A stretch of DNA of 64,000 nucleotides, from the NCBI GenBank assembly GCA_017413085.1, contig JAFPVC010000025.1:1-64000 (forward strand), in the 5' to 3' direction. Made by a program: the position numbers and the translations under genes. Positions 1 to 64,000 of the stretch are shown piece by piece. Source of the stretch: Prevotella sp. (lineage in GTDB: Bacteria; Bacteroidota; Bacteroidia; Bacteroidales; Bacteroidaceae). The stretch's first letter is position 1, and each line of letters starts with the position of its first letter. The notes beneath the pieces are model-generated. The model saw only the letters and a program-made list of their open reading frames with translations, was not told where the DNA came from and searched no databases.

Positions 1-93
1 CGGATTACACAGATTGCACGGATTACCATGCGGAAACTCTGTACTGCATAGAATAATTCGTAAAATTCGTTTAATTCGTAGTTAAAATAATAA
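1..93. repeat. modular inverted-repeat element, 9-mer class
   Basis: The left arm (1-25) is made of 9-mers of the form CGGATTACA/CAGATTGCA. The core starts TACCATGCGGA (25-35). The right arm (52-82) holds three copies of AATTCGT-type 9-mers that read CGAATT on the other strand. The left edge may run off the window. It is one of about a dozen such elements here and lies directly upstream of the lipoprotein gene. Confidence 0.6.
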
Positions 94-115
94 TAAAATA
101 ATTTGTAGTAGCACA

Positions 116-1699
116 ATGAAACAATTCAAGTTATATAGCGGCATGGCAGCAGTGTGTGCCATGCTCACGTTTGCCTCTTGCGGCAACGATATAGAACTGA
201 CCGAGGCACAGGCACCTGTCAAGGGTGAGTACAAAGTAACCATAACTGCCAGTCAGGAAGGCAGTGCCACACGTACTGCCGTTGACGGTACCAACGTGGT
301 GTGGCAGACAGGCGACGCCATCACCGTGTTCGACGGTGCTGGAGCAAACTGTCCGTTTGAACTTGCCAAGGGAGCAGGCACAACATTAGGTGAGTTCCAA
401 GGCACCATCACAGTTACCGAGCCTAAGAGTTACTGCGCAGTATATCCCGCTACGGCGAATGCAACAATCGACTCAGACTATGGCATCAGCGGACTTGTGC
501 TGCCTGTAGAACAGGTGGCCACACGAGACGGCTTCGACCCACAGGCAGCCATCATGACTGCACGCAATGACGATGCCGACAAGATCGTGAACGAGAATGA
601 AGACCTCAGCCTCGGTGCGTTCAAGCACGTCTGTGCCTTCGTCAAGGTTACAACTACAGAGGAGTATGACAGGATAACCTTCACCGCCAATGGTGGTGAT
701 AGCATCGCCGGAGGTTTCGATGCTCAGGTCGGTGCCGACGGTATTTCCAAGGCCATACCTACCTCTCCTTCATGTACGGTGAGCCTCGTTCCGCCAACTG
801 GCAGTACGAAGATAGCCGCCGGCACATACTTCATCGCCATCCTGCCAGGTATCCTTGAGGAAGGCTTCACCATGAGCTGCACCTCTATTGACAGTGATAA
901 CAAAGAGGTGACCACGATGGTACGCTCATACAGCGACAGAACCCAGGCCTTCTCTCGCCACAACGCAGTGAACATGGGAACTGTTGAAGAAGGCGTGACG
1001 GCAGTCACCTGGACACGTAACACACAGAAATACGTTGACCTCGGCCTAACCAGCGGCACGAAGTGGGCAACCTGCAATGTAGGCGCTTCAAGTCCTGAAG
1101 GCTATGGTGATTATTTTGCATGGGGTGAAACCACTCCAAAGGATAACTACAGTTGGGGAACCTACAAATGGTCTGAAGGTTCAGACAAAACTCTGACCAA
1201 ATACAATACAAACAGCGAAAGGGGTATTGTTGACGACAGAACCGTTCTTGAACTTTCAGATGATGCTGCTCACAGGAATTGGGGTGGTATCTGGCGCATG
1301 CCTACGCGTGATGAATTTGAGGAACTTAAAAATGAATGTTATTGGGAGTGGACGGATAACTACAACCACACTCATGTCAAGGGGTTCATAATCTATCAGG
1401 TTCGTTCTGGTGCTAATGGTGATAAAGGAAAAAAGAATACTCCAGACAATAATGTTACTCCATCTGTTCAGTACAACATTTTATCTGATAAGCATATATT
1501 CCTTCCTGCGGCAGGCTTCTACTCAGGTTCTTATTTGATAGGTGACGTATGTAACTATTGGGGTGCATCATTGGGCAGTCCAGATAATGCTGGATTGTCT
1601 CATTTTGCATATAATATGTATTTCAGCGGAAGGTATTATGATTGGCAGATTGCTGGCAATCGTACTCCTGGCGAGTCTGTACGTCCAGTTCTCAAATAA
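116..1699 (+). CDS. fimbrillin-like lipoprotein with C-terminal FISUMP domain
   Basis: The 527-residue product is probably a surface lipoprotein. A signal peptide ends in a lipobox (FASC, Cys about residue 22). The N-terminal half has the beta-rich character of Bacteroidales fimbrillin/Mfa-like proteins (for example the VVWQTGDAITVFDG stretch). From about residue 305 the sequence follows the FISUMP (Fibrobacter succinogenes major paralogous) pattern: YVDLGLTSGTKWATCNVGA, YFAWGET, WRMPTRDEFEEL, FLPAAGFY and a terminal VRPVLK. This fold resembles formylglycine-generating enzymes and C-type lectins and usually serves in binding, not catalysis. No partner gene is adjacent. The ligand cannot be read from the sequence. 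The ATG is well supported by the signal peptide. Confidence 0.85.
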   Translation: MKQFKLYSGMAAVCAMLTFASCGNDIELTEAQAPVKGEYKVTITASQEGSATRTAVDGTNVVWQTGDAITVFDGAGANCPFELAKGAGTTLGEFQGTITVTEPKSYCAVYPATANATIDSDYGISGLVLPVEQVATRDGFDPQAAIMTARNDDADKIVNENEDLSLGAFKHVCAFVKVTTTEEYDRITFTANGGDSIAGGFDAQVGADGISKAIPTSPSCTVSLVPPTGSTKIAAGTYFIAILPGILEEGFTMSCTSIDSDNKEVTTMVRSYSDRTQAFSRHNAVNMGTVEEGVTAVTWTRNTQKYVDLGLTSGTKWATCNVGASSPEGYGDYFAWGETTPKDNYSWGTYKWSEGSDKTLTKYNTNSERGIVDDRTVLELSDDAAHRNWGGIWRMPTRDEFEELKNECYWEWTDNYNHTHVKGFIIYQVRSGANGDKGKKNTPDNNVTPSVQYNILSDKHIFLPAAGFYSGSYLIGDVCNYWGASLGSPDNAGLSHFAYNMYFSGRYYDWQIAGNRTPGESVRPVLK

Positions 1700-1732
1700 A
1701 CCCATTGTTTCGCTCAAAGCTATAAAGAATTG

Positions 1733-1806
1733 AAATAATAAGTAATTGAAGGATTGAAAGATTGAAGTCGTCCATGCAGACAGGTTCTTCAACTTTTCAA
1801 TCCTTT
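1733..1806. repeat. modular inverted-repeat element, 8-mer class
   Basis: The left arm is 8-mers of ATTGAAGG/ATTGAAAG type, the core GTCCATGCAGACAGGT lies at about 1770-1785, and the right arm is the inverted 8-mers (TTTTCAAT, CCTTTAAT). The core is the exact reverse complement of the core of the element at 43708-43797. It follows the FISUMP lipoprotein and may act as its transcript end. The remaining 1807-2001 holds no gene; I see only A/T-rich sequence and a weak TAACTTTA box at 1942-1949. Confidence 0.75.
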
Positions 1807-2001
1807 AATTTTTCTATTGATACTATAAGTTTATATTTCCGCTGCCTCCATTCCACCGTGTCATGGTAGTCTAAATGTGAAATATCCATAAAACAAGCAA
1901 TAATTATGCCGAAAACACCCCCGTAATTGAAAACTTTTCACTAACTTTACAACCTGACAACAAATCTGAAAAGATATGCAAGACGTAAGTCGCCTTTGAT
2001 A

Positions 2002-5000
2002 ATGAGTATTATGAACCTAAAAGAATATATCAGCATCGTTAATCAGAAATATCACGCTGGCAATGCCACAGAGCACAGTTACAGAGGTGCTTTGGAGCAG
2101 TTGCTGCAAACGTTGTTGCCCAAACTGCAGATAGTAAACGAACCCAAGCGAGTGAAGTGCGGAGCGCCTGACTATATTGTCAGTCGTAAGGATGGTATGC
2201 CTGTGTTCTACATTGAGGCTAAGGATATAGGCGACAATGATCTTGACGGACGTAATCCTCATAGCCATAAGGAGCAGTTTACACGTTACAAGCAAGCACT
2301 AGACTATATTATTTTTACTGATTATCTGGACTTTCACCTATATGAGCATGGCGAGTTTGTGGATAGTGTGCGGATTGCTGAAGTGAAAGGTGACAAGATT
2401 GTTGCCATCAATGAGAATGAAGATAAGTTTCTGAATCTCATAGAGCATGTAGGCAATAATGCCATTCAACGCATAACATCGGCTTCTCGTCTTGCCAAGT
2501 TGATGGCAGGCAAAGCCCGACTGCTAAAAAACATCATTGAGCAGGCAGTAACTGACGACAGTAAGAGGATAACAGATAATGAGAATGCAATAGAGGAATT
2601 ATTCCATATACCTCAAGAGGAAGTATTCAAGACGGGACTAACAGAGCAGATGGAAACGTTTCGCAGACTGTTGCTTCACGATATTACTCCATCATCTTTT
2701 GCCGACATTTACGCTCAGACCATTGTGTATGGGCTGTTTGCTGCACGCCTTAACGACAAGACACCAGAGGATTTCTCACGGCAGGAAGCACTCAACCTGA
2801 TTCCAAAAACGAGTGAGTTTTTGCGTAATATGTTTCAACAGATAGCAGGTCTCGACCCCGACCCACGCATAGAATGGATTCTGGATGACCTCGTATTAGC
2901 CTTTGGCATCACCGATATGCAAAAGATTCTTGATGGCTATAACGAGGATACCAAGCGGCAAGACCCCATGATGCACTTCTATGAAGATTTTCTTGCTGCT
3001 TACGACTCATCGCTTCGCAAGGCTCGTGGAGTCTGGTACACACCACAGCCTGTGGTTAGTTTTATCGTGAGGGTCGTCGATGAGATACTGCAAAAAGAAT
3101 TCCATTTGCCTGAAGGACTGGCCGACTATAGCAAGGTACCTCACAGCGTTTCTGTTCCCCAGAGTTTTGACAAGCGAACTTCAGACGGCAAGAAGCACGT
3201 AACCAAAGATTTGTACCGCGTGCAGATATTAGATCCGGCAATGGGAACTGGCACTTTCCTTTCTGAAATCATACGTCAAGTGCGTCAGAAGTTTGAGGGC
3301 AACGATGGCATCTGGAATCAGTATGCCTCTACTTGCTTGTTGCCACGACTTTATGGTTTTGAGGTAATGATGGCACCTTACACCATTGCCCACATGAAAC
3401 TTTTTTTGCAACTGAAGGAAAATGGAGCGCTGACATCGAATGAGCCACCACACCTCAACCTATTGCTTACTAATTCGCTGGAAGAAGCAAATGACGATAC
3501 TGATTCGCTTTTCTCCTATTGGCTTAGTTTGGAATCAAAGAAGGCAAGTGTAATAAAGCGCGACTGCCCTGTAATGGTGATGATTGGTAATCCGCCATAT
3601 AGTGGAGAAAGCCAAAACAAAAGTGAATGGATTATGAAGCTCATGGAAAGCTATAAGAAGGAGCCAGGTGGCAAACTGCCACTCAATGAACGCAATCCAA
3701 AGTGGCTTAATGACGACTATGTGAAATTCATTCGCCTTGCTCAGGATTATATAGAGAAGAATGGCGAGGGCGTTATTGGATTTATCAATCCTCATGGCTA
3801 TCTCGATAATCCCACCTTCAGAGGTATGCGTTGGAATTTGTTGAAGACTTTCGACAAGATTTATACAATTGACCTCCACGGTAACAGCAAGAAGAAAGAA
3901 ACATGTCCTGATGGTAGCAAGGACGAGAATGTTTTTGATATTATGCAGGGCGTCAGCATCAACCTGTTTGTCAAGACTGGTAAGAAAGGAAAAGATGAAC
4001 TTGGAAAAGTGTACCATAAAGATTTATATGGACTGCGTCAGCAGAAATATGATTTCCTCGATGGGGCAACTTTAGGAAACGTTGGATATGAAGAAATGAA
4101 ACCTAAGGCTCCAATGTATTTCTTTGTTCCAAAGAATTTTGATTTACAGGAAGAATACGATAAAGGCTTCAAAGTTGATGAACTCTTTAATGTTAGTTCA
4201 GTATCTGTTGTTACAGCTAAAGATGCTATACTTGTTGACATGAATGAAAACAGTTTGTTTGCAAAGGTCAAACAGGAGTATGGCTCTGCAGATTCATCAC
4301 TTATAAAAAGATATAACTACAGACCGTTTGATGATAGGTTTGTGTATTATGACGTCCAAAAGATAGAACGTCCTCGTGAAACAACAATGCGGCAGATGAC
4401 GCATCAAAACGTAGCTTTGCTCACATGCAGGCAATTAGCTGGTAATGAGTGGAAGCATGTGTCTATAGCAGATGGCATAGTTGATGATTGCCGAGTTTCT
4501 TCAAAGACAAAGGAAAGAGGCTATGTTTTCCCTCTTTACATCTATAAGGAGAACATGGGCAAGGAAGAACGCATTGTCAACTTCAAAAAGGAATTGTATG
4601 ATAAGATTGCCAAGGGTTTGAACTATCTTCCTTGCTACGATGACAATGTGTTGGTTGACCCAACAAGTGAATATAACGGTGTACTCTATCCCCAAGTCCT
4701 CTTCGATTACATCTATGCAGTGTTGCATAGTCCAAGCTATCGCGAACGCTACAAGGAATTTCTGAAGATAGACTTCCCTCGCATACCTTATCCAACAGAC
4801 TGGGAGAAATTCCGTGATTTAGCGGAGCTGGGAGAAGAACTGCGACAACTGCATCTTATGGAAAACTTGCCCTCAAAGACTGGTGTCACCTTCCCTGTTG
4901 CTGGCTCGTTGCAAGTGGACTGCTACCGCTGGCAGGATAATCGCGTCTATATCAATGCAGAACAATACTTCGACGGTGTACCAGAATCAGCCTGGCAGTT

Positions 5001-5166
5001 CTACATTGGCGGCTACCAGCCTGCTCAGAAATGGCTCAAAGACCGCAAAGGCATGACTCTGAGTTTTGAGGACGTGAAGCATTACGGCCACATCATATAT
5101 GTGCTCCAGCAGACAGAACACCTGATGCAGGAAATTGACGATATAAGAAAGTCAGAGGGTAGTTGA
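2002..5166 (+). CDS. single-chain restriction-modification enzyme (type IIG / ISP-like, no helicase)
   Basis: About 1054 residues combining nuclease, methyltransferase and target recognition. Near residues 55-75 a PD-(D/E)xK nuclease pattern is visible (APDYIV ... YIEAKD). The N6-adenine methylase motif I, DPAMGTGTF, is near residue 410 and the catalytic motif IV NPPY near residue 530. The C-terminus (YIGGYQPAQKWLKDRKG, then SFEDVKHYGHII) matches the recognition-domain end of type ISP enzymes such as LlaGI. No helicase motifs lie between nuclease and methylase, and the length is well short of true ISP enzymes, so an Eco57I/type IIG arrangement is more likely. The TTG at 1996 is in frame, but ATG 2002 or 2011 is preferred. 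The gene appears intact. It heads a stretch of defence-like genes and relics. Confidence 0.88.
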   Translation: MSIMNLKEYISIVNQKYHAGNATEHSYRGALEQLLQTLLPKLQIVNEPKRVKCGAPDYIVSRKDGMPVFYIEAKDIGDNDLDGRNPHSHKEQFTRYKQALDYIIFTDYLDFHLYEHGEFVDSVRIAEVKGDKIVAINENEDKFLNLIEHVGNNAIQRITSASRLAKLMAGKARLLKNIIEQAVTDDSKRITDNENAIEELFHIPQEEVFKTGLTEQMETFRRLLLHDITPSSFADIYAQTIVYGLFAARLNDKTPEDFSRQEALNLIPKTSEFLRNMFQQIAGLDPDPRIEWILDDLVLAFGITDMQKILDGYNEDTKRQDPMMHFYEDFLAAYDSSLRKARGVWYTPQPVVSFIVRVVDEILQKEFHLPEGLADYSKVPHSVSVPQSFDKRTSDGKKHVTKDLYRVQILDPAMGTGTFLSEIIRQVRQKFEGNDGIWNQYASTCLLPRLYGFEVMMAPYTIAHMKLFLQLKENGALTSNEPPHLNLLLTNSLEEANDDTDSLFSYWLSLESKKASVIKRDCPVMVMIGNPPYSGESQNKSEWIMKLMESYKKEPGGKLPLNERNPKWLNDDYVKFIRLAQDYIEKNGEGVIGFINPHGYLDNPTFRGMRWNLLKTFDKIYTIDLHGNSKKKETCPDGSKDENVFDIMQGVSINLFVKTGKKGKDELGKVYHKDLYGLRQQKYDFLDGATLGNVGYEEMKPKAPMYFFVPKNFDLQEEYDKGFKVDELFNVSSVSVVTAKDAILVDMNENSLFAKVKQEYGSADSSLIKRYNYRPFDDRFVYYDVQKIERPRETTMRQMTHQNVALLTCRQLAGNEWKHVSIADGIVDDCRVSSKTKERGYVFPLYIYKENMGKEERIVNFKKELYDKIAKGLNYLPCYDDNVLVDPTSEYNGVLYPQVLFDYIYAVLHSPSYRERYKEFLKIDFPRIPYPTDWEKFRDLAELGEELRQLHLMENLPSKTGVTFPVAGSLQVDCYRWQDNRVYINAEQYFDGVPESAWQFYIGGYQPAQKWLKDRKGMTLSFEDVKHYGHIIYVLQQTEHLMQEIDDIRKSEGS

Positions 5167-5190
5167 ATTGTTTGATTAAGAGATTATAGC

Positions 5191-5826
5191 ATGGAATATC
5201 TGAAGCAATCAAAGAACTTACAACGAAATGTTATTGTCTGTATCGTTGTAGCCTTTATTATTATCCCTGCTTTTTATTTCTATATGTTTAATAGTGGATT
5301 GAGCAAGGATTCAAATTTGTGGAGTAATTTTGGAGATTATGTAAATGGGATCCTAACACCAATTTTGACAGCAATAAACATATATGTGTTTATCAAAATG
5401 ACCATTGCCATTTCAAGTTTAGAAGAAAAACGTACAATAAATGCCAATGCTATAGAAGAGGCTCGGTTTGAAAAAGAAATGCATCATGAGAAAGAAATGC
5501 TTATGATGCAACTGAGAAAGCAAGAAATCGATACATTTGTGAAGCAAATGAATAGGATTTTCGATTATAGTTCAAAAGAAAATAGAATCCAATCATTGCA
5601 ACAGGTTGCTGACTATCTTACATCATTTCGTGAAACTGGGTTTAAATGGTTTAAAATAGAAGACAATAATTACACGAAAAACAGGATAGGTTATTTGACT
5701 GTTGGTTTGAGAACTGTTCTTTTTGAATTAGAAGATAACAAACAATCATCTGAAGAACTTTTTAACAAGATTTACGATGCAAAAGCAGAAATAACCAATA
5801 CCTTGGTGGAAGCTGCATTAGAATAA
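5191..5826 (+). CDS. two-TM coiled-coil protein, AbiC-like (putative phage abortive infection)
   Basis: The 211-residue product has a membrane segment at about 13-33 and a second hydrophobic segment at about 53-72. Between them is WSNFGDYVNGILTPILT, which resembles the conserved N-terminal signature of putAbiC-type phage abortive infection proteins. A charged, Met/Glu/Lys-rich stretch at 75-115 looks like coiled coil, followed by a helical cytoplasmic tail. It starts 24 bp after the restriction-modification gene on the same strand, so co-transcription is likely. The family assignment rests on the short signature and the context. No catalytic motif is visible, and it could instead be an unrelated membrane protein. 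Confidence 0.6.
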   Translation: MEYLKQSKNLQRNVIVCIVVAFIIIPAFYFYMFNSGLSKDSNLWSNFGDYVNGILTPILTAINIYVFIKMTIAISSLEEKRTINANAIEEARFEKEMHHEKEMLMMQLRKQEIDTFVKQMNRIFDYSSKENRIQSLQQVADYLTSFRETGFKWFKIEDNNYTKNRIGYLTVGLRTVLFELEDNKQSSEELFNKIYDAKAEITNTLVEAALE

Positions 5827-5880
5827 ATTAATATAGATGCAATAAGCATTATTATATGCGTAAGTTTTATATGATTTTCC

Positions 5881-5903
5881 CAAAAAGTGAGACATGACTC
5901 ACT
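5881..5903. terminator. inverted repeat, possible terminator
   Basis: CAAAAAGTGAG and CTCACTTTTTG form a perfect 11-bp stem around a 6-base loop, about 55 bp after the AbiC-like gene. The T-run is inside the stem, so it may be only a weak terminator. Confidence 0.5.
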
Positions 5904-6028
5904 TTTTGACATGGAGCCACTATTTCGAATTGCTTAAATGTGACGACCCGTTGGAGATGCAATATACTTACCCCAATAGCGACGAATTACAAAGTCAATT
6001 AGACATATTGTTGGACAAGTCGAAATAA
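5894..6028 (+). pseudogene. relic of a YhcG/DUF1016 nuclease-family gene
   Basis: The frame encodes 44 residues beginning MTHFLTWSHYFELLKCDDPLEMQ, which resembles the conserved part of the DUF1016 N-terminal domain of YhcG-like proteins (TWSHY.ELL...D.LE). It then passes directly to YTYPNSDELQSQLDILL, which resembles the extreme C-terminus of that family. The middle, including the PD-(D/E)xK nuclease, is missing, as expected from an internal deletion. Full YhcG proteins are roughly 350 residues and often sit beside restriction systems. I infer a dead remnant; a functional short peptide is unlikely. Confidence 0.55.
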
Positions 6029-6041
6029 TTGATTAACTTTG
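6011..6041 (+). promoter_or_regulatory. Bacteroidetes-type promoter for the AlbA_2 gene
   Basis: A -7 element TAACTTTG (6034-6041) has TTG at 6011-6013 as a possible -33 element, 20 bp upstream. The ATG of the next gene is at 6057. Confidence 0.6.
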
Positions 6042-6056
6042 CAAAAAGAATAGATT

Positions 6057-7627
6057 ATGGCACTAGCAATAAACATAGACGACTTGCTGAATAAACAGAA
6101 GATTGAGTCCAATAGGATTGAGTTCAAGAAAGGTTGGAATCCAGCAAGCATATACCATAGTGTATGTGCTTTTGCAAATGATTTCGACGATCTTGGTGGT
6201 GGATATATACTGGTTGGAGTGGATAGCGATGATGATACGGGAATGGCTATCCGCCCCGTGGAAGGTGTACCCGTAGAGAAGATTGACGGCATTCTTCAGG
6301 AAATGGTAAGCTATAACAACAAGATGTCACCATATTATATGCCTAGGACAAGCGTTGAAGAAGTAGATGGCAAACAAGTACTCGTTATATGGTGTCCTGC
6401 AGGCATCAATAGACCATATTCTGTCCCCGAGAATGTAACAGCGAAGAATGGTAGTAAGGAATACTTCTATATTCGGAGTGGTACGAGTAGCATCATTGCC
6501 AAAGGCGAGGTGCTGGACGAACTGCGTGAACTGGCCAGTCGTGTGCCGTTTGACGAAAGGGGGAATCCTGACATTAAAGTAGAGGATATATCTACGTTGT
6601 TGCTTCGTGAATACTTGGTGAAGGTTGGCAGTAAACTGGCTAATGAGTTATACGAAAGACCATTGAGCGAGATTCTGGAGCAGATGGACTTATATGTGGG
6701 TCCATCGGAGAACCGTATGCTGAGGAATGTAGCCGCCATGATGTTTTGTGAGAGAACCCAAGTAAGTTCTTCAAGCGGACACAAGTAGAAGTGGTATTCT
6801 TCCCTGAAGGTCGATTGGTAAATCCCAACAATCTCTACGAAGCCCCTGTCATTACTGGTTCCGTGACACAGATTATTGAGCGAACGTTGGAGTATCTTAA
6901 TCGTATGGTAGTGATGCAGTCCATCATCAAGCCCAAGAATGACAACCACAGTATCAAGTTCTATACCTATCCCTACCAAGCATTAGAGGAAAGTATTACG
7001 AACTCGTTATATCATCGCGACTATCGTGAATGAGAGCCTGTGGTGATAACGGTGGAACCAAAGGGTATTACCATCCAGAACGTAGGTGGGCCAGACCGCA
7101 GCATCCCAGTTGCTGACATCAATCGGGGTGAGCTGCTAATCTCTAAGCGTTATCGCAACCGTCGTTTGGGTGAATACTTGAAGGAATTGGAGTTGACCGA
7201 AGGACGAAGCACAGGTATTCCTACCATCCAGAATGTATTGAAGGCAAATGGCTCGCCTCGCGCTGTCGTCGTTACGGATGAAGAGCGCACCTTCTTCCGC
7301 ATCACTATTCCCTGTCATGAAGCAGCGGGCAATGTTATTGCCGATATAGCCAGCAAAGACAAGCAAAACCCAATAGATGGCACCAAAAATGCACCAAAAG
7401 AACTGACTGACAGGCAGAAGGTGATAATTGAAATGATTGTAGCAGATCCGTTCTTATCTGCAAAGGCAATCTCGGAAAAGATGTCGGAAAAGATGTCGGA
7501 AAAGGAAGGTTCCAATGAAAGAACCATCGAAAGGGATATAGCCAAATTAAAGAAATTGGGCATTCTCACTCGTGAAGGTGGTCGCAAGGAAGGTAAATGG
7601 GTAATAAAGACCAATGATAACAATTGA
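6057..7627 (+). pseudogene. AlbA_2/Schlafen-like ATP-binding regulator, broken by frameshift and nonsense codon
   Basis: Three consecutive reading frames join into one familiar protein of about 520 residues. The N-terminus (RIEFKKGW, FANDFDDLGGGYILVGVD) is the AlbA_2 domain. The middle (YPYQALEESITNSLYHRDY, then NVGGPDRSIP) is the HATPase_c_4 region. The C-terminus is a winged-helix-like segment. Near 6748-6755 the sequence has GAGAGAACCC where GAGAACCC restores the frame, a 2-bp AG duplication. At 7031-7033 TGA replaces a codon in YRE-x-EPVVI, most simply CGA to TGA. A KMSE unit is doubled near 7480-7502. Such regulators often accompany defence genes. A sequencing error could explain one lesion but hardly both. 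Confidence 0.8.
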
Positions 7628-7761
7628 GTATGTTAATCACAAAGGGATGAATATATTTGGATAATCATGGCACTTTGTGAACACAAACCCTATTACATTG
7701 ATGGAATAAATATGAAATGTTCCATCAATGTTCCATCAAAATTTAAGGTGTTTGAAAACGA

Positions 7762-7794
7762 AAATCCCTGCAAGTAATTGACTTGCAGGGATTT
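7762..7794. terminator. strong hairpin between the AlbA_2 relic and tRNA-His
   Basis: AAATCCCTGCAAGT and ACTTGCAGGGATTT form a perfect 14-bp stem with a 5-base loop. It lies downstream of both converging units, the AlbA_2 relic (+) and tRNA-His (-), and could serve either. The stretch 7628-7761 holds no gene; the only feature seen is a doubled TGTTCCATCAA near 7718-7740. Confidence 0.75.
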
Positions 7795-7800
7795 ATTTTG

Positions 7801-7878
7801 TGGGGTGCCCGGTGGGACTCGAACCCACGACATTCAGAACCACAATCTGACGCTCTAACCAACTGAACTACGGGCACC
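7801..7878 (-). tRNA. tRNA-His (GTG)
   Basis: The minus strand folds as a cloverleaf starting GGTGCCCGTAGTTCAG. The anticodon loop is TTGTGGT with GTG, the T arm carries GGTTCGA, and the 3' acceptor strand is CGGGCAC. The extra 5' G (position -1) opposite C73 is typical of tRNA-His. CCA appears to be encoded at the 3' end (7801-7803 region). Confidence 0.95.
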
Positions 7879-7905
7879 ATAGTTGTTGTTTTTGTTAAGC
7901 GAGTG

Positions 7906-7936
7906 CAAAGGTAATACTTTTTTCTGAACTGACAAA
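7906..7936 (-). promoter_or_regulatory. promoter of tRNA-His
   Basis: On the minus strand TTTG (7933-7936) is followed after 19 bp by TACCTTTG (7906-7913). The same GAGTGCAAAGGTAATACTTTTTT sequence occurs at the tRNA-Ser/Glu promoter near 18430. Confidence 0.75.
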
Positions 7937-7972
7937 ATTTTTTGAGGAAAAATATTTCAATAACAATAAATA

Positions 7973-8004
7973 TTTGTGTTTTTCATGGATTTTTAGTAAC
8001 TTTG
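7973..8004 (+). promoter_or_regulatory. promoter of the thi operon leader
   Basis: TTTG (7973-7976) and TAACTTTG (7997-8004) are separated by 20 bp. The start of transcription would fall just ahead of the TPP riboswitch. Confidence 0.75.
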
Positions 8005-8013
8005 TCTTTAATA

Positions 8014-8118
8014 TACTCGGGGTGCTGATGAATTTTGTCCTGAAAACGACAGAATACAAGGCTGAGATTATACCCATAATGACCTGATGCAGGTAATGCT
8101 GCCGTAGGGAATGGATTT
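8014..8118 (+). promoter_or_regulatory. TPP riboswitch (THI element)
   Basis: The THI-box signature is visible in order: CGGGGTGCT, GGCTGAGATTATACCC, then ACCTGATGCAGGTAATGCTGCCGTAGGGAA. It precedes thiamine synthesis genes. Thiamine pyrophosphate binding would be expected to shut down the downstream genes. Confidence 0.95.
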
Positions 8119-8134
8119 TTGAATGACGAACTTC

Positions 8135-8169
8135 GAGTGATGACCGCTAATTATATGCGGTTGTTGCTC
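8135..8169 (+). terminator. hairpin in the riboswitch expression platform
   Basis: GAG-TGATG-ACCGC pairs with GCGGT-TGTTG-CTC, leaving an internal loop, and is followed by ATTGTTTTATTA. It lies between the aptamer and thiS and could be the ligand-controlled terminator. The T-run is interrupted, so control at translation is also possible. Confidence 0.5.
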
Positions 8170-8201
8170 ATTGTTTTATTATATGATATGTATTATATGA
8201 T

Positions 8202-8399
8202 ATGAAGATAAAAGTTAATAATAAGGAAACAGAGACGTCTGCCAAGAACGTAGGCGAACTGGCAAGGGAACTGGCTCTGCCGGAACGTGGCGTGGCATTG
8301 GCTGTTGAACAGACAATGATTCAGAGAAGTAACTGGGACTGTACGCCACTTAAAGAAGGTGCTAATGTGTTGATCATAAAAGCTGCTTGCGGAGGATGA
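8202..8399 (+). CDS. thiS: thiamine biosynthesis sulfur carrier ThiS
   Basis: A 65-residue ubiquitin-fold carrier. The C-terminus ends in the essential Gly-Gly (KAACGG) that ThiF adenylates and that is converted to thiocarboxylate for thiazole formation. It is the first gene behind the TPP riboswitch, and its stop overlaps the start of thiE (ATGA), indicating translational coupling. Confidence 0.95.
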   Translation: MKIKVNNKETETSAKNVGELARELALPERGVALAVEQTMIQRSNWDCTPLKEGANVLIIKAACGG

Positions 8400-9014
8400 T
8401 TCAGTTTATTAGTCATTACACGGATAAATACACTTATCTTGACTCCATACGGATGGCACTGGAGGGTGGATGCCGGTGGATTCAGTTGCGTATGAAAGAT
8501 GTGACGGCAGATGAGATACGTCCTGTAGCAATGCAAGTCAAGGCAATGTGTAAGGAGTTTTGTGCTACCTTTATTATAGATGACCACGTAGAACTTGTTA
8601 GGGAAATCGGTGCTGACGGCGTGCATCTTGGAAAGAATGACATGCCTATAGCAGAAGCCCGCAAGTTGCTTGGCAGGGATTTTATAATAGGAGCGACGGC
8701 AAATACCATTGATGACGTGAGGGCGCATTGCTCAGCAGGGGCAGACTACATAGGTTGCGGTCCGTTCCGCTTTACTTCAACGAAGAAGAATCTTTCGCCA
8801 GTGTTAGGCCTTGAAGGATATGAATACATAGTGAAATGTATGAAAAGAGAGGGAATGAGTATTCCTGTGGTGGCAATAGGAGGCATAACGGCAGAGGATA
8901 TTCCGCAGATAAAGGCTATAGGCATAGACGGCATAGCGCTGAGCGGCAGTGTGCTGACAGCATCAGAGCCGGTAGAAGAAATGAAACGACTTATAAAAAT
9001 AGAAAAACAAGTAT

Positions 9015-9022
<8 letters not shown>
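8396..9022 (+). CDS. thiE: thiamine-phosphate synthase ThiE
   Basis: 208 residues of a TIM-barrel enzyme joining the pyrimidine (HMP-PP) and thiazole (THZ-P) moieties. Visible family motifs are [28 protein letters not shown] and [12 protein letters not shown] with the following GLEGY. The start is the ATG at 8396 that overlaps the thiS stop; an upstream in-frame TTG (8387) is not needed. The 3' end overlaps thiG by 8 bp. Confidence 0.95.
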
Positions 9023-12293
<3,271 letters not shown>

Positions 12294-12302
12294 TGTGTAA
12301 GT

Positions 12303-13124
12303 ATGAGAATGAAGAGATTTATTTGTTTTTTATTACTGTGTTTAAGCGTTTCGCTTAGCGTCAGTTCGCAGGAGCGTATAGCCAAGGGAACCATTGTGGC
12401 GCGTCATAACGTGTTGCCTGATAACTACAATTTCTGGCTTTATACCCCAAGTGACTATGATCCGCGTGTGCATCCCGTGCCGTTGGTGTTTTACCTTCAT
12501 GGTGCATCATGCTGTGGCTATGACTTGAACAAAGTGCGTCGGTATGGCACGATTGATGCCATTGCCAAGGGTAAGATTGTGCCAGCAATAGTTATTGCTC
12601 CTCAATCGCGCGGAGCGTGGAGTCCTAAGAAACTCAACGAACTGCTTGAGTGGGCAAAGCGTAACTTCTCAATTGATACCACGCGTGTTTATGTGCTTGG
12701 AATGAGTTTGGGAGGGTATGGCACAATGGATTTTGTAAATGCTTATCCAGAGAAGATAGCGGCTGCTATAGCTTTTTGTGGTGGTTGTTCATCCAAGCAA
12801 CCTGACGGATTAGGTAAAACCTGTTTATGGATTATGCATGGCACGGCTGACCGTGCAGTGGGAATCAACTGTTCAAAGCAAGTGGTGGATTACCTGCAGC
12901 GCACTGGGCAGGACAAACTGTTGCGGTATGACTGGATGCAGGGCGGTTCGCATGGCGTGTATGCTCGTTGTTTCTTCCTTCAGAAGACTTATGACTGGCT
13001 ATTCTCTCATTCGTTGAAAGATAATCCGCGGCGTGTAGACCGTTCGTTTGATATTACACGTGAGGATATACAACAGACTTACAGTGAGCTCAAGTGGTTC
13101 AAGGGAATGTTTGAGGATGACTAA
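12303..13124 (+). CDS. secreted alpha/beta-hydrolase (esterase/lipase-like)
   Basis: 273 residues with a signal peptide ending near SVSSQ (about residue 22). The fold markers are FYLHGAS for the oxyanion region, GMSLGGYG with the nucleophile serine, HGTADRAV with the acid, and GGSHGVY with the histidine. The closest familiar groups are carboxylesterase/phospholipase-like or polyhydroxybutyrate-depolymerase-like exported esterases. It starts 9 bp after thiF but is unlikely to serve thiamine synthesis. An ATG at 12309 is an alternative start. The substrate is not readable; deacetylation of plant glycans would fit the setting. Confidence 0.75.
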   Translation: MRMKRFICFLLLCLSVSLSVSSQERIAKGTIVARHNVLPDNYNFWLYTPSDYDPRVHPVPLVFYLHGASCCGYDLNKVRRYGTIDAIAKGKIVPAIVIAPQSRGAWSPKKLNELLEWAKRNFSIDTTRVYVLGMSLGGYGTMDFVNAYPEKIAAAIAFCGGCSSKQPDGLGKTCLWIMHGTADRAVGINCSKQVVDYLQRTGQDKLLRYDWMQGGSHGVYARCFFLQKTYDWLFSHSLKDNPRRVDRSFDITREDIQQTYSELKWFKGMFEDD

Positions 13125-13178
13125 ATCTTGCCTGCGGTTGTGGTAACGATATAATGACATTAGAATAAACAGTAATAC

Positions 13179-16019
13179 ATGAAATATAAGAAACTCCTTT
13201 CTCTCCCTCCAAATCTCGTTAGTTGTTTCCATGAAGTGACAAAGCTTGATTCGGAGGAATGGTTCTGCACTAATGACCCGGTCGGTCGTAAACTTGGTTC
13301 TGGTGGAGGTACCACGTGGCTTATGCACCAGGCATACAGGAGCAGTTGTGGAAATCAGGATTTTGACAGTTGGCTATCAAGCGAACAGCGACGCATAATA
13401 CTTCATGCCGGAGGACAAAGTCGCAGGCTGCCGGCGTATGCTCCGTCGGGAAAGATACTGACGCCTGTTCCAATCTTCCGTTGGGAGCGTGGACAACGTT
13501 TGTCGCAAGATCTCCTGTCGTTGCAGATTCCGCTTTATGAGAAAATCATGGATGCTGCACCTGACTCGTTGCGCACCATGATAGTGAGTGGCGATGTTTT
13601 TATTCGTGCTACCAAACCAATAGGTGCTATTCCTGATGCTGACGTGGTATGCTACGGCTTGTGGCTTGATGCAGACATTGCGAAAGACCATGGAGTGTTT
13701 GTTTCAACGAGGCAGAATCCCAATGAACTGCAGTGTATGCTGCAGAAGCCTTCCTTGCAGAAGCTGTCGCAGGTGCTTGAGAGCGGATATTATTTAACCG
13801 ATATAGGAATATGGTTGCTTTCAGACAAGGCTCTGAAGGTGATGATGAAGAAGTCGCAGTCTGCTTCTGGCGAGATATGTAATTATGATATGTATTCCGA
13901 TTTCGGTTGTGCTTTGGGCACGCATCCTACGTCACCTGATCCAGAGGTGGGGGAACTGTCGGTTGCCATATTGCCGTTGCCGGGTGGTGAGTTTTATCAT
14001 TACGGTACTACTCATGAGATAATATCTTCAACGCTCAGTGTGCAGAATGTGGTGAACGACCAGCGTGAGATAATGCATAATTCACGCAAGCCCCATCCGT
14101 CTATATTTATACAGAATGCAGATGTTAGGGTGCCTGTCAGTGCTGATAACGTCAATATATGGATAGAGAACTCCTGCATTGGCAGCAGGTGGACGCTTTC
14201 GCATGAGAATGTCATTACCGGAGTGCCGGAAAACGACTGGAACGTAGAGTTGACTGCAGGCCAGTGTGTGGATATTGTTCCAATAGCAGATTCTGCCTAT
14301 GCTGTACGCCCTTACGGTTTCAATGATAAGTTCCGTGGAGATATTACCGACGAGGCAACAGAGTTCCTTGGTCAGCCTTTCCCCCTCTGGGCGGCACGAC
14401 ATAATGTTGATGTGCAGGAGATAAAGGGAAGAGAAGACCTGCAGTCAGCATGCATATTTCCTGTAGTTGACAATATCGACGATATGGGAAAGGTGTTGAT
14501 ATGGATGCTTTCGGGTTCAGGTGAATGTCCTTGTAAGGTTGACCGTTGGATGTCGGCTGATGAGATTTCTGCAGAGGCTAATCTTGTTGGGCTGACACAG
14601 TCGCGTGAGCGGTTCCGCCGTTTAAATCTTGTGGCATTGGCAGAGAACTACAGACACAGTGTTTTTTATCAGACCGATTTGGAAAATACGGCTCGTGAAT
14701 ATGCGGTCAGTGGTCAGCCATTGCCTGATGCCGTAGGTGAAGATGCTTCTTTGATGCTGCGCATCCATGACAGTATGTTTCGTTCGGAAGTAAAACGGCT
14801 GAGGGGAGAGAATGGAGAAGAAGAATCTGCCGAGGCATTCCGATTGTTGCGTGGCGGCTTGACGTCAGTAGTGTCACAAGACAAGCAACTGCCAAAAATG
14901 TCGGTGCATGGGGATCAGATAGTGTGGGGACGATCGCCGGTCCGCATAGACATTGCTGGCGGTTGGACGGACACGCCGCCTTATTGCCTGATGGAGGGCG
15001 GAAGCGTGATAAATCTTGCCATCGAACTGAACGGACAACCACCGTTGCAGGCTTATGTGAAACCATGTCGTGAGTACCATATAATATTACGTAGCATTGA
15101 CTTGGGTGCAGAGGAGCGTATAACCACATACGAGGAATTGGCATGCTTTAACAAAGTAGGTTCGCCTTTCTCAATACCCAAGGCGGCACTGGCATTGTGT
15201 GGTTTCTATCCTGATTATTGTGCGGAGCGTTATCCCAGTCTTGCTGTTCAATTAGAGAGTTTCGGCTGTGGCATGGAACTGACGATGCTGTCGGCAATAC
15301 CGGCTGGTTCGGGACTCGGAACGAGCAGTATATTGGCAAGCACGGTGCTGGGTGCGCTTAATGATTTCTGTTCGCTTGCATGGGATAAGAGCGAGATAGG
15401 TCGTCGCACGTTGGTGTTGGAACAGTTGCTTACGACCGGTGGAGGCTGGCAGGATCAGTTTGGCGGTATATTGCGCGGTGTGAAACTGCTGCAGACGCAG
15501 AAAGGCTTTGAGCAGACGCCGCTTGTAAGGTGGCTACCGGATGAATTATATACAGGTTCTGAGTATGCCCCCTGCCACCTTTTATATTATACAGGTATTA
15601 CCCGCACGGCAAAGACTCTTCTTGCTGAAATAGTCAGGCGCATGTTCCTTAACCATCACGATGAGCTGATGATGCTGCGTGAGATGAAGGAACACACCCA
15701 CGCTTTGTATGAGACTATGCAGCGTGGCGATTTCGTTGGAATGGGACAGGCCGTTCGTCGTACGTGGCAGCAGAATCAGGCCATGGACAAAGGCACCAAT
15801 CCCCCAGAGGTGAAAGCCCTGACAGATATGGTTGACGACCTTTGCCTTGGATATAAGTTGCCTGGAGCCGGTGGTGGCGGCTATCTTTATATGGTAGCAA
15901 AAGACCCTGATGCTGCTGCGCGCATAAAGCAAATATTGATGCGTAATCCTCAGAATGGTAACGCAAGGTTCGTCGACATGCATTTGTCTGACTGTGGATT
16001 GCAGATTAGCCGCAGCTGA
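13179..16019 (+). CDS. fkp: bifunctional fucokinase / fucose-1-phosphate guanylyltransferase Fkp
   Basis: 946 residues, the usual length of Bacteroides Fkp. The N-terminal half is the GDP-fucose pyrophosphorylase: HAGGQSRRLPAYAPSGKILTP near residues 70-90. The C-terminal third is a GHMP kinase with GGWTDTPPYC near residue 592, GSGLGTSSILAS, and GAGGGGYLY. It converts free L-fucose to GDP-fucose in the cytoplasm, which is used to fucosylate capsules and glycoproteins. It lies between the esterase and a GSCFA gene on the same strand. Confidence 0.96.
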   Translation: MKYKKLLSLPPNLVSCFHEVTKLDSEEWFCTNDPVGRKLGSGGGTTWLMHQAYRSSCGNQDFDSWLSSEQRRIILHAGGQSRRLPAYAPSGKILTPVPIFRWERGQRLSQDLLSLQIPLYEKIMDAAPDSLRTMIVSGDVFIRATKPIGAIPDADVVCYGLWLDADIAKDHGVFVSTRQNPNELQCMLQKPSLQKLSQVLESGYYLTDIGIWLLSDKALKVMMKKSQSASGEICNYDMYSDFGCALGTHPTSPDPEVGELSVAILPLPGGEFYHYGTTHEIISSTLSVQNVVNDQREIMHNSRKPHPSIFIQNADVRVPVSADNVNIWIENSCIGSRWTLSHENVITGVPENDWNVELTAGQCVDIVPIADSAYAVRPYGFNDKFRGDITDEATEFLGQPFPLWAARHNVDVQEIKGREDLQSACIFPVVDNIDDMGKVLIWMLSGSGECPCKVDRWMSADEISAEANLVGLTQSRERFRRLNLVALAENYRHSVFYQTDLENTAREYAVSGQPLPDAVGEDASLMLRIHDSMFRSEVKRLRGENGEEESAEAFRLLRGGLTSVVSQDKQLPKMSVHGDQIVWGRSPVRIDIAGGWTDTPPYCLMEGGSVINLAIELNGQPPLQAYVKPCREYHIILRSIDLGAEERITTYEELACFNKVGSPFSIPKAALALCGFYPDYCAERYPSLAVQLESFGCGMELTMLSAIPAGSGLGTSSILASTVLGALNDFCSLAWDKSEIGRRTLVLEQLLTTGGGWQDQFGGILRGVKLLQTQKGFEQTPLVRWLPDELYTGSEYAPCHLLYYTGITRTAKTLLAEIVRRMFLNHHDELMMLREMKEHTHALYETMQRGDFVGMGQAVRRTWQQNQAMDKGTNPPEVKALTDMVDDLCLGYKLPGAGGGGYLYMVAKDPDAAARIKQILMRNPQNGNARFVDMHLSDCGLQISRS

Positions 16020-16048
16020 TGGGGTGGGGGAGTAAAATAGAATAAGGT

Positions 16049-16846
16049 ATGAGTTCACTGCAGTTGAATACAGAGGTTGCGATTGAGCGTTTGCCGTTCA
16101 GCATCGCTCCGACAGACAGGTTGCTGTTCGTCGGCTCGTGTTTTGCATCAGAGATAGGCAGGCGGTTTGCTGATGCTCAGTTTCACACGGTTGTAAATCC
16201 GTATGGCGTAATGTATAACCCTGCGTCCATACTGCATACTGTAGAGAAGTGTGAGGCTGCAGACGTGGCTGTCCTTACTCTCGGTACGAACCATGTCTAT
16301 ATATTGAATGAGACGGGCGAGATTGTTGACAATTGCTGCAAGCGTCCGCAACGTCTGTTTACGGAGAGGGTGTTGACGGTCACGGAATGTACGGGTTACC
16401 TTCAACAATGTATAGAGAAACTTCGTTCATTCAATCCTGATGTAAATGTTGTACTCACGGTCAGTCCGATACGCTATCGCAAGTATGGGTTTCATGGCAG
16501 CCAGTTGTCAAAGGCAGCGTTGCTGCTTGCGACCGATGAGATAGTGAGAAGTAATGCCGGAGTGGCTTATTTCCCTGCTTATGAACTTATGAACGATGAA
16601 CTGCGCGACTATCGTTTCTACAAGCCTGACATGCTGCATCCGTCTGAACAGGCAGCTGATTATATCTTCAAGCGTTTTTGTGATGCTGTGCTCAGTGATG
16701 ATGCTTTTAGGTTTATGGACGAGTGGCAGCCTATTGCCCATGCCTTGAACCACAAACCATTCAATCCGGACAGTGAGGAGTATAAGATATTTATTGAACA
16801 TGCAAAGGAGCGTGAACGGCAGTTCAGAATGAAATGGAAATTATAA
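16049..16846 (+). CDS. GSCFA domain protein
   Basis: 265 residues. The defining motif GSCFASEIG is near residue 32, followed by NPYGVMYNPASI and LTLGTNHVYI. The family is SGNH-hydrolase-like, and TVSPIRYRKYGFHGSQ fits the later block. Biochemical function is unestablished; a hydrolase or esterase role is plausible. It overlaps birA by 13 bp and lies 29 bp after fkp, so the three genes look like one transcript. Confidence 0.85.
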   Translation: MSSLQLNTEVAIERLPFSIAPTDRLLFVGSCFASEIGRRFADAQFHTVVNPYGVMYNPASILHTVEKCEAADVAVLTLGTNHVYILNETGEIVDNCCKRPQRLFTERVLTVTECTGYLQQCIEKLRSFNPDVNVVLTVSPIRYRKYGFHGSQLSKAALLLATDEIVRSNAGVAYFPAYELMNDELRDYRFYKPDMLHPSEQAADYIFKRFCDAVLSDDAFRFMDEWQPIAHALNHKPFNPDSEEYKIFIEHAKERERQFRMKWKL

Positions 16847-17562
16847 GACTTGACAATACTACGTCAACCATCGACTTCCTGCTTGCTTCTGGCTGCAAGG
16901 AAGAATTGTGTGTCATTGCCGATTATCAGTCGGCAGGCAAGGGAATGGGACAGAATACATGGGAAAGCGAACGTGGCAAAAACCTGTTGTTTTCTGTGCT
17001 TCTGCATCCTGTATGGCTGCCTGTTGCCGAGCAGTATCTCATGTCGATGGCATGGGCATTGGCTCTGTATGACGCAGTTGCTGAGTTGCTTGGCACACAG
17101 TCGGCAATGCTGTCGATAAAATGGCCTAACGATATCTATTATGCGGATATGAAACTGTCAGGCACGCGCATTGACATCAACCTTCAGGGTTTTGCCATAC
17201 AGGACATGGTAATAGGTACAGGCATAAACGTTAATCAGACAGAGTTTCGCAGTGATGCGCCTAATCCAGTGTCGCTCGTACAGATTACTCATGTGGAATA
17301 TGACATTGACAGCATTCTGCATACTGTGCTAAATAGCTTTGGCCATTACCATGATTTACTGAAAGGCGGAAATAAACAAGAGATTGTCTCACTCTATCAT
17401 CAACATCTTTACCGCAGGCACGGCTATCATTTGTATGAAGACAATGGCGGACAGTTTGAGGCAGCACTCGTTGGCGTGGCAACGAATGGCATAATGACCC
17501 TGCGCCGTCGTGACGGAATGTTGTCAAAATATGAATTTAAGGAAGTTCGTTACTGTATATAG
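16834..17562 (+). CDS. birA: biotin--[acetyl-CoA-carboxylase] ligase
   Basis: 242 residues. BirA biotinylates carboxyl-carrier proteins. The motifs are STIDFL, YQSAGKGMGQNTWES (biotinyl-AMP loop), IKWPNDIYY and KLSGTRIDI. The protein begins directly in the catalytic domain with no N-terminal helix-turn-helix, so it should be a ligase only and not a repressor. The 3' end overlaps the convergent small membrane-protein gene by 26 bp. Confidence 0.93.
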   Translation: MEIIRLDNTTSTIDFLLASGCKEELCVIADYQSAGKGMGQNTWESERGKNLLFSVLLHPVWLPVAEQYLMSMAWALALYDAVAELLGTQSAMLSIKWPNDIYYADMKLSGTRIDINLQGFAIQDMVIGTGINVNQTEFRSDAPNPVSLVQITHVEYDIDSILHTVLNSFGHYHDLLKGGNKQEIVSLYHQHLYRRHGYHLYEDNGGQFEAALVGVATNGIMTLRRRDGMLSKYEFKEVRYCI

Positions 17563-17929
17563 CGTCTTTCTTCTTTCTTGTCTTGTAGGCCATTATTCCA
17601 CCTATGGTGATAGGAATCATGGCTACGACTATCACGGTTAGTGCCATAGCACCGCCGAACAAGGTTGCAAATCCTCCCTGGCGTATAATGGGTCGTGGGA
17701 ATCTTTCTGCTATAATGCTGTCTGCCACGCCTGCCTTTTCCATAGAGTCTATCTGCTCTAAGTGTTGGTTGTATTCATCCCATTCAGCACTGTTTTTCTT
17801 TCCTGCTTCAATGTCGGCCTGAAGCATTGCAACAGCAAATATAATGGCAAGCACAACGGTTAGTGCACCCGCAGAAAGAAGGGTGCATCCGCATCCGTGT
17901 ATTGTTTTTCGTTTTGTTTCCGGGTTCAT
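17537..17929 (-). CDS. small two-TM membrane protein of unknown function
   Basis: 130 residues not recognised as a known family. A positively charged N-terminus precedes a hydrophobic segment at about 15-36. A polar, Glu-rich middle follows, then a second hydrophobic segment at about 82-112 and a Lys/Arg tail. The arrangement suggests an inner-membrane protein with a periplasmic middle. It converges on birA with a 26-bp overlap of the coding ends. Confidence 0.65.
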   Translation of the reverse strand: MNPETKRKTIHGCGCTLLSAGALTVVLAIIFAVAMLQADIEAGKKNSAEWDEYNQHLEQIDSMEKAGVADSIIAERFPRPIIRQGGFATLFGGAMALTVIVVAMIPITIGGIMAYKTRKKKDAIYSNELP

Positions 17930-18032
17930 ATTGTTTATGTCTGCTGATATGGTTATTATGTTGGTAATAGGGGGTATAAACGATAAATCGATGCTTTATG
18001 CTTCAAGCAATAAAACATCGAATCTCTTTTTG

Positions 18033-18105
18033 TAGTGGGTACGGGAGTCGAACCCGTGTACCCGGCGTGAGAGGCCGGTATCCTAGGCCACTAGATGAAC
18101 CCACC
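18033..18105 (-). tRNA. tRNA-Glu (CTC)
   Basis: The minus strand folds as GGTGGGTTCATCTAG..., with anticodon loop CCTCTCA (CTC) and a T arm with GGTTCGA. CCA is not encoded. It is the last tRNA of a Ser-Glu-Glu transcript. Confidence 0.93.
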
Positions 18106-18138
18106 AAGTTTGTTGTCTGTTGTTTGCTTCTGTATATG

Positions 18139-18211
18139 TAGTGGGTACGGGAGTCGAACCCGTGTACCCGGCGTGAGAGGCCGGTATCCTAGGCCACTAG
18201 ATGAACCCACC
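18139..18211 (-). tRNA. tRNA-Glu (CTC), second identical copy
   Basis: The sequence matches the copy at 18033-18105 throughout the mature region, with a 33-bp spacer. The anticodon is CTC. The tandem pair probably arose by duplication. Confidence 0.93.
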
Positions 18212-18221
18212 AAAATAGGAG

Positions 18222-18308
18222 CGGAAGGTGGGGGATTCGAACCCCCGGTACGGTAACCCGTACGTCAGTTTAGCAAACTGGTGGTTTCAGCCACTCACCC
18301 AACCTTCC
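18222..18308 (-). tRNA. tRNA-Ser (GCT)
   Basis: A class II tRNA with a long variable arm (TACGGGTTACCGTA). The anticodon loop is TTTGCTAAA with GCT. The acceptor strands GGAAGGT and ACCTTCC pair. It is the first tRNA of the minus-strand cluster. Confidence 0.94.
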
Positions 18309-18433
18309 GTTACCTTTACAGAATTTTTGAGTGCAAGATTTCGCTTTGCGAATTTGCGAGTGCTTCTTCGCATGAAGCAAATAATGAATGTCTGCGTAAG
18401 CAGGTTCATGGTCGCTCTGCGAATTTGCGAGTG

Positions 18434-18465
18434 CAAAGGTAATACTTTTTTTTGAAACTGCCAAA
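18434..18465 (-). promoter_or_regulatory. promoter of the tRNA-Ser/Glu/Glu cluster
   Basis: On the minus strand TTTG (18462-18465) precedes TACCTTTG (18434-18441) by 20 bp. The leader between it and tRNA-Ser holds a second copy of TGCGAATTTGCGAGTGC (near 18347 and 18417), which looks like a local duplication of the promoter-proximal region. No gene is seen in 18309-18520. Confidence 0.75.
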
Positions 18466-18520
18466 TGTTTTGACAATTTTTTTGCTATTATTTTTACTGT
18501 ACAGTGCTTTTCCTGCGTAT

Positions 18521-21352
18521 TTATTTTTCAGGACGCATCACTACTTTTAGTTTGTTGCCCTCGTGCAGTATACGTTCGCGCAGGAATGCAGATATTTCTT
18601 CTGCTTTTACCTCGCTGACAATCTTCTTGTAGTCTGTGCTTACGTCGAGACCATATTTATACCAAGCCTCGATGATTCCCTGCCATGTGTTGTTTTTCCT
18701 TGCATTGATGTCTGCCTGTTTCAGCAGGTTGGCGCGCACCTTCTCCACCATGTCGGTATCTGCATTGCGCATCAGGTCATCCAGACATTTGTCTATCAGC
18801 GTGAGTGCCGTGTCTACTTTCTCTGGCGTTGATATCGGCGCAGCTATTCTAAGCAGTGTGAATGTTTTCTCTGGCTCCGTGTTCAGGTATGCCGATGCAC
18901 CTATGCTGTATGCCGCACCGGCATCCTCGCGCACCTCTTTCAGCAGTTGCATTTGCAGCACCTCACCGGCAAACGATGCCAGTATGCGGTTGCGCAGTGT
19001 GTGTTCTGCTTCCCCTTTGAAGCATAAGACAACATACGGTTTAGGCGTTTCCATCTTCCTGTCAAAGTCGCATTGGATATCTCCGCTGAACAGCGTGCGC
19101 AGGTCTTCTGTGTTCTTCTTGCCTTTCTTCTTTGATGGCAGTGCTCCGATATATTGACATACGAGACGCTGCATCTCTGCCTCGTCGAAATTGCCTATTA
19201 TGGTAAACACGTAGTCGCTTACATCTGAGAACTGCTCGCGTGTAATCTCCAGGCAGCGGTCAGCTGACACGTTCTTCAGGTCAGACATCTGCAGTTGACT
19301 GAATCTTTCATTACCGCAGGTCAGGTATTTTGTGATAGAGTCAGACAGTGCCGTCTCTGGCTGCAGGTCGCGGTTCTTCAGTACAGTTTCCAGTGTGGTC
19401 ATCAGTGTGGCGTATGTCTTTTCGTCCTTCTGTGGAGCCGTGAAGGCAAGGTAGAGCAGCTGCATCATTGTTTCTGCATCTTTCGGTGTGGTGTTTCCGC
19501 TCACGTTGTTGTATCGCTCGCCCATACCTATGCCCAGCCTGCACTGCTTGCCAGCAAGTGCTTTCTGCAGTTCGTTGTTGCTGAAATTGCCCATGCCATA
19601 CGTCGACACTACGTTGTCAAAGACTTTGATATTGCTGTAGTCGGCTGCGCCATACTGCCAACTGCCACCAGGAGTCCATCCTTGCAGTAATATCTCGTCA
19701 TCCTTGAAGTCTGTCTTTTTCAGACATACGCGGACACCGTTCGATAGTGTCAGTTCTGTATATCCGAACGTGTCGTTCTTCTTCTCTTTTACCACCTTGC
19801 CGGCCTTGGGCATCTCTGCTATCAGTGGCTCGTCCTTGGCATTGTCAACCCATGCCTCTACCTTTTCCATGCGTGCGTCGGCAATGACCTTCTTCACGTC
19901 GGCCTCCGTTAGATACTGTGCACCGTCTTTTTCCTGTGCAAAGCAGATGAATACGAGGTTCTTGTCTTCGTTTATGGTGACAGCCTGTCCGCAAGTCTGG
20001 TTTATTGCCTCAAGCGGTATCATCTGCGATATCGTTTGCCACTGGTTGTAGTTCATGTCGGCATCAGGCATTGCGTTGCCTTTCAGGTAGTTTGAAAGAC
20101 AGGCATTATAGAATTCATCGTTCTTGCGTTTGTTCCTGTTTGTATATGCCTTTTCCTTCTGCGACATGAAGTTTTCCTTTGCCCGGAGAAACTCGCCGGC
20201 GGTAAATCCGTGTTCCTTAATTCTTCGCAGTTCCCTGACGGCAGCAGCTATTGTTTCTTTCTCTTTTCCTTCCTTCGATACACCCTCTACGGTCAGTGCA
20301 TCTTTCGTTGTGGTCATGCCGCAATATGGGTTGTAGCTCATTGACAGTTGCAGGAACGGGCAGTCTGGCTCGCGCACCAGTTCGTTCATGCGCTCGTTGA
20401 ACATCGAGCATGTCATGCTGGTTATGTAGTTAAACAGATAGGCGAACTGTGTGTTGCGCATCTCGCGTGGCATTGGGTCGCACTTCATGTCCAGTTCCAG
20501 TACGGTGTACTGCATCTCCTTGTCTTTGTCTATGATGCATATCATGTTGTCGTTGTCGGGCACTGCCACGGGTTCTACGTGGGCAGCGTTGTCGTGCGTC
20601 TTTATTCCGCCGAACATCTCCTTTATCACTTTCTCCGTATGGTCAACGTCTATGTCGCCAATCACTATGATTGCCTGATGCTCGGGGTGATACCATTTCT
20701 CGTAATATGCCTTCAGCGTCTGTGGCTGAAATGAGTCTACCACTGCCATCAGTCCTATTGGCAGTCGCTCGCCATACTTGCTTCCGGGAAACAGCTGTGG
20801 CATGTTTTTCTCTACCAGACGCTGCATGGCATTGCTGCGCATGGCCCACTCACCATGCACCACGCCGCGTTCCTTGTCTATTTCCTCTGGCAGCAGTAGC
20901 AGGCCGTTTGACCAGTCGCTCAGCACCAGCAGGCATGAGTCGAGTGCCGACTGCCTCTGTGTAGGCACGTTGCATATTCTGTACACCGTCTGTTCTATGC
21001 TTGTGTATGCGTTCAAGTCTTTTCCGAATGCAACGCCGAGTCCGCGTGTGAAGTCTAATATCCCGCTTCCGTTGAAATGCCGTGTACCGTTGAATGCCAT
21101 GTGTTCAAGAAAGTGTGCCAGTCCGCGCTGTGAGTCGTCTTCTTGCAGCGAGCCCACGCGCTGGGCTATATAGAAGTCTGCTACGTGTTCCGGCTTCTCG
21201 TTGTGTCGCAGGTAGTACGTCAGTCCGTTATCCAGTTTTCCCACGCGTGTTGCCGTGTCATTTGGTATAACGGGAAACTGTGGCATCATCTGCGCATGCA
21301 GAGAGCCTACAATCAAAGTGAGTGCAGAGATTAAAAGAGAAAATCTTTTCAT
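18521..21352 (-). CDS. secreted M16-family zinc peptidase (PqqL-like)
   Basis: 943 residues with signal peptide MKRFSLLISALTLIVGSLHA. The inverted zinc motif HxxEH is present as HFLEHMAFNG near residue 85, with the downstream Glu expected about 75 residues later. Two M16 halves in one chain match the periplasmic PqqL/insulinase-like group, and the second half has no zinc motif, as usual. It has its own promoter and is probably monocistronic. The substrates are likely peptides in the periplasm. Confidence 0.92.
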   Translation of the reverse strand: MKRFSLLISALTLIVGSLHAQMMPQFPVIPNDTATRVGKLDNGLTYYLRHNEKPEHVADFYIAQRVGSLQEDDSQRGLAHFLEHMAFNGTRHFNGSGILDFTRGLGVAFGKDLNAYTSIEQTVYRICNVPTQRQSALDSCLLVLSDWSNGLLLLPEEIDKERGVVHGEWAMRSNAMQRLVEKNMPQLFPGSKYGERLPIGLMAVVDSFQPQTLKAYYEKWYHPEHQAIIVIGDIDVDHTEKVIKEMFGGIKTHDNAAHVEPVAVPDNDNMICIIDKDKEMQYTVLELDMKCDPMPREMRNTQFAYLFNYITSMTCSMFNERMNELVREPDCPFLQLSMSYNPYCGMTTTKDALTVEGVSKEGKEKETIAAAVRELRRIKEHGFTAGEFLRAKENFMSQKEKAYTNRNKRKNDEFYNACLSNYLKGNAMPDADMNYNQWQTISQMIPLEAINQTCGQAVTINEDKNLVFICFAQEKDGAQYLTEADVKKVIADARMEKVEAWVDNAKDEPLIAEMPKAGKVVKEKKNDTFGYTELTLSNGVRVCLKKTDFKDDEILLQGWTPGGSWQYGAADYSNIKVFDNVVSTYGMGNFSNNELQKALAGKQCRLGIGMGERYNNVSGNTTPKDAETMMQLLYLAFTAPQKDEKTYATLMTTLETVLKNRDLQPETALSDSITKYLTCGNERFSQLQMSDLKNVSADRCLEITREQFSDVSDYVFTIIGNFDEAEMQRLVCQYIGALPSKKKGKKNTEDLRTLFSGDIQCDFDRKMETPKPYVVLCFKGEAEHTLRNRILASFAGEVLQMQLLKEVREDAGAAYSIGASAYLNTEPEKTFTLLRIAAPISTPEKVDTALTLIDKCLDDLMRNADTDMVEKVRANLLKQADINARKNNTWQGIIEAWYKYGLDVSTDYKKIVSEVKAEEISAFLRERILHEGNKLKVVMRPEK

Positions 21353-21406
21353 AAATATATAATGTAATGTTATTGTTTTGGCTGATTATAAAAACTAATA
21401 CTTGTG

Positions 21407-21438
21407 CAAAGGTAAGTAAAATTTTTCTGATACGCAAA
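21407..21438 (-). promoter_or_regulatory. promoter of the M16 peptidase gene
   Basis: On the minus strand TTTG (21435-21438) and TACCTTTG (21407-21414) are 20 bp apart. Confidence 0.7.
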
Positions 21439-21477
21439 CAAATGTAGTAGTTTTCTGATGTAACTGTGTTAATGAAA

Positions 21478-21516
21478 GAAAAAAGCTACGGGCCGCCCAA
21501 TCGCTGGACGACCCGT
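21478..21516 (-). terminator. terminator after susD
   Basis: ACGGGTCGTCCA and TGGGCGGCCCGT form a 12-bp stem with two G-U pairs, followed on the minus strand by AGCTTTTTTC, just beyond the SusD gene. Confidence 0.75.
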
Positions 21517-21543
21517 GCAATAAATACAATCTACTAACTAACT

Positions 21544-23676
21544 TTAATTTCTATATGCTGGGTTCTGATAAGCATCCTTTTCTTCCTTGCTCATTTCCAT
21601 GCCGTCAATCTGTCCCTGTGGGATTGGACGCAGGTAGTAGCCAGGTTTGATGTCGCGCTTGTAGGTCTTAAGTTCCGTGTCGGTATAACCATCACCACCA
21701 ATTTTATAGGTAGAAGCGCGTTCTTCCCACTTCTGTGTGCGAACGAGGTCGAACCAACGATAACCTTCACCCCAGAACTCACGGCTACGTTCGTCAAGGA
21801 TGTAGTCGATGGTGATTTCTTCAGGTGTAGCTGCTGTCATAGCTTCGCTGTTGTCGATAGAGACTTGCTGCCTGTCGTTTACAGAGTATGTCTGCTTACC
21901 TGCACGGGCACGGAGTACGTTCACAAGGTCACGAGCGGTCATAGAACCTGTAGCGCCTTTAACGGCAGCCTCTGCAGCTATGAGGTAGAACTCAGAGAAC
22001 TTGGCAATGTTCCAAGGACGTGGGCTGCCGCCGTTCACCTTTGAGCCTAAGCCACCTGCGTTATCTGTGCGGTACATGCTAATCTTCCAGTTACATGGAT
22101 AACACTTACGGGTGATGTTCTTGACACTGCGAACGAAATAAGGTGCGCCAGGTATAGAACCGAAGTTGAAGCCTGTGGTCTCTGTCATCTTGACCTTGCC
22201 TTCATCGTCTTTGTCAGGGTCACCATTAGCTTTTCTCGTTATGATTTCAGACTTAGTCCAGTCGATATTTGCTTCAGAAGCTTCATCGAGGAAGCGGAAA
22301 TATATTTCATTTGGTTTGATCTCCGCATTGTTGGCTGCATTATAGACATTAGGAACTTTGCTGCCACTCTTATCCCAGTTTGTGAAGTAGCTGAGTGTGA
22401 ATGTAGCGTCGTAGCGAGAGTCGATAGCCTTAACTGCATCTTCCCATACACCGCCTTCAATGAATGCACTGGCAACTGGAGCCATACGTGTCCAAGGACG
22501 ACCGAGACCTTGTACTGCCTCACGCTGAACAGGGTTGATTGATCCCTGCTTCTCTACACCATTTTCGTACTTGTCGATGCTGACGATATTACCATTGTCA
22601 TCGTATTTGAAAACATCAGCCAAAGCCCTTATCTCAGTGTAGTTCCATGTCTCGAACCAGTAAGCGAAGTTTTCAGGAGAAGCACCGTTACCCCAGCCGT
22701 AACCTGCACCACCGTTGCCATACTCCTCGTTCTCGCTGTGGTCGGCGTAGAGCATAATTTCTGAGTTGCGGTCGTTGGTAGCCACGTTAACGTCATAGAA
22801 TGTGTTCTGCAGGGCGTATGGGCCAGGGTTGTTGATAGCCTCGAGAGCTACATCGTAAGCCAGCTGATAGTACTGTGCAGCAGTTTTTGGGTTATCGCTC
22901 ACATCTTTGCGCTCGCACTCAGGATAGGTTGGGATGTTGTTTGGATTCTCCAACCACCATGCAAAAGTCAGATATGCCTTTGCAAGGTACAAGCGAGCCA
23001 CATTCTTGGTAACAGTACCAGTCAGACGTGGGGTTTCCGGAAGGTCGGCCACAGCCTTCTCAAGGTCGGTGAAGATTGCCTTGTAAACCTCAGGAACGGT
23101 GTTACGTACAGAGGTGCGTGTTTTAGTAGTATTGTACTTCAGTTCACCTGCACCAAGATCCAATGGCACACCACCGAAGGTCTGAACAAGCATGAAGTAG
23201 TCGAATGCACGGAAGAAGTAAGCTTCAGCCAACTGGGCATCGCTGAGACCTACTGCACCACCGTTCTCTATGATACCGCTGGCAGTATTAATGTTGGCGA
23301 ATGCCTGTCCCCAAAGGTTACCAGCATCATTGTTGCTTGGAGTAATAGCACTTCTGTCAGCGTCACCAGGGTTTCCTGTTTCAGCCAGCATATCCAGCGA
23401 TGTGAAGTTGCTACCATGACCAGACTGTGCGTATGTATATTCGTCAGTACCCGTCTCACAGCTGTTGAGATAGTAACCGTTGCCATAGAAATAGCGCAGG
23501 TGAGCATAGAGAGAGGTAAGAGCTCCCTCCATACCTGTCTTCGAGGTGAAGAATGAGGTATCAAACTGACTGCGAGACTGCTCATCGAGTATGTCAGAGC
23601 AGGAAACCAATGACGAGGCTAAACCACAGCTTACAAGGCCCGCAGCAATATAATATTTTATATTTTTCGTTTTCAT
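21544..23676 (-). CDS. SusD/RagB-family glycan-binding lipoprotein
   Basis: 710 residues, at the long end of the family. The signal peptide ends in the lipobox LVSC (Cys about residue 26), so the protein should be lipidated and sit on the cell surface, capping its SusC partner. The SusD landmarks are AEAYFFRAFDYFMLVQTFGG, VARLYLAKAYLTFAW, and the C-terminal DERSREFWGEGYRWFDLVRT. It follows SusC by 39 bp. The glycan is not readable from SusD itself; the GH8 gene upstream hints at xylo-oligosaccharides. Confidence 0.95.
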   Translation of the reverse strand: MKTKNIKYYIAAGLVSCGLASSLVSCSDILDEQSRSQFDTSFFTSKTGMEGALTSLYAHLRYFYGNGYYLNSCETGTDEYTYAQSGHGSNFTSLDMLAETGNPGDADRSAITPSNNDAGNLWGQAFANINTASGIIENGGAVGLSDAQLAEAYFFRAFDYFMLVQTFGGVPLDLGAGELKYNTTKTRTSVRNTVPEVYKAIFTDLEKAVADLPETPRLTGTVTKNVARLYLAKAYLTFAWWLENPNNIPTYPECERKDVSDNPKTAAQYYQLAYDVALEAINNPGPYALQNTFYDVNVATNDRNSEIMLYADHSENEEYGNGGAGYGWGNGASPENFAYWFETWNYTEIRALADVFKYDDNGNIVSIDKYENGVEKQGSINPVQREAVQGLGRPWTRMAPVASAFIEGGVWEDAVKAIDSRYDATFTLSYFTNWDKSGSKVPNVYNAANNAEIKPNEIYFRFLDEASEANIDWTKSEIITRKANGDPDKDDEGKVKMTETTGFNFGSIPGAPYFVRSVKNITRKCYPCNWKISMYRTDNAGGLGSKVNGGSPRPWNIAKFSEFYLIAAEAAVKGATGSMTARDLVNVLRARAGKQTYSVNDRQQVSIDNSEAMTAATPEEITIDYILDERSREFWGEGYRWFDLVRTQKWEERASTYKIGGDGYTDTELKTYKRDIKPGYYLRPIPQGQIDGMEMSKEEKDAYQNPAYRN

Positions 23677-23715
23677 ATCTTGATAAATCGTTTAATTTCT
23701 TTTGTTTCGATTGTA

Positions 23716-26700
23716 TTAGAACGTTACGTTAAGACCGAACAGGAAGTTACGTGTAGATGGTGTGTTGTATCCGATGATTGGCATCTTGTGCTTGCCTGAG
23801 TACTCACCGTATGCCACAGCCGTATTCTCGTTAGCCCAAGAGTTGGTCTCTGGGTCAAGTCCACACTCGTTAGTGTATGGAGAGAAGAGCACGAATGGGT
23901 TCTGGATTGTAGCATAGAGGCGCAGACGGCTGATGCCGAGGTTCTTGACAGCCTGCAACTTAGCGAAGTCGTAACCGAGAGTGATGGCACGAATCTTCAG
24001 ATAGCCACCGTTGAAGTAACCCAGTGTAGAAGCATACTTGGCATTGTCGGTGTCACCTGCACCTGCAGGTTTTGGATACTTTGCGCCAGTGTTCTCCTCA
24101 GTCCAGTAGTCAACGTCAAGCTGACCACGACGACCAGTGAGCATGTTCAGGTAACCGTTAGAAGAGTGGATGGCAGAGATAACCTTACCACCGATCTGGA
24201 ATGCACCGATAACGGTGAAGTCGAAGTTCTTATAGGTAACAGTAGAGTTAAAACCACCGAGGAGGTCTGGCTCCATGTCGATAATCTGGCGGTCGTCAGC
24301 ATTGATGGCACGTGTTGGCCTCTGTACAGTATTGCCGTTTATGTCTGTATCCTCAACGTAGTCACCGGTATATTTTACCTTAATCATACCGAGGTTGCCA
24401 CCTGGCTCAAGAATTTCGCGGTTTGTCTTGCCGTCACTATAGGTGATGATGTCGCTCTCGTTCCACAGACCCTGATTCTCATAGTCATATATAACGTCGA
24501 TTGGGTGTCCAACGAACCAGCGGTTGCCCTCGTCTCTTGTGCGTCCAGACTCCAGCGCAGTCAGTTTGTTGCGGTTAGCATAGAGGTTGATTCCAGCCTC
24601 CCAGTTCCAACCGTTCTTGTTGTCGATGATAACACCGTTCAGAGAAAGCTCGAAACCCTTGTTCTGTGTTGTACCGATGTTGCCAGTGTAACTAGATACA
24701 CCTGATGTAGAAGGCATAGATACGTCAAGAAGCACGTCCTTTGTCTTCTGTACATAGTACTCGAACGAACCGTTCAAGCGACCATTGAAGAAGGAGAAGT
24801 CAAGACCGAAGTTCCAAGTCTTTGAATACTCCCAACCGAGTTCAGAGTTAGGCAGGATGTTTACATAGTAGCCGGCTTTGTATGTGTCGCCGAAGTTGTA
24901 GTTGCGGATATTAAGACTGCCAAGGGTAGAATATGGAGAAATTGCCTGGTTTGAAGTCTGACCGAAACCTACGCGGAGCTTCAGATTGTCAATCCACTTG
25001 TACTGTGACATGAAGTCCTCGCGTGCAATGTTCCAACCTGCAGAGAATGCAGGGTATGTGTGCCACTGGTGTCCTGGTGCCAGACGAGAAGAACCGTCGG
25101 TACGGATGGCAACAGAAGCCATGTATTTGTTGTCATAAGAGTACATCACACGACCCATCCAAGATACGAGACCACTCTTCCAGTAGTTGTAGTTTTGGAG
25201 TTTCTTCTCAGTAGATGCCTTGTCAAGTGCATAGTACTGGAAAAGGTCGTAAGGAATGCCCTGTGCGGAAGCACCTGTAGATTCGTAAACTGTCTGTTCT
25301 GCTGAGTACAGACCTACGATGTTCAAGTTGTGCTTCTCATTGAATGTGCGATCGTAAGTGATAAGGTTCTCAACTGCCCAGTTGCGGGTCTGATCTTCTG
25401 AGATGCTGCCGCCGTTGATGGCATTTGCGTCCTTGTTGAGAACACCAGTACCTGTGAAGCTACCGTTCTTGGATGTGCGGTAGTTGAGACCGATGTTGAT
25501 GCGATAGCTCAGACCCTCAACCCATGGGCACTTCAGTTCACCGAACAGAGTGTTGTATGTACCGAGACCCTTGGTTTCATTGAGCCATACATCCTCTAAG
25601 CTTTCTGCAACGTCACGAGTCAGAACTGCAGAGTCGTCTGCCGGCATTGCGATGTAGCGCTTGATGCTTCCGTCTTCATTGTATGGGCTTGACAGTGGAG
25701 TCTTGCTGAGTACGTTGTAGATGTCGCTTCTGCCCTCGTTCTTGCGATAGCTGGTATTGGTGTTCAAACCGAAGCGGAAGAACTTGCCTACGTTCTGGTC
25801 GAATGTACCATGAACAGAAATACGGTTGTACTGCTCGGTAGGAACGACAGACTCATCATGGTAGTAACCTGCACCGAAGCTGTAGCTGCCACCGTTAGTG
25901 CCGCCTGTGATGCTTATATCGTGGTTGTGGCCTACGCCGGTCTTATAATAGAGGTCCTGCCAGTCGGTGTTTGTGTCGTCGCTCTCAGCGAGTGAGTTAG
26001 CATATCTGCCGGCATACTGACGGAACTTGCTGTACGTAGGACCGTCCATCATAGGATATTTCTTGAATACGGTCTTGAAGTTGACGTAACCGTTGTAGCT
26101 TACCTTTGCAGGAGCACCCATGGCACCCTTGACGGTCGTGATGATGATGACACCGTTAGCACCACGAGAACCATAGATGGCTGTGGCAGAGGCATCCTTG
26201 AGGATATCCATAGACTTGATGTCAGAGGGGTTGATGTCGCTCAACTTACCCATGAATGGGATACCGTCGAGCACAATCAGAGGGTCGTTGCTGGCAGAGA
26301 GTGAACGCTGACCACGAACGCGGATCTGCATTTCCTCACCAGGCTTTGTGCTGGTCTGTGTCATCTGCACGCCAGCTACACGTCCCTGCAGGGCCTGAGC
26401 AGCATTGGTCGCAGCAATCTGGTTCAGTTTCTCGCCGCCGATGTTGGCAACAGAGCCTGTCACAGACTCACGGCGCTGTGTACCGTAACCGATAACGACA
26501 ACCTCGTTGAACACGTTGGCTCCGTCTTCTGCGAGTGTTACGTTGATGCCGTCACCAGCCTTTATTTCCTGTGTCTCGTAGCCAACGTAGGAAACAACAA
26601 GCGTTGCGCCAGGTTTGACGTTTAAGGAGAAGTGACCGTTCATGTCAGTAACGGTTCCATTGTTAGTACCTTTTTCCATGATTGTGGCACCGATCAGCGG

Positions 26701-26853
26701 ACCCTGAGAGTCGCTTATAATACCCGATGCCTGCTTCTGTTGCGTTTGTACGGCAGCAACCGTTCCTGTTTCTGCCGAAGCCTGCTGGGCTGTGGTCATA
26801 CCTATAAGGCACAAGCCAGCCACCAAGGCTGTTTTCTTTGCATTGAAACTCAT
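23716..26853 (-). CDS. SusC/RagA-family TonB-linked outer-membrane transporter
   Basis: 1045 residues. A signal peptide is followed by a carboxypeptidase-D-like regulatory domain (GPLIGATIMEKGTNNGTVTD). The TonB box and plug follow: EVVVIGYGTQRRESVTGSV, then LIVLDGIPF and ATAIYGSRGANGVIIITT. The 22-strand barrel ends in the typical aromatic terminus (NFLFGLNVTF). It imports glycans with its SusD partner. There is no anti-sigma/ECF pair and no hybrid two-component sensor next to it, so the regulator must lie elsewhere. Confidence 0.96.
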   Translation of the reverse strand: MSFNAKKTALVAGLCLIGMTTAQQASAETGTVAAVQTQQKQASGIISDSQGPLIGATIMEKGTNNGTVTDMNGHFSLNVKPGATLVVSYVGYETQEIKAGDGINVTLAEDGANVFNEVVVIGYGTQRRESVTGSVANIGGEKLNQIAATNAAQALQGRVAGVQMTQTSTKPGEEMQIRVRGQRSLSASNDPLIVLDGIPFMGKLSDINPSDIKSMDILKDASATAIYGSRGANGVIIITTVKGAMGAPAKVSYNGYVNFKTVFKKYPMMDGPTYSKFRQYAGRYANSLAESDDTNTDWQDLYYKTGVGHNHDISITGGTNGGSYSFGAGYYHDESVVPTEQYNRISVHGTFDQNVGKFFRFGLNTNTSYRKNEGRSDIYNVLSKTPLSSPYNEDGSIKRYIAMPADDSAVLTRDVAESLEDVWLNETKGLGTYNTLFGELKCPWVEGLSYRINIGLNYRTSKNGSFTGTGVLNKDANAINGGSISEDQTRNWAVENLITYDRTFNEKHNLNIVGLYSAEQTVYESTGASAQGIPYDLFQYYALDKASTEKKLQNYNYWKSGLVSWMGRVMYSYDNKYMASVAIRTDGSSRLAPGHQWHTYPAFSAGWNIAREDFMSQYKWIDNLKLRVGFGQTSNQAISPYSTLGSLNIRNYNFGDTYKAGYYVNILPNSELGWEYSKTWNFGLDFSFFNGRLNGSFEYYVQKTKDVLLDVSMPSTSGVSSYTGNIGTTQNKGFELSLNGVIIDNKNGWNWEAGINLYANRNKLTALESGRTRDEGNRWFVGHPIDVIYDYENQGLWNESDIITYSDGKTNREILEPGGNLGMIKVKYTGDYVEDTDINGNTVQRPTRAINADDRQIIDMEPDLLGGFNSTVTYKNFDFTVIGAFQIGGKVISAIHSSNGYLNMLTGRRGQLDVDYWTEENTGAKYPKPAGAGDTDNAKYASTLGYFNGGYLKIRAITLGYDFAKLQAVKNLGISRLRLYATIQNPFVLFSPYTNECGLDPETNSWANENTAVAYGEYSGKHKMPIIGYNTPSTRNFLFGLNVTF

Positions 26854-27445
26854 ACGTTTGGTTTGTTAGTAAAGAATGTTAGTTAATTATTAATAATGAT
26901 ATAGTCTTTTATGACTGTTCAGGTGATTGAAATATATTTGAAATATATTGTTTTTAATGATAGTTAAATAGAATTAATCTAATTGTTTGCAAAGTTAGAT
27001 TATTTTTTTTATTTATCACGCAGTTTTGTGTTTCGTTTCATTGCGTTTTTGTGTCAACTTTGTATTTTAGTCGCATTTCCTTGCGATAAAAGTCAGCAAA
27101 GTCAATTTTGGTTTCATATACGCCGAAATTTCGATGTTTTGATATATTGTTGTAATACAGCAATATACACAACGAAAGGAAGGGGGTGCCATTCTCTTTT
27201 GTTGTAATTAGGGCTTGATTAGGATGTAATTAGGGCCTGATTACACTGTAATCGGGTGCTGATTATGATGTAAAAGTGGCCTTTTAGCATTGTAATCGCA
27301 TATAAGATTACAAAATTCGACAGGAAAATTGAACTGCAAAACGCTGAATGATGCCCAGATTAACACTTGTTAACCTCTATTTTGAGGGAAAAATGCGTGC
27401 GTCATTTGTTCACATATTTTTCCTTGTGTGATGGTATAAAACTGC
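26854..27445. other. long intergenic region upstream of susC
   Basis: I see no gene here. A minus-strand -7 element TAACTTTG at 26990-26997 could start the susC transcript, giving a leader of about 130 nt, but no good -33 TTTG is at the expected distance. The region also holds the 22-bp array (27203-27299) and, at 27377-27390, CTCTATTTTGAG, which recurs at 60081-60092. Confidence 0.6.
27203..27299. repeat. array of 22-bp units, locus A
   Basis: Four complete imperfect units start at exactly 22-bp spacing (27203, 27225, 27247, 27269) and a partial fifth starts at 27291. The form is TGTAATTAGGGCCTGATTACAC. Where one unit meets the next, ATTACA/TGTAAT form a short inverted repeat. The same unit occurs at 44302 and 59911. 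Confidence 0.85.
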
Positions 27446-28765
27446 TTATTTGGGAGCAATGACCTGATAGCGGCCACTCAGGTGCATGAAAGCAAACAGG
27501 CGCAGCAAACCATCGTAGTAGGCATCGAAATATCCATCGTCGAACGGTTCGTGCTTGGCATTCCACAGAGCATCGACAAACTCCTTGCTCTTGGCATGGC
27601 TGCACATGACGGATGCTGCCGCTGTCGTGGCGACAAGACCGATAGAGTGGCGCAACTTGCGGAAACCGCCGGCTTGCAGTATCTCATCGTCTGCAGGCAG
27701 AGAACCGTCTACACGGTATTGATCTACAAAGTTGTTGACACCCTGTGAATAAAAGAAATTCTGGATTTTTTCGCCGTACTGCTGCTGCCATTCGCGGTCT
27801 GCACAGCTCCATTCATAGTCGAGTGCCATGTTCATGGGGACTCGCCATGAGTCGTAGCGGAAGTTGCTGCCGCCGTTGCGACGTCCGCCGAATCCCTGCA
27901 TCATGCTGCCGTCATACTGGCACATGTCGGGATTAAGTCCCGTCGTTTCATTGCATGCCTTGTGCATGAAGGCACGTGACTTCTCCGCACATTCCAGCCA
28001 GTAGTCGGAACGGCCGTCGTCAGCCCACTTTGCCCACACTTCATAAAAGGCAGGGATGTGGTAGGAGGGGTCGGTGAAACGCTGTCCGAAACCGTCGGGC
28101 GTGAAAGTGATGAGCTTGTTTTCTGGATCAATTAGGTAGGCTTGTTGCTTCTGCAGCGTGGCTTCGCCCTGACGTGGGCCGCGAGGACCGAAGGCCGGCA
28201 GCTCCACCTCGCGGGGCATGATGTTGCTGAGTATGCGCTGTGCCTCAGCCTTATAGTTGATGCCGGTGTCATTGCCCCAGCGGTTGGAAGCGAATATGAG
28301 CGCCGTGATGAAATATAGTTCTCCGTCAGATGCCGCACCCTCAGCGTTGCGTGTGCCGTCGGTCTTGCAGCTCCATGCGAAATATCCCTCGCGCGGTCCG
28401 CTCTGGTGCTGCATGTATTTCTTGCTCCACCGCCACAGACGGTCGAAAATGTCTTTCTGGTCAAACTGCACGGCAATCATCATGCCGTAGGACATGCCCT
28501 CGGTGCGTGCGTCGTGGTTCTTGATGTCAGACACGTAGCCCATCGAGTCGCCAACTTCAAAGTATACCTTGTTTGGGCCATGAAACACATCATTGAATAC
28601 CTCCTGCACCTTGGCGTCCACGCTCTGTGCAGAATAGCCCATCTCCGCGAATACGTTGCGGTACTTTTGAGTTTCAAAAGCCCCCTGCGTCCACGGTTTA
28701 TACATTTGAGAGTGTGCTCCGAGTGTAATTAATGTCATTGCAAGTGCTAAAAAATGCTTTCTCAT
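27446..28765 (-). CDS. GH8 glycosidase, reducing-end xylose-releasing exo-oligoxylanase-like
   Basis: 439 residues with a signal peptide (cleavage near GAHSQ). GH8 landmarks are DARTEGMSYGMMIAVQ with the general-acid Glu near residue 95, WRWSKKYM, and AWSCKTDG...AASDGELYFITAL with a likely catalytic Asp. The length and motif spacing fit the Rex enzymes that trim xylose from the reducing end of xylo-oligosaccharides, an assignment by resemblance. It has its own promoter and lies upstream of SusC/SusD on the same strand, so a small xylan-related PUL is plausible. Confidence 0.85.
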   Translation of the reverse strand: MRKHFLALAMTLITLGAHSQMYKPWTQGAFETQKYRNVFAEMGYSAQSVDAKVQEVFNDVFHGPNKVYFEVGDSMGYVSDIKNHDARTEGMSYGMMIAVQFDQKDIFDRLWRWSKKYMQHQSGPREGYFAWSCKTDGTRNAEGAASDGELYFITALIFASNRWGNDTGINYKAEAQRILSNIMPREVELPAFGPRGPRQGEATLQKQQAYLIDPENKLITFTPDGFGQRFTDPSYHIPAFYEVWAKWADDGRSDYWLECAEKSRAFMHKACNETTGLNPDMCQYDGSMMQGFGGRRNGGSNFRYDSWRVPMNMALDYEWSCADREWQQQYGEKIQNFFYSQGVNNFVDQYRVDGSLPADDEILQAGGFRKLRHSIGLVATTAAASVMCSHAKSKEFVDALWNAKHEPFDDGYFDAYYDGLLRLFAFMHLSGRYQVIAPK

Positions 28766-28800
28766 TATTTATATATAGGTTTGTGTTGAACAACTGCGTG

Positions 28801-28832
28801 CAAAGATAAGTGTTTTTTGACAACTGTGCAAA
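28801..28832 (-). promoter_or_regulatory. promoter of the GH8 gene
   Basis: On the minus strand TTTG (28829-28832) and TATCTTTG (28801-28808) are 20 bp apart, 36 bp before the GH8 start codon. Confidence 0.7.
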
Positions 28833-28954
28833 ATATAATATGCGAAACGTGAGTTTTTACACATTTCGGATAAATAATAACACATTTTCCTTGTCGTGTT
28901 AATGCTGTTGAATTATTAAATAGTGTTAACGAACTGCATTTTTTTACCGAAATA

Positions 28955-28987
28955 TTTGGAGGGTATTACAAAAAAGTAGTACTTTTG
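28955..28987 (+). promoter_or_regulatory. promoter of the first ABC operon
   Basis: TTTG (28955-28958) is followed after 21 bp by TACTTTTG (28980-28987), ahead of the ABC ATPase start at 29074. Confidence 0.7.
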
Positions 28988-29012
28988 CAGTGTACTATTA
29001 AAGTATTACACT
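28977..29012 (+). promoter_or_regulatory. candidate GntR/YtrA operator
   Basis: Two interleaved inverted repeats cover and follow the -7 box: TAGTAC-N9-GTACTA (28977-28997) and AGTGTA-N12-TACACT (28989-29012). The operon ends with a YtrA-type GntR regulator, a family that usually represses its own operon from such palindromes. Confidence 0.55.
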
Positions 29013-29073
29013 AATACAGACGTTTTGAATTGAATTTTATAACCAACCTTACAAAGTAAAAATTGATAGGATT

Positions 29074-29889
29074 ATGATTGAGGTAAGCAACATCAGTTTT
29101 AAGTATCCAGGTCAGAAAAATCTGGTATTTGACAATTTCAGCCTTACGCTGGAACAGGACAACATCTACGGCCTATTGGGCAAGAACGGTACGGGCAAGT
29201 CAACGCTGCTCTATCTGATAAGCGGACTGCTGAGGCCGAAGGAGGGCAAGGTGCTCTATGAAGGTGTGGAGACACGCAAGAGAAAGCCGGAAACGCTGCA
29301 GGAGATTTTCATAGTGCCGGAGGAGTTTGACCTCCCTGCCATGTCGCTCAACGATTATGTGAAGATAAACCGCCCGTTCTATCCGAGGTTTAGCACGCAG
29401 GTGCTTGAGGACTGCCTGAAGGATTTCGAACTCACCACTGACATAAAGCTCAATGCTCTCTCTATGGGCCAGAAGAAGAAGGTGTTCATGGCCTTCGCAC
29501 TGGCAACAAACACCAAGGTGATGCTGATGGACGAGCCTACCAACGGACTGGACATCCCGTCGAAGAGTCAGTTCCGCAAGGTGGTGGCACAGTATATGAG
29601 TGATGACCGCACGCTGATAATCTCCACTCACCAGGTGCACGACGTGGAATCGCTGCTCGACCATATACTGATACTATCTCCGCAGAAACTGCTGCTCGAT
29701 GCTTCGGTGGCCGACATTCAGGAGAAATACACCTTTGAATACCGCATGCCGGGCGAGATGGACGATGTCATCTATGCCGAGCCGTCGCTGCAGGGCAATG
29801 CAGTGATAGCACCGCGCAAGGCGGACAGCGCAGAGACGCAGGTGAACCTGGAACTGTTGTTTAATGCTGTAACGGAAGGAAAGATTTAG
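29074..29889 (+). CDS. ABC transporter ATP-binding protein (YtrB/CcmA-like)
   Basis: 271 residues. The Walker A GKNGTGKST is near residue 37, the signature is a variant SMGQKKK, Walker B is VMLMDEPTNGLD, and the H-loop lies in STHQVHD. Together with two membrane proteins and the GntR gene downstream it forms a four-gene export-type system. No binding protein is present, which points to export or envelope stress. The usual LSGGQ is replaced by LSMGQ, normal in this subfamily. Confidence 0.9.
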   Translation: MIEVSNISFKYPGQKNLVFDNFSLTLEQDNIYGLLGKNGTGKSTLLYLISGLLRPKEGKVLYEGVETRKRKPETLQEIFIVPEEFDLPAMSLNDYVKINRPFYPRFSTQVLEDCLKDFELTTDIKLNALSMGQKKKVFMAFALATNTKVMLMDEPTNGLDIPSKSQFRKVVAQYMSDDRTLIISTHQVHDVESLLDHILILSPQKLLLDASVADIQEKYTFEYRMPGEMDDVIYAEPSLQGNAVIAPRKADSAETQVNLELLFNAVTEGKI

Positions 29890-29986
29890 CTTCGCTAAAA
29901 GTGAAAAGTGAAGAGTGAAAAGTGAAAAATACCATGCGGAATATGTTTCGCTTCGGTAATAATAATTTTCAATTATCAATTAGTAT
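29889..29986. repeat. modular inverted-repeat element, 7-mer class
   Basis: The left arm has heptamers GTGAAAA/GTGAAGA (29899-29926). The core TACCATGCGGAATATG starts near 29930. The right arm carries inverted heptamers (TTTTCAA, TTATCAA). It fills the gap between the ATPase and the first permease. Confidence 0.7.
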
Positions 29987-29989
29987 TCG

Positions 29990-30796
29990 ATGGTACAGTT
30001 TGATATAAAAAGGTTCGGTAGGCTGGCAAGGTGGTCGCTTACCAACGACAAGGGATATTATCTGAGACAGTTCTTGCAGCTGTTGGCGATGGGTACGCTG
30101 GCATTCGTGTTCTTCGGAACAAACGAATTTCACCCCACTTCGTCAGACGGGTATGCGCTTTCGGGCAATTATGAAGCGTGCTGCGTAATCGTGATAATGA
30201 CACTGTTTGGCTCTGCGATAATCGGTCCGTCCATGATGTTCTACAGCATGAAGGGCAAGCACGACAGGCAGGCACTCATGATGCTGCCGGCATCCAACTT
30301 TGAGAAATACCTGATGCGATATGCCAACTGGATTATACAGTTGCCCGTAATTATGGCGGCATTCCTCTGCGCCGACCTCGTGCAGTATGTCGTTGCTTCT
30401 TCGCTGGGCATGAAGGATGTAGCGTTTGTAATGGAATATGTGAATAATGTAAGACACGATATATTTCCTCCTCTCGCCGAGAACAGGCTGCTGGTCATGT
30501 TGTTTATTTCGCTGCTAAGCATGCACTCCTTTTATGCATTGGGAGCCACGTTCTTCCGCAACCGCAAGTATGCGTGGGTTCTGACCACGCTGGCGGTGAT
30601 AGCGCTGAGCATTGTTCAGGCGAAGGTGTTGCCCAGTCTTAATTACTCGCTGGTGTATGATAATCCGTCAAAGATTTCAAACACTTTTGTTGTGCTGACA
30701 GACGTATTCTATGGAGCATGGGCAGTATTGAACTTCTGGCTGTCATACAAGTTGTTCTGCAGAACACAGGTGAAGGGTAAGTTTGTTAATGTTTAA
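29990..30796 (+). CDS. ABC-type membrane subunit
   Basis: 268 residues with about six hydrophobic segments (near residues 26-42, 53-75, 105-130, 160-185, 197-215 and 232-250). It begins with the cytoplasmic FDIKRFGRLARWSL, shared in form with the next gene (FDINRFGRTLRWVL), so the two are paralogs and probably make a heteromeric channel with the upstream ATPase. I recognise no specific substrate family. Confidence 0.75.
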   Translation: MVQFDIKRFGRLARWSLTNDKGYYLRQFLQLLAMGTLAFVFFGTNEFHPTSSDGYALSGNYEACCVIVIMTLFGSAIIGPSMMFYSMKGKHDRQALMMLPASNFEKYLMRYANWIIQLPVIMAAFLCADLVQYVVASSLGMKDVAFVMEYVNNVRHDIFPPLAENRLLVMLFISLLSMHSFYALGATFFRNRKYAWVLTTLAVIALSIVQAKVLPSLNYSLVYDNPSKISNTFVVLTDVFYGAWAVLNFWLSYKLFCRTQVKGKFVNV

Positions 30797-30836
30797 TTAA
30801 TGCACAATGCACAATGCATAATGCATTATGAATTTT
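30797..30836. repeat. 7-mer repeat, partial element
   Basis: Heptamers AATGCAC, AATGCAC, AATGCAT and AATGCAT are followed by a short inverted end (TATGAATT). No CATGCGG core is present. It lies between the two membrane-subunit genes. Confidence 0.65.
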
Positions 30837-30847
30837 AAAAAAGTATT

Positions 30848-31777
30848 ATGAAAAGTTTCGATATAAATAGATTTGGTAGGACGCTGCGCTGGGTGCTGGC
30901 TGTCAACTACCGCACGTTGATGATGTGGTTTGCGGGTACTTTCACGGCAGTACTCATGGGTGAGATGTTGTTGAATATGATCAACAGACCTTTTGAACCT
31001 TACGTTATGATAAATACGTTTTCTACTGCAGGATCGTTTCTCTTCTTTGTGGCTACGCTCATATTGATAGGCTCCGTGGTGGCGAGTATAAATGAGAAGC
31101 GCAAGCGCACCAGATTCCTGATGCTGCCGTCAACGAATGTGGAGAAATACCTCGCACTGATAGTCTATACAGCAGTTGTCAGTGTGGTAGGCGTGTTCCT
31201 CGCAATGGTGCTGGGCGACTCTGTCCGCATGTTGTATTACTGGGTGAAGGAGGCCTGCGGCTTTATACCGGAATACTATGTTAGGTCCGTTTGGTCCAAA
31301 GAGTTTGACAATCATGAGTTCTACTGGTATTCATCGGCAGTGCCACAGGTGTTGAAGAACATCAGCTTCTACAATGAACAGTTCGATTACGGCATGAAGC
31401 CGACAATGTACTGGATAATGGAGAACACTCTGACTTATACCTTTGTGGTGTGGCTGTTCTCGCTATATACACTGGGCGGAACGCTGCTGCGCAAGTATTC
31501 CTTCGTGATAACCTGTCTGGTGATGCTGCTCTGCGTGATAGTATTCGCAAACCTGCAGGACTATTACGAATGGACATTCTTAGAGCACAGGTGGATTGAA
31601 AATGCAGACAAGAAGGGTATGCATTGCGTATATACGGAGATAGGCACGGTGCCATACGTGCTCAGCATACTGTTTACACTGCTCACCGTGTTCAACTACT
31701 GGGCTTCATACCGCATATTCAAGGGCTTTCAGATAATAACCAATAAATGGACAAACTATGACATTCTCAAACGATAA
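30848..31777 (+). CDS. ABC-type membrane subunit, paralog
   Basis: 309 residues with about six hydrophobic segments and the same N-terminal pattern as the preceding subunit. A larger extracytoplasmic insert follows the third segment (about residues 135-180). The 3' end overlaps the GntR gene by 20 bp, which indicates coupling. It is the second channel subunit by inference. Confidence 0.75.
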   Translation: MKSFDINRFGRTLRWVLAVNYRTLMMWFAGTFTAVLMGEMLLNMINRPFEPYVMINTFSTAGSFLFFVATLILIGSVVASINEKRKRTRFLMLPSTNVEKYLALIVYTAVVSVVGVFLAMVLGDSVRMLYYWVKEACGFIPEYYVRSVWSKEFDNHEFYWYSSAVPQVLKNISFYNEQFDYGMKPTMYWIMENTLTYTFVVWLFSLYTLGGTLLRKYSFVITCLVMLLCVIVFANLQDYYEWTFLEHRWIENADKKGMHCVYTEIGTVPYVLSILFTLLTVFNYWASYRIFKGFQIITNKWTNYDILKR

Positions 31778-32123
31778 ACCTATCTACATACAGATGGGAG
31801 ACCGTCTGTGTGATGAGATAATATCAGGAAAATACAAGGACGACGACCGCATACCGTCAGTCCGTGAGTATGCAGTGCTGCTGGAGGTGAACACCAACAC
31901 GGCGGTGAAGGCATACGAACAGCTGGCGCGTGAGGAAATCATCTACAACAAGCGCGGACTGGGATACTTCGTGACCAAAGGTGCGAAGGCACAGATACTC
32001 AAGGTGCGCAAGAAAGAGTTCATGAAGAAACGTCTGCCGGAGTTGTTCCGACAGATGCAGTTGCTCGGCATTACGCTCGATGACATTGCAGAGGCATACC
32101 ATTCGTCACAAAACCATGCATAA
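31758..32123 (+). CDS. GntR-family regulator, YtrA subfamily
   Basis: 121 residues. An N-terminal winged helix (PIYIQMGDRLCDEIISGKY, RIPSVREYAVLLEVNTNTAVKAYEQL) is followed by only about 45 residues, the short tail typical of YtrA-type repressors of ABC operons. It overlaps the preceding subunit gene. The likely target is the palindromic operator at 28977-29012. Confidence 0.9.
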   Translation: MTFSNDKPIYIQMGDRLCDEIISGKYKDDDRIPSVREYAVLLEVNTNTAVKAYEQLAREEIIYNKRGLGYFVTKGAKAQILKVRKKEFMKKRLPELFRQMQLLGITLDDIAEAYHSSQNHA

Positions 32124-32135
32124 TATCCCAGATGC

Positions 32136-32166
32136 TTTGAGGGATGTGTGATAATTAGTACCTTTG
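32136..32166 (+). promoter_or_regulatory. promoter of the MacB-type efflux operon
   Basis: TTTG (32136-32139) and TACCTTTG (32159-32166) are 19 bp apart, 25 bp before the ATG at 32191. It separates this operon from the GntR gene. Confidence 0.75.
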
Positions 32167-32190
32167 CAAACGAAAAAAACAGAAAAACCA

Positions 32191-32910
32191 ATGATTCATC
32201 TAAAAGACATCAACAAGACCTATCAGGGTGCACAGCCGCTGCATGTGCTGAAGGGCATCTCGCTCGACATCGAGCAGGGAGAGTTCGTCAGCATCATGGG
32301 TGCGTCGGGTTCGGGAAAGTCAACACTGCTGAACATACTCGGCATACTCGACAACTACGACTCCGGCACATACGAACTGGCGGGAGTGCCCATCTGGAAT
32401 CTTTCGGAACGCCGCGCGGCAGAGTATCGCAACAAGTTGATAGGCTTCATATTCCAGTCGTTCAACCTTATCTCGTTCAAGACAGCAGTGGAAAACGTTG
32501 AGTTGCCATTGTTCTATCAGGGTGTGTCGAGAAGAAAACGCCACCAGATGGCATTGGAGTATCTTGACCGACTGGGCCTGAAGGACTGGGCAGAGCATTA
32601 TCCCAACGAAATGTCGGGCGGACAGAAGCAGCGCGTGGCAATAGCCCGTGCACTTATCACCCGTCCGCAGATAATACTTGCCGACGAGCCAACGGGCGCA
32701 CTCGACTCCAAGACATCCGTGGAGGTGATGCAGCTGCTCAAGCAACTGAACCAGGACGAGGGCATGACCATCGTGGTGGTGACACACGAGAGCGGCGTGG
32801 CCAACGAGACAAACAAGATAGTACACATCAAGGACGGCATCATAGGGAAGATAGAGGAGAACTTCGATCACAACTCAAGTCCGTTCGGCATCAACGGTAT
32901 GATGAAGTAA
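32191..32910 (+). CDS. LolD/MacB-type ABC ATPase
   Basis: 239 residues. Walker A is GASGSGKST near residue 42, the signature is MSGGQKQR, and Walker B is IILADEPTGALD with the MacB-family ALDSKTS continuation. It powers the two FtsX-like permeases that follow. The ATG at 32191 is preferred because the upstream in-frame TTG (32164) lies inside the promoter. Confidence 0.92.
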   Translation: MIHLKDINKTYQGAQPLHVLKGISLDIEQGEFVSIMGASGSGKSTLLNILGILDNYDSGTYELAGVPIWNLSERRAAEYRNKLIGFIFQSFNLISFKTAVENVELPLFYQGVSRRKRHQMALEYLDRLGLKDWAEHYPNEMSGGQKQRVAIARALITRPQIILADEPTGALDSKTSVEVMQLLKQLNQDEGMTIVVVTHESGVANETNKIVHIKDGIIGKIEENFDHNSSPFGINGMMK

Positions 32911-33026
32911 TGCACAATTCACAATGCATAATTCACAATTCATAATGCATAATTGGCTACCGCGTGAGAATATGTACTCCGCATGGTAATTATGCATTGT
33001 GCATTGAAAAAGCATTGTGAATTGAA
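32908..33026. repeat. modular inverted-repeat element, 7-mer class
   Basis: The left arm is heptamers TGCACAAT, TCACAAT, GCATAAT and so on. The core, read on the minus strand, is TACCATGCGGAGTACATA...TAGCCA (about 32950-32985). The right arm is inverted heptamers ATTATGC, ATTGTGC and ATTGTGA. It lies between the ATPase and the first permease. Confidence 0.85.
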
Positions 33027-33038
33027 ATATTATAAAAA

Positions 33039-34295
33039 ATGAGAGATGTATTTAGTGAAGTATGGCAGACGGCGCAGCGCAACAAGCTGCGCACCACGCT
33101 GACGGGATTCGCCGTGGCGTGGGGTATTTTCATGCTCATAGTGCTGCTGGGCGCCGGCAACGGACTCATCAATGCAAACATGAAGCAGAACGAGGACATG
33201 CTGTCAAGTTACATAACGGTATATGGCGGAACGACATCCAAGCCCTATCAGGGACTGAAGGAAGGACGTCGCGTCAGACTGCAGACCAGCGACATCGCCA
33301 TCACCGAGAGCGAGTTCAAGGATCATGTGGACATCGTGGGTGCGGAGTATGAAACATCAGCAGTAATCAGCAACGGCGATGAGTATATCAATACGTCGGT
33401 GTCTGGTGTATATCCCATGCACACGAAGATAATGAAGAGGGAGATGCTCTACGGACGTTTCATCAACGAGATAGACCAGAAGGAAAAAAGAAAGGTGCTC
33501 GTGCTGAGCAACAAGCAGGCAAGAGAACTGGAACCCAAGGACTACTCCTCGCTGGTGGGAAAGAATGTGAAGGTGGGAAACATGTCCTTCAAGGTGGTGG
33601 GCATATACAAAGACCATGAGGAAGGACAGAGCGAGGCTTACTCTGCTTATTCCACCATCAAGAGTATCTTCGGTGCCAACACAAGCGATGCGGGCAGCAT
33701 AGAATACACCTTCCACGGACTGACGACAGAGAAGGCCAACGAAGACTTTGAGAAAGACTACCGCCGACGAATCAATGCCAACCATCAGGCACATCCTGAA
33801 GATGAGCGTGCCATTTGGATATGGAACGCCTATACTCAGAAACTGATGATGGAGCAGGGCATAGGCATCATACGCACCGCACTGTGGATAGTGGGACTGC
33901 TTACGTTGCTGAGTGGCATAGTGGGCGTGAGCAACATCATGCTCATCACCGTGAAGGAGCGCACCCATGAGTTCGGCATACGCAAGGCGATAGGAGCAAA
34001 GCCGTGGAGCATCCTGAAACTGATAATAACGGAAAGCGTCATCATCACCACGTTCTTCGGTTACGTAGGCATGGTGCTGGGCGTAGCTGCCAATGAGTAT
34101 ATGGATGCCACGATAGGTCACGAGACAATAGACACGGGACTGTTCAAGGCCACGATGTTCCTCGACCCGACAGTGGGACTTGACGTATGTTTCGAGGCCA
34201 CGATGGTAATGGTGATAGCAGGAACGATAGCCGGACTGATACCTGCATACAAGGCATCGCGCATCCGACCGATAGAAGCATTAAGGGCAGACTGA
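33039..34295 (+). CDS. MacB-like ABC permease 1
   Basis: 418 residues with the four-helix MacB/FtsX layout. One N-terminal TM (about 20-40) is followed by a periplasmic MacB core domain (about 45-270). Three C-terminal TMs include SGIVGVSNIMLITVKERTHE, and the protein ends GLIPAYKASRIRPIEALR, the standard terminal motif. It works with the upstream ATPase and the second permease. Confidence 0.92.
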   Translation: MRDVFSEVWQTAQRNKLRTTLTGFAVAWGIFMLIVLLGAGNGLINANMKQNEDMLSSYITVYGGTTSKPYQGLKEGRRVRLQTSDIAITESEFKDHVDIVGAEYETSAVISNGDEYINTSVSGVYPMHTKIMKREMLYGRFINEIDQKEKRKVLVLSNKQARELEPKDYSSLVGKNVKVGNMSFKVVGIYKDHEEGQSEAYSAYSTIKSIFGANTSDAGSIEYTFHGLTTEKANEDFEKDYRRRINANHQAHPEDERAIWIWNAYTQKLMMEQGIGIIRTALWIVGLLTLLSGIVGVSNIMLITVKERTHEFGIRKAIGAKPWSILKLIITESVIITTFFGYVGMVLGVAANEYMDATIGHETIDTGLFKATMFLDPTVGLDVCFEATMVMVIAGTIAGLIPAYKASRIRPIEALRAD

Positions 34296-34348
34296 TTTAA
34301 TGCACAATGCATAATGCATAATGCACAATTGGTTGTCGCATGTTAATG
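34296..34348. repeat. modular repeat element, 7-mer class, half-copy
   Basis: Heptamers AATGCAC, AATGCAT, AATGCAT and AATGCAC run into a partial core which on the minus strand reads TTAACATGCGACAACCA. The right arm is absent. Confidence 0.7.
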
Positions 34349-34361
34349 AACTGAAAAGGAA

Positions 34362-35615
34362 ATGAGAATAGATATAGATACATACAGGGAAATACTTGAT
34401 ACGCTGACACGCAACAAGTCGCGGTCGTTCCTCACTGGTTTCGGTGTGTTCTGGGGCGTCTTCATGCTCGTGGTGCTCATCGGAGGCGGTCAGGGGCTGA
34501 AGGAGTTGCTCGAGAAGAACTTCGAGGGCTTTGCGCAGAACACCGTCTTTATATGGGGGCAGCAGACGTCGAAGGCTTACAAGGGATTCCGCAAGGGACG
34601 CTGGTGGAGCATGGACTACAGGGACATCAACCGCCTGCACCAGCGTGTGCCGGAGCTTGACGTGGTGGCACCGGTGCTGTTCTCTTCATGGAATTCAAAT
34701 CCGACAGCCTATTACGGCGATCAGAAGACAACGCCGCGAGTGCAGGGCACGTCGCCAGACTATGCCAAGGTGGTGGCTCCCAAACTCTACTACGGCCGCT
34801 ACATCAACGACATGGACATAAATGAGTGCCGCAAGGTGTGTGTCATCGGCAAGAAGATATACAAGGAACTATTTAAGGAAGGTGGCGACCCGTGTGGCAA
34901 GAGCATACGCATAGACTCCACATACTATGAGGTGATAGGCGTGGACTACGCTTCCACGGAGATGAACATCAACGGACGTGCCGAGGAAAAGGTGACGTTG
35001 CCGTTGACGCTGATGCAGCAGACTTATAACCGCGGCAACCAGGTTGACATGCTGGTGGCAACAGGCAGGAGTGGGGTGGTGATGTCAACACTCACAGACC
35101 GCATCCGTGAGGCTGTGACTATGGCACACTATGTTGATCCCACCGATGAGCTGGGTGCTACGGTGTTCAATACCGAGGTGCTGTTCCAGATGCTTGACAA
35201 CCTTTTCAAGGGAGTGAACTTCCTTATCTGGCTGGTAGGATTGGGAACGCTGCTTGCTGGCAGCATCGGTGTGTCGAACATCATGATGGTAACAGTGCGC
35301 GAGCGTACCACGGAGATAGGCATACGCCGTGCCATCGGTGCCACGCCGAGGATGATACTCTCACAGATTATATCTGAGAGCATAGTGCTGACGCTTGTGG
35401 CGGGAATGAGCGGCATACTGTTCGGAGTATTGATACTGCAGATGCTCGAACTGGGCAACACCGAGGACGGCATTGTGAACGCCCACTTCCAGATTGGCTT
35501 CTGGACAGCTATCTTCTCCGCCCTTGTGGTTTCCGCAATGGGTATGCTGGCGGGCCTTGCCCCTGCGGCAAGAGCCATGAGCATCAAACCTATTGATGCA
35601 ATGAGAGACGAGTAA
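34362..35615 (+). CDS. MacB-like ABC permease 2
   Basis: 417 residues with the same layout as permease 1: N-terminal TM, periplasmic domain, three C-terminal TMs with GSIGVSNIMMVTVRERTTE, and the end LAPAARAMSIKPIDAMR. It is a paralog of the preceding gene, giving a heterodimeric permease with the shared ATPase. The adaptor gene follows after 22 bp. Confidence 0.92.
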   Translation: MRIDIDTYREILDTLTRNKSRSFLTGFGVFWGVFMLVVLIGGGQGLKELLEKNFEGFAQNTVFIWGQQTSKAYKGFRKGRWWSMDYRDINRLHQRVPELDVVAPVLFSSWNSNPTAYYGDQKTTPRVQGTSPDYAKVVAPKLYYGRYINDMDINECRKVCVIGKKIYKELFKEGGDPCGKSIRIDSTYYEVIGVDYASTEMNINGRAEEKVTLPLTLMQQTYNRGNQVDMLVATGRSGVVMSTLTDRIREAVTMAHYVDPTDELGATVFNTEVLFQMLDNLFKGVNFLIWLVGLGTLLAGSIGVSNIMMVTVRERTTEIGIRRAIGATPRMILSQIISESIVLTLVAGMSGILFGVLILQMLELGNTEDGIVNAHFQIGFWTAIFSALVVSAMGMLAGLAPAARAMSIKPIDAMRDE

Positions 35616-35637
35616 AGAAACTAAAAACAACAAATAT

Positions 35638-36750
35638 ATGAAACGCTATTCAAAACTGATCATTGCTGCGATTATCGCATTGATATTCATCGGAACATTC
35701 ATGTTCCTGTGGCAGAAGAGCCAACCAAAAGAGACTGTTTACAATGAGTTCACGCCATCGGTGAAGGACATTCGTAAGACTACCATCATCACGGGTAAGA
35801 TAGAGCCTCGCAACGAGGTGAACATCAAACCGCAGATTTCTGGTATCATCGTGGAACTGTATAAGGAACCGGGTGAGTTTGTCAATGCCGGCGACGTGAT
35901 TGCCAAGGTGAAGGTCATCCCCGACATGGGACAGCTCAGTTCGGCTGACATGCGTGTGCGTCTGGCTCAGATAAACCTGAAACAGGCAGAGACAGACTAT
36001 CAGCGTGAGGAGAACCTGTATAACCAGAAGCTCGTGTCGGCAGACGAGTTTGACAAGGTGAAACAGGCACTGAACCAGGCAAAGCATGAGAAACTGGCCG
36101 CCGAGGATGCCTTGCAGATTGTCAGGGACGGTGTGTCGAAGTCGAATGCCAAGGCATCGTCAACCCTCGTCCGTTCCACCATCAGCGGTGTCATCCTCGA
36201 CATCCCTGTAAAGGTGGGTAACTCCGTCATCCTTGCCAACACGATGAACGACGGTACCACCATCGCCACCGTGGCAAAGATGAACGACCTCATCTTCCGT
36301 GGCAACATCGACGAGACTGAGGTGGGACAGCTGGTCAACGGCATGCCTTTGAAGATAACCATCGGCGCACTGCAGGACTTGAAGTTTGATGCCGCCTTGG
36401 AGTATATCTCTCCGAAGGCTGTTGAGAGCAACGGTGCCAACCAGTTTGAGATAAAGGCAGCCGTGAAGCTTGCCGAGGGTGGCAAGATACGCTCCGGATA
36501 TTCTGCCAATGCAGAGATAGTGCTTGCCTCTGCCGAGAAGGTTCTCAGCGTGCCTGAGAGCGCCATAGAGTTCAGCGGCGACTCCACCTTCGTGTATGTT
36601 GTCAAGAACGACGGCAAGCAGAAGACATACAAGCGCACACCTGTCGTTACCGGTCTCTCCGACGGTGTGAACATAGAGATTAAGAAGGGCATTACTGCCA
36701 AGGACAAGGTACGTGGTCCTGAGATTGTGACAGAAGATAAAGAAAAGTGA
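35638..36750 (+). CDS. periplasmic adaptor (MacA/HlyD-type membrane-fusion protein)
   Basis: 370 residues. It has an N-terminal membrane anchor (about 8-25), a biotinyl-lipoyl-like hairpin with EPRNEVNIKPQISGIIVEL, a coiled-coil hairpin (about 95-170), a second lipoyl half (STISGVILDIPVKVGNSV), then a beta-barrel and a membrane-proximal domain. It would link the MacB-like permeases to the outer-membrane TolC channel for export of a drug, peptide or glycolipid. Confidence 0.92.
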   Translation: MKRYSKLIIAAIIALIFIGTFMFLWQKSQPKETVYNEFTPSVKDIRKTTIITGKIEPRNEVNIKPQISGIIVELYKEPGEFVNAGDVIAKVKVIPDMGQLSSADMRVRLAQINLKQAETDYQREENLYNQKLVSADEFDKVKQALNQAKHEKLAAEDALQIVRDGVSKSNAKASSTLVRSTISGVILDIPVKVGNSVILANTMNDGTTIATVAKMNDLIFRGNIDETEVGQLVNGMPLKITIGALQDLKFDAALEYISPKAVESNGANQFEIKAAVKLAEGGKIRSGYSANAEIVLASAEKVLSVPESAIEFSGDSTFVYVVKNDGKQKTYKRTPVVTGLSDGVNIEIKKGITAKDKVRGPEIVTEDKEK

Positions 36751-36763
36751 AAGGGTGGAGACT

Positions 36764-38235
36764 ATGAGTAGCATTGTTAATAAGGTTAAAGTGAAAGGTT
36801 GGGTGATAGGCATATCATTCTTTCCCCTGTTTACCCTCACCCCTTCTTCCCTGAGTGCGCAGCGCACGTGGACCCTGCGCGACTGCTGCGAGTATGCCGT
36901 GGAGCACAACGTGGGCATCAAGCAGCAGCAGAACCAGTGCCGCCAGCAGGAGATACAGCTCAACACAGCCAAGAACTCGCGCCTGCCTGACGTGAGCGGC
37001 GGCATCAGCCAGAACTTCTCTTTCGGCCGCGGTCTTACTGCCAACAATACATACAGCAACACCAATACGTCGTCCACATCGTTCCAGGTGGGTGCCAGCG
37101 TACCAGTGTTCACTGGCTTTCAGATATCCAACCAGATAAAACTGAACCAGCTGAACCTTGAGGCTGCCACTGCCGACCTTGAGAAGGCGAAGAACGACGT
37201 GCGCATGCAGGTGGCGCAGGCATATATACAGATTCTCTACGACATGGAGATTGCCGCCGTGGCACGCCGCCAGATAGCGATAGACTCCATGCAGGTGGTG
37301 CGTCTTGAGGCTTTCGTTGACAACGGCAAGGCCTCCGGGGCAGAACTGTCACAGCAGAAATCCTCACTCGCCAACAGTCGCCTCACTGCCACGCAGGCCG
37401 ACAACAACACCCGCCTGGCAGTGCTCTCCCTGACGCAACTGCTCGAACTGCCCACGCCTGACGGATTCCAGATTAATGCGCAAAACATTCAGGCTAATGC
37501 ACAATGCACAATGCACAAAGTTCAATGCATAATGCACAAGGCACAATGCACAATTACCATGCGGACTCACTTTCGTGCGACAGCCAATTATACATTGTGC
37601 ATCGTGAATTGTGCATTGATAAGGCATTGCCACTCCCTGACCAGATCTATGCTGAGGCTCTCGGCATCAAGCCGGAGATTGTCTCTCAGCAGCTGCGCCT
37701 GAAGGGTACGGAATACAGCATCAAGATTGCCCGTGCGGGATATTACCCCACGATATCCGCCAACGGTGGACTGAACACAAACTACTACACCACCTCTGGC
37801 TTCAATTCTGACGGCTTCGGCACACAGCTGAAGAACAACTTCTCACAGTATGTAGGCCTGAGTCTGAACGTGCCTATCTTCAACCATTTCCAGACGCGCA
37901 ACAACATTCGCAACGCCAAGATAGAGCAGGAGACCCAGCAACTGCAACTGGAGAACACGAAGAAGACTCTCTACAAGGAAATACAGCAGGTATATTACAA
38001 TGCCCTGAACGCCCAGGCCAAGGAGCGTTCTTCCTATGAGGCAGTGAAGAGTTCGGAGGATGCTTTCCGCCTGATGCAGGCGAAGTATGAGAACGGCAAA
38101 GCCTCCATCACGGAGTTCAACGAGTCGAAGAACAACTACATGAAGGCGGAGTCAGACCTCGTTCAGGCACGTTATGAAACCATCTACCAGCGTGCGCTGA
38201 TAGATTTCTACCGCGGTAAGGAACTCGATTTTTAA
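36764..38235 (+). pseudogene. TolC-family outer-membrane channel, interrupted by a repeat element
   Basis: The first frame runs from ATG 36764 with a signal peptide and the first TolC repeat (CEYAVEHNVGIKQQQNQ ... LTQLLELPTPDGFQI). The second repeat (PDQIYAEALGIKPEI ... YENGKASITEFNESKNN) continues in a different frame to 38235. Between them, about 37474-37627 is a 7-mer inverted-repeat element. Removing it would join the halves at the usual variable linker. The first frame reads on to 37702 and ends in unrelated sequence; the second could start at ATG 37504 inside the repeat. As drawn, no full-length TolC is made, so the efflux system may be inactive or borrow another TolC. Confidence 0.8.
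37474..37627. repeat. modular inverted-repeat element, 7-mer class, inside tolC
   Basis: The left arm is about eleven heptamers of AATGCAC type. The core TACCATGCGGACTCACTTTC starts near 37555 and ends CGACAGCCA. The right arm is inverted heptamers (ATTATAC, ATTGTGC, ATCGTGA, ATTGTGC). It is the largest left arm in the window. Confidence 0.85.
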
Positions 38236-38258
38236 ATACGTGTGGTCTTAAAATGTGT

Positions 38259-38302
38259 TAATACGGCATAAACAAATGTTAACATTTGTTTATGCCGTAT
38301 TA
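38259..38302. terminator. 44-bp perfect palindrome after tolC
   Basis: TAATACGGCATAAACAAATGTT is followed directly by its exact complement, with no loop. It probably ends the efflux transcript. The only T-rich sequence downstream is short (TTATTGG). Confidence 0.75.
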
Positions 38303-38330
38303 TTGGATTATGTAGTATAGAAATATTTTC

Positions 38331-38338
38331 GTAGTTTT
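38331..38338 (+). promoter_or_regulatory. -7 element TAGTTTTG
   Basis: TAGTTTTG fits the TAnnTTTG pattern. If used, transcription starts near 38345, which would leave an ATG at 38349 almost without a leader and favours ATG 38391 for the next gene. Confidence 0.5.
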
Positions 38339-38390
38339 GTATCTAAGAATGACGAATCTAATACTGTTGTTGATTTTAAATAAACCTAAT

Positions 38391-39431
38391 ATGGCGAATA
38401 AACCTTTATATATAAAACTACTTGACCGTACCATTATGTTTGCCGTTCGAGCACATGCTGGAACAGAATGTCATGGCAAAGGATTCCCCTATATTAAAAA
38501 GACCTTACACCTTATTATATTATGTTATGTAATAGCGACTGCAGTTCATGGTCAAACTATTGTGTTTACTCCTCAGTGGACGGCACAGGCGCAGTTTGCT
38601 GGCTATTATGTGGCTGAGGCAAAGGGGTTCTATCGTGAGGCGGGCCTGAAAGTGAGGATAGAACATCCTTCTTCTACTCGGTCTGCAATGAGTATGCTAA
38701 GCAAGAACGAGTGTCAGGCTACGACGTTGCAGTTATGTCAGGCAATGGAGATGGTGGACAATGGCATACCATTGGTAAATATTCTGCAAACGTCAATGAA
38801 CAATGCAATGGTCATTGTTTCTGCCCGTGGCAAGAATCCTCTGACCCAGAAGGGTGCGCGTGTTGGTATTTGGAGTGTGAGTTTCGGACAACTGGCTATC
38901 TGTATGAGCATTAAAGAACACTTGGATTACCAGTGGGTGCGCTTCGCACAGAACGTCAATCTGTTTGTAAGTGGTGCGCTTGATGCCACGTTGGCCATGA
39001 GTTACAATGAGTACTACCAACTGGTGCAGGCAGGCGTGCAGATGACAGACAAGAATGTATATCGTTTCTGTGACCACGGCTATAACGTGCAGGAGGACGG
39101 TGTCTATATGACTCGCGACTACTACATTAAGCACCGTGACCAGGCACGTCGTTTTGCACAGGCCAGCCGAAAAGGTTGGGAATGGGCTGCCAAGCATCCT
39201 GAAGAGACTCTGGATATCGTTATGCAGTATGTTTATAAGTCTCATGTTGCTACCAACCGTGTAATGCAGCGCATGATGCTTAAAGAGGTGTTGCGCTTGC
39301 AGGTGGATCGCGAGTCAAAGAAGCGTGAGTTCAGACTCCGTCCCGACATGGTGCGTCTTGCCAGTCGGCTGATGGTGGCAAACAAAATGCTGAGTCGTGA
39401 AGTAAGTTACGATGAGTTGATTAGTAAATGA
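38391..39431 (+). CDS. THI5/NMT1-like substrate-binding protein
   Basis: About 346 residues. The mature domain (TPQWTAQAQFAGYYVAEAKGFYREAGL, given here only as landmark; then GARVGIWS) is the SsuA/THI5 periplasmic binding fold. A hydrophobic signal-like segment ends near AVHGQ, but about 40 residues precede it, so the start is uncertain: ATG 38349 and ATG 38391 are both in frame. No ABC ATPase or permease is adjacent; the next gene, 8 bp away, is a membrane sensor phosphatase. It probably binds a small ligand and may feed the sensor or the SLC13 transporter. The ligand is not readable, and I do not assign thiamine precursors. Confidence 0.75.
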   Translation: MANKPLYIKLLDRTIMFAVRAHAGTECHGKGFPYIKKTLHLIILCYVIATAVHGQTIVFTPQWTAQAQFAGYYVAEAKGFYREAGLKVRIEHPSSTRSAMSMLSKNECQATTLQLCQAMEMVDNGIPLVNILQTSMNNAMVIVSARGKNPLTQKGARVGIWSVSFGQLAICMSIKEHLDYQWVRFAQNVNLFVSGALDATLAMSYNEYYQLVQAGVQMTDKNVYRFCDHGYNVQEDGVYMTRDYYIKHRDQARRFAQASRKGWEWAAKHPEETLDIVMQYVYKSHVATNRVMQRMMLKEVLRLQVDRESKKREFRLRPDMVRLASRLMVANKMLSREVSYDELISK

Positions 39432-39438
39432 TTTCTGT

Positions 39439-41805
39439 ATGAAAAGTTTTTTGCAATATATACGTCGTAAACTCTCTGTCAGGGTCAGCCTGTGGGTGGT
39501 GTTGTTCGCTGCCGTTATATTCAACGTAGCCCTCGGCTTTCTGTTCTATCAGGCTCGTGAAACTGTGCGTCAGGAGGCTGTCAGCCGTGCCATGCAGATA
39601 CTCGACAAGACATCGTTGCGTGTAGAGGGAATACTGAACCGTGTGGAGGTGGCTTCGGAGATGACCAAATGGCTTGTGCAACGACATCCAGACCGTGCCG
39701 ATTCAATGTTTGTATATAGCCGTGGCGTTTTACTTAACAATCCCGACTTCTACAACTGTTCTATAGCTTTTGAACAAGACCATTTTAAGGATAAGGGGCG
39801 ATATTTCTCGGCTTATACAAAACACGTAGGCGACAGCATACGCACCATACAGGGCGGCAGCGACGATTACCAGTATTTCTATATGGACTGGTATCTCATG
39901 CCAACGCTCCTTGAAAGACCGTGCTGGACGGAACCATACATAGATGACGACGTGACTACGAATACAAGCGAGATGTTGACCTCATACTGCCAGACCTTCA
40001 ACGATAAAAATGGACGTGTGATAGGTGTCATCAATATCAGTTTGTCTATAAGTTGGTTGTCGCATACTATCTCAAGTGTGAAGCCTTATCCCAACTCATA
40101 CAGCATTATGATAGGCCGTGGCGGAACATATTTCGTACATCCCGATTGCACTAAGATAACATGCCAAAGTATCTTTACGCAGACCATAGAGCACCCAGAT
40201 ACGGCACTGACTGCACTGGGCCATGCCATGCAGCGTGGTGAGGAAGGCATGAAGCAGATGAACGTGGATGGTAAAAACTGCTATGTCTTTTACAAACCCC
40301 TTGGCAAGACTGGTTGCAGCATGGCCATCGTGTGTCCTGAAAGCGACATATTCGGAGGCTTCGACCGATTGCGTCACACGGTCATGGCTATTGTTACCGT
40401 TGGCTTGTTGTTGATGCTCTACTTCTTCATCCGCATTATTAAGCGCGAACTCACACCGCTGCAACAGTTGGCAATGGGAGCGGAGACAATCGCTTCTGGA
40501 CAGTTTGATGCAGAGTTGCCGGAACTGCAGCGCATCGATGAGATAGGCCAGTTGAGCCATTCGTTCGCTGATATGCAGCAGTCGCTTGTGAAATATATCA
40601 ATGAATTGAAGCAAACCACCGCCCAGAAAGCCTCTATTGAGAGCGACATCCGCATAGCGAGCGGCATACAAATGGGTATGCTGCCAGAGAAGTTCCCCAC
40701 AAAGGATGACCGTGACGACGTGCAACTGTATGCCTCGCTGACTCCTGCCAAGGCGGTAGGCGGCGATTTGTTCGATTTCTATTTCCGTGACGAAAAATTG
40801 TTCTTCTGTATCGGCGACGTTTCTGGAAAGGGAGTGCCTGCCTCGCTCTTTATGGCTGTCACCAGATCTGTGTTCCGCACAGTCTCGGCTCATGAGTCAA
40901 TGCCTGACCGTATCGTGATGAGCATGAACCGCATCATCTCTGATATGAACAAGGCTCACATGTTTGTCACACTGTTCGTAGGTGCACTCGACTTGCCTAC
41001 AGGGCGATTGCATTATTGCAATGCTGGTCATGACGCTCCGCTGCTCGTAGGTGCCGGGGTAGGTGAATTGCCTTGCGATGCAAACATCCCCGTGGGTTTC
41101 AGGCCTACATGGAAATACACTTTGCAGGAGGCGCAGATATTCACTGATACCACCATTTTCCTTTTCACCGACGGACTGACCGAAGCAATGGACTCCGTAA
41201 AAGCCCAGTTCCAAATGGAGCGTGTCAATGAAGTTGCAACTCGTGCCCTTGCCGCTCAGCAGCATGAGCCGCGCCAGCTCATTGGACTTATGACTGATGC
41301 CGTCCATCAGTTCGTGGGCGATGCCGAACAGAGTGACGACCTTACTATGATGGCCATCCAGTACATTCGTAAGCAGAGTGATGTTGTAATGCAAAAGAGT
41401 ATTGTGTTGCCGAACGACACACAGGAAGTTTCGCGTTTGACGACATTCGTTGGCGAGGTGTGCGAGACCGTGGGACTTGATGAAATGACTACCATGCAGT
41501 TGAAATTAGCCATTGAGGAGGCTGTGGTCAACGTGATGAATTATGCCTATCCACCTGGCCAGCGCGGTGACATAACTGTTGAGGCTGCATCAAATGATGT
41601 GCGTCTGAAGTTTACCATTACAGACAGTGGCAAGCCTTTTGACCCTACTGTCCAGGCAGATGTTGACACCACGCTTCCTGCCAGACAACGCCGTATCGGT
41701 GGACTGGGTATCCATATCGTGCGTCAAATCATGGATTCAATTAACTATGAGCGAGTGGGCAATCTAAACGTGCTGACACTGAGAAAGAAAATACATAATT
41801 CATAA
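39439..41805 (+). CDS. dCache-HAMP-PP2C(SpoIIE)-HATPase sensor protein
   Basis: 788 residues. It has an N-terminal TM (about 15-37), an extracytoplasmic Cache-like sensor (about 40-310), a second TM (about 315-335), HAMP (to about 395), then a PP2C/SpoIIE phosphatase with VGGDLFDFYF, GDVSGKGVPASLF, NAGHDAPL and DDLTMMAI. The last 135 residues are an RsbW-type HATPase (IEEAVVNVMNYAYPP, GGLGIHIVRQIMD). Phosphatase and anti-sigma-type kinase are therefore fused. The STAS protein next door is the obvious substrate. Both metal-binding Asp motifs and the ATPase N-box look intact. Confidence 0.92.
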   Translation: MKSFLQYIRRKLSVRVSLWVVLFAAVIFNVALGFLFYQARETVRQEAVSRAMQILDKTSLRVEGILNRVEVASEMTKWLVQRHPDRADSMFVYSRGVLLNNPDFYNCSIAFEQDHFKDKGRYFSAYTKHVGDSIRTIQGGSDDYQYFYMDWYLMPTLLERPCWTEPYIDDDVTTNTSEMLTSYCQTFNDKNGRVIGVINISLSISWLSHTISSVKPYPNSYSIMIGRGGTYFVHPDCTKITCQSIFTQTIEHPDTALTALGHAMQRGEEGMKQMNVDGKNCYVFYKPLGKTGCSMAIVCPESDIFGGFDRLRHTVMAIVTVGLLLMLYFFIRIIKRELTPLQQLAMGAETIASGQFDAELPELQRIDEIGQLSHSFADMQQSLVKYINELKQTTAQKASIESDIRIASGIQMGMLPEKFPTKDDRDDVQLYASLTPAKAVGGDLFDFYFRDEKLFFCIGDVSGKGVPASLFMAVTRSVFRTVSAHESMPDRIVMSMNRIISDMNKAHMFVTLFVGALDLPTGRLHYCNAGHDAPLLVGAGVGELPCDANIPVGFRPTWKYTLQEAQIFTDTTIFLFTDGLTEAMDSVKAQFQMERVNEVATRALAAQQHEPRQLIGLMTDAVHQFVGDAEQSDDLTMMAIQYIRKQSDVVMQKSIVLPNDTQEVSRLTTFVGEVCETVGLDEMTTMQLKLAIEEAVVNVMNYAYPPGQRGDITVEAASNDVRLKFTITDSGKPFDPTVQADVDTTLPARQRRIGGLGIHIVRQIMDSINYERVGNLNVLTLRKKIHNS

Positions 41806-41837
41806 TTTCAATAAATAATTATAAACTCATAATAAAG

Positions 41838-42140
41838 ATGAAAACAACGATTCAAGAACAAGACGGCAACATGGTTGCCATTCTGGAGGGCAGCCTTGAC
41901 ACCGCTGCTGCTCCCGAAACAGAAAAGGCTATGAACCCGCTCAACGATGTTGAAGGAAAGAATATCATCATTGACTGCACAGCATTGGAATACATATCCT
42001 CGGCAGGTCTGCGCATATTCCTTGGCATTCTGCAGAATACAGAGGAAAAAGGCGGACATGTATATATCAAGGGAGTCAACGACAATGTTCGTTCTGTCTT
42101 TGCTATAACAGGTTTCATTAACATCTTTGAGTTCTGCTAA
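41838..42140 (+). CDS. STAS-domain anti-sigma-factor antagonist
   Basis: 100 residues, a single STAS domain. The phosphorylatable serine motif appears as EYISSAGLR near residue 55, with DCTAL before it. It should be phosphorylated by the HATPase and dephosphorylated by the PP2C domain of the preceding gene. No sigma-B-type factor is visible, so its output is unknown; the adjacent SLC13 transporter is a candidate. The 41790-41830 spacer carries degenerate 7-mer repeats. Confidence 0.9.
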   Translation: MKTTIQEQDGNMVAILEGSLDTAAAPETEKAMNPLNDVEGKNIIIDCTALEYISSAGLRIFLGILQNTEEKGGHVYIKGVNDNVRSVFAITGFINIFEFC

Positions 42141-42190
42141 ATCTGTAATCTATGATATTATAGGCTTTTAAATATTTTAAATCAGAAATA

Positions 42191-43708
42191 ATGGATACAT
42201 TCATGTTCTTAGGCTTTGGCATAGATGCCTGGATAACCATTATTACGGTGCTGGGCATGTTTACGACTTTGCTGTTCACCAAGTTGCGCACCGACTTGGT
42301 ATTCCTTGGTTCCATTGGCATTCTGTGTGTTACTGGTGTGCTTGATGCCAAGGAGGCCTATTCAGGTTTCAGCAGCACGTCCGTGGTAGTCATCGGTGTA
42401 TTGTTTGTGGTTGTCGCAGGCTTGATGTACACGGGCGTGTTGCAATGGATTGTGAAGAACCTGCTCGGCACGCCCAGCTCGTATTCTCGGGCTGTCACAC
42501 GCCTTATGCTGCCTGTTGCCGTGCTCAGTTCTTTCCTCAGCAACACCACCGTTGTGGCACTGTTCGTGAATATCGTCAAGATGTGGGCGAAGAAACTCAA
42601 CGTCTCACCGTCAAAACTGCTCATCCCATTGAGTTATGCTTCAGGTATGGGTGGCGTCTGCACCCTTATCGGCACGCCGCCGAATATGATTATCAGTGGA
42701 CTGTATGCCGACAAGACTGGTGAGACGATGAATATTCTTACCACGACCATCCCCGGTTTGTTCTGTCTTGCCGTGGGTGTGCTGTCTGTCATCGCCATGC
42801 GCCGTCTGCTGCCCGACCGCAAGGCACCGGAGAATGATTCAGAGGAGACGACGGACTATACCGTGGAACTTATTGTTCCGTCGACCCATAAATTTATTGC
42901 CAAGACGATTGGCAAGGCCGGCATGTTCGATGTAGAGGGCTGCCGCTTGCTAAAATGGCGGCATTTCGACGATGCTCCCGTACCAGTCAGCGAGAACGAA
43001 TATCTGATGGGTGGTGACCATTTGGTCTATGCAGGAAAGCCCAAGGCCGTTTTGGAACTTGCCAAGAAACATGGGCTTATTATTGGTGACGAGGTTATCA
43101 ATGTAGGACGCGGTACTCTCATTTCATCGCTTATCATGCTTGCTATGGTGGTAGCATCGGCTGTCGGTGTTATGCCGTTGCTGCAGTGCGCATTGATTGC
43201 TGCCGCCGCTATGCTCGTGTTCCGCTGCTGCACCCCTGATCAGGCTATGAAGTCTATCAACTGGGACATTCTCATTGTCTTTGCGGCCAGCGTGGTTCTT
43301 GGTCTTGCTATTCAGAAGACAGGCATTGCCGAACGGCTTGCCTTGGGCATCCTTGATGTATGTGGTTCAAATCCGCTTGTGGTTATGACTGCCATCTGTT
43401 TCGTAGGCACCTTTATCACAGAGTTCATCTCAAACACTGCGGCAGGAGCCATGTTCTTCCCTATCATGTATGAGGCAGCCGAGAAATTGGGCTATGAGCC
43501 TTATCCCTTCCTCGTTGCCCTGATGATAAGTGTCAGCAGCAGTTTTGCTACGCCTATTGGTTCGCCCACTCACATGCTGGTGTATGGACCAGGTGGCTAC
43601 CGTTTCAGCGACTTTATGCGCATTGGCCTGTTGATGAACATCATCATCCTTGCGGCCAATATCTTCATCGTGAATATTATCTATCCGTTAACTCCGTTGC
43701 AGTTTTAA
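42191..43708 (+). CDS. SLC13/DASS-family transporter with RCK_C domain
   Basis: 505 residues with about twelve hydrophobic segments. The family signatures are FLSNTTVVALFV and PLSYASGMGGVCTLIGTPPNMI in the first half and FVGTFITEFISNTAAGAMFFP and ATPIGSPTHMLVYGPGGY in the second, the two-fold repeat of anion/sodium symporters. A soluble TrkA-C/RCK_C domain (about 220-295) sits between the halves. The substrate is likely a dicarboxylate, citrate or sulfate. It is the last gene of the binding protein-sensor-STAS series. Confidence 0.9.
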   Translation: MDTFMFLGFGIDAWITIITVLGMFTTLLFTKLRTDLVFLGSIGILCVTGVLDAKEAYSGFSSTSVVVIGVLFVVVAGLMYTGVLQWIVKNLLGTPSSYSRAVTRLMLPVAVLSSFLSNTTVVALFVNIVKMWAKKLNVSPSKLLIPLSYASGMGGVCTLIGTPPNMIISGLYADKTGETMNILTTTIPGLFCLAVGVLSVIAMRRLLPDRKAPENDSEETTDYTVELIVPSTHKFIAKTIGKAGMFDVEGCRLLKWRHFDDAPVPVSENEYLMGGDHLVYAGKPKAVLELAKKHGLIIGDEVINVGRGTLISSLIMLAMVVASAVGVMPLLQCALIAAAAMLVFRCCTPDQAMKSINWDILIVFAASVVLGLAIQKTGIAERLALGILDVCGSNPLVVMTAICFVGTFITEFISNTAAGAMFFPIMYEAAEKLGYEPYPFLVALMISVSSSFATPIGSPTHMLVYGPGGYRFSDFMRIGLLMNIIILAANIFIVNIIYPLTPLQF

Positions 43709-43797
43709 GGATTGAAAAATTGAAGGATTGAAAAGTTGAAGTACCTGTCTGCATGGACAACTTCAATTTTTCAATCCTTCAACTCTTCAATTCTTCT
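43708..43797. repeat. modular inverted-repeat element, 8-mer class
   Basis: The left arm is 8-mers of GATTGAAA/ATTGAAGG type. The core TACCTGTCTGCATGGAC (43741-43757) is the reverse complement of the 1770 core. The right arm is inverted 8-mers. It follows the SLC13 gene and could act as a transcript end. Confidence 0.8.
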
Positions 43798-43888
43798 TGA
43801 TACACTTTTTATTACAAAATGCAAAGTTACATAAAATTACTGATACGACAAAGAAAAGGATAATAAAATTAAGAGTTAAGAGTTACAA

Positions 43889-43917
43889 TAATGCACAATT
43901 CATAATTGGCTGCGCAT
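43889..43917. repeat. modular repeat element, 7-mer class, half-copy
   Basis: AATGCACAATTCATAATTGGCTGCGCATGACTA: two heptamers run into a core which reads TAGTCATGCGCAGCCA on the minus strand. Confidence 0.65.
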
Positions 43918-44206
43918 GACTATTTGAACACAAAGGTTAGCTCTACGAAGTCAATGTCTTCACTTGCCTGAGGTGATTAAGAAAATGTAATCTTCTTACC
44001 CTTTCCTACGGGGTTGCTCTCCCCCGCGAAACGGGGGAGTCAGAAGGGGGTGAAAAGACTATTGAGGGAAGGGTGGGGCTTTTTGTTCTATTTCTCCACT
44101 ATCAAGAAAACTCATTTTAAGGGGTGTTGGCAGGGGGTGGTGGACAGAGTGTCTACAACGGGGGTAAAATCGCGTAGAGGTACCTTGAAACGCTTTTTTA
44201 AAAAGT

Positions 44207-44312
44207 ACAATGCATAATGCATAATGCACAATTAAGTCATGCGGGGTGAAAAATGCGAAGTTTACGTAACAATTGTGCATTATTCATTATGAATTATGCC
44301 TTAATTAGGCCC
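44207..44312. repeat. modular inverted-repeat element, 7-mer class
   Basis: Left heptamers AATGCAT, AATGCAT and AATGCAC, core TAAGTCATGCGGGGTG (44233-44248), and inverted right arm AATTGTGCATTATTCATTATG. It runs into the 22-bp array at 44302. Confidence 0.8.
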
Positions 44313-44389
44313 AAATTACCGCATAGTCGGGCCTTGATTACCACCTAATCAGGTGCTAATTACACTGTAATCAGGGCCTAATTACAGCG
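44302..44389. repeat. array of 22-bp units, locus B
   Basis: Four units start at 44302, 44324, 44346 and 44368, exactly 22 bp apart, for example TAATCAGGGCCTAATTACAGCG. They match the units at 27203 and 59911. Confidence 0.85.
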
Positions 44390-44535
44390 CGTTAAGAAAA
44401 CTTTACATTTTTAACATTTACGCAAATGTCGTATTTGCGTCTTGCCGTGATGACGAAAAATTGGCTTGTTGCTTTGTTTTCTTATTGAGATAAGTTGCAA
44501 AATATAGGTGTTTTTGTAAAAGTGAAATCCTTTTT

Positions 44536-44566
44536 TTTGCTGGTATTTTATTTTTATATATCTTTG
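44536..44566 (+). promoter_or_regulatory. promoter of the GH43 gene
   Basis: TTTG (44536-44539) and TATCTTTG (44559-44566) are 19 bp apart. A half 8-mer element (44574-44625) lies in the leader. Confidence 0.7.
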
Positions 44567-44573
44567 TACGGCC

Positions 44574-44625
44574 TTTTAGGATTGAAGGATTGAAAGATTG
44601 AAGAATTGAAGGATTGAATGAGAAG
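44574..44625. repeat. 8-mer repeat, left arm only
   Basis: Five or six tandem 8-mers of GATTGAAG/ATTGAAAG type without core or right arm, within the probable GH43 leader. Confidence 0.6.
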
Positions 44626-44665
44626 AAGGAGGAAAGTTGAAAAAATATACTAATTAATTTAAATA

Positions 44666-46702
44666 ATGAAAAAGATTGTAATGACGTTGATGGCTCTTGT
44701 GAGCCTGCTGACTGTGAAAGGTCAGAACCCTTATCTGCCGTTGTGGGAGCATCTGCCCGACGGTGAACCCCGTGTTTTTGAAGATCCTGACAACCCAGGA
44801 AAGTTGCGTGCCTATATCATAGGCTCACACGACGTGACTTATTCCGCTTATTGCGGTCCCGACATACGCATGTGGTCGGCACCGGTTGAGGATTTGTCGC
44901 AGTGGCGCGACGAAGGTCCTATATTCACTTGGTTCGTAAACGGACAGTGGGACACGATGTTTGCACCTGACTTGGTGGAGACAGTTGATAAGACGACAGG
45001 AAAGAAGACTTACTGGCTCTATCCACATTCGCGCGGATGGCGCCGTGTGGCTATGGTATGTAAGGGCGACCGTCCGAATGGTCCGTTCACACCTGTGAAC
45101 CTGACCGCCGACGGTACGCAGTGTCTGCCTGGCTCACTAATTGACTTTGACCCTTCGGTTTATATTGAGAATATCACAGACAAGAAGGACAAGGACTATG
45201 ACAAGGGCTTCCGTGCATACGTGTTCTATGGTTTCCAGCACTCTACAGCCTGCGAACTTGACCAGAACACGATGTATAGCAAGCGTCCCGGCACTGAACT
45301 GATAGATCCGTTCATCCCTGCCAGCAGCCGCGACGGCAGACTGCTCGACAAGGAGGGTAGCGAGTATAAGGCACTCTACAAAGGTCAGAACCCGCTCGAC
45401 TTCAACTTCTTCGAGGCTTCGAGCATCCGCAAGGTGGGCAACAAGTACGTGATGGTGTTCTCTGGCTACAGCGGTCAGGAATATGGCCTTGGTGCAACGA
45501 ACAGTGCCCTGCGCTATGCTTTCGGTGACTCTCCGCTCGGTCCTTGGCGCTCAGGAGGCGTGCTCGTTGACTCGCGCGGTGTGGTGCTCAACGAGGATGG
45601 TTCAAAACTCATCACCACCAATGCCGGCCACAACACCCACGGTTCACTGCAGGAAATCAACGGTCAGTGGTATGTGTTCTACCACCGTCCGCCGCGTGGC
45701 TTCGGCAATGCACGTCAGGCTATGGTGGCACCAGTGAAGATTACGTGGGACAAAAAGCCAGTTGCTCAGGGCGGCAAGGTGACGATTACCGGCTATGACC
45801 CGTTTGTCAAGAACAATGTGTGGACAGCCAAGGCAAGCGACGGCAATGAATATACCGGTGCAGAGGTTACCAGTGAAGGTTTCCAGATTTTCGGACTGCC
45901 GCCATACGATTATTATTCTGCAGGTATCGCCTGCTTCATGTATGGTCCAAACAGCAACAACTGGATGCAGGACAACCATGATGTATGGGACAACTCAATG
46001 GACCTGGCTGGCATACAGAATGGCGGCATCGTAGGTTTCAAATACTTCGGCTTCGGCGGACTGGCACAGGACACCAAGGGCGTGAAGGCTTTTGAGGGAA
46101 CGAAGAAGGGTGACCACACCATGATTAACCTCTACCTGACACGTAGCGGCAAGGGTGCTTTCAAGATTCACATAAAGCTTGACGACCCATGGAAAGGACA
46201 GGAAATTGGCGTCATTGACGTACCTGCACAGGCAGGCTATGGCATCGTAGGTTGCGAGGTTCCTGAAGTAGAGGGTCTCACCGGCAAGCACGCCATATAC
46301 CTTGTGGCTGAAGGTCCGGAGGTGCAGCAGCCAGAACAGCCGCAGCGCGGTCAGTGGGGGCAGCGTCCACAGCAGCCACAGCGTCCGCAGGGACTGTTTG
46401 ACCTGCACGGCATCCGTTTCTCGAAGGGTGTAGGTGCTCCTGCTCCTATCGTGCCTCAGGTTACTATATATGCCGACGGCAAGAAGCTGAACATCCCGGC
46501 ACAGCCAATCCGCTCTACCAATCAGAACGGCTATACCGACCAGGTACGCTATCAGGTGTATGCACCGCTGAAGAACAATACGAAAGTGGAGGCAGAGTCA
46601 AATGTTTCAGGCGTTAAGTTTGAGATTAGTCCTGTCATTGCCGGTCGTGCCACGGTGAAGGCTACATACAATGGTAAGGAAAAGATATTCCTTATTAATT
46701 AA
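44666..46702 (+). CDS. GH43-family glycosidase, exported
   Basis: 678 residues with a short signal peptide (to about residue 19, VKGQ). A five-bladed GH43-like domain starts NPYLPLWEHLPDGEPRVFEDPDN; the proposed catalytic Asp lies in this block, with DTMFAPDL and FFEASSIRKVGNKYVMVFSGY (likely general-acid Glu) following. The C-terminal part is beta-rich and carbohydrate-binding in character, with a Gln/Pro-rich linker near residues 552-573. It probably acts on arabinose- or xylose-containing side chains; exact specificity is not readable. GH97 follows after 13 bp, so the two are co-transcribed. Confidence 0.85.
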   Translation: MKKIVMTLMALVSLLTVKGQNPYLPLWEHLPDGEPRVFEDPDNPGKLRAYIIGSHDVTYSAYCGPDIRMWSAPVEDLSQWRDEGPIFTWFVNGQWDTMFAPDLVETVDKTTGKKTYWLYPHSRGWRRVAMVCKGDRPNGPFTPVNLTADGTQCLPGSLIDFDPSVYIENITDKKDKDYDKGFRAYVFYGFQHSTACELDQNTMYSKRPGTELIDPFIPASSRDGRLLDKEGSEYKALYKGQNPLDFNFFEASSIRKVGNKYVMVFSGYSGQEYGLGATNSALRYAFGDSPLGPWRSGGVLVDSRGVVLNEDGSKLITTNAGHNTHGSLQEINGQWYVFYHRPPRGFGNARQAMVAPVKITWDKKPVAQGGKVTITGYDPFVKNNVWTAKASDGNEYTGAEVTSEGFQIFGLPPYDYYSAGIACFMYGPNSNNWMQDNHDVWDNSMDLAGIQNGGIVGFKYFGFGGLAQDTKGVKAFEGTKKGDHTMINLYLTRSGKGAFKIHIKLDDPWKGQEIGVIDVPAQAGYGIVGCEVPEVEGLTGKHAIYLVAEGPEVQQPEQPQRGQWGQRPQQPQRPQGLFDLHGIRFSKGVGAPAPIVPQVTIYADGKKLNIPAQPIRSTNQNGYTDQVRYQVYAPLKNNTKVEAESNVSGVKFEISPVIAGRATVKATYNGKEKIFLIN

Positions 46703-46715
46703 TCAATAAGCAGAG

Positions 46716-48527
46716 ATGTGGAATGTACTATATAAATACTGTGTAGTTGCCGCAATGTTTACAGTAGGTTCGTTGGGAACGTATGCCGAAAACGTGTCGT
46801 CGCCCAATGGCAGACTGACGGCAACTACCAGTGGTGCCACGCTGAACATCAGTTACAACCATAAGCATGTGCTTGAAATAGCAGATGCGGTTGCAGCTGA
46901 TGCTCAGCTTGCTTTTGTCCGTCAGATAAAAGATGATTACCAGATGCTGACGGGTAAGCGCTCGCACTGTGTCAACGAAGCTAAAGAATACCGTTGCGGC
47001 AATATGCTGCTGCGACTATATGACGACGGTATTGCTTTCCGTTATGAATCCAGTGAAAGTGGGGGGGGAAAGCAGCCTGCCTATCGCATACAAGAGGGCA
47101 CACGCCGCTGGATGCAGCAGTGGTGTGATTCGTATGAGGGGTTCTTTCCGCTAGACACGACATATAAGGTGACGCCAGTTCCTTCATACAGCGGTATATC
47201 AAAGTCGGCAGAGGGTTGGAACAACCGCTGGGGCTATCCAGCATTGCTGGAGCCACAGAACGGCGTGTTCGTGCTGATAACAGAAGCAAACATAGAGCAT
47301 GGGCAGAGTGCATCATGCCTAATGAACGACGGGGAGATGTATCGTATCACAGCTGCTGCATTGAATCCTCAGTCTTCTGTCGCCAGTCCCGGTCATACGC
47401 CTTGGCGTGTAGCCGTCATAGGAGAGTTGAAGGACGTGGTGGAATCTACACTCGTGACGGATGTCAGTGAACCATCGCAGATTTCAGATGCAGAATGGAT
47501 TCGGCCGGGTGTGGTGTCGTGGATATACTGGGCTTACAATCATGGTTCCAACGACTATGGCATCATCAAGAAATATGTGGATTTGGCAGTTGCTATGCAT
47601 CTGCCATACGTGCTGATAGATGCCGAGTGGGACGAGATGAGGGACGGCAAGACCATTGAGGATGCCGTAAATTATGCTAAGGAGAAAGGCATAAAGCCTC
47701 TTATATGGTATAATTCTTCGATAGGGTGGGTTGACGGTGCACCCACACCTAAGTTCAGGCTGAACAAACCTGAAGACCGTGAGCGTGAGTTTGCATGGTG
47801 CGAGAAGATTGGCGTGGCAGGCGTGAAGATAGATTTCTTCTCAGGCGACGACCAGCGTAACATGGACTATCAGCTCGACCTCTTGGAGAGTGCGGCACGT
47901 CATCATCTGTTGGTCAACTTCCACGGTGCCACCATTCCACGCGGTTGGCAGCGCACATGGCCCAACCTGATGTCAACAGAGGGCGTATATGGTGCCGAGT
48001 GGTATAATAATGTAGGCACATTCACAAATAAGGCTGCCTGTCATAATGCCACACTGCCATTTACACGCAATGTCATAGGCCCGATGGACTACACACCGTG
48101 TGCCTTCAGCGACTCGCAGCATCCGCATATCACCACCCATGCCCATGAACTGGCACTCACGGTTGTCTTTGAGAGTGCCCTGCAGCATCTGGCAGACCGT
48201 CCGGAGAGTTTCCTCGCACAGCCAAAGGAGGTGCAGCAGTTCTTTGGCGCATTGCCCACGGTGTGGGACGAGACACGTTTCGTAAGCGGTTATCCCGGTG
48301 AGAGTGTCGTGTTGGCTCGTCGCAGCGGCGACACATGGTATGTTGCAGGAATCAATGGCACGGATGAGGAGCGCGTGCTCGCAACGCCGCTGCGCTTCAT
48401 TCCCCGTGGAGGCAGGGCAACACTCTATGCCGACGGAGCCCCCTGGCAAGTGACAAGCCAGAATAAGTTGCCCAAGCAGATAACCTGCAAGGCTCGCGGC
48501 GGTTTTGTTATGGTGATAAAGAAGTAA
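46716..48527 (+). CDS. GH97-family glycosidase, probably retaining alpha-galactosidase type
   Basis: 603 residues with a signal peptide (to about residue 24, GTYAE). It has an N-terminal beta-supersandwich (SPNGRLTATT, DGIAFRY), a TIM barrel with WIYWAYNHGSNDYG and VLIDAEWDE, and the late block VKIDFFSGDDQ, then NFHGATIPRGWQRTWPNLM. The Asp in VKIDFF is where retaining GH97 alpha-galactosidases have their nucleophile; inverting SusB-like members use Glu residues elsewhere. The C-terminal beta domain is complete. It follows GH43 closely. Confidence 0.9.
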   Translation: MWNVLYKYCVVAAMFTVGSLGTYAENVSSPNGRLTATTSGATLNISYNHKHVLEIADAVAADAQLAFVRQIKDDYQMLTGKRSHCVNEAKEYRCGNMLLRLYDDGIAFRYESSESGGGKQPAYRIQEGTRRWMQQWCDSYEGFFPLDTTYKVTPVPSYSGISKSAEGWNNRWGYPALLEPQNGVFVLITEANIEHGQSASCLMNDGEMYRITAAALNPQSSVASPGHTPWRVAVIGELKDVVESTLVTDVSEPSQISDAEWIRPGVVSWIYWAYNHGSNDYGIIKKYVDLAVAMHLPYVLIDAEWDEMRDGKTIEDAVNYAKEKGIKPLIWYNSSIGWVDGAPTPKFRLNKPEDREREFAWCEKIGVAGVKIDFFSGDDQRNMDYQLDLLESAARHHLLVNFHGATIPRGWQRTWPNLMSTEGVYGAEWYNNVGTFTNKAACHNATLPFTRNVIGPMDYTPCAFSDSQHPHITTHAHELALTVVFESALQHLADRPESFLAQPKEVQQFFGALPTVWDETRFVSGYPGESVVLARRSGDTWYVAGINGTDEERVLATPLRFIPRGGRATLYADGAPWQVTSQNKLPKQITCKARGGFVMVIKK

Positions 48528-48545
48528 AGTTTCGGATAAATGGAT

Positions 48546-48576
48546 TTTGCCATGTTGGAAAATTTTTGTACCTTTG
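48546..48576 (+). promoter_or_regulatory. promoter of the BspA-like/dockerin gene
   Basis: TTTG (48546-48549) and TACCTTTG (48569-48576) are 19 bp apart, 119 bp before the ATG at 48696, giving a leader of about 110 nt. Confidence 0.75.
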
Positions 48577-48695
48577 CACAGATAAATTGAAATGGAATAT
48601 CTATGTGTTTTTGAAAAACATATAATATCCATATAATGTCCATGTAATTATTCATGAATCGCTTCTGCAGAATATAGAATATAAACAATAACAAT

Positions 48696-51188
48696 ATGAA
48701 GATGAAAACAACTACAAAGAGATTTTTGGTTCTATTTCTTGCCGTCATGGCGATGATGGTAAATGCTAATGCATGGAGCGTTCCTTATGCAACGCTTTCA
48801 GGTTCGACACTGACATTCCAGTATGGTGAATTGCCGACGGGACAAGATGTCTATAATATGTCTAATGAGAAGTTTTATGATAAATGGTCTTCAATCGTAA
48901 CATCAATTACGAAAATTACTATCGACCCGTCGTTTGCAGAGGTTCGGTTTAAAACTTGTGCAAAGTTGTTTTACGGGATGTCTAATCTTGAGTCGATAGA
49001 AGGACTGCAGTATTTAAATACTTCTGAGGTTACCAATATGTATGGTATGTTCGCAGGTTGTATAAGTCTTGCAACCCTAAACGTTAGCAGTTTCAATACC
49101 TCAAAAGTAACTGACATGAGTTTTATGTTCCAAAATTGTATAAAACTTACGGAACTTGATGTCAGTGGTTTCAATACATCCAACGTTACCAATATGAATG
49201 CTATGTTCTTGTCTTGTGGTGGACTTACGAACCTTGATGTGAGAAAATTTGATACATCAAATGTTACCAATATGTGTAATATGTTTTGTCTTTGTCAAGA
49301 GCTTACGGATCTTGATGTCAGAGGTTTCAATACCTACAAAGTAACTGATATGAGAAGTATGTTTTATGGTTGTCTTCGCTTGACTACAATATATTGTAAC
49401 GACAAATGGAGTTGTGGCAATTCGTCAGGTATGTTTTCATATTGTAAAAAATTAAAAGGGGCAATATCATATGATTCTTCAAAGGAAGATGCCACTTACG
49501 CCAACCCAGCGACAGGCTATTTCACAAGAAAGTCGTACAGCTATGAACTGTGGATTGCCGGTACGCAGGTGACGGACGATAACAAGGATAACATACCTGT
49601 CAGGGGCGGAACAGTAACGTATAACTCGGATGCTAATATGCTTAGTTTGAGTAGTGCTACAATTACTGCAACGGGAACTAATGGCTATTATAAAACAGCT
49701 GTATACAACGAAATGGAAGGCCTTCGCATAAGAGTGTATAACAACTGCAAGCTTACTTCGGATAATGACTGTGGAATAGTCAGCACTGGTTCTCTGATAA
49801 TAGAAGGTTGGCAGAATTCTACGCTCTCAATCACAGCTCCCACAGCTGTTGCTATGACTTCTGAGGAAGATAACACACTTTCCATACGCAATGGCATTAA
49901 GCTGACACTTGATGGTACCAGCTACTATGGCGTGACAAGTAGAAACTCCAATACAAAGATGGAAGTGATGGGCTCTGACACGGAGGTAAAGACCAGGGGC
50001 GTGAAGGAGTGTTATAGTCAACTGAAGGATATAAAACTCTACAATAAACTTGCTCTCACTGAGCCAGCAGGTGCCTACATCAGCGGTGGCAAGGTATATG
50101 CCTCTGACGCCAGCATTGTGAAGAACGAGTGGACTAAGATAGCACTTGATAATAGTACAACTGTAAGACGCATAGAAATCACAGACTATACATGGCCCAA
50201 GGACTTTGAACCTGCCGACTACGAGGTGACAAGTCCTACGAATGGTGTAAAGTCTGTAAGCGTGGATTACTACTTTGGTAGCAGGATTATTGATAATTAC
50301 GAGGCAAGTGCCGGTGACCATTATGCCATTGTCTTCACGGTGGAACTTGAGGACGGCTATGAGTTCCCGGCTGATAACGACTACTCTGCCTTCATAGAGC
50401 GTGATGGCGAGACGGTGTATCAAAACGAAAGGTTAAATGGACTAGCTAACAACCAGAAACGCTTTGCATGGAATTCATACTATGTGCCAACACCAGAGGG
50501 CGGCACATACATGCGCACTGCAAAGGATACCATCACTGCACCGGTAATCGGTGCTGAACCAGTGTGGGAGATTGCGGCGGCAGCAGGGGCTAAGGCAGCA
50601 GGTGCATTGCCAGAGGCAAATCCCAAGGAGCAGTTCCAAAGGGACTTCTACTGTCCGGTTGATGACATACTGTGGTTTGAGAAAGTGCCTTATGACGTTG
50701 ATGATCTTGGTAGGAAGCTCATGTCACGTGGTGATAAATTCCAGCCAGGCAAGACGTATGGCGTGATAATGAAGGTGTCACCAGTCAGTGGACAGCAGTT
50801 CCATAATAATACGCAGTTTAGTGTGAATGGGGAGACTGCTCGGTATTGGGATCAACTTTTCTATTACGTAGAATCTGCGGGTGCTTATTATCGGTTACAT
50901 AACAGTACAGAAGCAAGATTATGCTATGTGTTCCCCGAATTGCCGTGCTATCTTGGCGACGTGAACAAGGATGGCGCAGTCACCATGGCAGATGCCAATG
51001 CGGTGGTGAACTACTACCTTGCTACAGAGAAGCCTGAGGATTTCCCCCTTCACCTTGCCAACGTAAACAACGACTATGATGATGACGGCAAACCGGCAGT
51101 AACCATGGCCGATGCCAACCAGATTGTAAACTCATTCCTCAGCGGTGCAGAGCCACAGATGTATGCCCCCACATTTGATCACGAATAA
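48696..51188 (+). CDS. surface protein: BspA-like DUF285 repeats plus dockerin-like C-terminus
   Basis: 830 residues with a signal peptide (to about residue 26, VNANA). From about 108 to 237 there are five 26-residue repeats of the form NTSxVTxMxxMFxxCxxLTxLDVSxF, the DUF285/BspA-like surface repeat. A long beta-rich middle follows. Near 750-815 are two calcium-loop repeats, DVNKDGAVTMADANAVVNYYL and NVNND...AVTMADANQIVNSFL, as in type I dockerins. The stop TAA falls where a following in-frame FISUMP domain has its conserved Tyr (see 51189-51374). Adhesion or assembly on the cell surface is likely; a matching cohesin is not in the window. Confidence 0.85.
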   Translation: MKMKTTTKRFLVLFLAVMAMMVNANAWSVPYATLSGSTLTFQYGELPTGQDVYNMSNEKFYDKWSSIVTSITKITIDPSFAEVRFKTCAKLFYGMSNLESIEGLQYLNTSEVTNMYGMFAGCISLATLNVSSFNTSKVTDMSFMFQNCIKLTELDVSGFNTSNVTNMNAMFLSCGGLTNLDVRKFDTSNVTNMCNMFCLCQELTDLDVRGFNTYKVTDMRSMFYGCLRLTTIYCNDKWSCGNSSGMFSYCKKLKGAISYDSSKEDATYANPATGYFTRKSYSYELWIAGTQVTDDNKDNIPVRGGTVTYNSDANMLSLSSATITATGTNGYYKTAVYNEMEGLRIRVYNNCKLTSDNDCGIVSTGSLIIEGWQNSTLSITAPTAVAMTSEEDNTLSIRNGIKLTLDGTSYYGVTSRNSNTKMEVMGSDTEVKTRGVKECYSQLKDIKLYNKLALTEPAGAYISGGKVYASDASIVKNEWTKIALDNSTTVRRIEITDYTWPKDFEPADYEVTSPTNGVKSVSVDYYFGSRIIDNYEASAGDHYAIVFTVELEDGYEFPADNDYSAFIERDGETVYQNERLNGLANNQKRFAWNSYYVPTPEGGTYMRTAKDTITAPVIGAEPVWEIAAAAGAKAAGALPEANPKEQFQRDFYCPVDDILWFEKVPYDVDDLGRKLMSRGDKFQPGKTYGVIMKVSPVSGQQFHNNTQFSVNGETARYWDQLFYYVESAGAYYRLHNSTEARLCYVFPELPCYLGDVNKDGAVTMADANAVVNYYLATEKPEDFPLHLANVNNDYDDDGKPAVTMADANQIVNSFLSGAEPQMYAPTFDHE

Positions 51189-51374
51189 GTTGACCTCGGT
51201 CTGTCGGTAAAGTGGGCAACGTGCAACGTTGGTGCGAGCGGCTACTACTGGTCGGCTTCGCTCAACGAGAGCTACCCGAACTGCGCGTGGTACGTGGAGT
51301 TCGGCTCGGACGTCGTGAGCAGCTACGGCTACGGCCGTTACTACGGGTGCGGCGTGCGACCGGTTCTCCCGTAA
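51189..51374 (+). pseudogene. in-frame FISUMP-domain relic with diversified-looking C-terminus
   Basis: Directly after the TAA of the dockerin gene and in the same frame the sequence reads VDLGLSVKWATCNVGAS, then jumps to GYYWSASLNE ... AWYVEFGSD ... GRYYGCGVRPVLP and TAA. In intact FISUMP domains about 80 residues lie between the two parts, so the middle is deleted. The usual start is HEYVDLGL; here HE-stop-VDLGL indicates a Tyr codon became TAA. The segment looks richer in G+C than the preceding gene. Many variable positions use NNC codons (Tyr, Ser, Asn, Asp, Cys, Gly), as in diversity-generating retroelement targets. Confidence 0.75.
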
Positions 51375-51399
51375 GGCTTAGCTCAGAGTAAAAACTTAA

Positions 51400-51450
51400 A
51401 CAGGCGTGTTTCTCAACAGAAATGGTTGGAAACACGCCTGTGGTTTTTAT
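51400..51450 (+). terminator. strong terminator of the dockerin/FISUMP unit
   Basis: ACAGGCGTGTTTC and GAAACACGCCTGT form a perfect 13-bp stem with a 16-base loop, followed by GGTTTTTAT. Confidence 0.85.
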
Positions 51451-51473
51451 AGTCTTTAATTTTGTCTTGTGTT

Positions 51474-51510
51474 GTCTATAGGTGGGTTTTAATAGAACCT
51501 ACCTATAGAC
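51474..51510. terminator. hairpin between convergent genes
   Basis: GTCTATAGGTGGGTT and AACCTACCTATAGAC pair almost perfectly around TTAATAG. It lies just beyond the DUF1015 stop on the minus strand. There is no T-run, so termination activity is uncertain. Confidence 0.55.
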
Positions 51511-51522
51511 CAAAACGAATTA

Positions 51523-52791
51523 TTAGTCGAGTTTGTGGATTACAAGGCCAGAGCGGAGCTTTGGCTCAAACCATGTAGCCTTTGGCGGCATGATGTTGCC
51601 TGAGTCGGCAATATCCATAATCTGCTTCATTGATACAGGGTAGAGAGCCAGTGCTGCACGCATCTCACCGCTGTCCACACGACGCTTCAGTTCACCAAGG
51701 CCACGCAGACCGCCTACGAAGTCGATGCGCTGTGAGGAGCGCAGGTCGCCCAACTCGAGGATGTCCTGAAGTATCAGGCGTGATGATATGTCAACATCGA
51801 GTACGCCGATAGGGTCGTTGTCGTCGAATGTGCCTGGCTTGGCATCAAGACTGTACCACTCACCGTCAAGGTAGAGCGAGAACTGGTGAGCATGCTGCGG
51901 ACGATATTCCTCCTTGCCCTTCTTCTCCACTACGAAGTTCTTGGCAAGTTTCTCGAGGAACTGCTCAGAGGTGTTGCCGTTGAGGTCCTTGACAACGCGG
52001 TTGTAGTCGAGTACCGTCAACTGGCTTGCCTGGAAGCATACTGCCATGAAGTAGTTGTATTCCTCATCACCCTTGTGGTTCGGGTTCTGCTTAGCGCGCT
52101 CCGTGCCAACGAGTGCAGCGGCAGCAGAGCGGTGGTGTCCGTCTGCAATGTAGAGGGCAGGCATCTTGGCAAACTCCTCTGTGATGGTTTTGATATCGTT
52201 GTCGTCGCTGACTACCCAGAGCTGATGGCGGAAACCATCGATAGGAGCCACGAAATCATATTCCGGCTTGGTGGCAGCATAGCGCATGATGAGTTTGTCG
52301 AGGGTGCCGTTGTCTGGGTAAGCGAAGAACACAGGTTCAATGTTGGCATTGTTGATGCGCACGTGCTTCATGCGGTCTTCCTCTTTGTCGCGGCGTGTCA
52401 GCTCATGCTTTTTGATGATGCCTTTCTCATAGTCGCCAGAATAAGCGCCGACCACAAGGCCGTATTGTGTCTTCTCCTTGCCGCCGTTGGCTGGCAGACA
52501 TGATGTCTGGGCATAGATGTAATACTGCTCCTTGTCGTCCTGCACGAGCCATCCGTTGTCCTGGAATTTCTGGAACTGACGTGCAGCCTCTTCATACACT
52601 TTCGGGTCATACTCAGAAGTGCCTGGCTCGAAATTGATTTCGGGCTTGATGATGTGATAAAGCGACTTCTCGTTGTCGCCGGCTTCGGCGCGTGCTTCTT
52701 CAGAGTCGAGCACGTCGTAAGGACGTGACTCTACCTGTTCTACGAGGTCTTTCGGTGGGCGTATGCCCTTAAATGGTTTTACTGTTGCCAT
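51523..52791 (-). CDS. DUF1015 family protein
   Basis: 422 residues. The family pattern is clear: KPFKGIRPPKDLVEQVESRPYDVLD at the start, SLYHIIKPEI, then YIADGHHRSAAAALV near the middle with its conserved His pair. Function is not established; in relatives the gene often lies beside serine biosynthesis genes (serC, serA), which are not seen here. It begins 17 bp after the GH106 gene, so it is read as the last gene of an rlmH-GH106-DUF1015 unit. Confidence 0.9.
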   Translation of the reverse strand: MATVKPFKGIRPPKDLVEQVESRPYDVLDSEEARAEAGDNEKSLYHIIKPEINFEPGTSEYDPKVYEEAARQFQKFQDNGWLVQDDKEQYYIYAQTSCLPANGGKEKTQYGLVVGAYSGDYEKGIIKKHELTRRDKEEDRMKHVRINNANIEPVFFAYPDNGTLDKLIMRYAATKPEYDFVAPIDGFRHQLWVVSDDNDIKTITEEFAKMPALYIADGHHRSAAAALVGTERAKQNPNHKGDEEYNYFMAVCFQASQLTVLDYNRVVKDLNGNTSEQFLEKLAKNFVVEKKGKEEYRPQHAHQFSLYLDGEWYSLDAKPGTFDDNDPIGVLDVDISSRLILQDILELGDLRSSQRIDFVGGLRGLGELKRRVDSGEMRAALALYPVSMKQIMDIADSGNIMPPKATWFEPKLRSGLVIHKLD

Positions 52792-52808
52792 GTTTTTATT
52801 TATAGTTT

Positions 52809-55445
52809 TTACTTAAATTGCTTGTCCAGAATGCTTACCTTTGCTTTGTATATGCGTACTGCAGAGTTTAGACCCGATGGCATTGGAGCCCAATTGTCGT
52901 ATTTTGTTTCTTTGTATTTGATGTCAACGACATTTATCTCTTCCATCTTGCGCCACTTCACACCACGGCGGTCAAGGTCGGCAATGCGGTTTGCCGGCAG
53001 GTTGGTAACTTCTATTCGCACGGTATTCTTTCCTTTCTTGAGCACAGAGGTATCAAAGTTGAGAATATATGGAACGCTCCACGCACAACCGATATATACA
53101 TTATTTATATATACCCGTGCACTTTCGCGCACATCACCGAGGTCGATGGCGTATGTACCCATTGCGTGTGGCGTGATGTTGAATGTAGTCTCATACACGC
53201 CTGTGCCCATAGTTACCTTGGCAGAGTCATCGTCAAGCGTCTCCCATGTCTGGAGTTTGTTAATGTTGAATGACTTACCAACCTTTGGAGCCTCTTCTGT
53301 GAATGACAGTTTCCAACCTTTGTCGAGAACTATCTCAGTACCAGGTGTAATATTTGTTGGGCGCATTACGAGGGGGTCACTGCTGTTGCCGAAGCAATCG
53401 AGCTGCAGGAACATTGATTCTCCTGAGCGCAGTGTCACGCGCACCTGCTTGTCGGGGTCTTCCACTGCATAGTATTTATCAGTAAGTGGGTCATACCAGC
53501 GTGCTTTTTTGTAATTGACACCCAACGTGCAGTATTCGTCTACGTCTTTCGATGTGAGGTTGGCTATGAAGTAACAATAGCCCGAACCCATCTTGCGTCT
53601 AACCATGTTGAGCGAAAGTTGTGATTTTATTGGTTCGGCTGTTGCTACTTGTGCGAGAGCGTTGGCATCGTTGCCCTGTATGAATTTCACGCCCTGAGCC
53701 TTCAGGGTCTTGATGCGTTCCTTTACATTGTCGGTTAATATCGTACCGTTAGGTATGAGTATAGCTTTATATCTTATGCCAGCCTCGGTAAGTATCTCGG
53801 TTGTTCCTTTGTCTGTGCGGGTGGAGCGCAGACCTTCCAACTGACGGTCAGAGATGTAATCGCAGTCGTAGCCCATACGGTCAAGATCGAGAATCAGACG
53901 CTTGAACTCAGGAGCCAGCTTGCCCATGTTGTGTATGGCCAGTTGCATGAGCAATGTCTTCTGGTTTTTCATCCACAGGTTGTGTATTGGGAAATAAACC
54001 AGAATCTCATTGTCTGGCTCACCGCTTTGCAGCAGCTTCTGGCAGCGTTCCACGTATTCGTTGAAATATGCTGCATCGCGCCAGATGGAGTTGGTTGGCG
54101 ACATGTCGATGCTGGCATAGAATTTCCATCCTGGCCACGGGTCGTCTTTTGGAGAGTAGCATGTGCCGTGGTGATATATGTGGTTCACACCGGCACAGAA
54201 CATCAAGTCGAGGTCTGGCTTCATCTGTGAGAGTGACGTGCGGAAATGTTCTGTAAGCCAAGTGAATGTCTCGCTTGATACCAGTCGCTTGCCAGTCACG
54301 TGTGCTGCACTGGGTGCATACTTGAACATTGAGTAGTCAGAATCGTTCACCTTTGTCATGCCAGGGTCTTTGCGCAGTCCCTTGATGCCCAGTTCGCTGA
54401 GGCCGAAGCCCTCTATCTCTGGTATGTCAACGGCAGCGTACAGGTCAAGCAGGTTAGCAGGAGAACCGTGTGCCTGGTTTTTCACCTGCATACCATGTGA
54501 GTGAGCCCAATCTACCCACTGGTTGGTGAAATTCTCGCGCAGCATGTCAGAGAGGGTCTCGCGGTAGTCGTGCACTACCTGCGGGTCACGGTCTATGAGT
54601 TTGTCAATGTTCTGGGTCAGCGAATATCCGCGTCGTGTTTCAAACTCTTGTGGCAGTGTAGGAGTCCAGTCTGCACCATACACTTCGTATGAGTCATTGA
54701 ATGATACTTGCGGCCACGGAGCCTTGGCAGCAGCGAAGGCCTTGTCAAACTTGTCGAGGTAATGCTTTACGGCATTACGGTCGAAGTGGTCAATGACCAG
54801 TCCGGCACCGCCTGGTGCGGCACGCTTTACTTGTTGGCGTGTGCGCCCGTTATACACTGCGATAATGCGCCACGTACCAGCCTTTGGTGCTTTCCATGTA
54901 ATTTTGCCGTTGCTCACGTTTGCAGTTACGTCAACAGGGCCACCCTTATATCCGTTTACTTCTTTAGGATAGGCTGTGGCGAAGGCAAAAGTAGCGGTTT
55001 CTCTTTCTTTTGCTGGAACGTTGAGCATGGCACCGCTTTTCAGTTGTTTGGCGTCAGCAGTTATTTCTGCTGTCACCAATTTGCAGGCCGCTTCGCTCAT
55101 CGGTGTTGTGGGACCGCCGAAAGGCCAGCCGGTGCCGTTGTTCATGTCAATCTCAATGCCGAGACGCTTGCCCTCGCTAATTACGAACGTCAGCATCTCC
55201 ATCCATTTCGGCGAAAGGAAATCGATGTTGTTCTTCTGGTTGCCCTGCACACCATAGAGCGGCGTTATCTCAAGTGCACCTATGCCGTGACTGGCATACT
55301 GTTCCATGTTCCAGCGCAGGTTTTGTTTGTCAACAGCAGATCCGAGCCACCACCATCGCGTTCCCGGCTTGGCAGTGGATATTGTTTGAGCCGTAGCGCA
55401 AAGCGATGCGGCAAACATTGAAAATATAAGTAGATGTCTTTTCAT
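52809..55445 (-). CDS. GH106-like glycosidase (alpha-L-rhamnosidase type), exported
   Basis: 878 residues from the ATG at 55445, which starts the signal peptide MKRHLLIFSMFAASLCATAQ; an in-frame ATG four codons upstream is less likely. The catalytic barrel begins TRWWWLGSAVDKQNLRWNM and GALEITPLYGVQG, then IEIDMNNGTGWPFGGP, as in GH106 rhamnosidases. A C-terminal beta-sandwich contains YIGCAWSVPYILNFDTSVLK and GKNTVRIEVTNLPANR. It likely acts on rhamnose-bearing pectin (rhamnogalacturonan) side chains, by family inference. Confidence 0.85.
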   Translation of the reverse strand: MKRHLLIFSMFAASLCATAQTISTAKPGTRWWWLGSAVDKQNLRWNMEQYASHGIGALEITPLYGVQGNQKNNIDFLSPKWMEMLTFVISEGKRLGIEIDMNNGTGWPFGGPTTPMSEAACKLVTAEITADAKQLKSGAMLNVPAKERETATFAFATAYPKEVNGYKGGPVDVTANVSNGKITWKAPKAGTWRIIAVYNGRTRQQVKRAAPGGAGLVIDHFDRNAVKHYLDKFDKAFAAAKAPWPQVSFNDSYEVYGADWTPTLPQEFETRRGYSLTQNIDKLIDRDPQVVHDYRETLSDMLRENFTNQWVDWAHSHGMQVKNQAHGSPANLLDLYAAVDIPEIEGFGLSELGIKGLRKDPGMTKVNDSDYSMFKYAPSAAHVTGKRLVSSETFTWLTEHFRTSLSQMKPDLDLMFCAGVNHIYHHGTCYSPKDDPWPGWKFYASIDMSPTNSIWRDAAYFNEYVERCQKLLQSGEPDNEILVYFPIHNLWMKNQKTLLMQLAIHNMGKLAPEFKRLILDLDRMGYDCDYISDRQLEGLRSTRTDKGTTEILTEAGIRYKAILIPNGTILTDNVKERIKTLKAQGVKFIQGNDANALAQVATAEPIKSQLSLNMVRRKMGSGYCYFIANLTSKDVDEYCTLGVNYKKARWYDPLTDKYYAVEDPDKQVRVTLRSGESMFLQLDCFGNSSDPLVMRPTNITPGTEIVLDKGWKLSFTEEAPKVGKSFNINKLQTWETLDDDSAKVTMGTGVYETTFNITPHAMGTYAIDLGDVRESARVYINNVYIGCAWSVPYILNFDTSVLKKGKNTVRIEVTNLPANRIADLDRRGVKWRKMEEINVVDIKYKETKYDNWAPMPSGLNSAVRIYKAKVSILDKQFK

Positions 55446-55484
55446 ACAAATTAGCATTAAGTGTTTTATTATTATGGTTATGCA

Positions 55485-55955
55485 TTATTCATGGTGGTAC
55501 TGCTCTCCTTTAATTATTGTGCATGCGCGGTATATCTGCTCCGTAAGTATCAGCCTCACCATCTGGTGTGAGAAAGTCATCTTCGACAGAGATATCATTT
55601 CGTTTGCACGGTCGTATACGGCCTGTGAGAAACCGTAAGGGCCGCCTATGCACATGACAAGCCGGTTGGCTGTCTGTCTCTTCTTCTCGATCCATGCAGC
55701 AAACTCTACCGAGCGCATGTCACGCCCGTGCTCGTCAAGCAGCACCAGAGTGTCGGCTGCTGTCAGATGCTTTAGAATCTGTTCGCCCTCGCGTTCCTTC
55801 TGCTGTGCGTTGGTGAGCGACTTTGTGTTTTTTATGTCAGGAATGACCGTCACTTCAAATGGCATGTAGTGCGTTATTCTGCCAACATAGTCGTCAATGC
55901 CGGCTTGAAAGTGCTTGTTGTCGGTCTTGCCTATCAGTATGAGGTTTGTCTTCAT
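55485..55955 (-). CDS. rlmH: 23S rRNA (pseudouridine1915-N3)-methyltransferase RlmH
   Basis: 156 residues, the standard length, from the ATG at 55955 (MKTNLILIGKT); the frame extends 26 codons further upstream, across the promoter. SPOUT-fold motifs are LLDEHGRDMRSVEFA, CIGGPYGFSQAVYDRA and the C-terminal EQIYRACTIIKGEQYHHE. It acts on helix 69 of 23S rRNA. It precedes the GH106 gene by 39 bp with no terminator between. Confidence 0.96.
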   Translation of the reverse strand: MKTNLILIGKTDNKHFQAGIDDYVGRITHYMPFEVTVIPDIKNTKSLTNAQQKEREGEQILKHLTAADTLVLLDEHGRDMRSVEFAAWIEKKRQTANRLVMCIGGPYGFSQAVYDRANEMISLSKMTFSHQMVRLILTEQIYRACTIIKGEQYHHE

Positions 55956-55972
55956 TATATCTATCCAATACG

Positions 55973-56004
55973 CAAAGTTAGTGTTTTTTATCCTTTTGAG
56001 CAAA
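55973..56004 (-). promoter_or_regulatory. promoter of rlmH
   Basis: On the minus strand TTTG (56001-56004) and TAACTTTG (55973-55980) are 20 bp apart, 17 bp before the rlmH ATG. It confirms the short RlmH start. Confidence 0.75.
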
Positions 56005-56040
56005 CAAATCACTCTTTTTTTTGTGAAAAACACGTAAAAG

Positions 56041-56072
56041 TTTGTTTGTTTTAATATTTTTTCTTAACTTTG
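56041..56072 (+). promoter_or_regulatory. promoter of the phosphohexomutase gene
   Basis: TTTG (56041-56044) and TAACTTTG (56065-56072) are 20 bp apart. It is divergent from the rlmH promoter. Confidence 0.75.
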
Positions 56073-56134
56073 TGGTCAAGTGTAAGAATAAATTAACAAT
56101 ATCAAATAACCAGTAAAACTAAGAAAAACAAACA

Positions 56135-57877
56135 ATGGAAAACAAGGAACAGTTGATTGCACAGTGTGAAGCCGTTGCCAAGCAGTGGCTTTCGCCGTCG
56201 TTTGATGAAGATACGCGCCGTGAGGTGCAGGCCATGCTTGATAACAGCGACAAGACAGCCTTGATAGATGCTTTCTATCAGTCGCTTGAGTTCGGCACTG
56301 GTGGCTTGCGCGGCATCATGGGTGCCGGAACAAACCGCATGAACAAGTATGTCGTAGGCATGGCTACTCAGGGTTTTGCCAACTATATCCTCAAGGCATT
56401 CCCCGGCAAGCAGTGCTCAGTTGTCGTTGGCCATGACTGCCGCAACAACGGACGAATGTTTGCTGAAACCGTTGCCGACATTTTCTCAGCCAACGGCATC
56501 AAGGCTTATCTTTTTGAGAGCCTCCGTCCGACACCAGAGATTTCATTCGCCATCCGCCAGCTTGGCGCACAGGCAGGCGTGAACGTCACCGCATCCCACA
56601 ACCCGAAGGAATACAACGGCTACAAGGCTTACTGGGAAGATGGTGCACAGGTGCTTGCTCCACATGACACCGGCATCATCGAAGAGGTGAACAAGGTCAA
56701 GATTGAGGATGTGAAGTTCAACGGTAATCCTGACCTCATCAAGATAATCGGTGGTGAGATGGACTATGACTACATGGTGGCTGTTAAGGAGAGCATGGTT
56801 GACCAGGACGTTATCCTGCGTCAGAAAGACCTCAACATCGTTTATTCAGCAATGCACGGCACTGGCCGCCACATCGTGCCTATGTGCCTGCGCTCATGGG
56901 GATTCCAGAATATCAACGTGGTGCCTGAGCAGATGGTCGTCGATGGCAACTTCCCAACTGTCGTTTCGCCGAACCCGGAGAATGCAGAGGCTATGACGCT
57001 CGGCATGAAACTGGGTACGAAACTCAATGCCGACCTTGTGGTGGCTACCGACCCTGATGCCGACCGCCTCGCCATCGTCTGCCGCAACGACAAGGGTGAA
57101 TGGCAGATTCTCAACGGCAACCAGACCGCCTGCATGTTCTACTGGTACACCATCAAGAACAAGAAGGCTCTTGGTCAGCTTCAGCCAACAGACTTTATGG
57201 TTAAGACCATCGTGACTTCTGAACTCATTGCCAAGATTGCACGTGCCAACGGCGTGGAGTGCTTCGACGAGTATACAGGCTTCAAGTGGATTGCCTACCG
57301 CATACGCGAGAATGAAGGCAAGCGCAAGTATATCGGCGGCGGTGAGGAGTCATTCGGCTACCTGCCTTACGACAAGGTGCGCGACAAGGATGCTCCGGCC
57401 TCTATCTGCCTTATCTGCGAGATTGCCGCATGGGCAAAAGACCAGGGCAAGACACTCTATGACCTGCTGCTTGATATATATAAGGAGTATGGATTCCAGA
57501 AGGAAGCGGCTGTCAGCGTTACCAAGCCGGGCAAGAGCGGTGCCGACGAGATAAAGAAGATGATGGAAGACTTCCGTGCCACACCGCCTACGGAGATTGC
57601 CGGTTCAAAGGTTGTGACAGTGAAGGACTACAAGACTCTGAAGCAGACCACAGCCAACGGCACAGTGACAGACCTCAACATGCCAACCACGAGCAACGTA
57701 CTGCAGTGGTTCACAGAGGATGGCATGAAGATTTCCGTTCGCCCGTCAGGCACAGAGCCAAAGATTAAGTTCTACTGCGAGGTACCTGTTGCAGGCCAGT
57801 TTGACGGCGACTACAATGCCTTCACAGCCAAGGCCGATGCCCGCATTGAGGAGATAAAGAAGAGCCTCGGACTGTAA
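56135..57877 (+). CDS. phosphoglucomutase/phosphomannomutase
   Basis: 580 residues. The alpha-D-phosphohexomutase motifs appear in order: TASHNPKEYNGYK with the phosphoserine, DPDADRLAI for metal binding, GGGEESFGY for sugar binding, and RPSGTEPKIKFY for phosphate binding. The length and the N-terminal GTGGLRGIMGAGTNRMN place it in the PGM2-like group. It interconverts hexose 1- and 6-phosphates in the cytoplasm. Confidence 0.95.
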   Translation: MENKEQLIAQCEAVAKQWLSPSFDEDTRREVQAMLDNSDKTALIDAFYQSLEFGTGGLRGIMGAGTNRMNKYVVGMATQGFANYILKAFPGKQCSVVVGHDCRNNGRMFAETVADIFSANGIKAYLFESLRPTPEISFAIRQLGAQAGVNVTASHNPKEYNGYKAYWEDGAQVLAPHDTGIIEEVNKVKIEDVKFNGNPDLIKIIGGEMDYDYMVAVKESMVDQDVILRQKDLNIVYSAMHGTGRHIVPMCLRSWGFQNINVVPEQMVVDGNFPTVVSPNPENAEAMTLGMKLGTKLNADLVVATDPDADRLAIVCRNDKGEWQILNGNQTACMFYWYTIKNKKALGQLQPTDFMVKTIVTSELIAKIARANGVECFDEYTGFKWIAYRIRENEGKRKYIGGGEESFGYLPYDKVRDKDAPASICLICEIAAWAKDQGKTLYDLLLDIYKEYGFQKEAAVSVTKPGKSGADEIKKMMEDFRATPPTEIAGSKVVTVKDYKTLKQTTANGTVTDLNMPTTSNVLQWFTEDGMKISVRPSGTEPKIKFYCEVPVAGQFDGDYNAFTAKADARIEEIKKSLGL

Positions 57878-57900
57878 ATACCTTATACGTGGAAATGATG

Positions 57901-57972
57901 TTCCCACAGATATCACAGATTCACACTGGTTATATTATAATCCTGTGTGACTCGTGAAATCTGTGGGGATTT
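57901..57972. repeat. modular inverted-repeat element, 9-mer class
   Basis: Left 9-mers CACAGATAT and CACAGATTC, a core without CATGCGG (about 57927-57942), and a right arm that reads CACAGATTT, CACGAGTCA, CACAGG on the minus strand. CCCACAGAT/ATCTGTGGG closes the outer stem. Its units match those at 1-25. It may end the mutase transcript. Confidence 0.65.
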
Positions 57973-58090
57973 ATTTGTTGCCAATATATTATTCTTTCGT
58001 CAAAAACTATTAAACACGGGGAGTGAAACATAAACGCAAGTTAAGAGAAACAATGGAAATTTTAAAAAATATCAAAAGTTTAGGTTAAAA

Positions 58091-58122
58091 TTTGCAGTTG
58101 TGGCTTATTGTGTTTAATTTTG
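58091..58122 (+). promoter_or_regulatory. promoter of the HtrA/DegP gene
   Basis: TTTG (58091-58094) and TAATTTTG (58115-58122) are 20 bp apart, 66 bp before the ATG. Confidence 0.65.
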
Positions 58123-58188
58123 CACTCACAAATAAGTTAAATGTGAAGAAATAAAGTATAACTTTTTTTACAAGAAAGGAAAAGGATA

Positions 58189-59658
58189 ATGAAGAAAATC
58201 ACGAAAAACATTCTGTCGGCTATGGGGGTGGTTGCCCTTGCGCTCGGCACATCTTTTACTTTTTGCGCAGTAGACAAGGCTATGGCAGCTTCGCCGTCGG
58301 TAGTAGCCGGTCAGCCGGTTGATTTGACAGTGGCTGCTGAGAAGGCATTGCCATGTGTAGTGCATATAAAATATGTCCAGAACTCTAAGGTGCGTGAGGT
58401 AGAGGTACAGAGCGACCCGTTCGGCGATATGTTCGACCCGTTCGGATTCTTCGGTCAGCGTCAGCAGACACCGCAGAAGCGTAAGGTGCAAACACCAAAG
58501 AAAGAGGCTACCGGTTCTGGCGTTATCATCAGCGACGACGGCTATATCGTAACCAACAACCACGTTGTGGAAGGTGCTGACGAGCTGACCGTGACGCTGA
58601 ACGACAACCGTGAGTTCTCTGCACGCATCATCGGTACTGACAAGAACACCGACCTTGCGCTTATCAAGGTTAATGCCAACGGTTTGCCGGCAATAAAGGT
58701 TATCTCCAGCGACGACATCAAAGTGGGCGAGTGGGTGCTTGCCATCGGTCATCCGCTCAACCTGCGTGCCACGGTAACGGCAGGTATCGTCAGTGCAAAG
58801 GCTCGTTCTTTGGGTGCCAACGGTGTGGAGGCTTTCATTCAGACTGACGCTGCCATCAATCAGGGCAACTCAGGCGGTGCGCTTGTAAATGCACGTGGTG
58901 AACTGATTGGTATCAATGCCATGCTGACATCGCCTACAGGCAGCAATATCGGCTATGGATTCGCTATCCCAACCACGATTATGAATAAGGTGGTTGCCGA
59001 CCTCAAAGAATACGGCACCGTGCAGCGCGGACTTATCGGCATACAGGGTCAGGATGCACGTTCATACATAGACTCTCAGAAAGATCAGGGTAAGGAGATT
59101 GACCTCGGCACCAATGAGGGTATATATGTTGTAAAGGTCATTGAAGATGGAGCCGCAGCCGATGCTGGCCTGGAAGAGGGTGACGTGATAACTGCCGTTG
59201 ACGGACAGAAGGTAACGAAGATGGCAGAACTGCAGGAGATACTTGCAACGAAGCGCCCTGGCGACAAGGTGACACTGACCTATCTGCATAAGAAATCGAA
59301 GAAGACTGCCAGCGTTACTCTGAAGAATGAGCAGGGCAACACTAAGGTCATGAAGGATGCCGACCTCGACGTGCTTGGTGCTGTGTTGCGCGAGGTAAAT
59401 GAAAAGGAAAAGGCCGACCTCGACATCAAGTATGGACTGAAGGTTACAAAGGTTAACAACGGTAAGTTCCGTGAGCGTGGCATACCTGTTGGCTTTGTTA
59501 TCCAGACCGTTAATGAGGAGCCAATGAAGGAACTGTCAGACCTTAACGAGGTTGTCAAGGTAGCCAACAAGAGTAAAGACCCAGTGCTATACATTAAGGG
59601 ACTTTACCCATCAGGCAAGAAGGAATACTTCACTGTGCCTCTTGAGGAATCTAAGTAA
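58189..59658 (+). CDS. DegP/HtrA-family periplasmic serine protease
   Basis: 489 residues with a signal peptide (to about residue 34). The trypsin-like domain has TNNHVVEGAD with the catalytic His, DLALIKV with the Asp region, and GNSGGALVN with the nucleophile Ser. Two PDZ domains follow (about 285-375 and 395-485); the first carries GLEEGDVITAVDGQKV. This is the Do-type layout for folding quality control in the periplasm. It stands alone between its own promoter and terminator. Confidence 0.95.
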   Translation: MKKITKNILSAMGVVALALGTSFTFCAVDKAMAASPSVVAGQPVDLTVAAEKALPCVVHIKYVQNSKVREVEVQSDPFGDMFDPFGFFGQRQQTPQKRKVQTPKKEATGSGVIISDDGYIVTNNHVVEGADELTVTLNDNREFSARIIGTDKNTDLALIKVNANGLPAIKVISSDDIKVGEWVLAIGHPLNLRATVTAGIVSAKARSLGANGVEAFIQTDAAINQGNSGGALVNARGELIGINAMLTSPTGSNIGYGFAIPTTIMNKVVADLKEYGTVQRGLIGIQGQDARSYIDSQKDQGKEIDLGTNEGIYVVKVIEDGAAADAGLEEGDVITAVDGQKVTKMAELQEILATKRPGDKVTLTYLHKKSKKTASVTLKNEQGNTKVMKDADLDVLGAVLREVNEKEKADLDIKYGLKVTKVNNGKFRERGIPVGFVIQTVNEEPMKELSDLNEVVKVANKSKDPVLYIKGLYPSGKKEYFTVPLEESK

Positions 59659-59676
59659 GGATTTTTAAATGAATAT

Positions 59677-59714
59677 AAAAAGGAGTGGCAGCATTGCTGT
59701 CACTCTTTTTTATT
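59677..59714 (+). terminator. terminator after the HtrA gene
   Basis: AAAAAGGAGTGGCAGC and GCTGTCACTCTTTTT pair around ATT with T-rich sequence following, 19 bp after the stop. Confidence 0.9.
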
Positions 59715-59910
59715 TCTCTATCACTATCACCCATAAAACTCCATCGTGCTCAGTTTCCTGTCCTTTTCCTTACACTTTGATTTTTCCAACCCTCATTTCC
59801 TTGCGCTGTAGATTTTTATTTTCCAGTTGTTTTCGTACAGCCGAAAATAGCAAAATTTGCAAATAGTTGACAATTAGCGCCTTAATTTTTAAGGCTATTT
59901 CCTTGTCCTC

Positions 59911-60020
59911 TAAAAGCACCCGAATTACGTTGCAATAATACCCCGATTACACTATAATCAGGTGCAAATTACATTGTAATCAGGCCCAAATTACATTGTA
60001 ATCAGGCCCAAATTACATTC
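59911..60020. repeat. array of 22-bp units, locus C
   Basis: Five units at exact 22-bp spacing (59911, 59933, 59955, 59977, 59999). The last two are near-identical TAATCAGGCCCAAATTACATTG. The final boundary runs into TGATTACA. Confidence 0.85.
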
Positions 60021-60060
60021 TGATTACATTTCAACCGCCATTTAATCCCCAAAACAGGCA

Positions 60061-60222
60061 TAAAAAAGTGCCGCCAGAAACTCTATTTTGAGTTTTCCGA
60101 CGGCACTTTTTATTTTGACATTTTGTAAACTAAAACTGGGTAAAACCTATCAGAGTGTCAATGGAACAAGAGAAGAAGCTCCGCACACCTCAGTGCGCAT
60201 CTCAGCCTGTATGGGCAGATAG
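60061..60222 (-). ncRNA. candidate small RNA, about 160 nt
   Basis: On the minus strand a -7 element TAACTTTG (60229-60236) is followed by a structured stretch. An outer CTATC/GATAG pairing encloses GCC-cata-C-aGGC and a hairpin GCGCAC-TGAG-GTGTGC. The unit ends in a very strong terminator (GTGCCGTCGGAAAACTC ... GAGTTTCTGGCGGCAC, then TTTTTT) at 60062-60111. No reading frame fits. It resembles independently transcribed Bacteroidales small RNAs such as a 6S-like or Bacteroidales-1 type RNA, but I cannot place it in a family from sequence alone. The convergent htrA terminator does not account for it. Confidence 0.5.
60063..60111 (-). terminator. strong terminator of the candidate small RNA
   Basis: AAAAAGTGCCG (60063-60073) pairs perfectly with CGGCACTTTTT (60101-60111), and an inner GAAACTC/GAGTTTTC stem extends it. 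It could work in both directions. Confidence 0.85.
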
Positions 60223-60228
60223 CAAATA

Positions 60229-60256
60229 CAAAGTTACAAATTTAATTTGTAACAAA
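60229..60256 (-). promoter_or_regulatory. promoter and overlapping palindrome of the candidate small RNA
   Basis: TAACTTTG (60229-60236) has a TTTG at 60253-60256, only 16 bp away, shorter than other promoters here. A perfect 19-bp palindrome TTACAAATT-t-AATTTGTAA (60234-60252) fills the spacer, which would suit a repressor. Confidence 0.5.
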
Positions 60257-60371
60257 ATACTATATCAAGGAAAAAATGAATTATTTTATGAAAAATTATG
60301 TAATCAGACTTCCACTGTAACCATTTAGCGAATCATATTTTTTTGAAACGATTCATTTTATCATCAAAATA

Positions 60372-60403
60372 TTGTGAAAAATCACGAAAAAGATGTAACT
60401 TTG
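60372..60403 (+). promoter_or_regulatory. promoter of the Gfo/Idh gene
   Basis: TTG (60372-60374 region) and TAACTTTG (60396-60403) are about 21 bp apart, and the ATG is at 60452. It shows that the longer upstream frame (from 60374) is not translated. Confidence 0.65.
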
Positions 60404-60451
60404 CATTTGGGCGTTTACGGTTCGTTTATCTACTTAAAAACAACAAGGAAT

Positions 60452-61423
60452 ATGAGAATAGGAATTATCGGTGCAGGATGGATTGCAAGGAAGATGGCTC
60501 TGTCGCTTCAGGCAAAGCCACAGGATTGCGAGGTCTATGCCATAGCATCGCGCAGCATTGAGAAGGCTGAGGCTTTCGCCCAGCAATGGTCAGTGAAGAA
60601 AGCATACGGTTCGTATGAGCAAATAGTGGACGACGAGAACGTGGACCTCGTTTACATCGCTACACCTCATTCACATCACTATGAGCATACGCGCCTTGCA
60701 CTGGAACATGGCAAGCCTTGTCTGGTAGAGAAGGCTTTCACTGCCAATGCGCGTGAGGCGGAAGAAATTCTCGCACTTGCCAAGGCCAAGGGACTCTTTG
60801 TTACGGAGGCAATTTGGACACGCTATATGCCGCTGTCGCACAAGGTTAAGGAGATAATGCAGAGCGGGATTATTGGAGAACCCCGTGTGCTGACTGCCAC
60901 GCTGTGCTATATGATGGAGAACAAGGAACGCATAGTTCGTCCGGAACTGTGCGGCGGAGCACTGCTCGACCTCGGTGTATATTGTCTTAACTTCGCACGG
61001 ATGTATTTCGGTACAGACATCGTGCGGACAGTGTCGAATGTGCATATCGGTGAGACGGGGATGGACATGCACGAGTGCATATCGCTGTCGTATGCAGACG
61101 GCAGAATGGCAAACCTGCAGTCGGGTGCTTTGTGCCTAAATGACCGTCAGGGCATTATCAGCGGCGTGGATGGATATATCCGCGTGGATAACGTGAACTG
61201 TCCAGAACTTGTAGAGGTGTATCGCAACTACAATCTCGTTGCGAGCTATGCCAAACCAGCAGACATGGTGACGGGCTATGAGTATCAGGTGTTTGAATGT
61301 AAACGCTGCATAGAGCAGGGATTGCTTGAGTCGCCAATGATGCCGCATGTGGAAACCCTCTCGATAATGAAACAGATGGATGCTCTTCGTAAGGAATGGG
61401 GAGTAAGATATCCAATGGACTGA
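60452..61423 (+). CDS. Gfo/Idh/MocA-family oxidoreductase
   Basis: 323 residues. The Rossmann motif RIGIIGAGWIA is at the very N-terminus, then YIATPHSHHYEHTRLALEHGKPCLVEKAFT with the EK-type catalytic lysine (here VEKAFT), and CGGALLDLGVYCLNFARM with the active-site Asp. The family oxidises sugars or dihydrodiols with NAD(P). The substrate cannot be deduced. The start is fixed by the Rossmann motif and by the promoter at 60396. Confidence 0.9.
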   Translation: MRIGIIGAGWIARKMALSLQAKPQDCEVYAIASRSIEKAEAFAQQWSVKKAYGSYEQIVDDENVDLVYIATPHSHHYEHTRLALEHGKPCLVEKAFTANAREAEEILALAKAKGLFVTEAIWTRYMPLSHKVKEIMQSGIIGEPRVLTATLCYMMENKERIVRPELCGGALLDLGVYCLNFARMYFGTDIVRTVSNVHIGETGMDMHECISLSYADGRMANLQSGALCLNDRQGIISGVDGYIRVDNVNCPELVEVYRNYNLVASYAKPADMVTGYEYQVFECKRCIEQGLLESPMMPHVETLSIMKQMDALRKEWGVRYPMD

Positions 61424-61460
61424 CATTTTGTACATCGTGAAGTAATTTGCGTCTTGATAT

Positions 61461-61491
61461 TTTGTTATGTCAGAAAAAAAAGTTACCTTTG
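61461..61491 (+). promoter_or_regulatory. promoter of the AGCS symporter gene
   Basis: TTTG (61461-61464) and TACCTTTG (61484-61491) are 19 bp apart, 50 bp before the ATG. Confidence 0.75.
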
Positions 61492-61541
61492 CAAATCAAA
61501 AGTAAAAGTACTGTTTGTAAAGTAGAGAATACTTCTGAATA

Positions 61542-62951
61542 ATGGATATGTTTTCGCAAATACTTGGTTTTATAAGCGACCAACTGTGGGGCTTCCCGAT
61601 GATAGTGCTGTTGGTCGGCACGCACCTGTTTCTTACATTCAGGTTGCGTTTTCCGCAACGAAAGATTTTCACAGCCATCCGCCTGTCGGTGACACGCGAC
61701 AAAGACGGCGATGGCGATGTCAGCCAGTTTGGTGCGCTTGCCACCGCACTTGCCGCTACAATCGGCACGGGTAATATAATAGGTGTAGGCACGGCTGTTG
61801 CTCTCGGTGGACCTGGAGCAGTGCTCTGGTGCTGGCTAACGGGCGTGTTTGGCATAGCAACGAAATATGGCGAAGGACTGTTGGCTGTGAAATATCGCCG
61901 CAAGTCAGAAAAAGGACACATGATTGGTGGTCCGATGTATGCTCTGCAAGATGGTCTGCATGCACGTTGGGCTGGAGTGCTGTTTGCCGTGTTTACGGCA
62001 GTGGCGGCTTTCGGAATAGGCAGTACGGTGCAGGCTAACGCCATATCTACATTGGCGCATGACGTGATGGGAATCAACGAGTGGGTCGTGGCGGTAAGCG
62101 TTACTATGCTTGTGGCATTGGTTTTGATAGGAGGCATAAAGAGCATAGCCAGGGTGTGTACGGCGTTGGTGCCATTCATGGCATTGTTGTATGTTATAGG
62201 CTGTTTGATAATACTGTGCGTAAATGTGCAATACATCTGGCCTGCACTGCAGCTGATATTCACTGCAGCCTTTAATCCCGACGCAGTGGGCGGCGGCATG
62301 GTAGGCGCAGGCGTAATGATGGCCGCACGCTATGGCATAGCACGCGGACTGTTCTCTAACGAGTCGGGTCTCGGTTCTGCACCGCTTGTTGCGGCAGCTG
62401 CCAGGACTAAGAACCCTGTCAGACAGGCTCTGGTGAGCGCAAGCGGTACATTCTGGGATACGGTAGTTATTTGTGCAATAACGGGAATAGTGATAGTGAG
62501 CAGCGTATTGTCTGTTTCTGATGCAGGTTCGCTTGCCTATCATACGCTTGGCTCAACGTTTGCGGGAAACATTAAGGAGGTGCTTGCAAATATGGACGGC
62601 GGCACGCTGACCAAGTTTGCTTTTTGCAAGATTCCCTATGTAGGAGCGCCGATATTGATGTTCGGACTGTTCACGTTTGCCTTTTCCACTATTCTCGGTT
62701 GGAGCATATATGCCCAGCGTGCCGTAGAATACCTTGGTGGCTACAAAGCTGTGCGCATATACACCTATCTTTTTCTTATTGCAGTTTTCGTTGGCAGTGT
62801 TGCAGAACTCGGCATCGTGTGGACATTTGCCGACATATTCAATGCGCTGATGGCTATTCCTAACCTGTTTGCCTTGATACTGCTCAGTAAAGTAATAGTT
62901 AGTGATACGGATAAATACCTGTGGGGTGGGCGACTTGATGATGAAGAGTAG
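61542..62951 (+). CDS. alanine/glycine:cation symporter (AGCS family)
   Basis: 469 residues with about eleven membrane segments. The AGCS signatures are GDVSQFGALATALAATIGTGNIIGVG, here cited only by its ends GDVSQFGAL and GTGNIIGV, then GPGAVLWCWLTG, RGLFSNESGLGSAP and FAFSTILGWS. The family imports alanine or glycine with sodium. It is convergent with the M15 peptidase gene, which begins 1 bp beyond its stop on the other strand. Confidence 0.93.
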   Translation: MDMFSQILGFISDQLWGFPMIVLLVGTHLFLTFRLRFPQRKIFTAIRLSVTRDKDGDGDVSQFGALATALAATIGTGNIIGVGTAVALGGPGAVLWCWLTGVFGIATKYGEGLLAVKYRRKSEKGHMIGGPMYALQDGLHARWAGVLFAVFTAVAAFGIGSTVQANAISTLAHDVMGINEWVVAVSVTMLVALVLIGGIKSIARVCTALVPFMALLYVIGCLIILCVNVQYIWPALQLIFTAAFNPDAVGGGMVGAGVMMAARYGIARGLFSNESGLGSAPLVAAAARTKNPVRQALVSASGTFWDTVVICAITGIVIVSSVLSVSDAGSLAYHTLGSTFAGNIKEVLANMDGGTLTKFAFCKIPYVGAPILMFGLFTFAFSTILGWSIYAQRAVEYLGGYKAVRIYTYLFLIAVFVGSVAELGIVWTFADIFNALMAIPNLFALILLSKVIVSDTDKYLWGGRLDDEE

Positions 62952-63737
62952 CTATTCGGCAAGAATCTCAGGGCGGAATTCAAAGTGCATTGTGTCGTAG
63001 TGATACCAGCGTCCGCCCCAGATAAAGCCGTGCTTTTCAAATATCTGTACTAGTTCGCGAGGAAACTTGTTAGCATAGACTATCTTGGCAGTCTCGCCCT
63101 TGCCGGGATTCTTCCACAGCCAATAGTCGCTGTGCTTCACTCCAATGTCGATGGTCATGCCATACGAGTGTGCGCTCAGTCTGTTTGCCCCCCTCACCTT
63201 GCGCCAATAGAATGTGCCAGATGATTTCAAGTATTGGCGCAGTTCGGGATGCTTGGCCAGTTCGGCAGCCACGGCTCGCAGACTGTCGGCAGCTCCGTTA
63301 ACCTTTGTAAACAGCACATTCTCTCCAAACCACGGTACGCTTATTAGATTCTTTCTTACCTGTGCCTCCGTTGCTCCATACATTTTCTTGAACAACGGTT
63401 CACAACGGCTGCGTCCGGCATCCTGCAGATAGTCAGGTGTCCATGAGTTACGGTCGTATCTGAATGCAAACATGTCTTCGGGGTCTGCATCATCAAGTTT
63501 TTGTATGAAAGACTTTTGGCGACCGTCGTCATATTGCATCCTTGTGCCATCAGAAAACGTAAGGCAGCCATCTTGCCATCCCGTTATGAAGTCAGGATAG
63601 GCTTTTATGAGTATGGCAGCCCCTTTGGGAATGTCCTGCTGTGCCCTTGCCGTGCTTGCATAAAAGAAGACGATGCCGACGAATGTGGCAGAAACCACGT
63701 TCGTCAGCATCGTTGTTATGTTATTCCATGTGCCCAT
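62952..63737 (-). CDS. M15-family D-Ala-D-Ala carboxypeptidase-like peptidase
   Basis: 261 residues with a signal peptide ending near TARAQ (about residue 33); an ATG nine codons further in (63710) is also plausible. The zinc site is read from SAHSYGMTIDIG (His and Asp) and HYDTMHFEFRPE (the HxH-type end), as in VanY/endolysin-like M15 peptidases. It is exported and likely trims peptidoglycan peptides. It converges tail to tail with the AGCS gene. The minus-strand box TACCTTTG at 63785-63792 is a possible promoter. Confidence 0.88.
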   Translation of the reverse strand: MGTWNNITTMLTNVVSATFVGIVFFYASTARAQQDIPKGAAILIKAYPDFITGWQDGCLTFSDGTRMQYDDGRQKSFIQKLDDADPEDMFAFRYDRNSWTPDYLQDAGRSRCEPLFKKMYGATEAQVRKNLISVPWFGENVLFTKVNGAADSLRAVAAELAKHPELRQYLKSSGTFYWRKVRGANRLSAHSYGMTIDIGVKHSDYWLWKNPGKGETAKIVYANKFPRELVQIFEKHGFIWGGRWYHYDTMHFEFRPEILAE

Positions 63738-63889
63738 AACCTTTATTCGTATTTTTTCGGAAACATGATGTTGGTGTTCTCATACAAAGGTAATACAAGG
63801 CAAAGTTACAAATTTTTCATGAAACAAATGCATAAAGCCCTTTATTTTTGACGGGATGTCGTGAAAACTTCACAATAGCAACCGGAAAA

Positions 63890-63921
63890 TTTGCTGTTTT
63901 CAAAGGAAATGACTAACTTTG
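63890..63921 (+). promoter_or_regulatory. promoter of the lipoprotein gene at the window edge
   Basis: TTTG (63890-63893) and TAACTTTG (63914-63921) are 20 bp apart, 22 bp before the ATG at 63944. Confidence 0.75.
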
Positions 63922-63943
63922 TGCCTTGTTAAATAAAAATATT

Positions 63944-64000
63944 ATGAGGAAAAATCTACTACACTTTTCCCTTTTCATACTCCTGCTTGCCTCCTGTGCT
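63944..64000 (+). CDS. lipoprotein, N-terminal fragment cut by the window end
   Basis: Only 19 codons are visible: MRKNLLHFSLFILLLASCA, a basic N-terminus, hydrophobic core and lipobox LASC. A well-placed promoter supports it. The function cannot be seen. Confidence 0.7.
   Translation, partial: MRKNLLHFSLFILLLASCA

Follow-up and report, generated by a model that had tools for sequence, protein, structure and literature searches.

Modular elements built of 7- to 9-bp tandem units are a real feature of the window, that is, of the whole 64,000-nt stretch of Prevotella DNA analyzed here, and one core sequence recurs between unrelated arms of differing unit length. We favor, with a probability of about 0.6, a reading in which these are lineage-specific heptamer-type repeats of the Prevotella lineage, similar to long simple sequence repeats (long SSR) or STRR: arrays would grow by slippage, spread between permissive gaps and, in some cases, lie inverted around a shared core. 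The original prediction, which proposed one class of elements with inverted arms around a CATGCGG-type core, is partly supported as a whole.

Elements of the window and their folding

Short tandem units were found at all 12 sites predicted to carry them (Table 1). Two inverted arms, expected everywhere, are present at eight: 1-93, 1733, 30797 (which lacks a core), 32908, 37474, 43708, 44207 and 57901. The other four are single-armed (29889, with a different 7-mer on the other side, 34296, 43889 and 44574). The further claim that most cores carry CATGCGG or a close variant holds in part. Five sites have CATGCGG, namely 44207 and the four (1-93, 29889, 32908 and 37474) with exact TACCATGCGGA; four have a CATGC-type variant or half core (1733 and 43708, both with CCATGCAGACAGG, and 34296 and 43889, with one core half, ..CGCATG); three (30797, 44574 and 57901) have neither.

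Table 1. Tandem-unit elements of the window
Feature	Position	Strand	Core and remarks
9-mer element	1..80	+	Left arm cut by contig start; core TACCATGCGGAAACTCTGTACTGCATAG; right arm of ATTCGTnnA units
8-mer element, ATTGAARG units, inverted arms	1744..1805	+	Core with CCATGCAGACAGG
7-mer left arm AAAAGTG; different 7-mer, AATTATC, on right side	29897..29982	+	Core TACCATGCGGA at 29930-29940
AATKCAY 7-mers abutting inverted units	30799..30836	+	No core
Complete AATKCAY element	32908..33005	+	Core I on minus strand; fold z -4.5
AATKCAY left arm and half core	34299..34341	+	Half core TTGTCGCATG; no right arm
Complete AATKCAY element	37496..37617	+	Core I; fold z -2.4
8-mer inverted element	43708..43797	-	Core as at 1744-1805, opposite orientation; fold z -9.1
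Two AATKCAY units and half core	43890..43918	+	Half core TGGCTGCGCATG
Composite dispersed repeat, about 310 bp	44111..44419	+	7-mer hairpin at 44207-44300 and 22-bp repeats
8-mer array, one orientation	44578..44622	+	No core
9-mer inverted hairpin, CACAGATnn, ~2.5 units per arm	57901..57972	+	Core without CATGCGG; fold z -7.1

The element at 1-80 has closely similar counterparts at four other loci (L157, L159, L160 and L135). The hairpin of the composite repeat carries core II (TCATGCGGGGT...ATGCGA), and the composite has four copies in a 721-kb sample of the window's own genome, one of them truncated at the edge of a sampled stretch. At the Rfam gathering threshold, the window yields four tRNAs and nothing else.

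Arrays occur in a Prevotella-type gut bacterium and in many relatives, often filling gaps between genes. They alter operon spacing and may alter transcripts. The element at 32908 lies where an ABC ATPase gene and a MacB/FtsX-type permease gene are 128 bp apart, a spacing that shrinks to 2-6 bp in many relatives, and that at 37496 sits within an outer-membrane efflux gene (36755 onward), the halves of which are in two different frames.

Once transcribed, two-armed elements would form hairpins, with a possible regulatory effect. RNA folding z-scores range from -2.1 to -9.1 in 11 of 12 hand-chosen stretches (-3.1 for 1-93 and -5.8 for 1736-1815), and 34296-34365 folds no better than shuffles (+0.5). 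Such hairpins, as RNA or DNA, might be under selection for mRNA 3'-end protection, attenuation or operon tuning, the tandem units being a mere mode of stem building, as in the Nostoc trnL P6b stem discussed below. Their placement just past stop codons is in line with this explanation, as is one sister pair of loci (L062/L067) in which the element is identical at 143/144 bases, compared with 311/330 and 538/600 for its neighbors; this degree of conservation points to a function or to recent transfer, and away from neutral turnover. We nevertheless consider selection on the hairpin a rather improbable source of the design. A scan of 29-45 kb, confined to loops of 3-8 bases and spanning 9 of the 12 elements, lists 15 terminator-like sites; no listed site coincides with an element, and shuffles yield a similar number (13.1). 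Complementary states are not kept between arms, half of the 252 arrays (126) lack both an inverted partner and a second direct one, and the same junction lacks the element in sister species.

Shared cores and the relation between arms

Evidence for a shared core comes from exact TACCATGCGG sites. All 16 in the 721-kb sample adjoin 7-, 8- or 9-mer arms, as judged by eye, which bears out the proposed joining of one core to unrelated arms of differing unit length. A separate strict script, which accepts an array at most 25 bp from the core, retains 10 of the 16, whereas background positions in non-coding DNA pass at a rate of 10.7% (1498/13999); the six cores it misses have degenerate units (five 9-mer, one 7-mer). 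A second genome from the genus, G049, has 9-mers ahead of 10/10 TACCATGCGG sites. Cores outside the window do, therefore, co-occur with tandem-unit arms, the point on which the original prediction was to stand or fall. Three further genomes (G050, G109 and G075) have 15 TACCATGCGG sites, of which 7 were read, all of them armless; the sites of G087 (8) and G159 (4) lie outside this reading. The core sequence TACCATGCGGA exceeds chance, with 14 copies in the own genome and a single one of its reversed control, and 5 of the 11 CATGCGG sites in the window fall within elements.

Unit length was thought to be constant inside an element. This is broken by three chimeric elements (L135:12470, L147:16441 and L159:19417), which have 7-mers on one side and 8-mers on the other. 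Chimeric arms, differing in family and period, also bear on the suggestion that one arm serves as template for its partner in fold-back or end-templated synthesis at the end of a mobile hairpin. Such synthesis would fit the inverted arms with their single polarity around cores, and inverted partners are indeed more frequent than in controls (85 versus 28-37 of 252 arrays). However, arm states within 16 AATKCAY elements match in 39/80 comparisons, against 52.8% when shuffled, and no better than between elements; that the arms of an element do not match each other argues against fold-back synthesis. Furthermore, one-armed arrays exist, only the 85 arrays above have an inverted partner, and in the well-formed inverted element of L062/L067 a 30-base core probe has a single match in each genome, where the arm family of the element has 139 and 157 matches. 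With mismatched arms, mixed families and many partnerless arrays, we regard this route as very unlikely.

AATKCAY two-armed clusters have a single polarity (+- 16, -+ 0; not all independent, since L062 and L067 are orthologous and some clusters lie inside the composite repeat), which suggests that some elements are copied whole. Within AATKCAY arrays, adjacent units are not clearly more similar than distant ones, and unit autocorrelation is weak (p is 0.007 for the Y state, 0.08 for the K state and 0.34 for the whole unit), so that there is no strong case for sequential copying.

Period, turnover and origin of the arrays

We drew up period spectra for the own sample, 80 relatives' loci, a G049 sample and E. 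coli K-12. Intergenic tandem arrays in the relatives' loci number 0 for periods 2-6 and 58, 33, 21, 7 and 3 for periods 7, 8, 9, 10 and 11; the own sample has 3 for periods 2-6 and 30, 38 and 6 for 7, 8 and 9, and G049 has 13 of period 9, 2 of period 8 and none of period 7. The same scan gave zero arrays in 19,771 bp of intergenic E. coli K-12 sequence. In a first run on 81 loci, first-order shuffles gave 0.8-1.0 arrays per period for 7-9, and array density in coding sequence was 19- to 26-fold below intergenic density. Of 79 gaps that measure 60 bp or more, 23 have their first array no further than 5 bp from the upstream stop (uniform expectation 6.8). Many of our counts depend on a simple purpose-made ORF caller; arrays also lie within ORFs called at a minimum of 80 aa, part of which may be spurious (27/92 own, 59/175 in relatives), and are thus not strictly intergenic.

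A few families dominate. Of the array pairs in the own sample, 657 have a common unit, compared with 47-67 for random units, and 75 of 92 arrays belong to six unit families. The genomes of L086 and L087, whose loci are 93.3% identical, have 0 and 14 AATKCAY matches. A plasmid search returned six records with weak array matches only.

Comparison of orthologous gaps reveals gain and loss between close species. Since global alignments of some locus pairs are partly misaligned by rearrangement, clear cases alone were taken from them. Among 552 flank-matched pairs, 16 sites show clean presence or absence; by eye, 10 of these consist of tandem units of 7-10 bp, and every one of the 10 belongs to one of two gene junctions, in different lineages. 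In the 16 empty/occupied pairs, a target-site duplication is not obvious to the eye, though in flanks that differ by 3-14%. Whole-unit indels of 7 bp (L079/L100), 9 bp (L048/L049) and 27 bp, or 3x9 (L097/L101), fit slippage, which had been proposed along with end-templated synthesis. We also observed family replacement at one site (L079 versus L080; L112 versus L115), a gap empty in one species and occupied by unrelated units in another, and an ATTAAAC array with a 30-bp core-like insert (L088 versus L084).

If these are lineage-specific heptamer-type repeats, a 7-, 8- or 9-bp unit would be repeated to give a degenerate array, which would grow or shrink by whole units, a change seen in the orthologous indels and probably caused by slippage. 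Arrays would also arise elsewhere in a genome that has them, as the few dominant families and their differing abundance between close species indirectly indicate; this spread may proceed by copying, for example through template switching or conversion between arrays. They would persist in tolerant gaps, often right after a stop codon, a placement that selection may have shaped. In a subset, two inverted arms flank a short core; in this species, recombination or template switching between elements would most simply have joined the TACCATGCGG-family core to 7-, 8- and 9-mer arms, and would account for chimeric elements as well. Slippage alone, however, leaves the near-absence of periods 2-6 and the genome-wide spread of families unexplained. 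We may also hypothesize, as a distinctly long shot, a dedicated copying activity of Bacteroidota with a 7- to 9-nt step (a polymerase, or a complex guided by nucleic acid, whose floor is 7 nt) that would write arrays of arbitrary sequence into intergenic gaps from CATGCGG-type start or junction cores; the preferred step would differ between species, as do the periods of G049 (mostly 9) and of the 80 relatives' loci (mostly 7 and 8).

Movement as a REP/REPIN-like hairpin, mobilized in trans by a Y1/RAYT-type transposase and with arms expanding secondarily, seems unlikely to us. The strong folding and single polarity of two-armed elements would agree with it, as would common flanks among some closely similar 9-mer copies. 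REP/RAYT systems use the tetranucleotide CTAC/GTAG, and the 9-mer element ends are CTAC...GTAG. The own genome (G000) encodes two RAYT-like Y1 proteins, one of which scores 34.8 bits against NCBIfam REP_Tyr_transpos, below the cut-off of 80 bits; a degenerate tandem-unit hairpin was seen by eye ~160-260 bp upstream of one RAYT-like gene. Nevertheless, neither genome distribution nor the flanks of 23 distinct RAYT-like genes support an association or flanking by repeats. RAYT-like matches (E<=1e-15) occur in 5/7 genus genomes with at least 10 AATKCAY matches and in 8/17 with fewer. No such match was found in G003, which has 113 AATKCAY matches and one other Y1 gene (152 aa), or in array-rich G017; G007 (26 AATKCAY matches) has no PF01797 match, yet matches the RAYT-like protein. 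A 7-9-mer array lies within 300 bp of 4/23 RAYT-like genes, compared with 19-20% of ordinary ORFs (61/324; 158/788), and within that distance all 23 lack both an AATKCAY pair and CATGCGG. In addition, many arrays are single-armed. A classical MITE would have fixed terminal inverted repeats and a target-site duplication; a subset of the present elements has inverted arms.

An association with reverse transcriptase is not supported, although past activity or other RT families may have contributed: PF00078 was not found in array-rich G003 (99% complete), G007, G013 (65%), G017, G021 (81%) and G033, and is present in G000, G015 and G039. Checking RAYT-like genes and PF00078 reverse transcriptases against the arrays revealed no enzyme behind them. 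Finally, assembly artefacts of metagenome bins can be discounted almost entirely. The window's genome is in 62 contigs and 79% complete, and several contigs end within or beside elements, but AATKCAY arrays are present in G015, a one-contig, 99%-complete genome, and other arrays in strains recorded as Xylanibacter ruminicola (L079, L080).

Comparison with known repeat systems

REP/REPIN elements are short dispersed intergenic palindromes with RAYT. To our knowledge they have no tandem-unit arms, and the present elements differ from them in that no RAYT association was found. The original prediction knew of no described family with this design; heptamer-type arrays have already been described, whereas a shared-core design was not recognized among the matches listed in our open-literature searches.

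BrickBuilt, a MITE of Porphyromonas gingivalis, is an intergenic composite with a tandem-repeat body of 23-nt units (PMC4596501, available text) and resembles the composite at 44111-44419; unlike our elements, it is not credited in that text with inverted 7-9-mer arms. The TAACTGA heptamer repeats of Beggiatoaceae, Cyanobacteria and Bacteroidetes, according to the available part of PMC4679880, likewise form direct intergenic arrays, with mostly 7-nt indels between close genomes and absence from relatives with the same gene neighbors. They comprise a single fixed heptamer, mostly direct and near start codons in the main species, whereas the present elements fall into many families, have degenerate letters and include inverted arms and cores.

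A similar architecture is that of the P6b stem of the Nostoc trnL (tRNA-Leu UAA) intron, with its degenerate 7-nt units of Class I (TDNGATT) and Class II (NNTGAGT). In the accessible account of P6b (PMC4476775), a stem-loop has degenerate units on each side, its length varies in steps of one unit (7 nt) and one unit class has repeatedly given way to another in place; here, too, we found whole-unit length changes, heptamer units inverted about a loop, and class replacement. P6b, however, is one site in a group I intron, and ours are dispersed sites with 7-, 8- or 9-bp units and a core common to unit classes. As no group I intron was found in the window at the Rfam gathering threshold (the matches being tRNAs only), the elements are not P6b members; by analogy, they would work like a P6b-type stem.

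The best match is with long SSR/STRR. Most genomes have heptanucleotides as their most frequent unit (Mrazek et al. 2007, quoted in the available text of PMC4692102 and PMC4679880), and the same sources describe Xanthomonas GGGAATC and Nostoc GGGGAYT, degenerate arrays and one inverted pair. They also report polymerase-footprint slippage as put forward for the heptamer excess, whose cause was proposed, not settled, in 2007. A 2025 survey finds some 6-9-bp repeats enriched in prokaryotic phyla and repeat density high in Bacteroidota (PMC12699852, available part). Prevotella provides a dense natural experiment, in which the same junction, compared across related species, is empty or carries unrelated 7-, 8- or 9-mers and periods have a sharp floor at 7, so that the step-size question becomes testable in cultivable strains. 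The arrays share with long SSR/STRR an intergenic excess of units of ~5-11 nt, with heptamers commonest (period 8 slightly exceeds 7 in the own sample, and G049 has mostly 9), and whole-unit length change between close genomes (7, 9 and 27 bp). No shared core or mixing of 7-, 8- and 9-mers appears in the available accounts of long SSR/STRR. One-armed arrays lack a conserved non-repeat part, as simple arrays do; the core-bearing subset has one, and we therefore file it as a variant of this class rather than a plain member.

Shared cores and their arms

The repeat system is real, active and widespread in the genus. Tandem short units were present at all 12 sites that the original prediction had named in the window, where at least 13 bp of core is also common to two 8-mer elements of opposite orientation. 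Cores outside the window were likewise expected to co-occur with arms: TACCATGCGGA has 14 matches in the window's own genome (2.83 Mb in 62 contigs, the window being bases 1-64000 of contig 14), against one for the reversed control, and by eye each of them adjoins tandem units.

Our own-genome sample, made up of the window and 34 further stretches, totals 721 kb and holds 16 exact sites of the TACCATGCGG core (core I), or 15 with a pair of identical contig ends counted as one. Read by eye, two-sided AATKCAY 7-mers flank five of them and two-sided 9-mers six; one is chimeric, with 7-mers on the left and 8-mers on the right, three rows have an AAAAGTG arm with a different right side, and one has a left arm alone. 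The proposal that one core serves arms of different unit length is thus borne out, TACCATGCGG lying beside 7-, 8- and 9-mers; the accompanying claim of constant unit length inside an element is contradicted by the 7+8 chimeras, namely the exact site and two one-mismatch cases (see table). The remaining one-mismatch matches in the sample are mostly coding-looking. The AAAAGTG element at L153:49 and L156:19911, the same sequence found at two contig ends, has on its right side a 6-mer run, TTTTCG, of the rare periods below 7.

At least one TACCATGCGGA match occurs in 150 of the 299 genus genomes drawn, mostly one to three per genome; the highest counts are in G049 (21), the own genome (14), G087 (8), G050 (6), G109 (5), G075 (4) and G159 (4). 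G049 uses TACCATGCGGA as a core: all ten exact 10-mers in 114.5 kb come after 9-mer arms, two of them beyond an insert of about 30 bp. Of the 15 sites in G050, G109 and G075, seven were read, and arms are absent at all seven.

A further core lies in a composite repeat, which comprises, in order, a conserved CGCGTAGAGG... head, a 7-mer hairpin with core II, a 22-bp repeat array and a conserved GCGTTAAGAAAACTT tail; the 721 kb hold four copies, one cut by a stretch end. Period 22 forms a separate class, with 25 arrays in the own sample and 30 in the relatives' loci. A long ORF contains a tandem repeat with a 78-bp unit in about 3.7 copies (window 49090-49374), and a Type ISP restriction-modification-like protein (Pfam Type_ISP_C, N6_Mtase; window 1996-5166) is encoded downstream of two elements.

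Coordinates of repeat features and of a RAYT-like gene (L numbers denote DNA stretches)
Feature	Position	Strand	Remark
Composite dispersed repeat, ~310 bp	window 44111-44419; L135:12755; L148:50(-); L153:10170(-)		third core type (core II)
22-bp tandem arrays	window 27203-27273; 44329-44385; 59946-60019		
One-mismatch core between 8-mer arms	L153:9199; L153:11428; L159:281		
One-mismatch core in 7+8 chimeras	L147:16441; L159:19417		
RAYT-like Y1 protein	L164:1044-2024	-	326 aa; relatives in many genus genomes

Unit families, periods and distribution

Grouped by unit, the own sample's 92 arrays form 21 families, six of which hold 75 arrays. Units are shared (at most one mismatch) by 657 array pairs, against 47-67 for composition-matched random units, and by 737 pairs among the relatives' 175 arrays, against 102-135. 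From 583 relatives of a single window protein, the best 80 supply the relatives' loci; their record titles name Prevotella, Prevotellaceae, Bacteroidales or Xylanibacter, many with a ruminant source, which marks the own genome as Prevotella-type. In AATKCAY arrays, 106 of 145 interior units match the consensus exactly, and many others are the related AAYTCTT in the same register.

Intergenic tandem periods start at 7. The own sample has three arrays at periods 2-6, then 30, 38 and 6 at periods 7, 8 and 9; the relatives' loci have none at 2-6, then 58, 33, 21, 7, 3, 2 and 0 at periods 7 to 13; and a G049 sample has 0, 2 and 13 at periods 7 to 9. First-order shuffles yield about one array per period for 7-9, and no array of any period from 2 to 25 was found in E. 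coli K-12, where the comparison covers just 19,771 intergenic bases. Array density in coding DNA is 19- to 26-fold lower, although 27 of the 92 own and 59 of the 175 relatives' arrays lie within called ORFs.

The arms belong to a phenomenon seen across the genus. AATKCAY has 227 matches in the own genome and 113, 54, 41, 33, 26 and 14 in G003, G015, G021, G013, G007 and G017. Two genomes of the same order but different families have 49 and 18, and 26 of the 40 genomes have none; the reversed control has none in 39 and one in the remaining genome.

An inverted partner lies within 110 bp of 85 of 252 arrays (28-37 in controls), and a direct partner of 59 (37-42). AATKCAY clusters number 13 +, 8 -, 12 +- and no -+ in the own sample, and 18, 14, 4 and 0 in 100 other loci; this single polarity, from cases that are partly non-independent, suggests whole-element copying for some of the two-armed elements. 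Neither arm of an element is a copy of its partner: 39 of 80 states agree, against 52.8% expected with arms shuffled among 16 elements. In a sister pair (L062:6111-6254 and L067:336-479), a hairpin element is identical at 143 of 144 positions, the coding DNA on either side being less conserved (311/330 and 538/600). A 30-base probe from its core matches a single site in each genome (at most three mismatches), while its arm family has 139 and 157 matches; it thus seems that arms spread with no core in common.

Placement and turnover

Of 79 gaps measuring 60 bp or more, 23 have their first array starting within 5 bp after the upstream stop codon, as placed by automatic ORF calls, against an expectation of 6.8. 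RNA folds of 11 of 12 chosen stretches beat shuffles, with z from -2.1 to -9.1; the exception is the one-armed stretch at 34296. No terminator-like site overlaps an element in the region covered by a scan blind to long loops.

In an ABC-transporter operon of conserved gene order, one gap measures 128 bp in the window, where it contains a full element; in many relatives it shrinks to 2-6 bp, and in others it holds unrelated units, for example heptamers or 9-mers of the form CTAGnnnnA. Among 552 flank-matched pairs, 16 sites show clean presence or absence; by eye, ten involve 7- to 10-bp units, at two junctions in different lineages, and six do not. Orthologous arrays differ by 7 bp (L079/L100), 9 bp (L048/L049) and 27 bp (L097/L101). 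Arrays grow by whole units; the mechanism of this growth, like that of spread, is one that we infer. Unit families are replaced at an identical place in L079/L080 and L112/L115, L084 and L088 differ by a 30-bp core-like insert in an ATTAAAC array, and AATKCAY matches number 0 and 14 in two genomes whose locus sequences are 93.3% identical. An outer-membrane efflux gene (window 36755-38232, in an ABC/HlyD operon) is interrupted by the element at 37496-37617; its halves match homologue residues 33-240 and 240-456 in different frames, a difference that may be an assembly indel.

Candidate enzymes and known repeats

Our search for candidate machinery, covering reverse transcriptases (RT) and RAYT-like genes (Y1-type transposases linked to REP/REPIN repeats; E<=1e-15), yielded no responsible enzyme. 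The own genome has two RAYT-like genes, yet genes of this kind do not track array abundance across the genus (5 of 7 genomes with at least ten AATKCAY matches, against 8 of 17 with fewer). Arrays are not enriched beside RAYT-like genes (4 of 23 such genes, against 61/324 and 158/788 for other genes), and none of the 23 has an AATKCAY pair or CATGCGG alongside. Downstream of the L164 gene lies a 27-bp tandem repeat, and its upstream side shows, by eye, a degenerate hairpin built of tandem units. Six array-rich genomes, of which two are incomplete, gave no RT match.

The arms belong with the heptamer-type long SSR/STRR arrays, and the system is a variant of these known repeats. In the literature searched, we found no earlier description of a core common to 7-, 8- and 9-mer arms, nor of so sharp a period floor with species-specific preference. 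A polymerase-footprint idea for heptamer repeats goes back to a 2007 source, as cited in PMC4692102 and PMC4679880. PMC4679880 also describes heptamer arrays that differ by 7-nt indels in closely related genomes and are missing from relatives, both of which the present elements share. The 22-bp arrays are BrickBuilt-like in spirit, and Nostoc P6b is an inverted heptamer stem with class replacement, the same design as that of the inverted heptamer stems described here.
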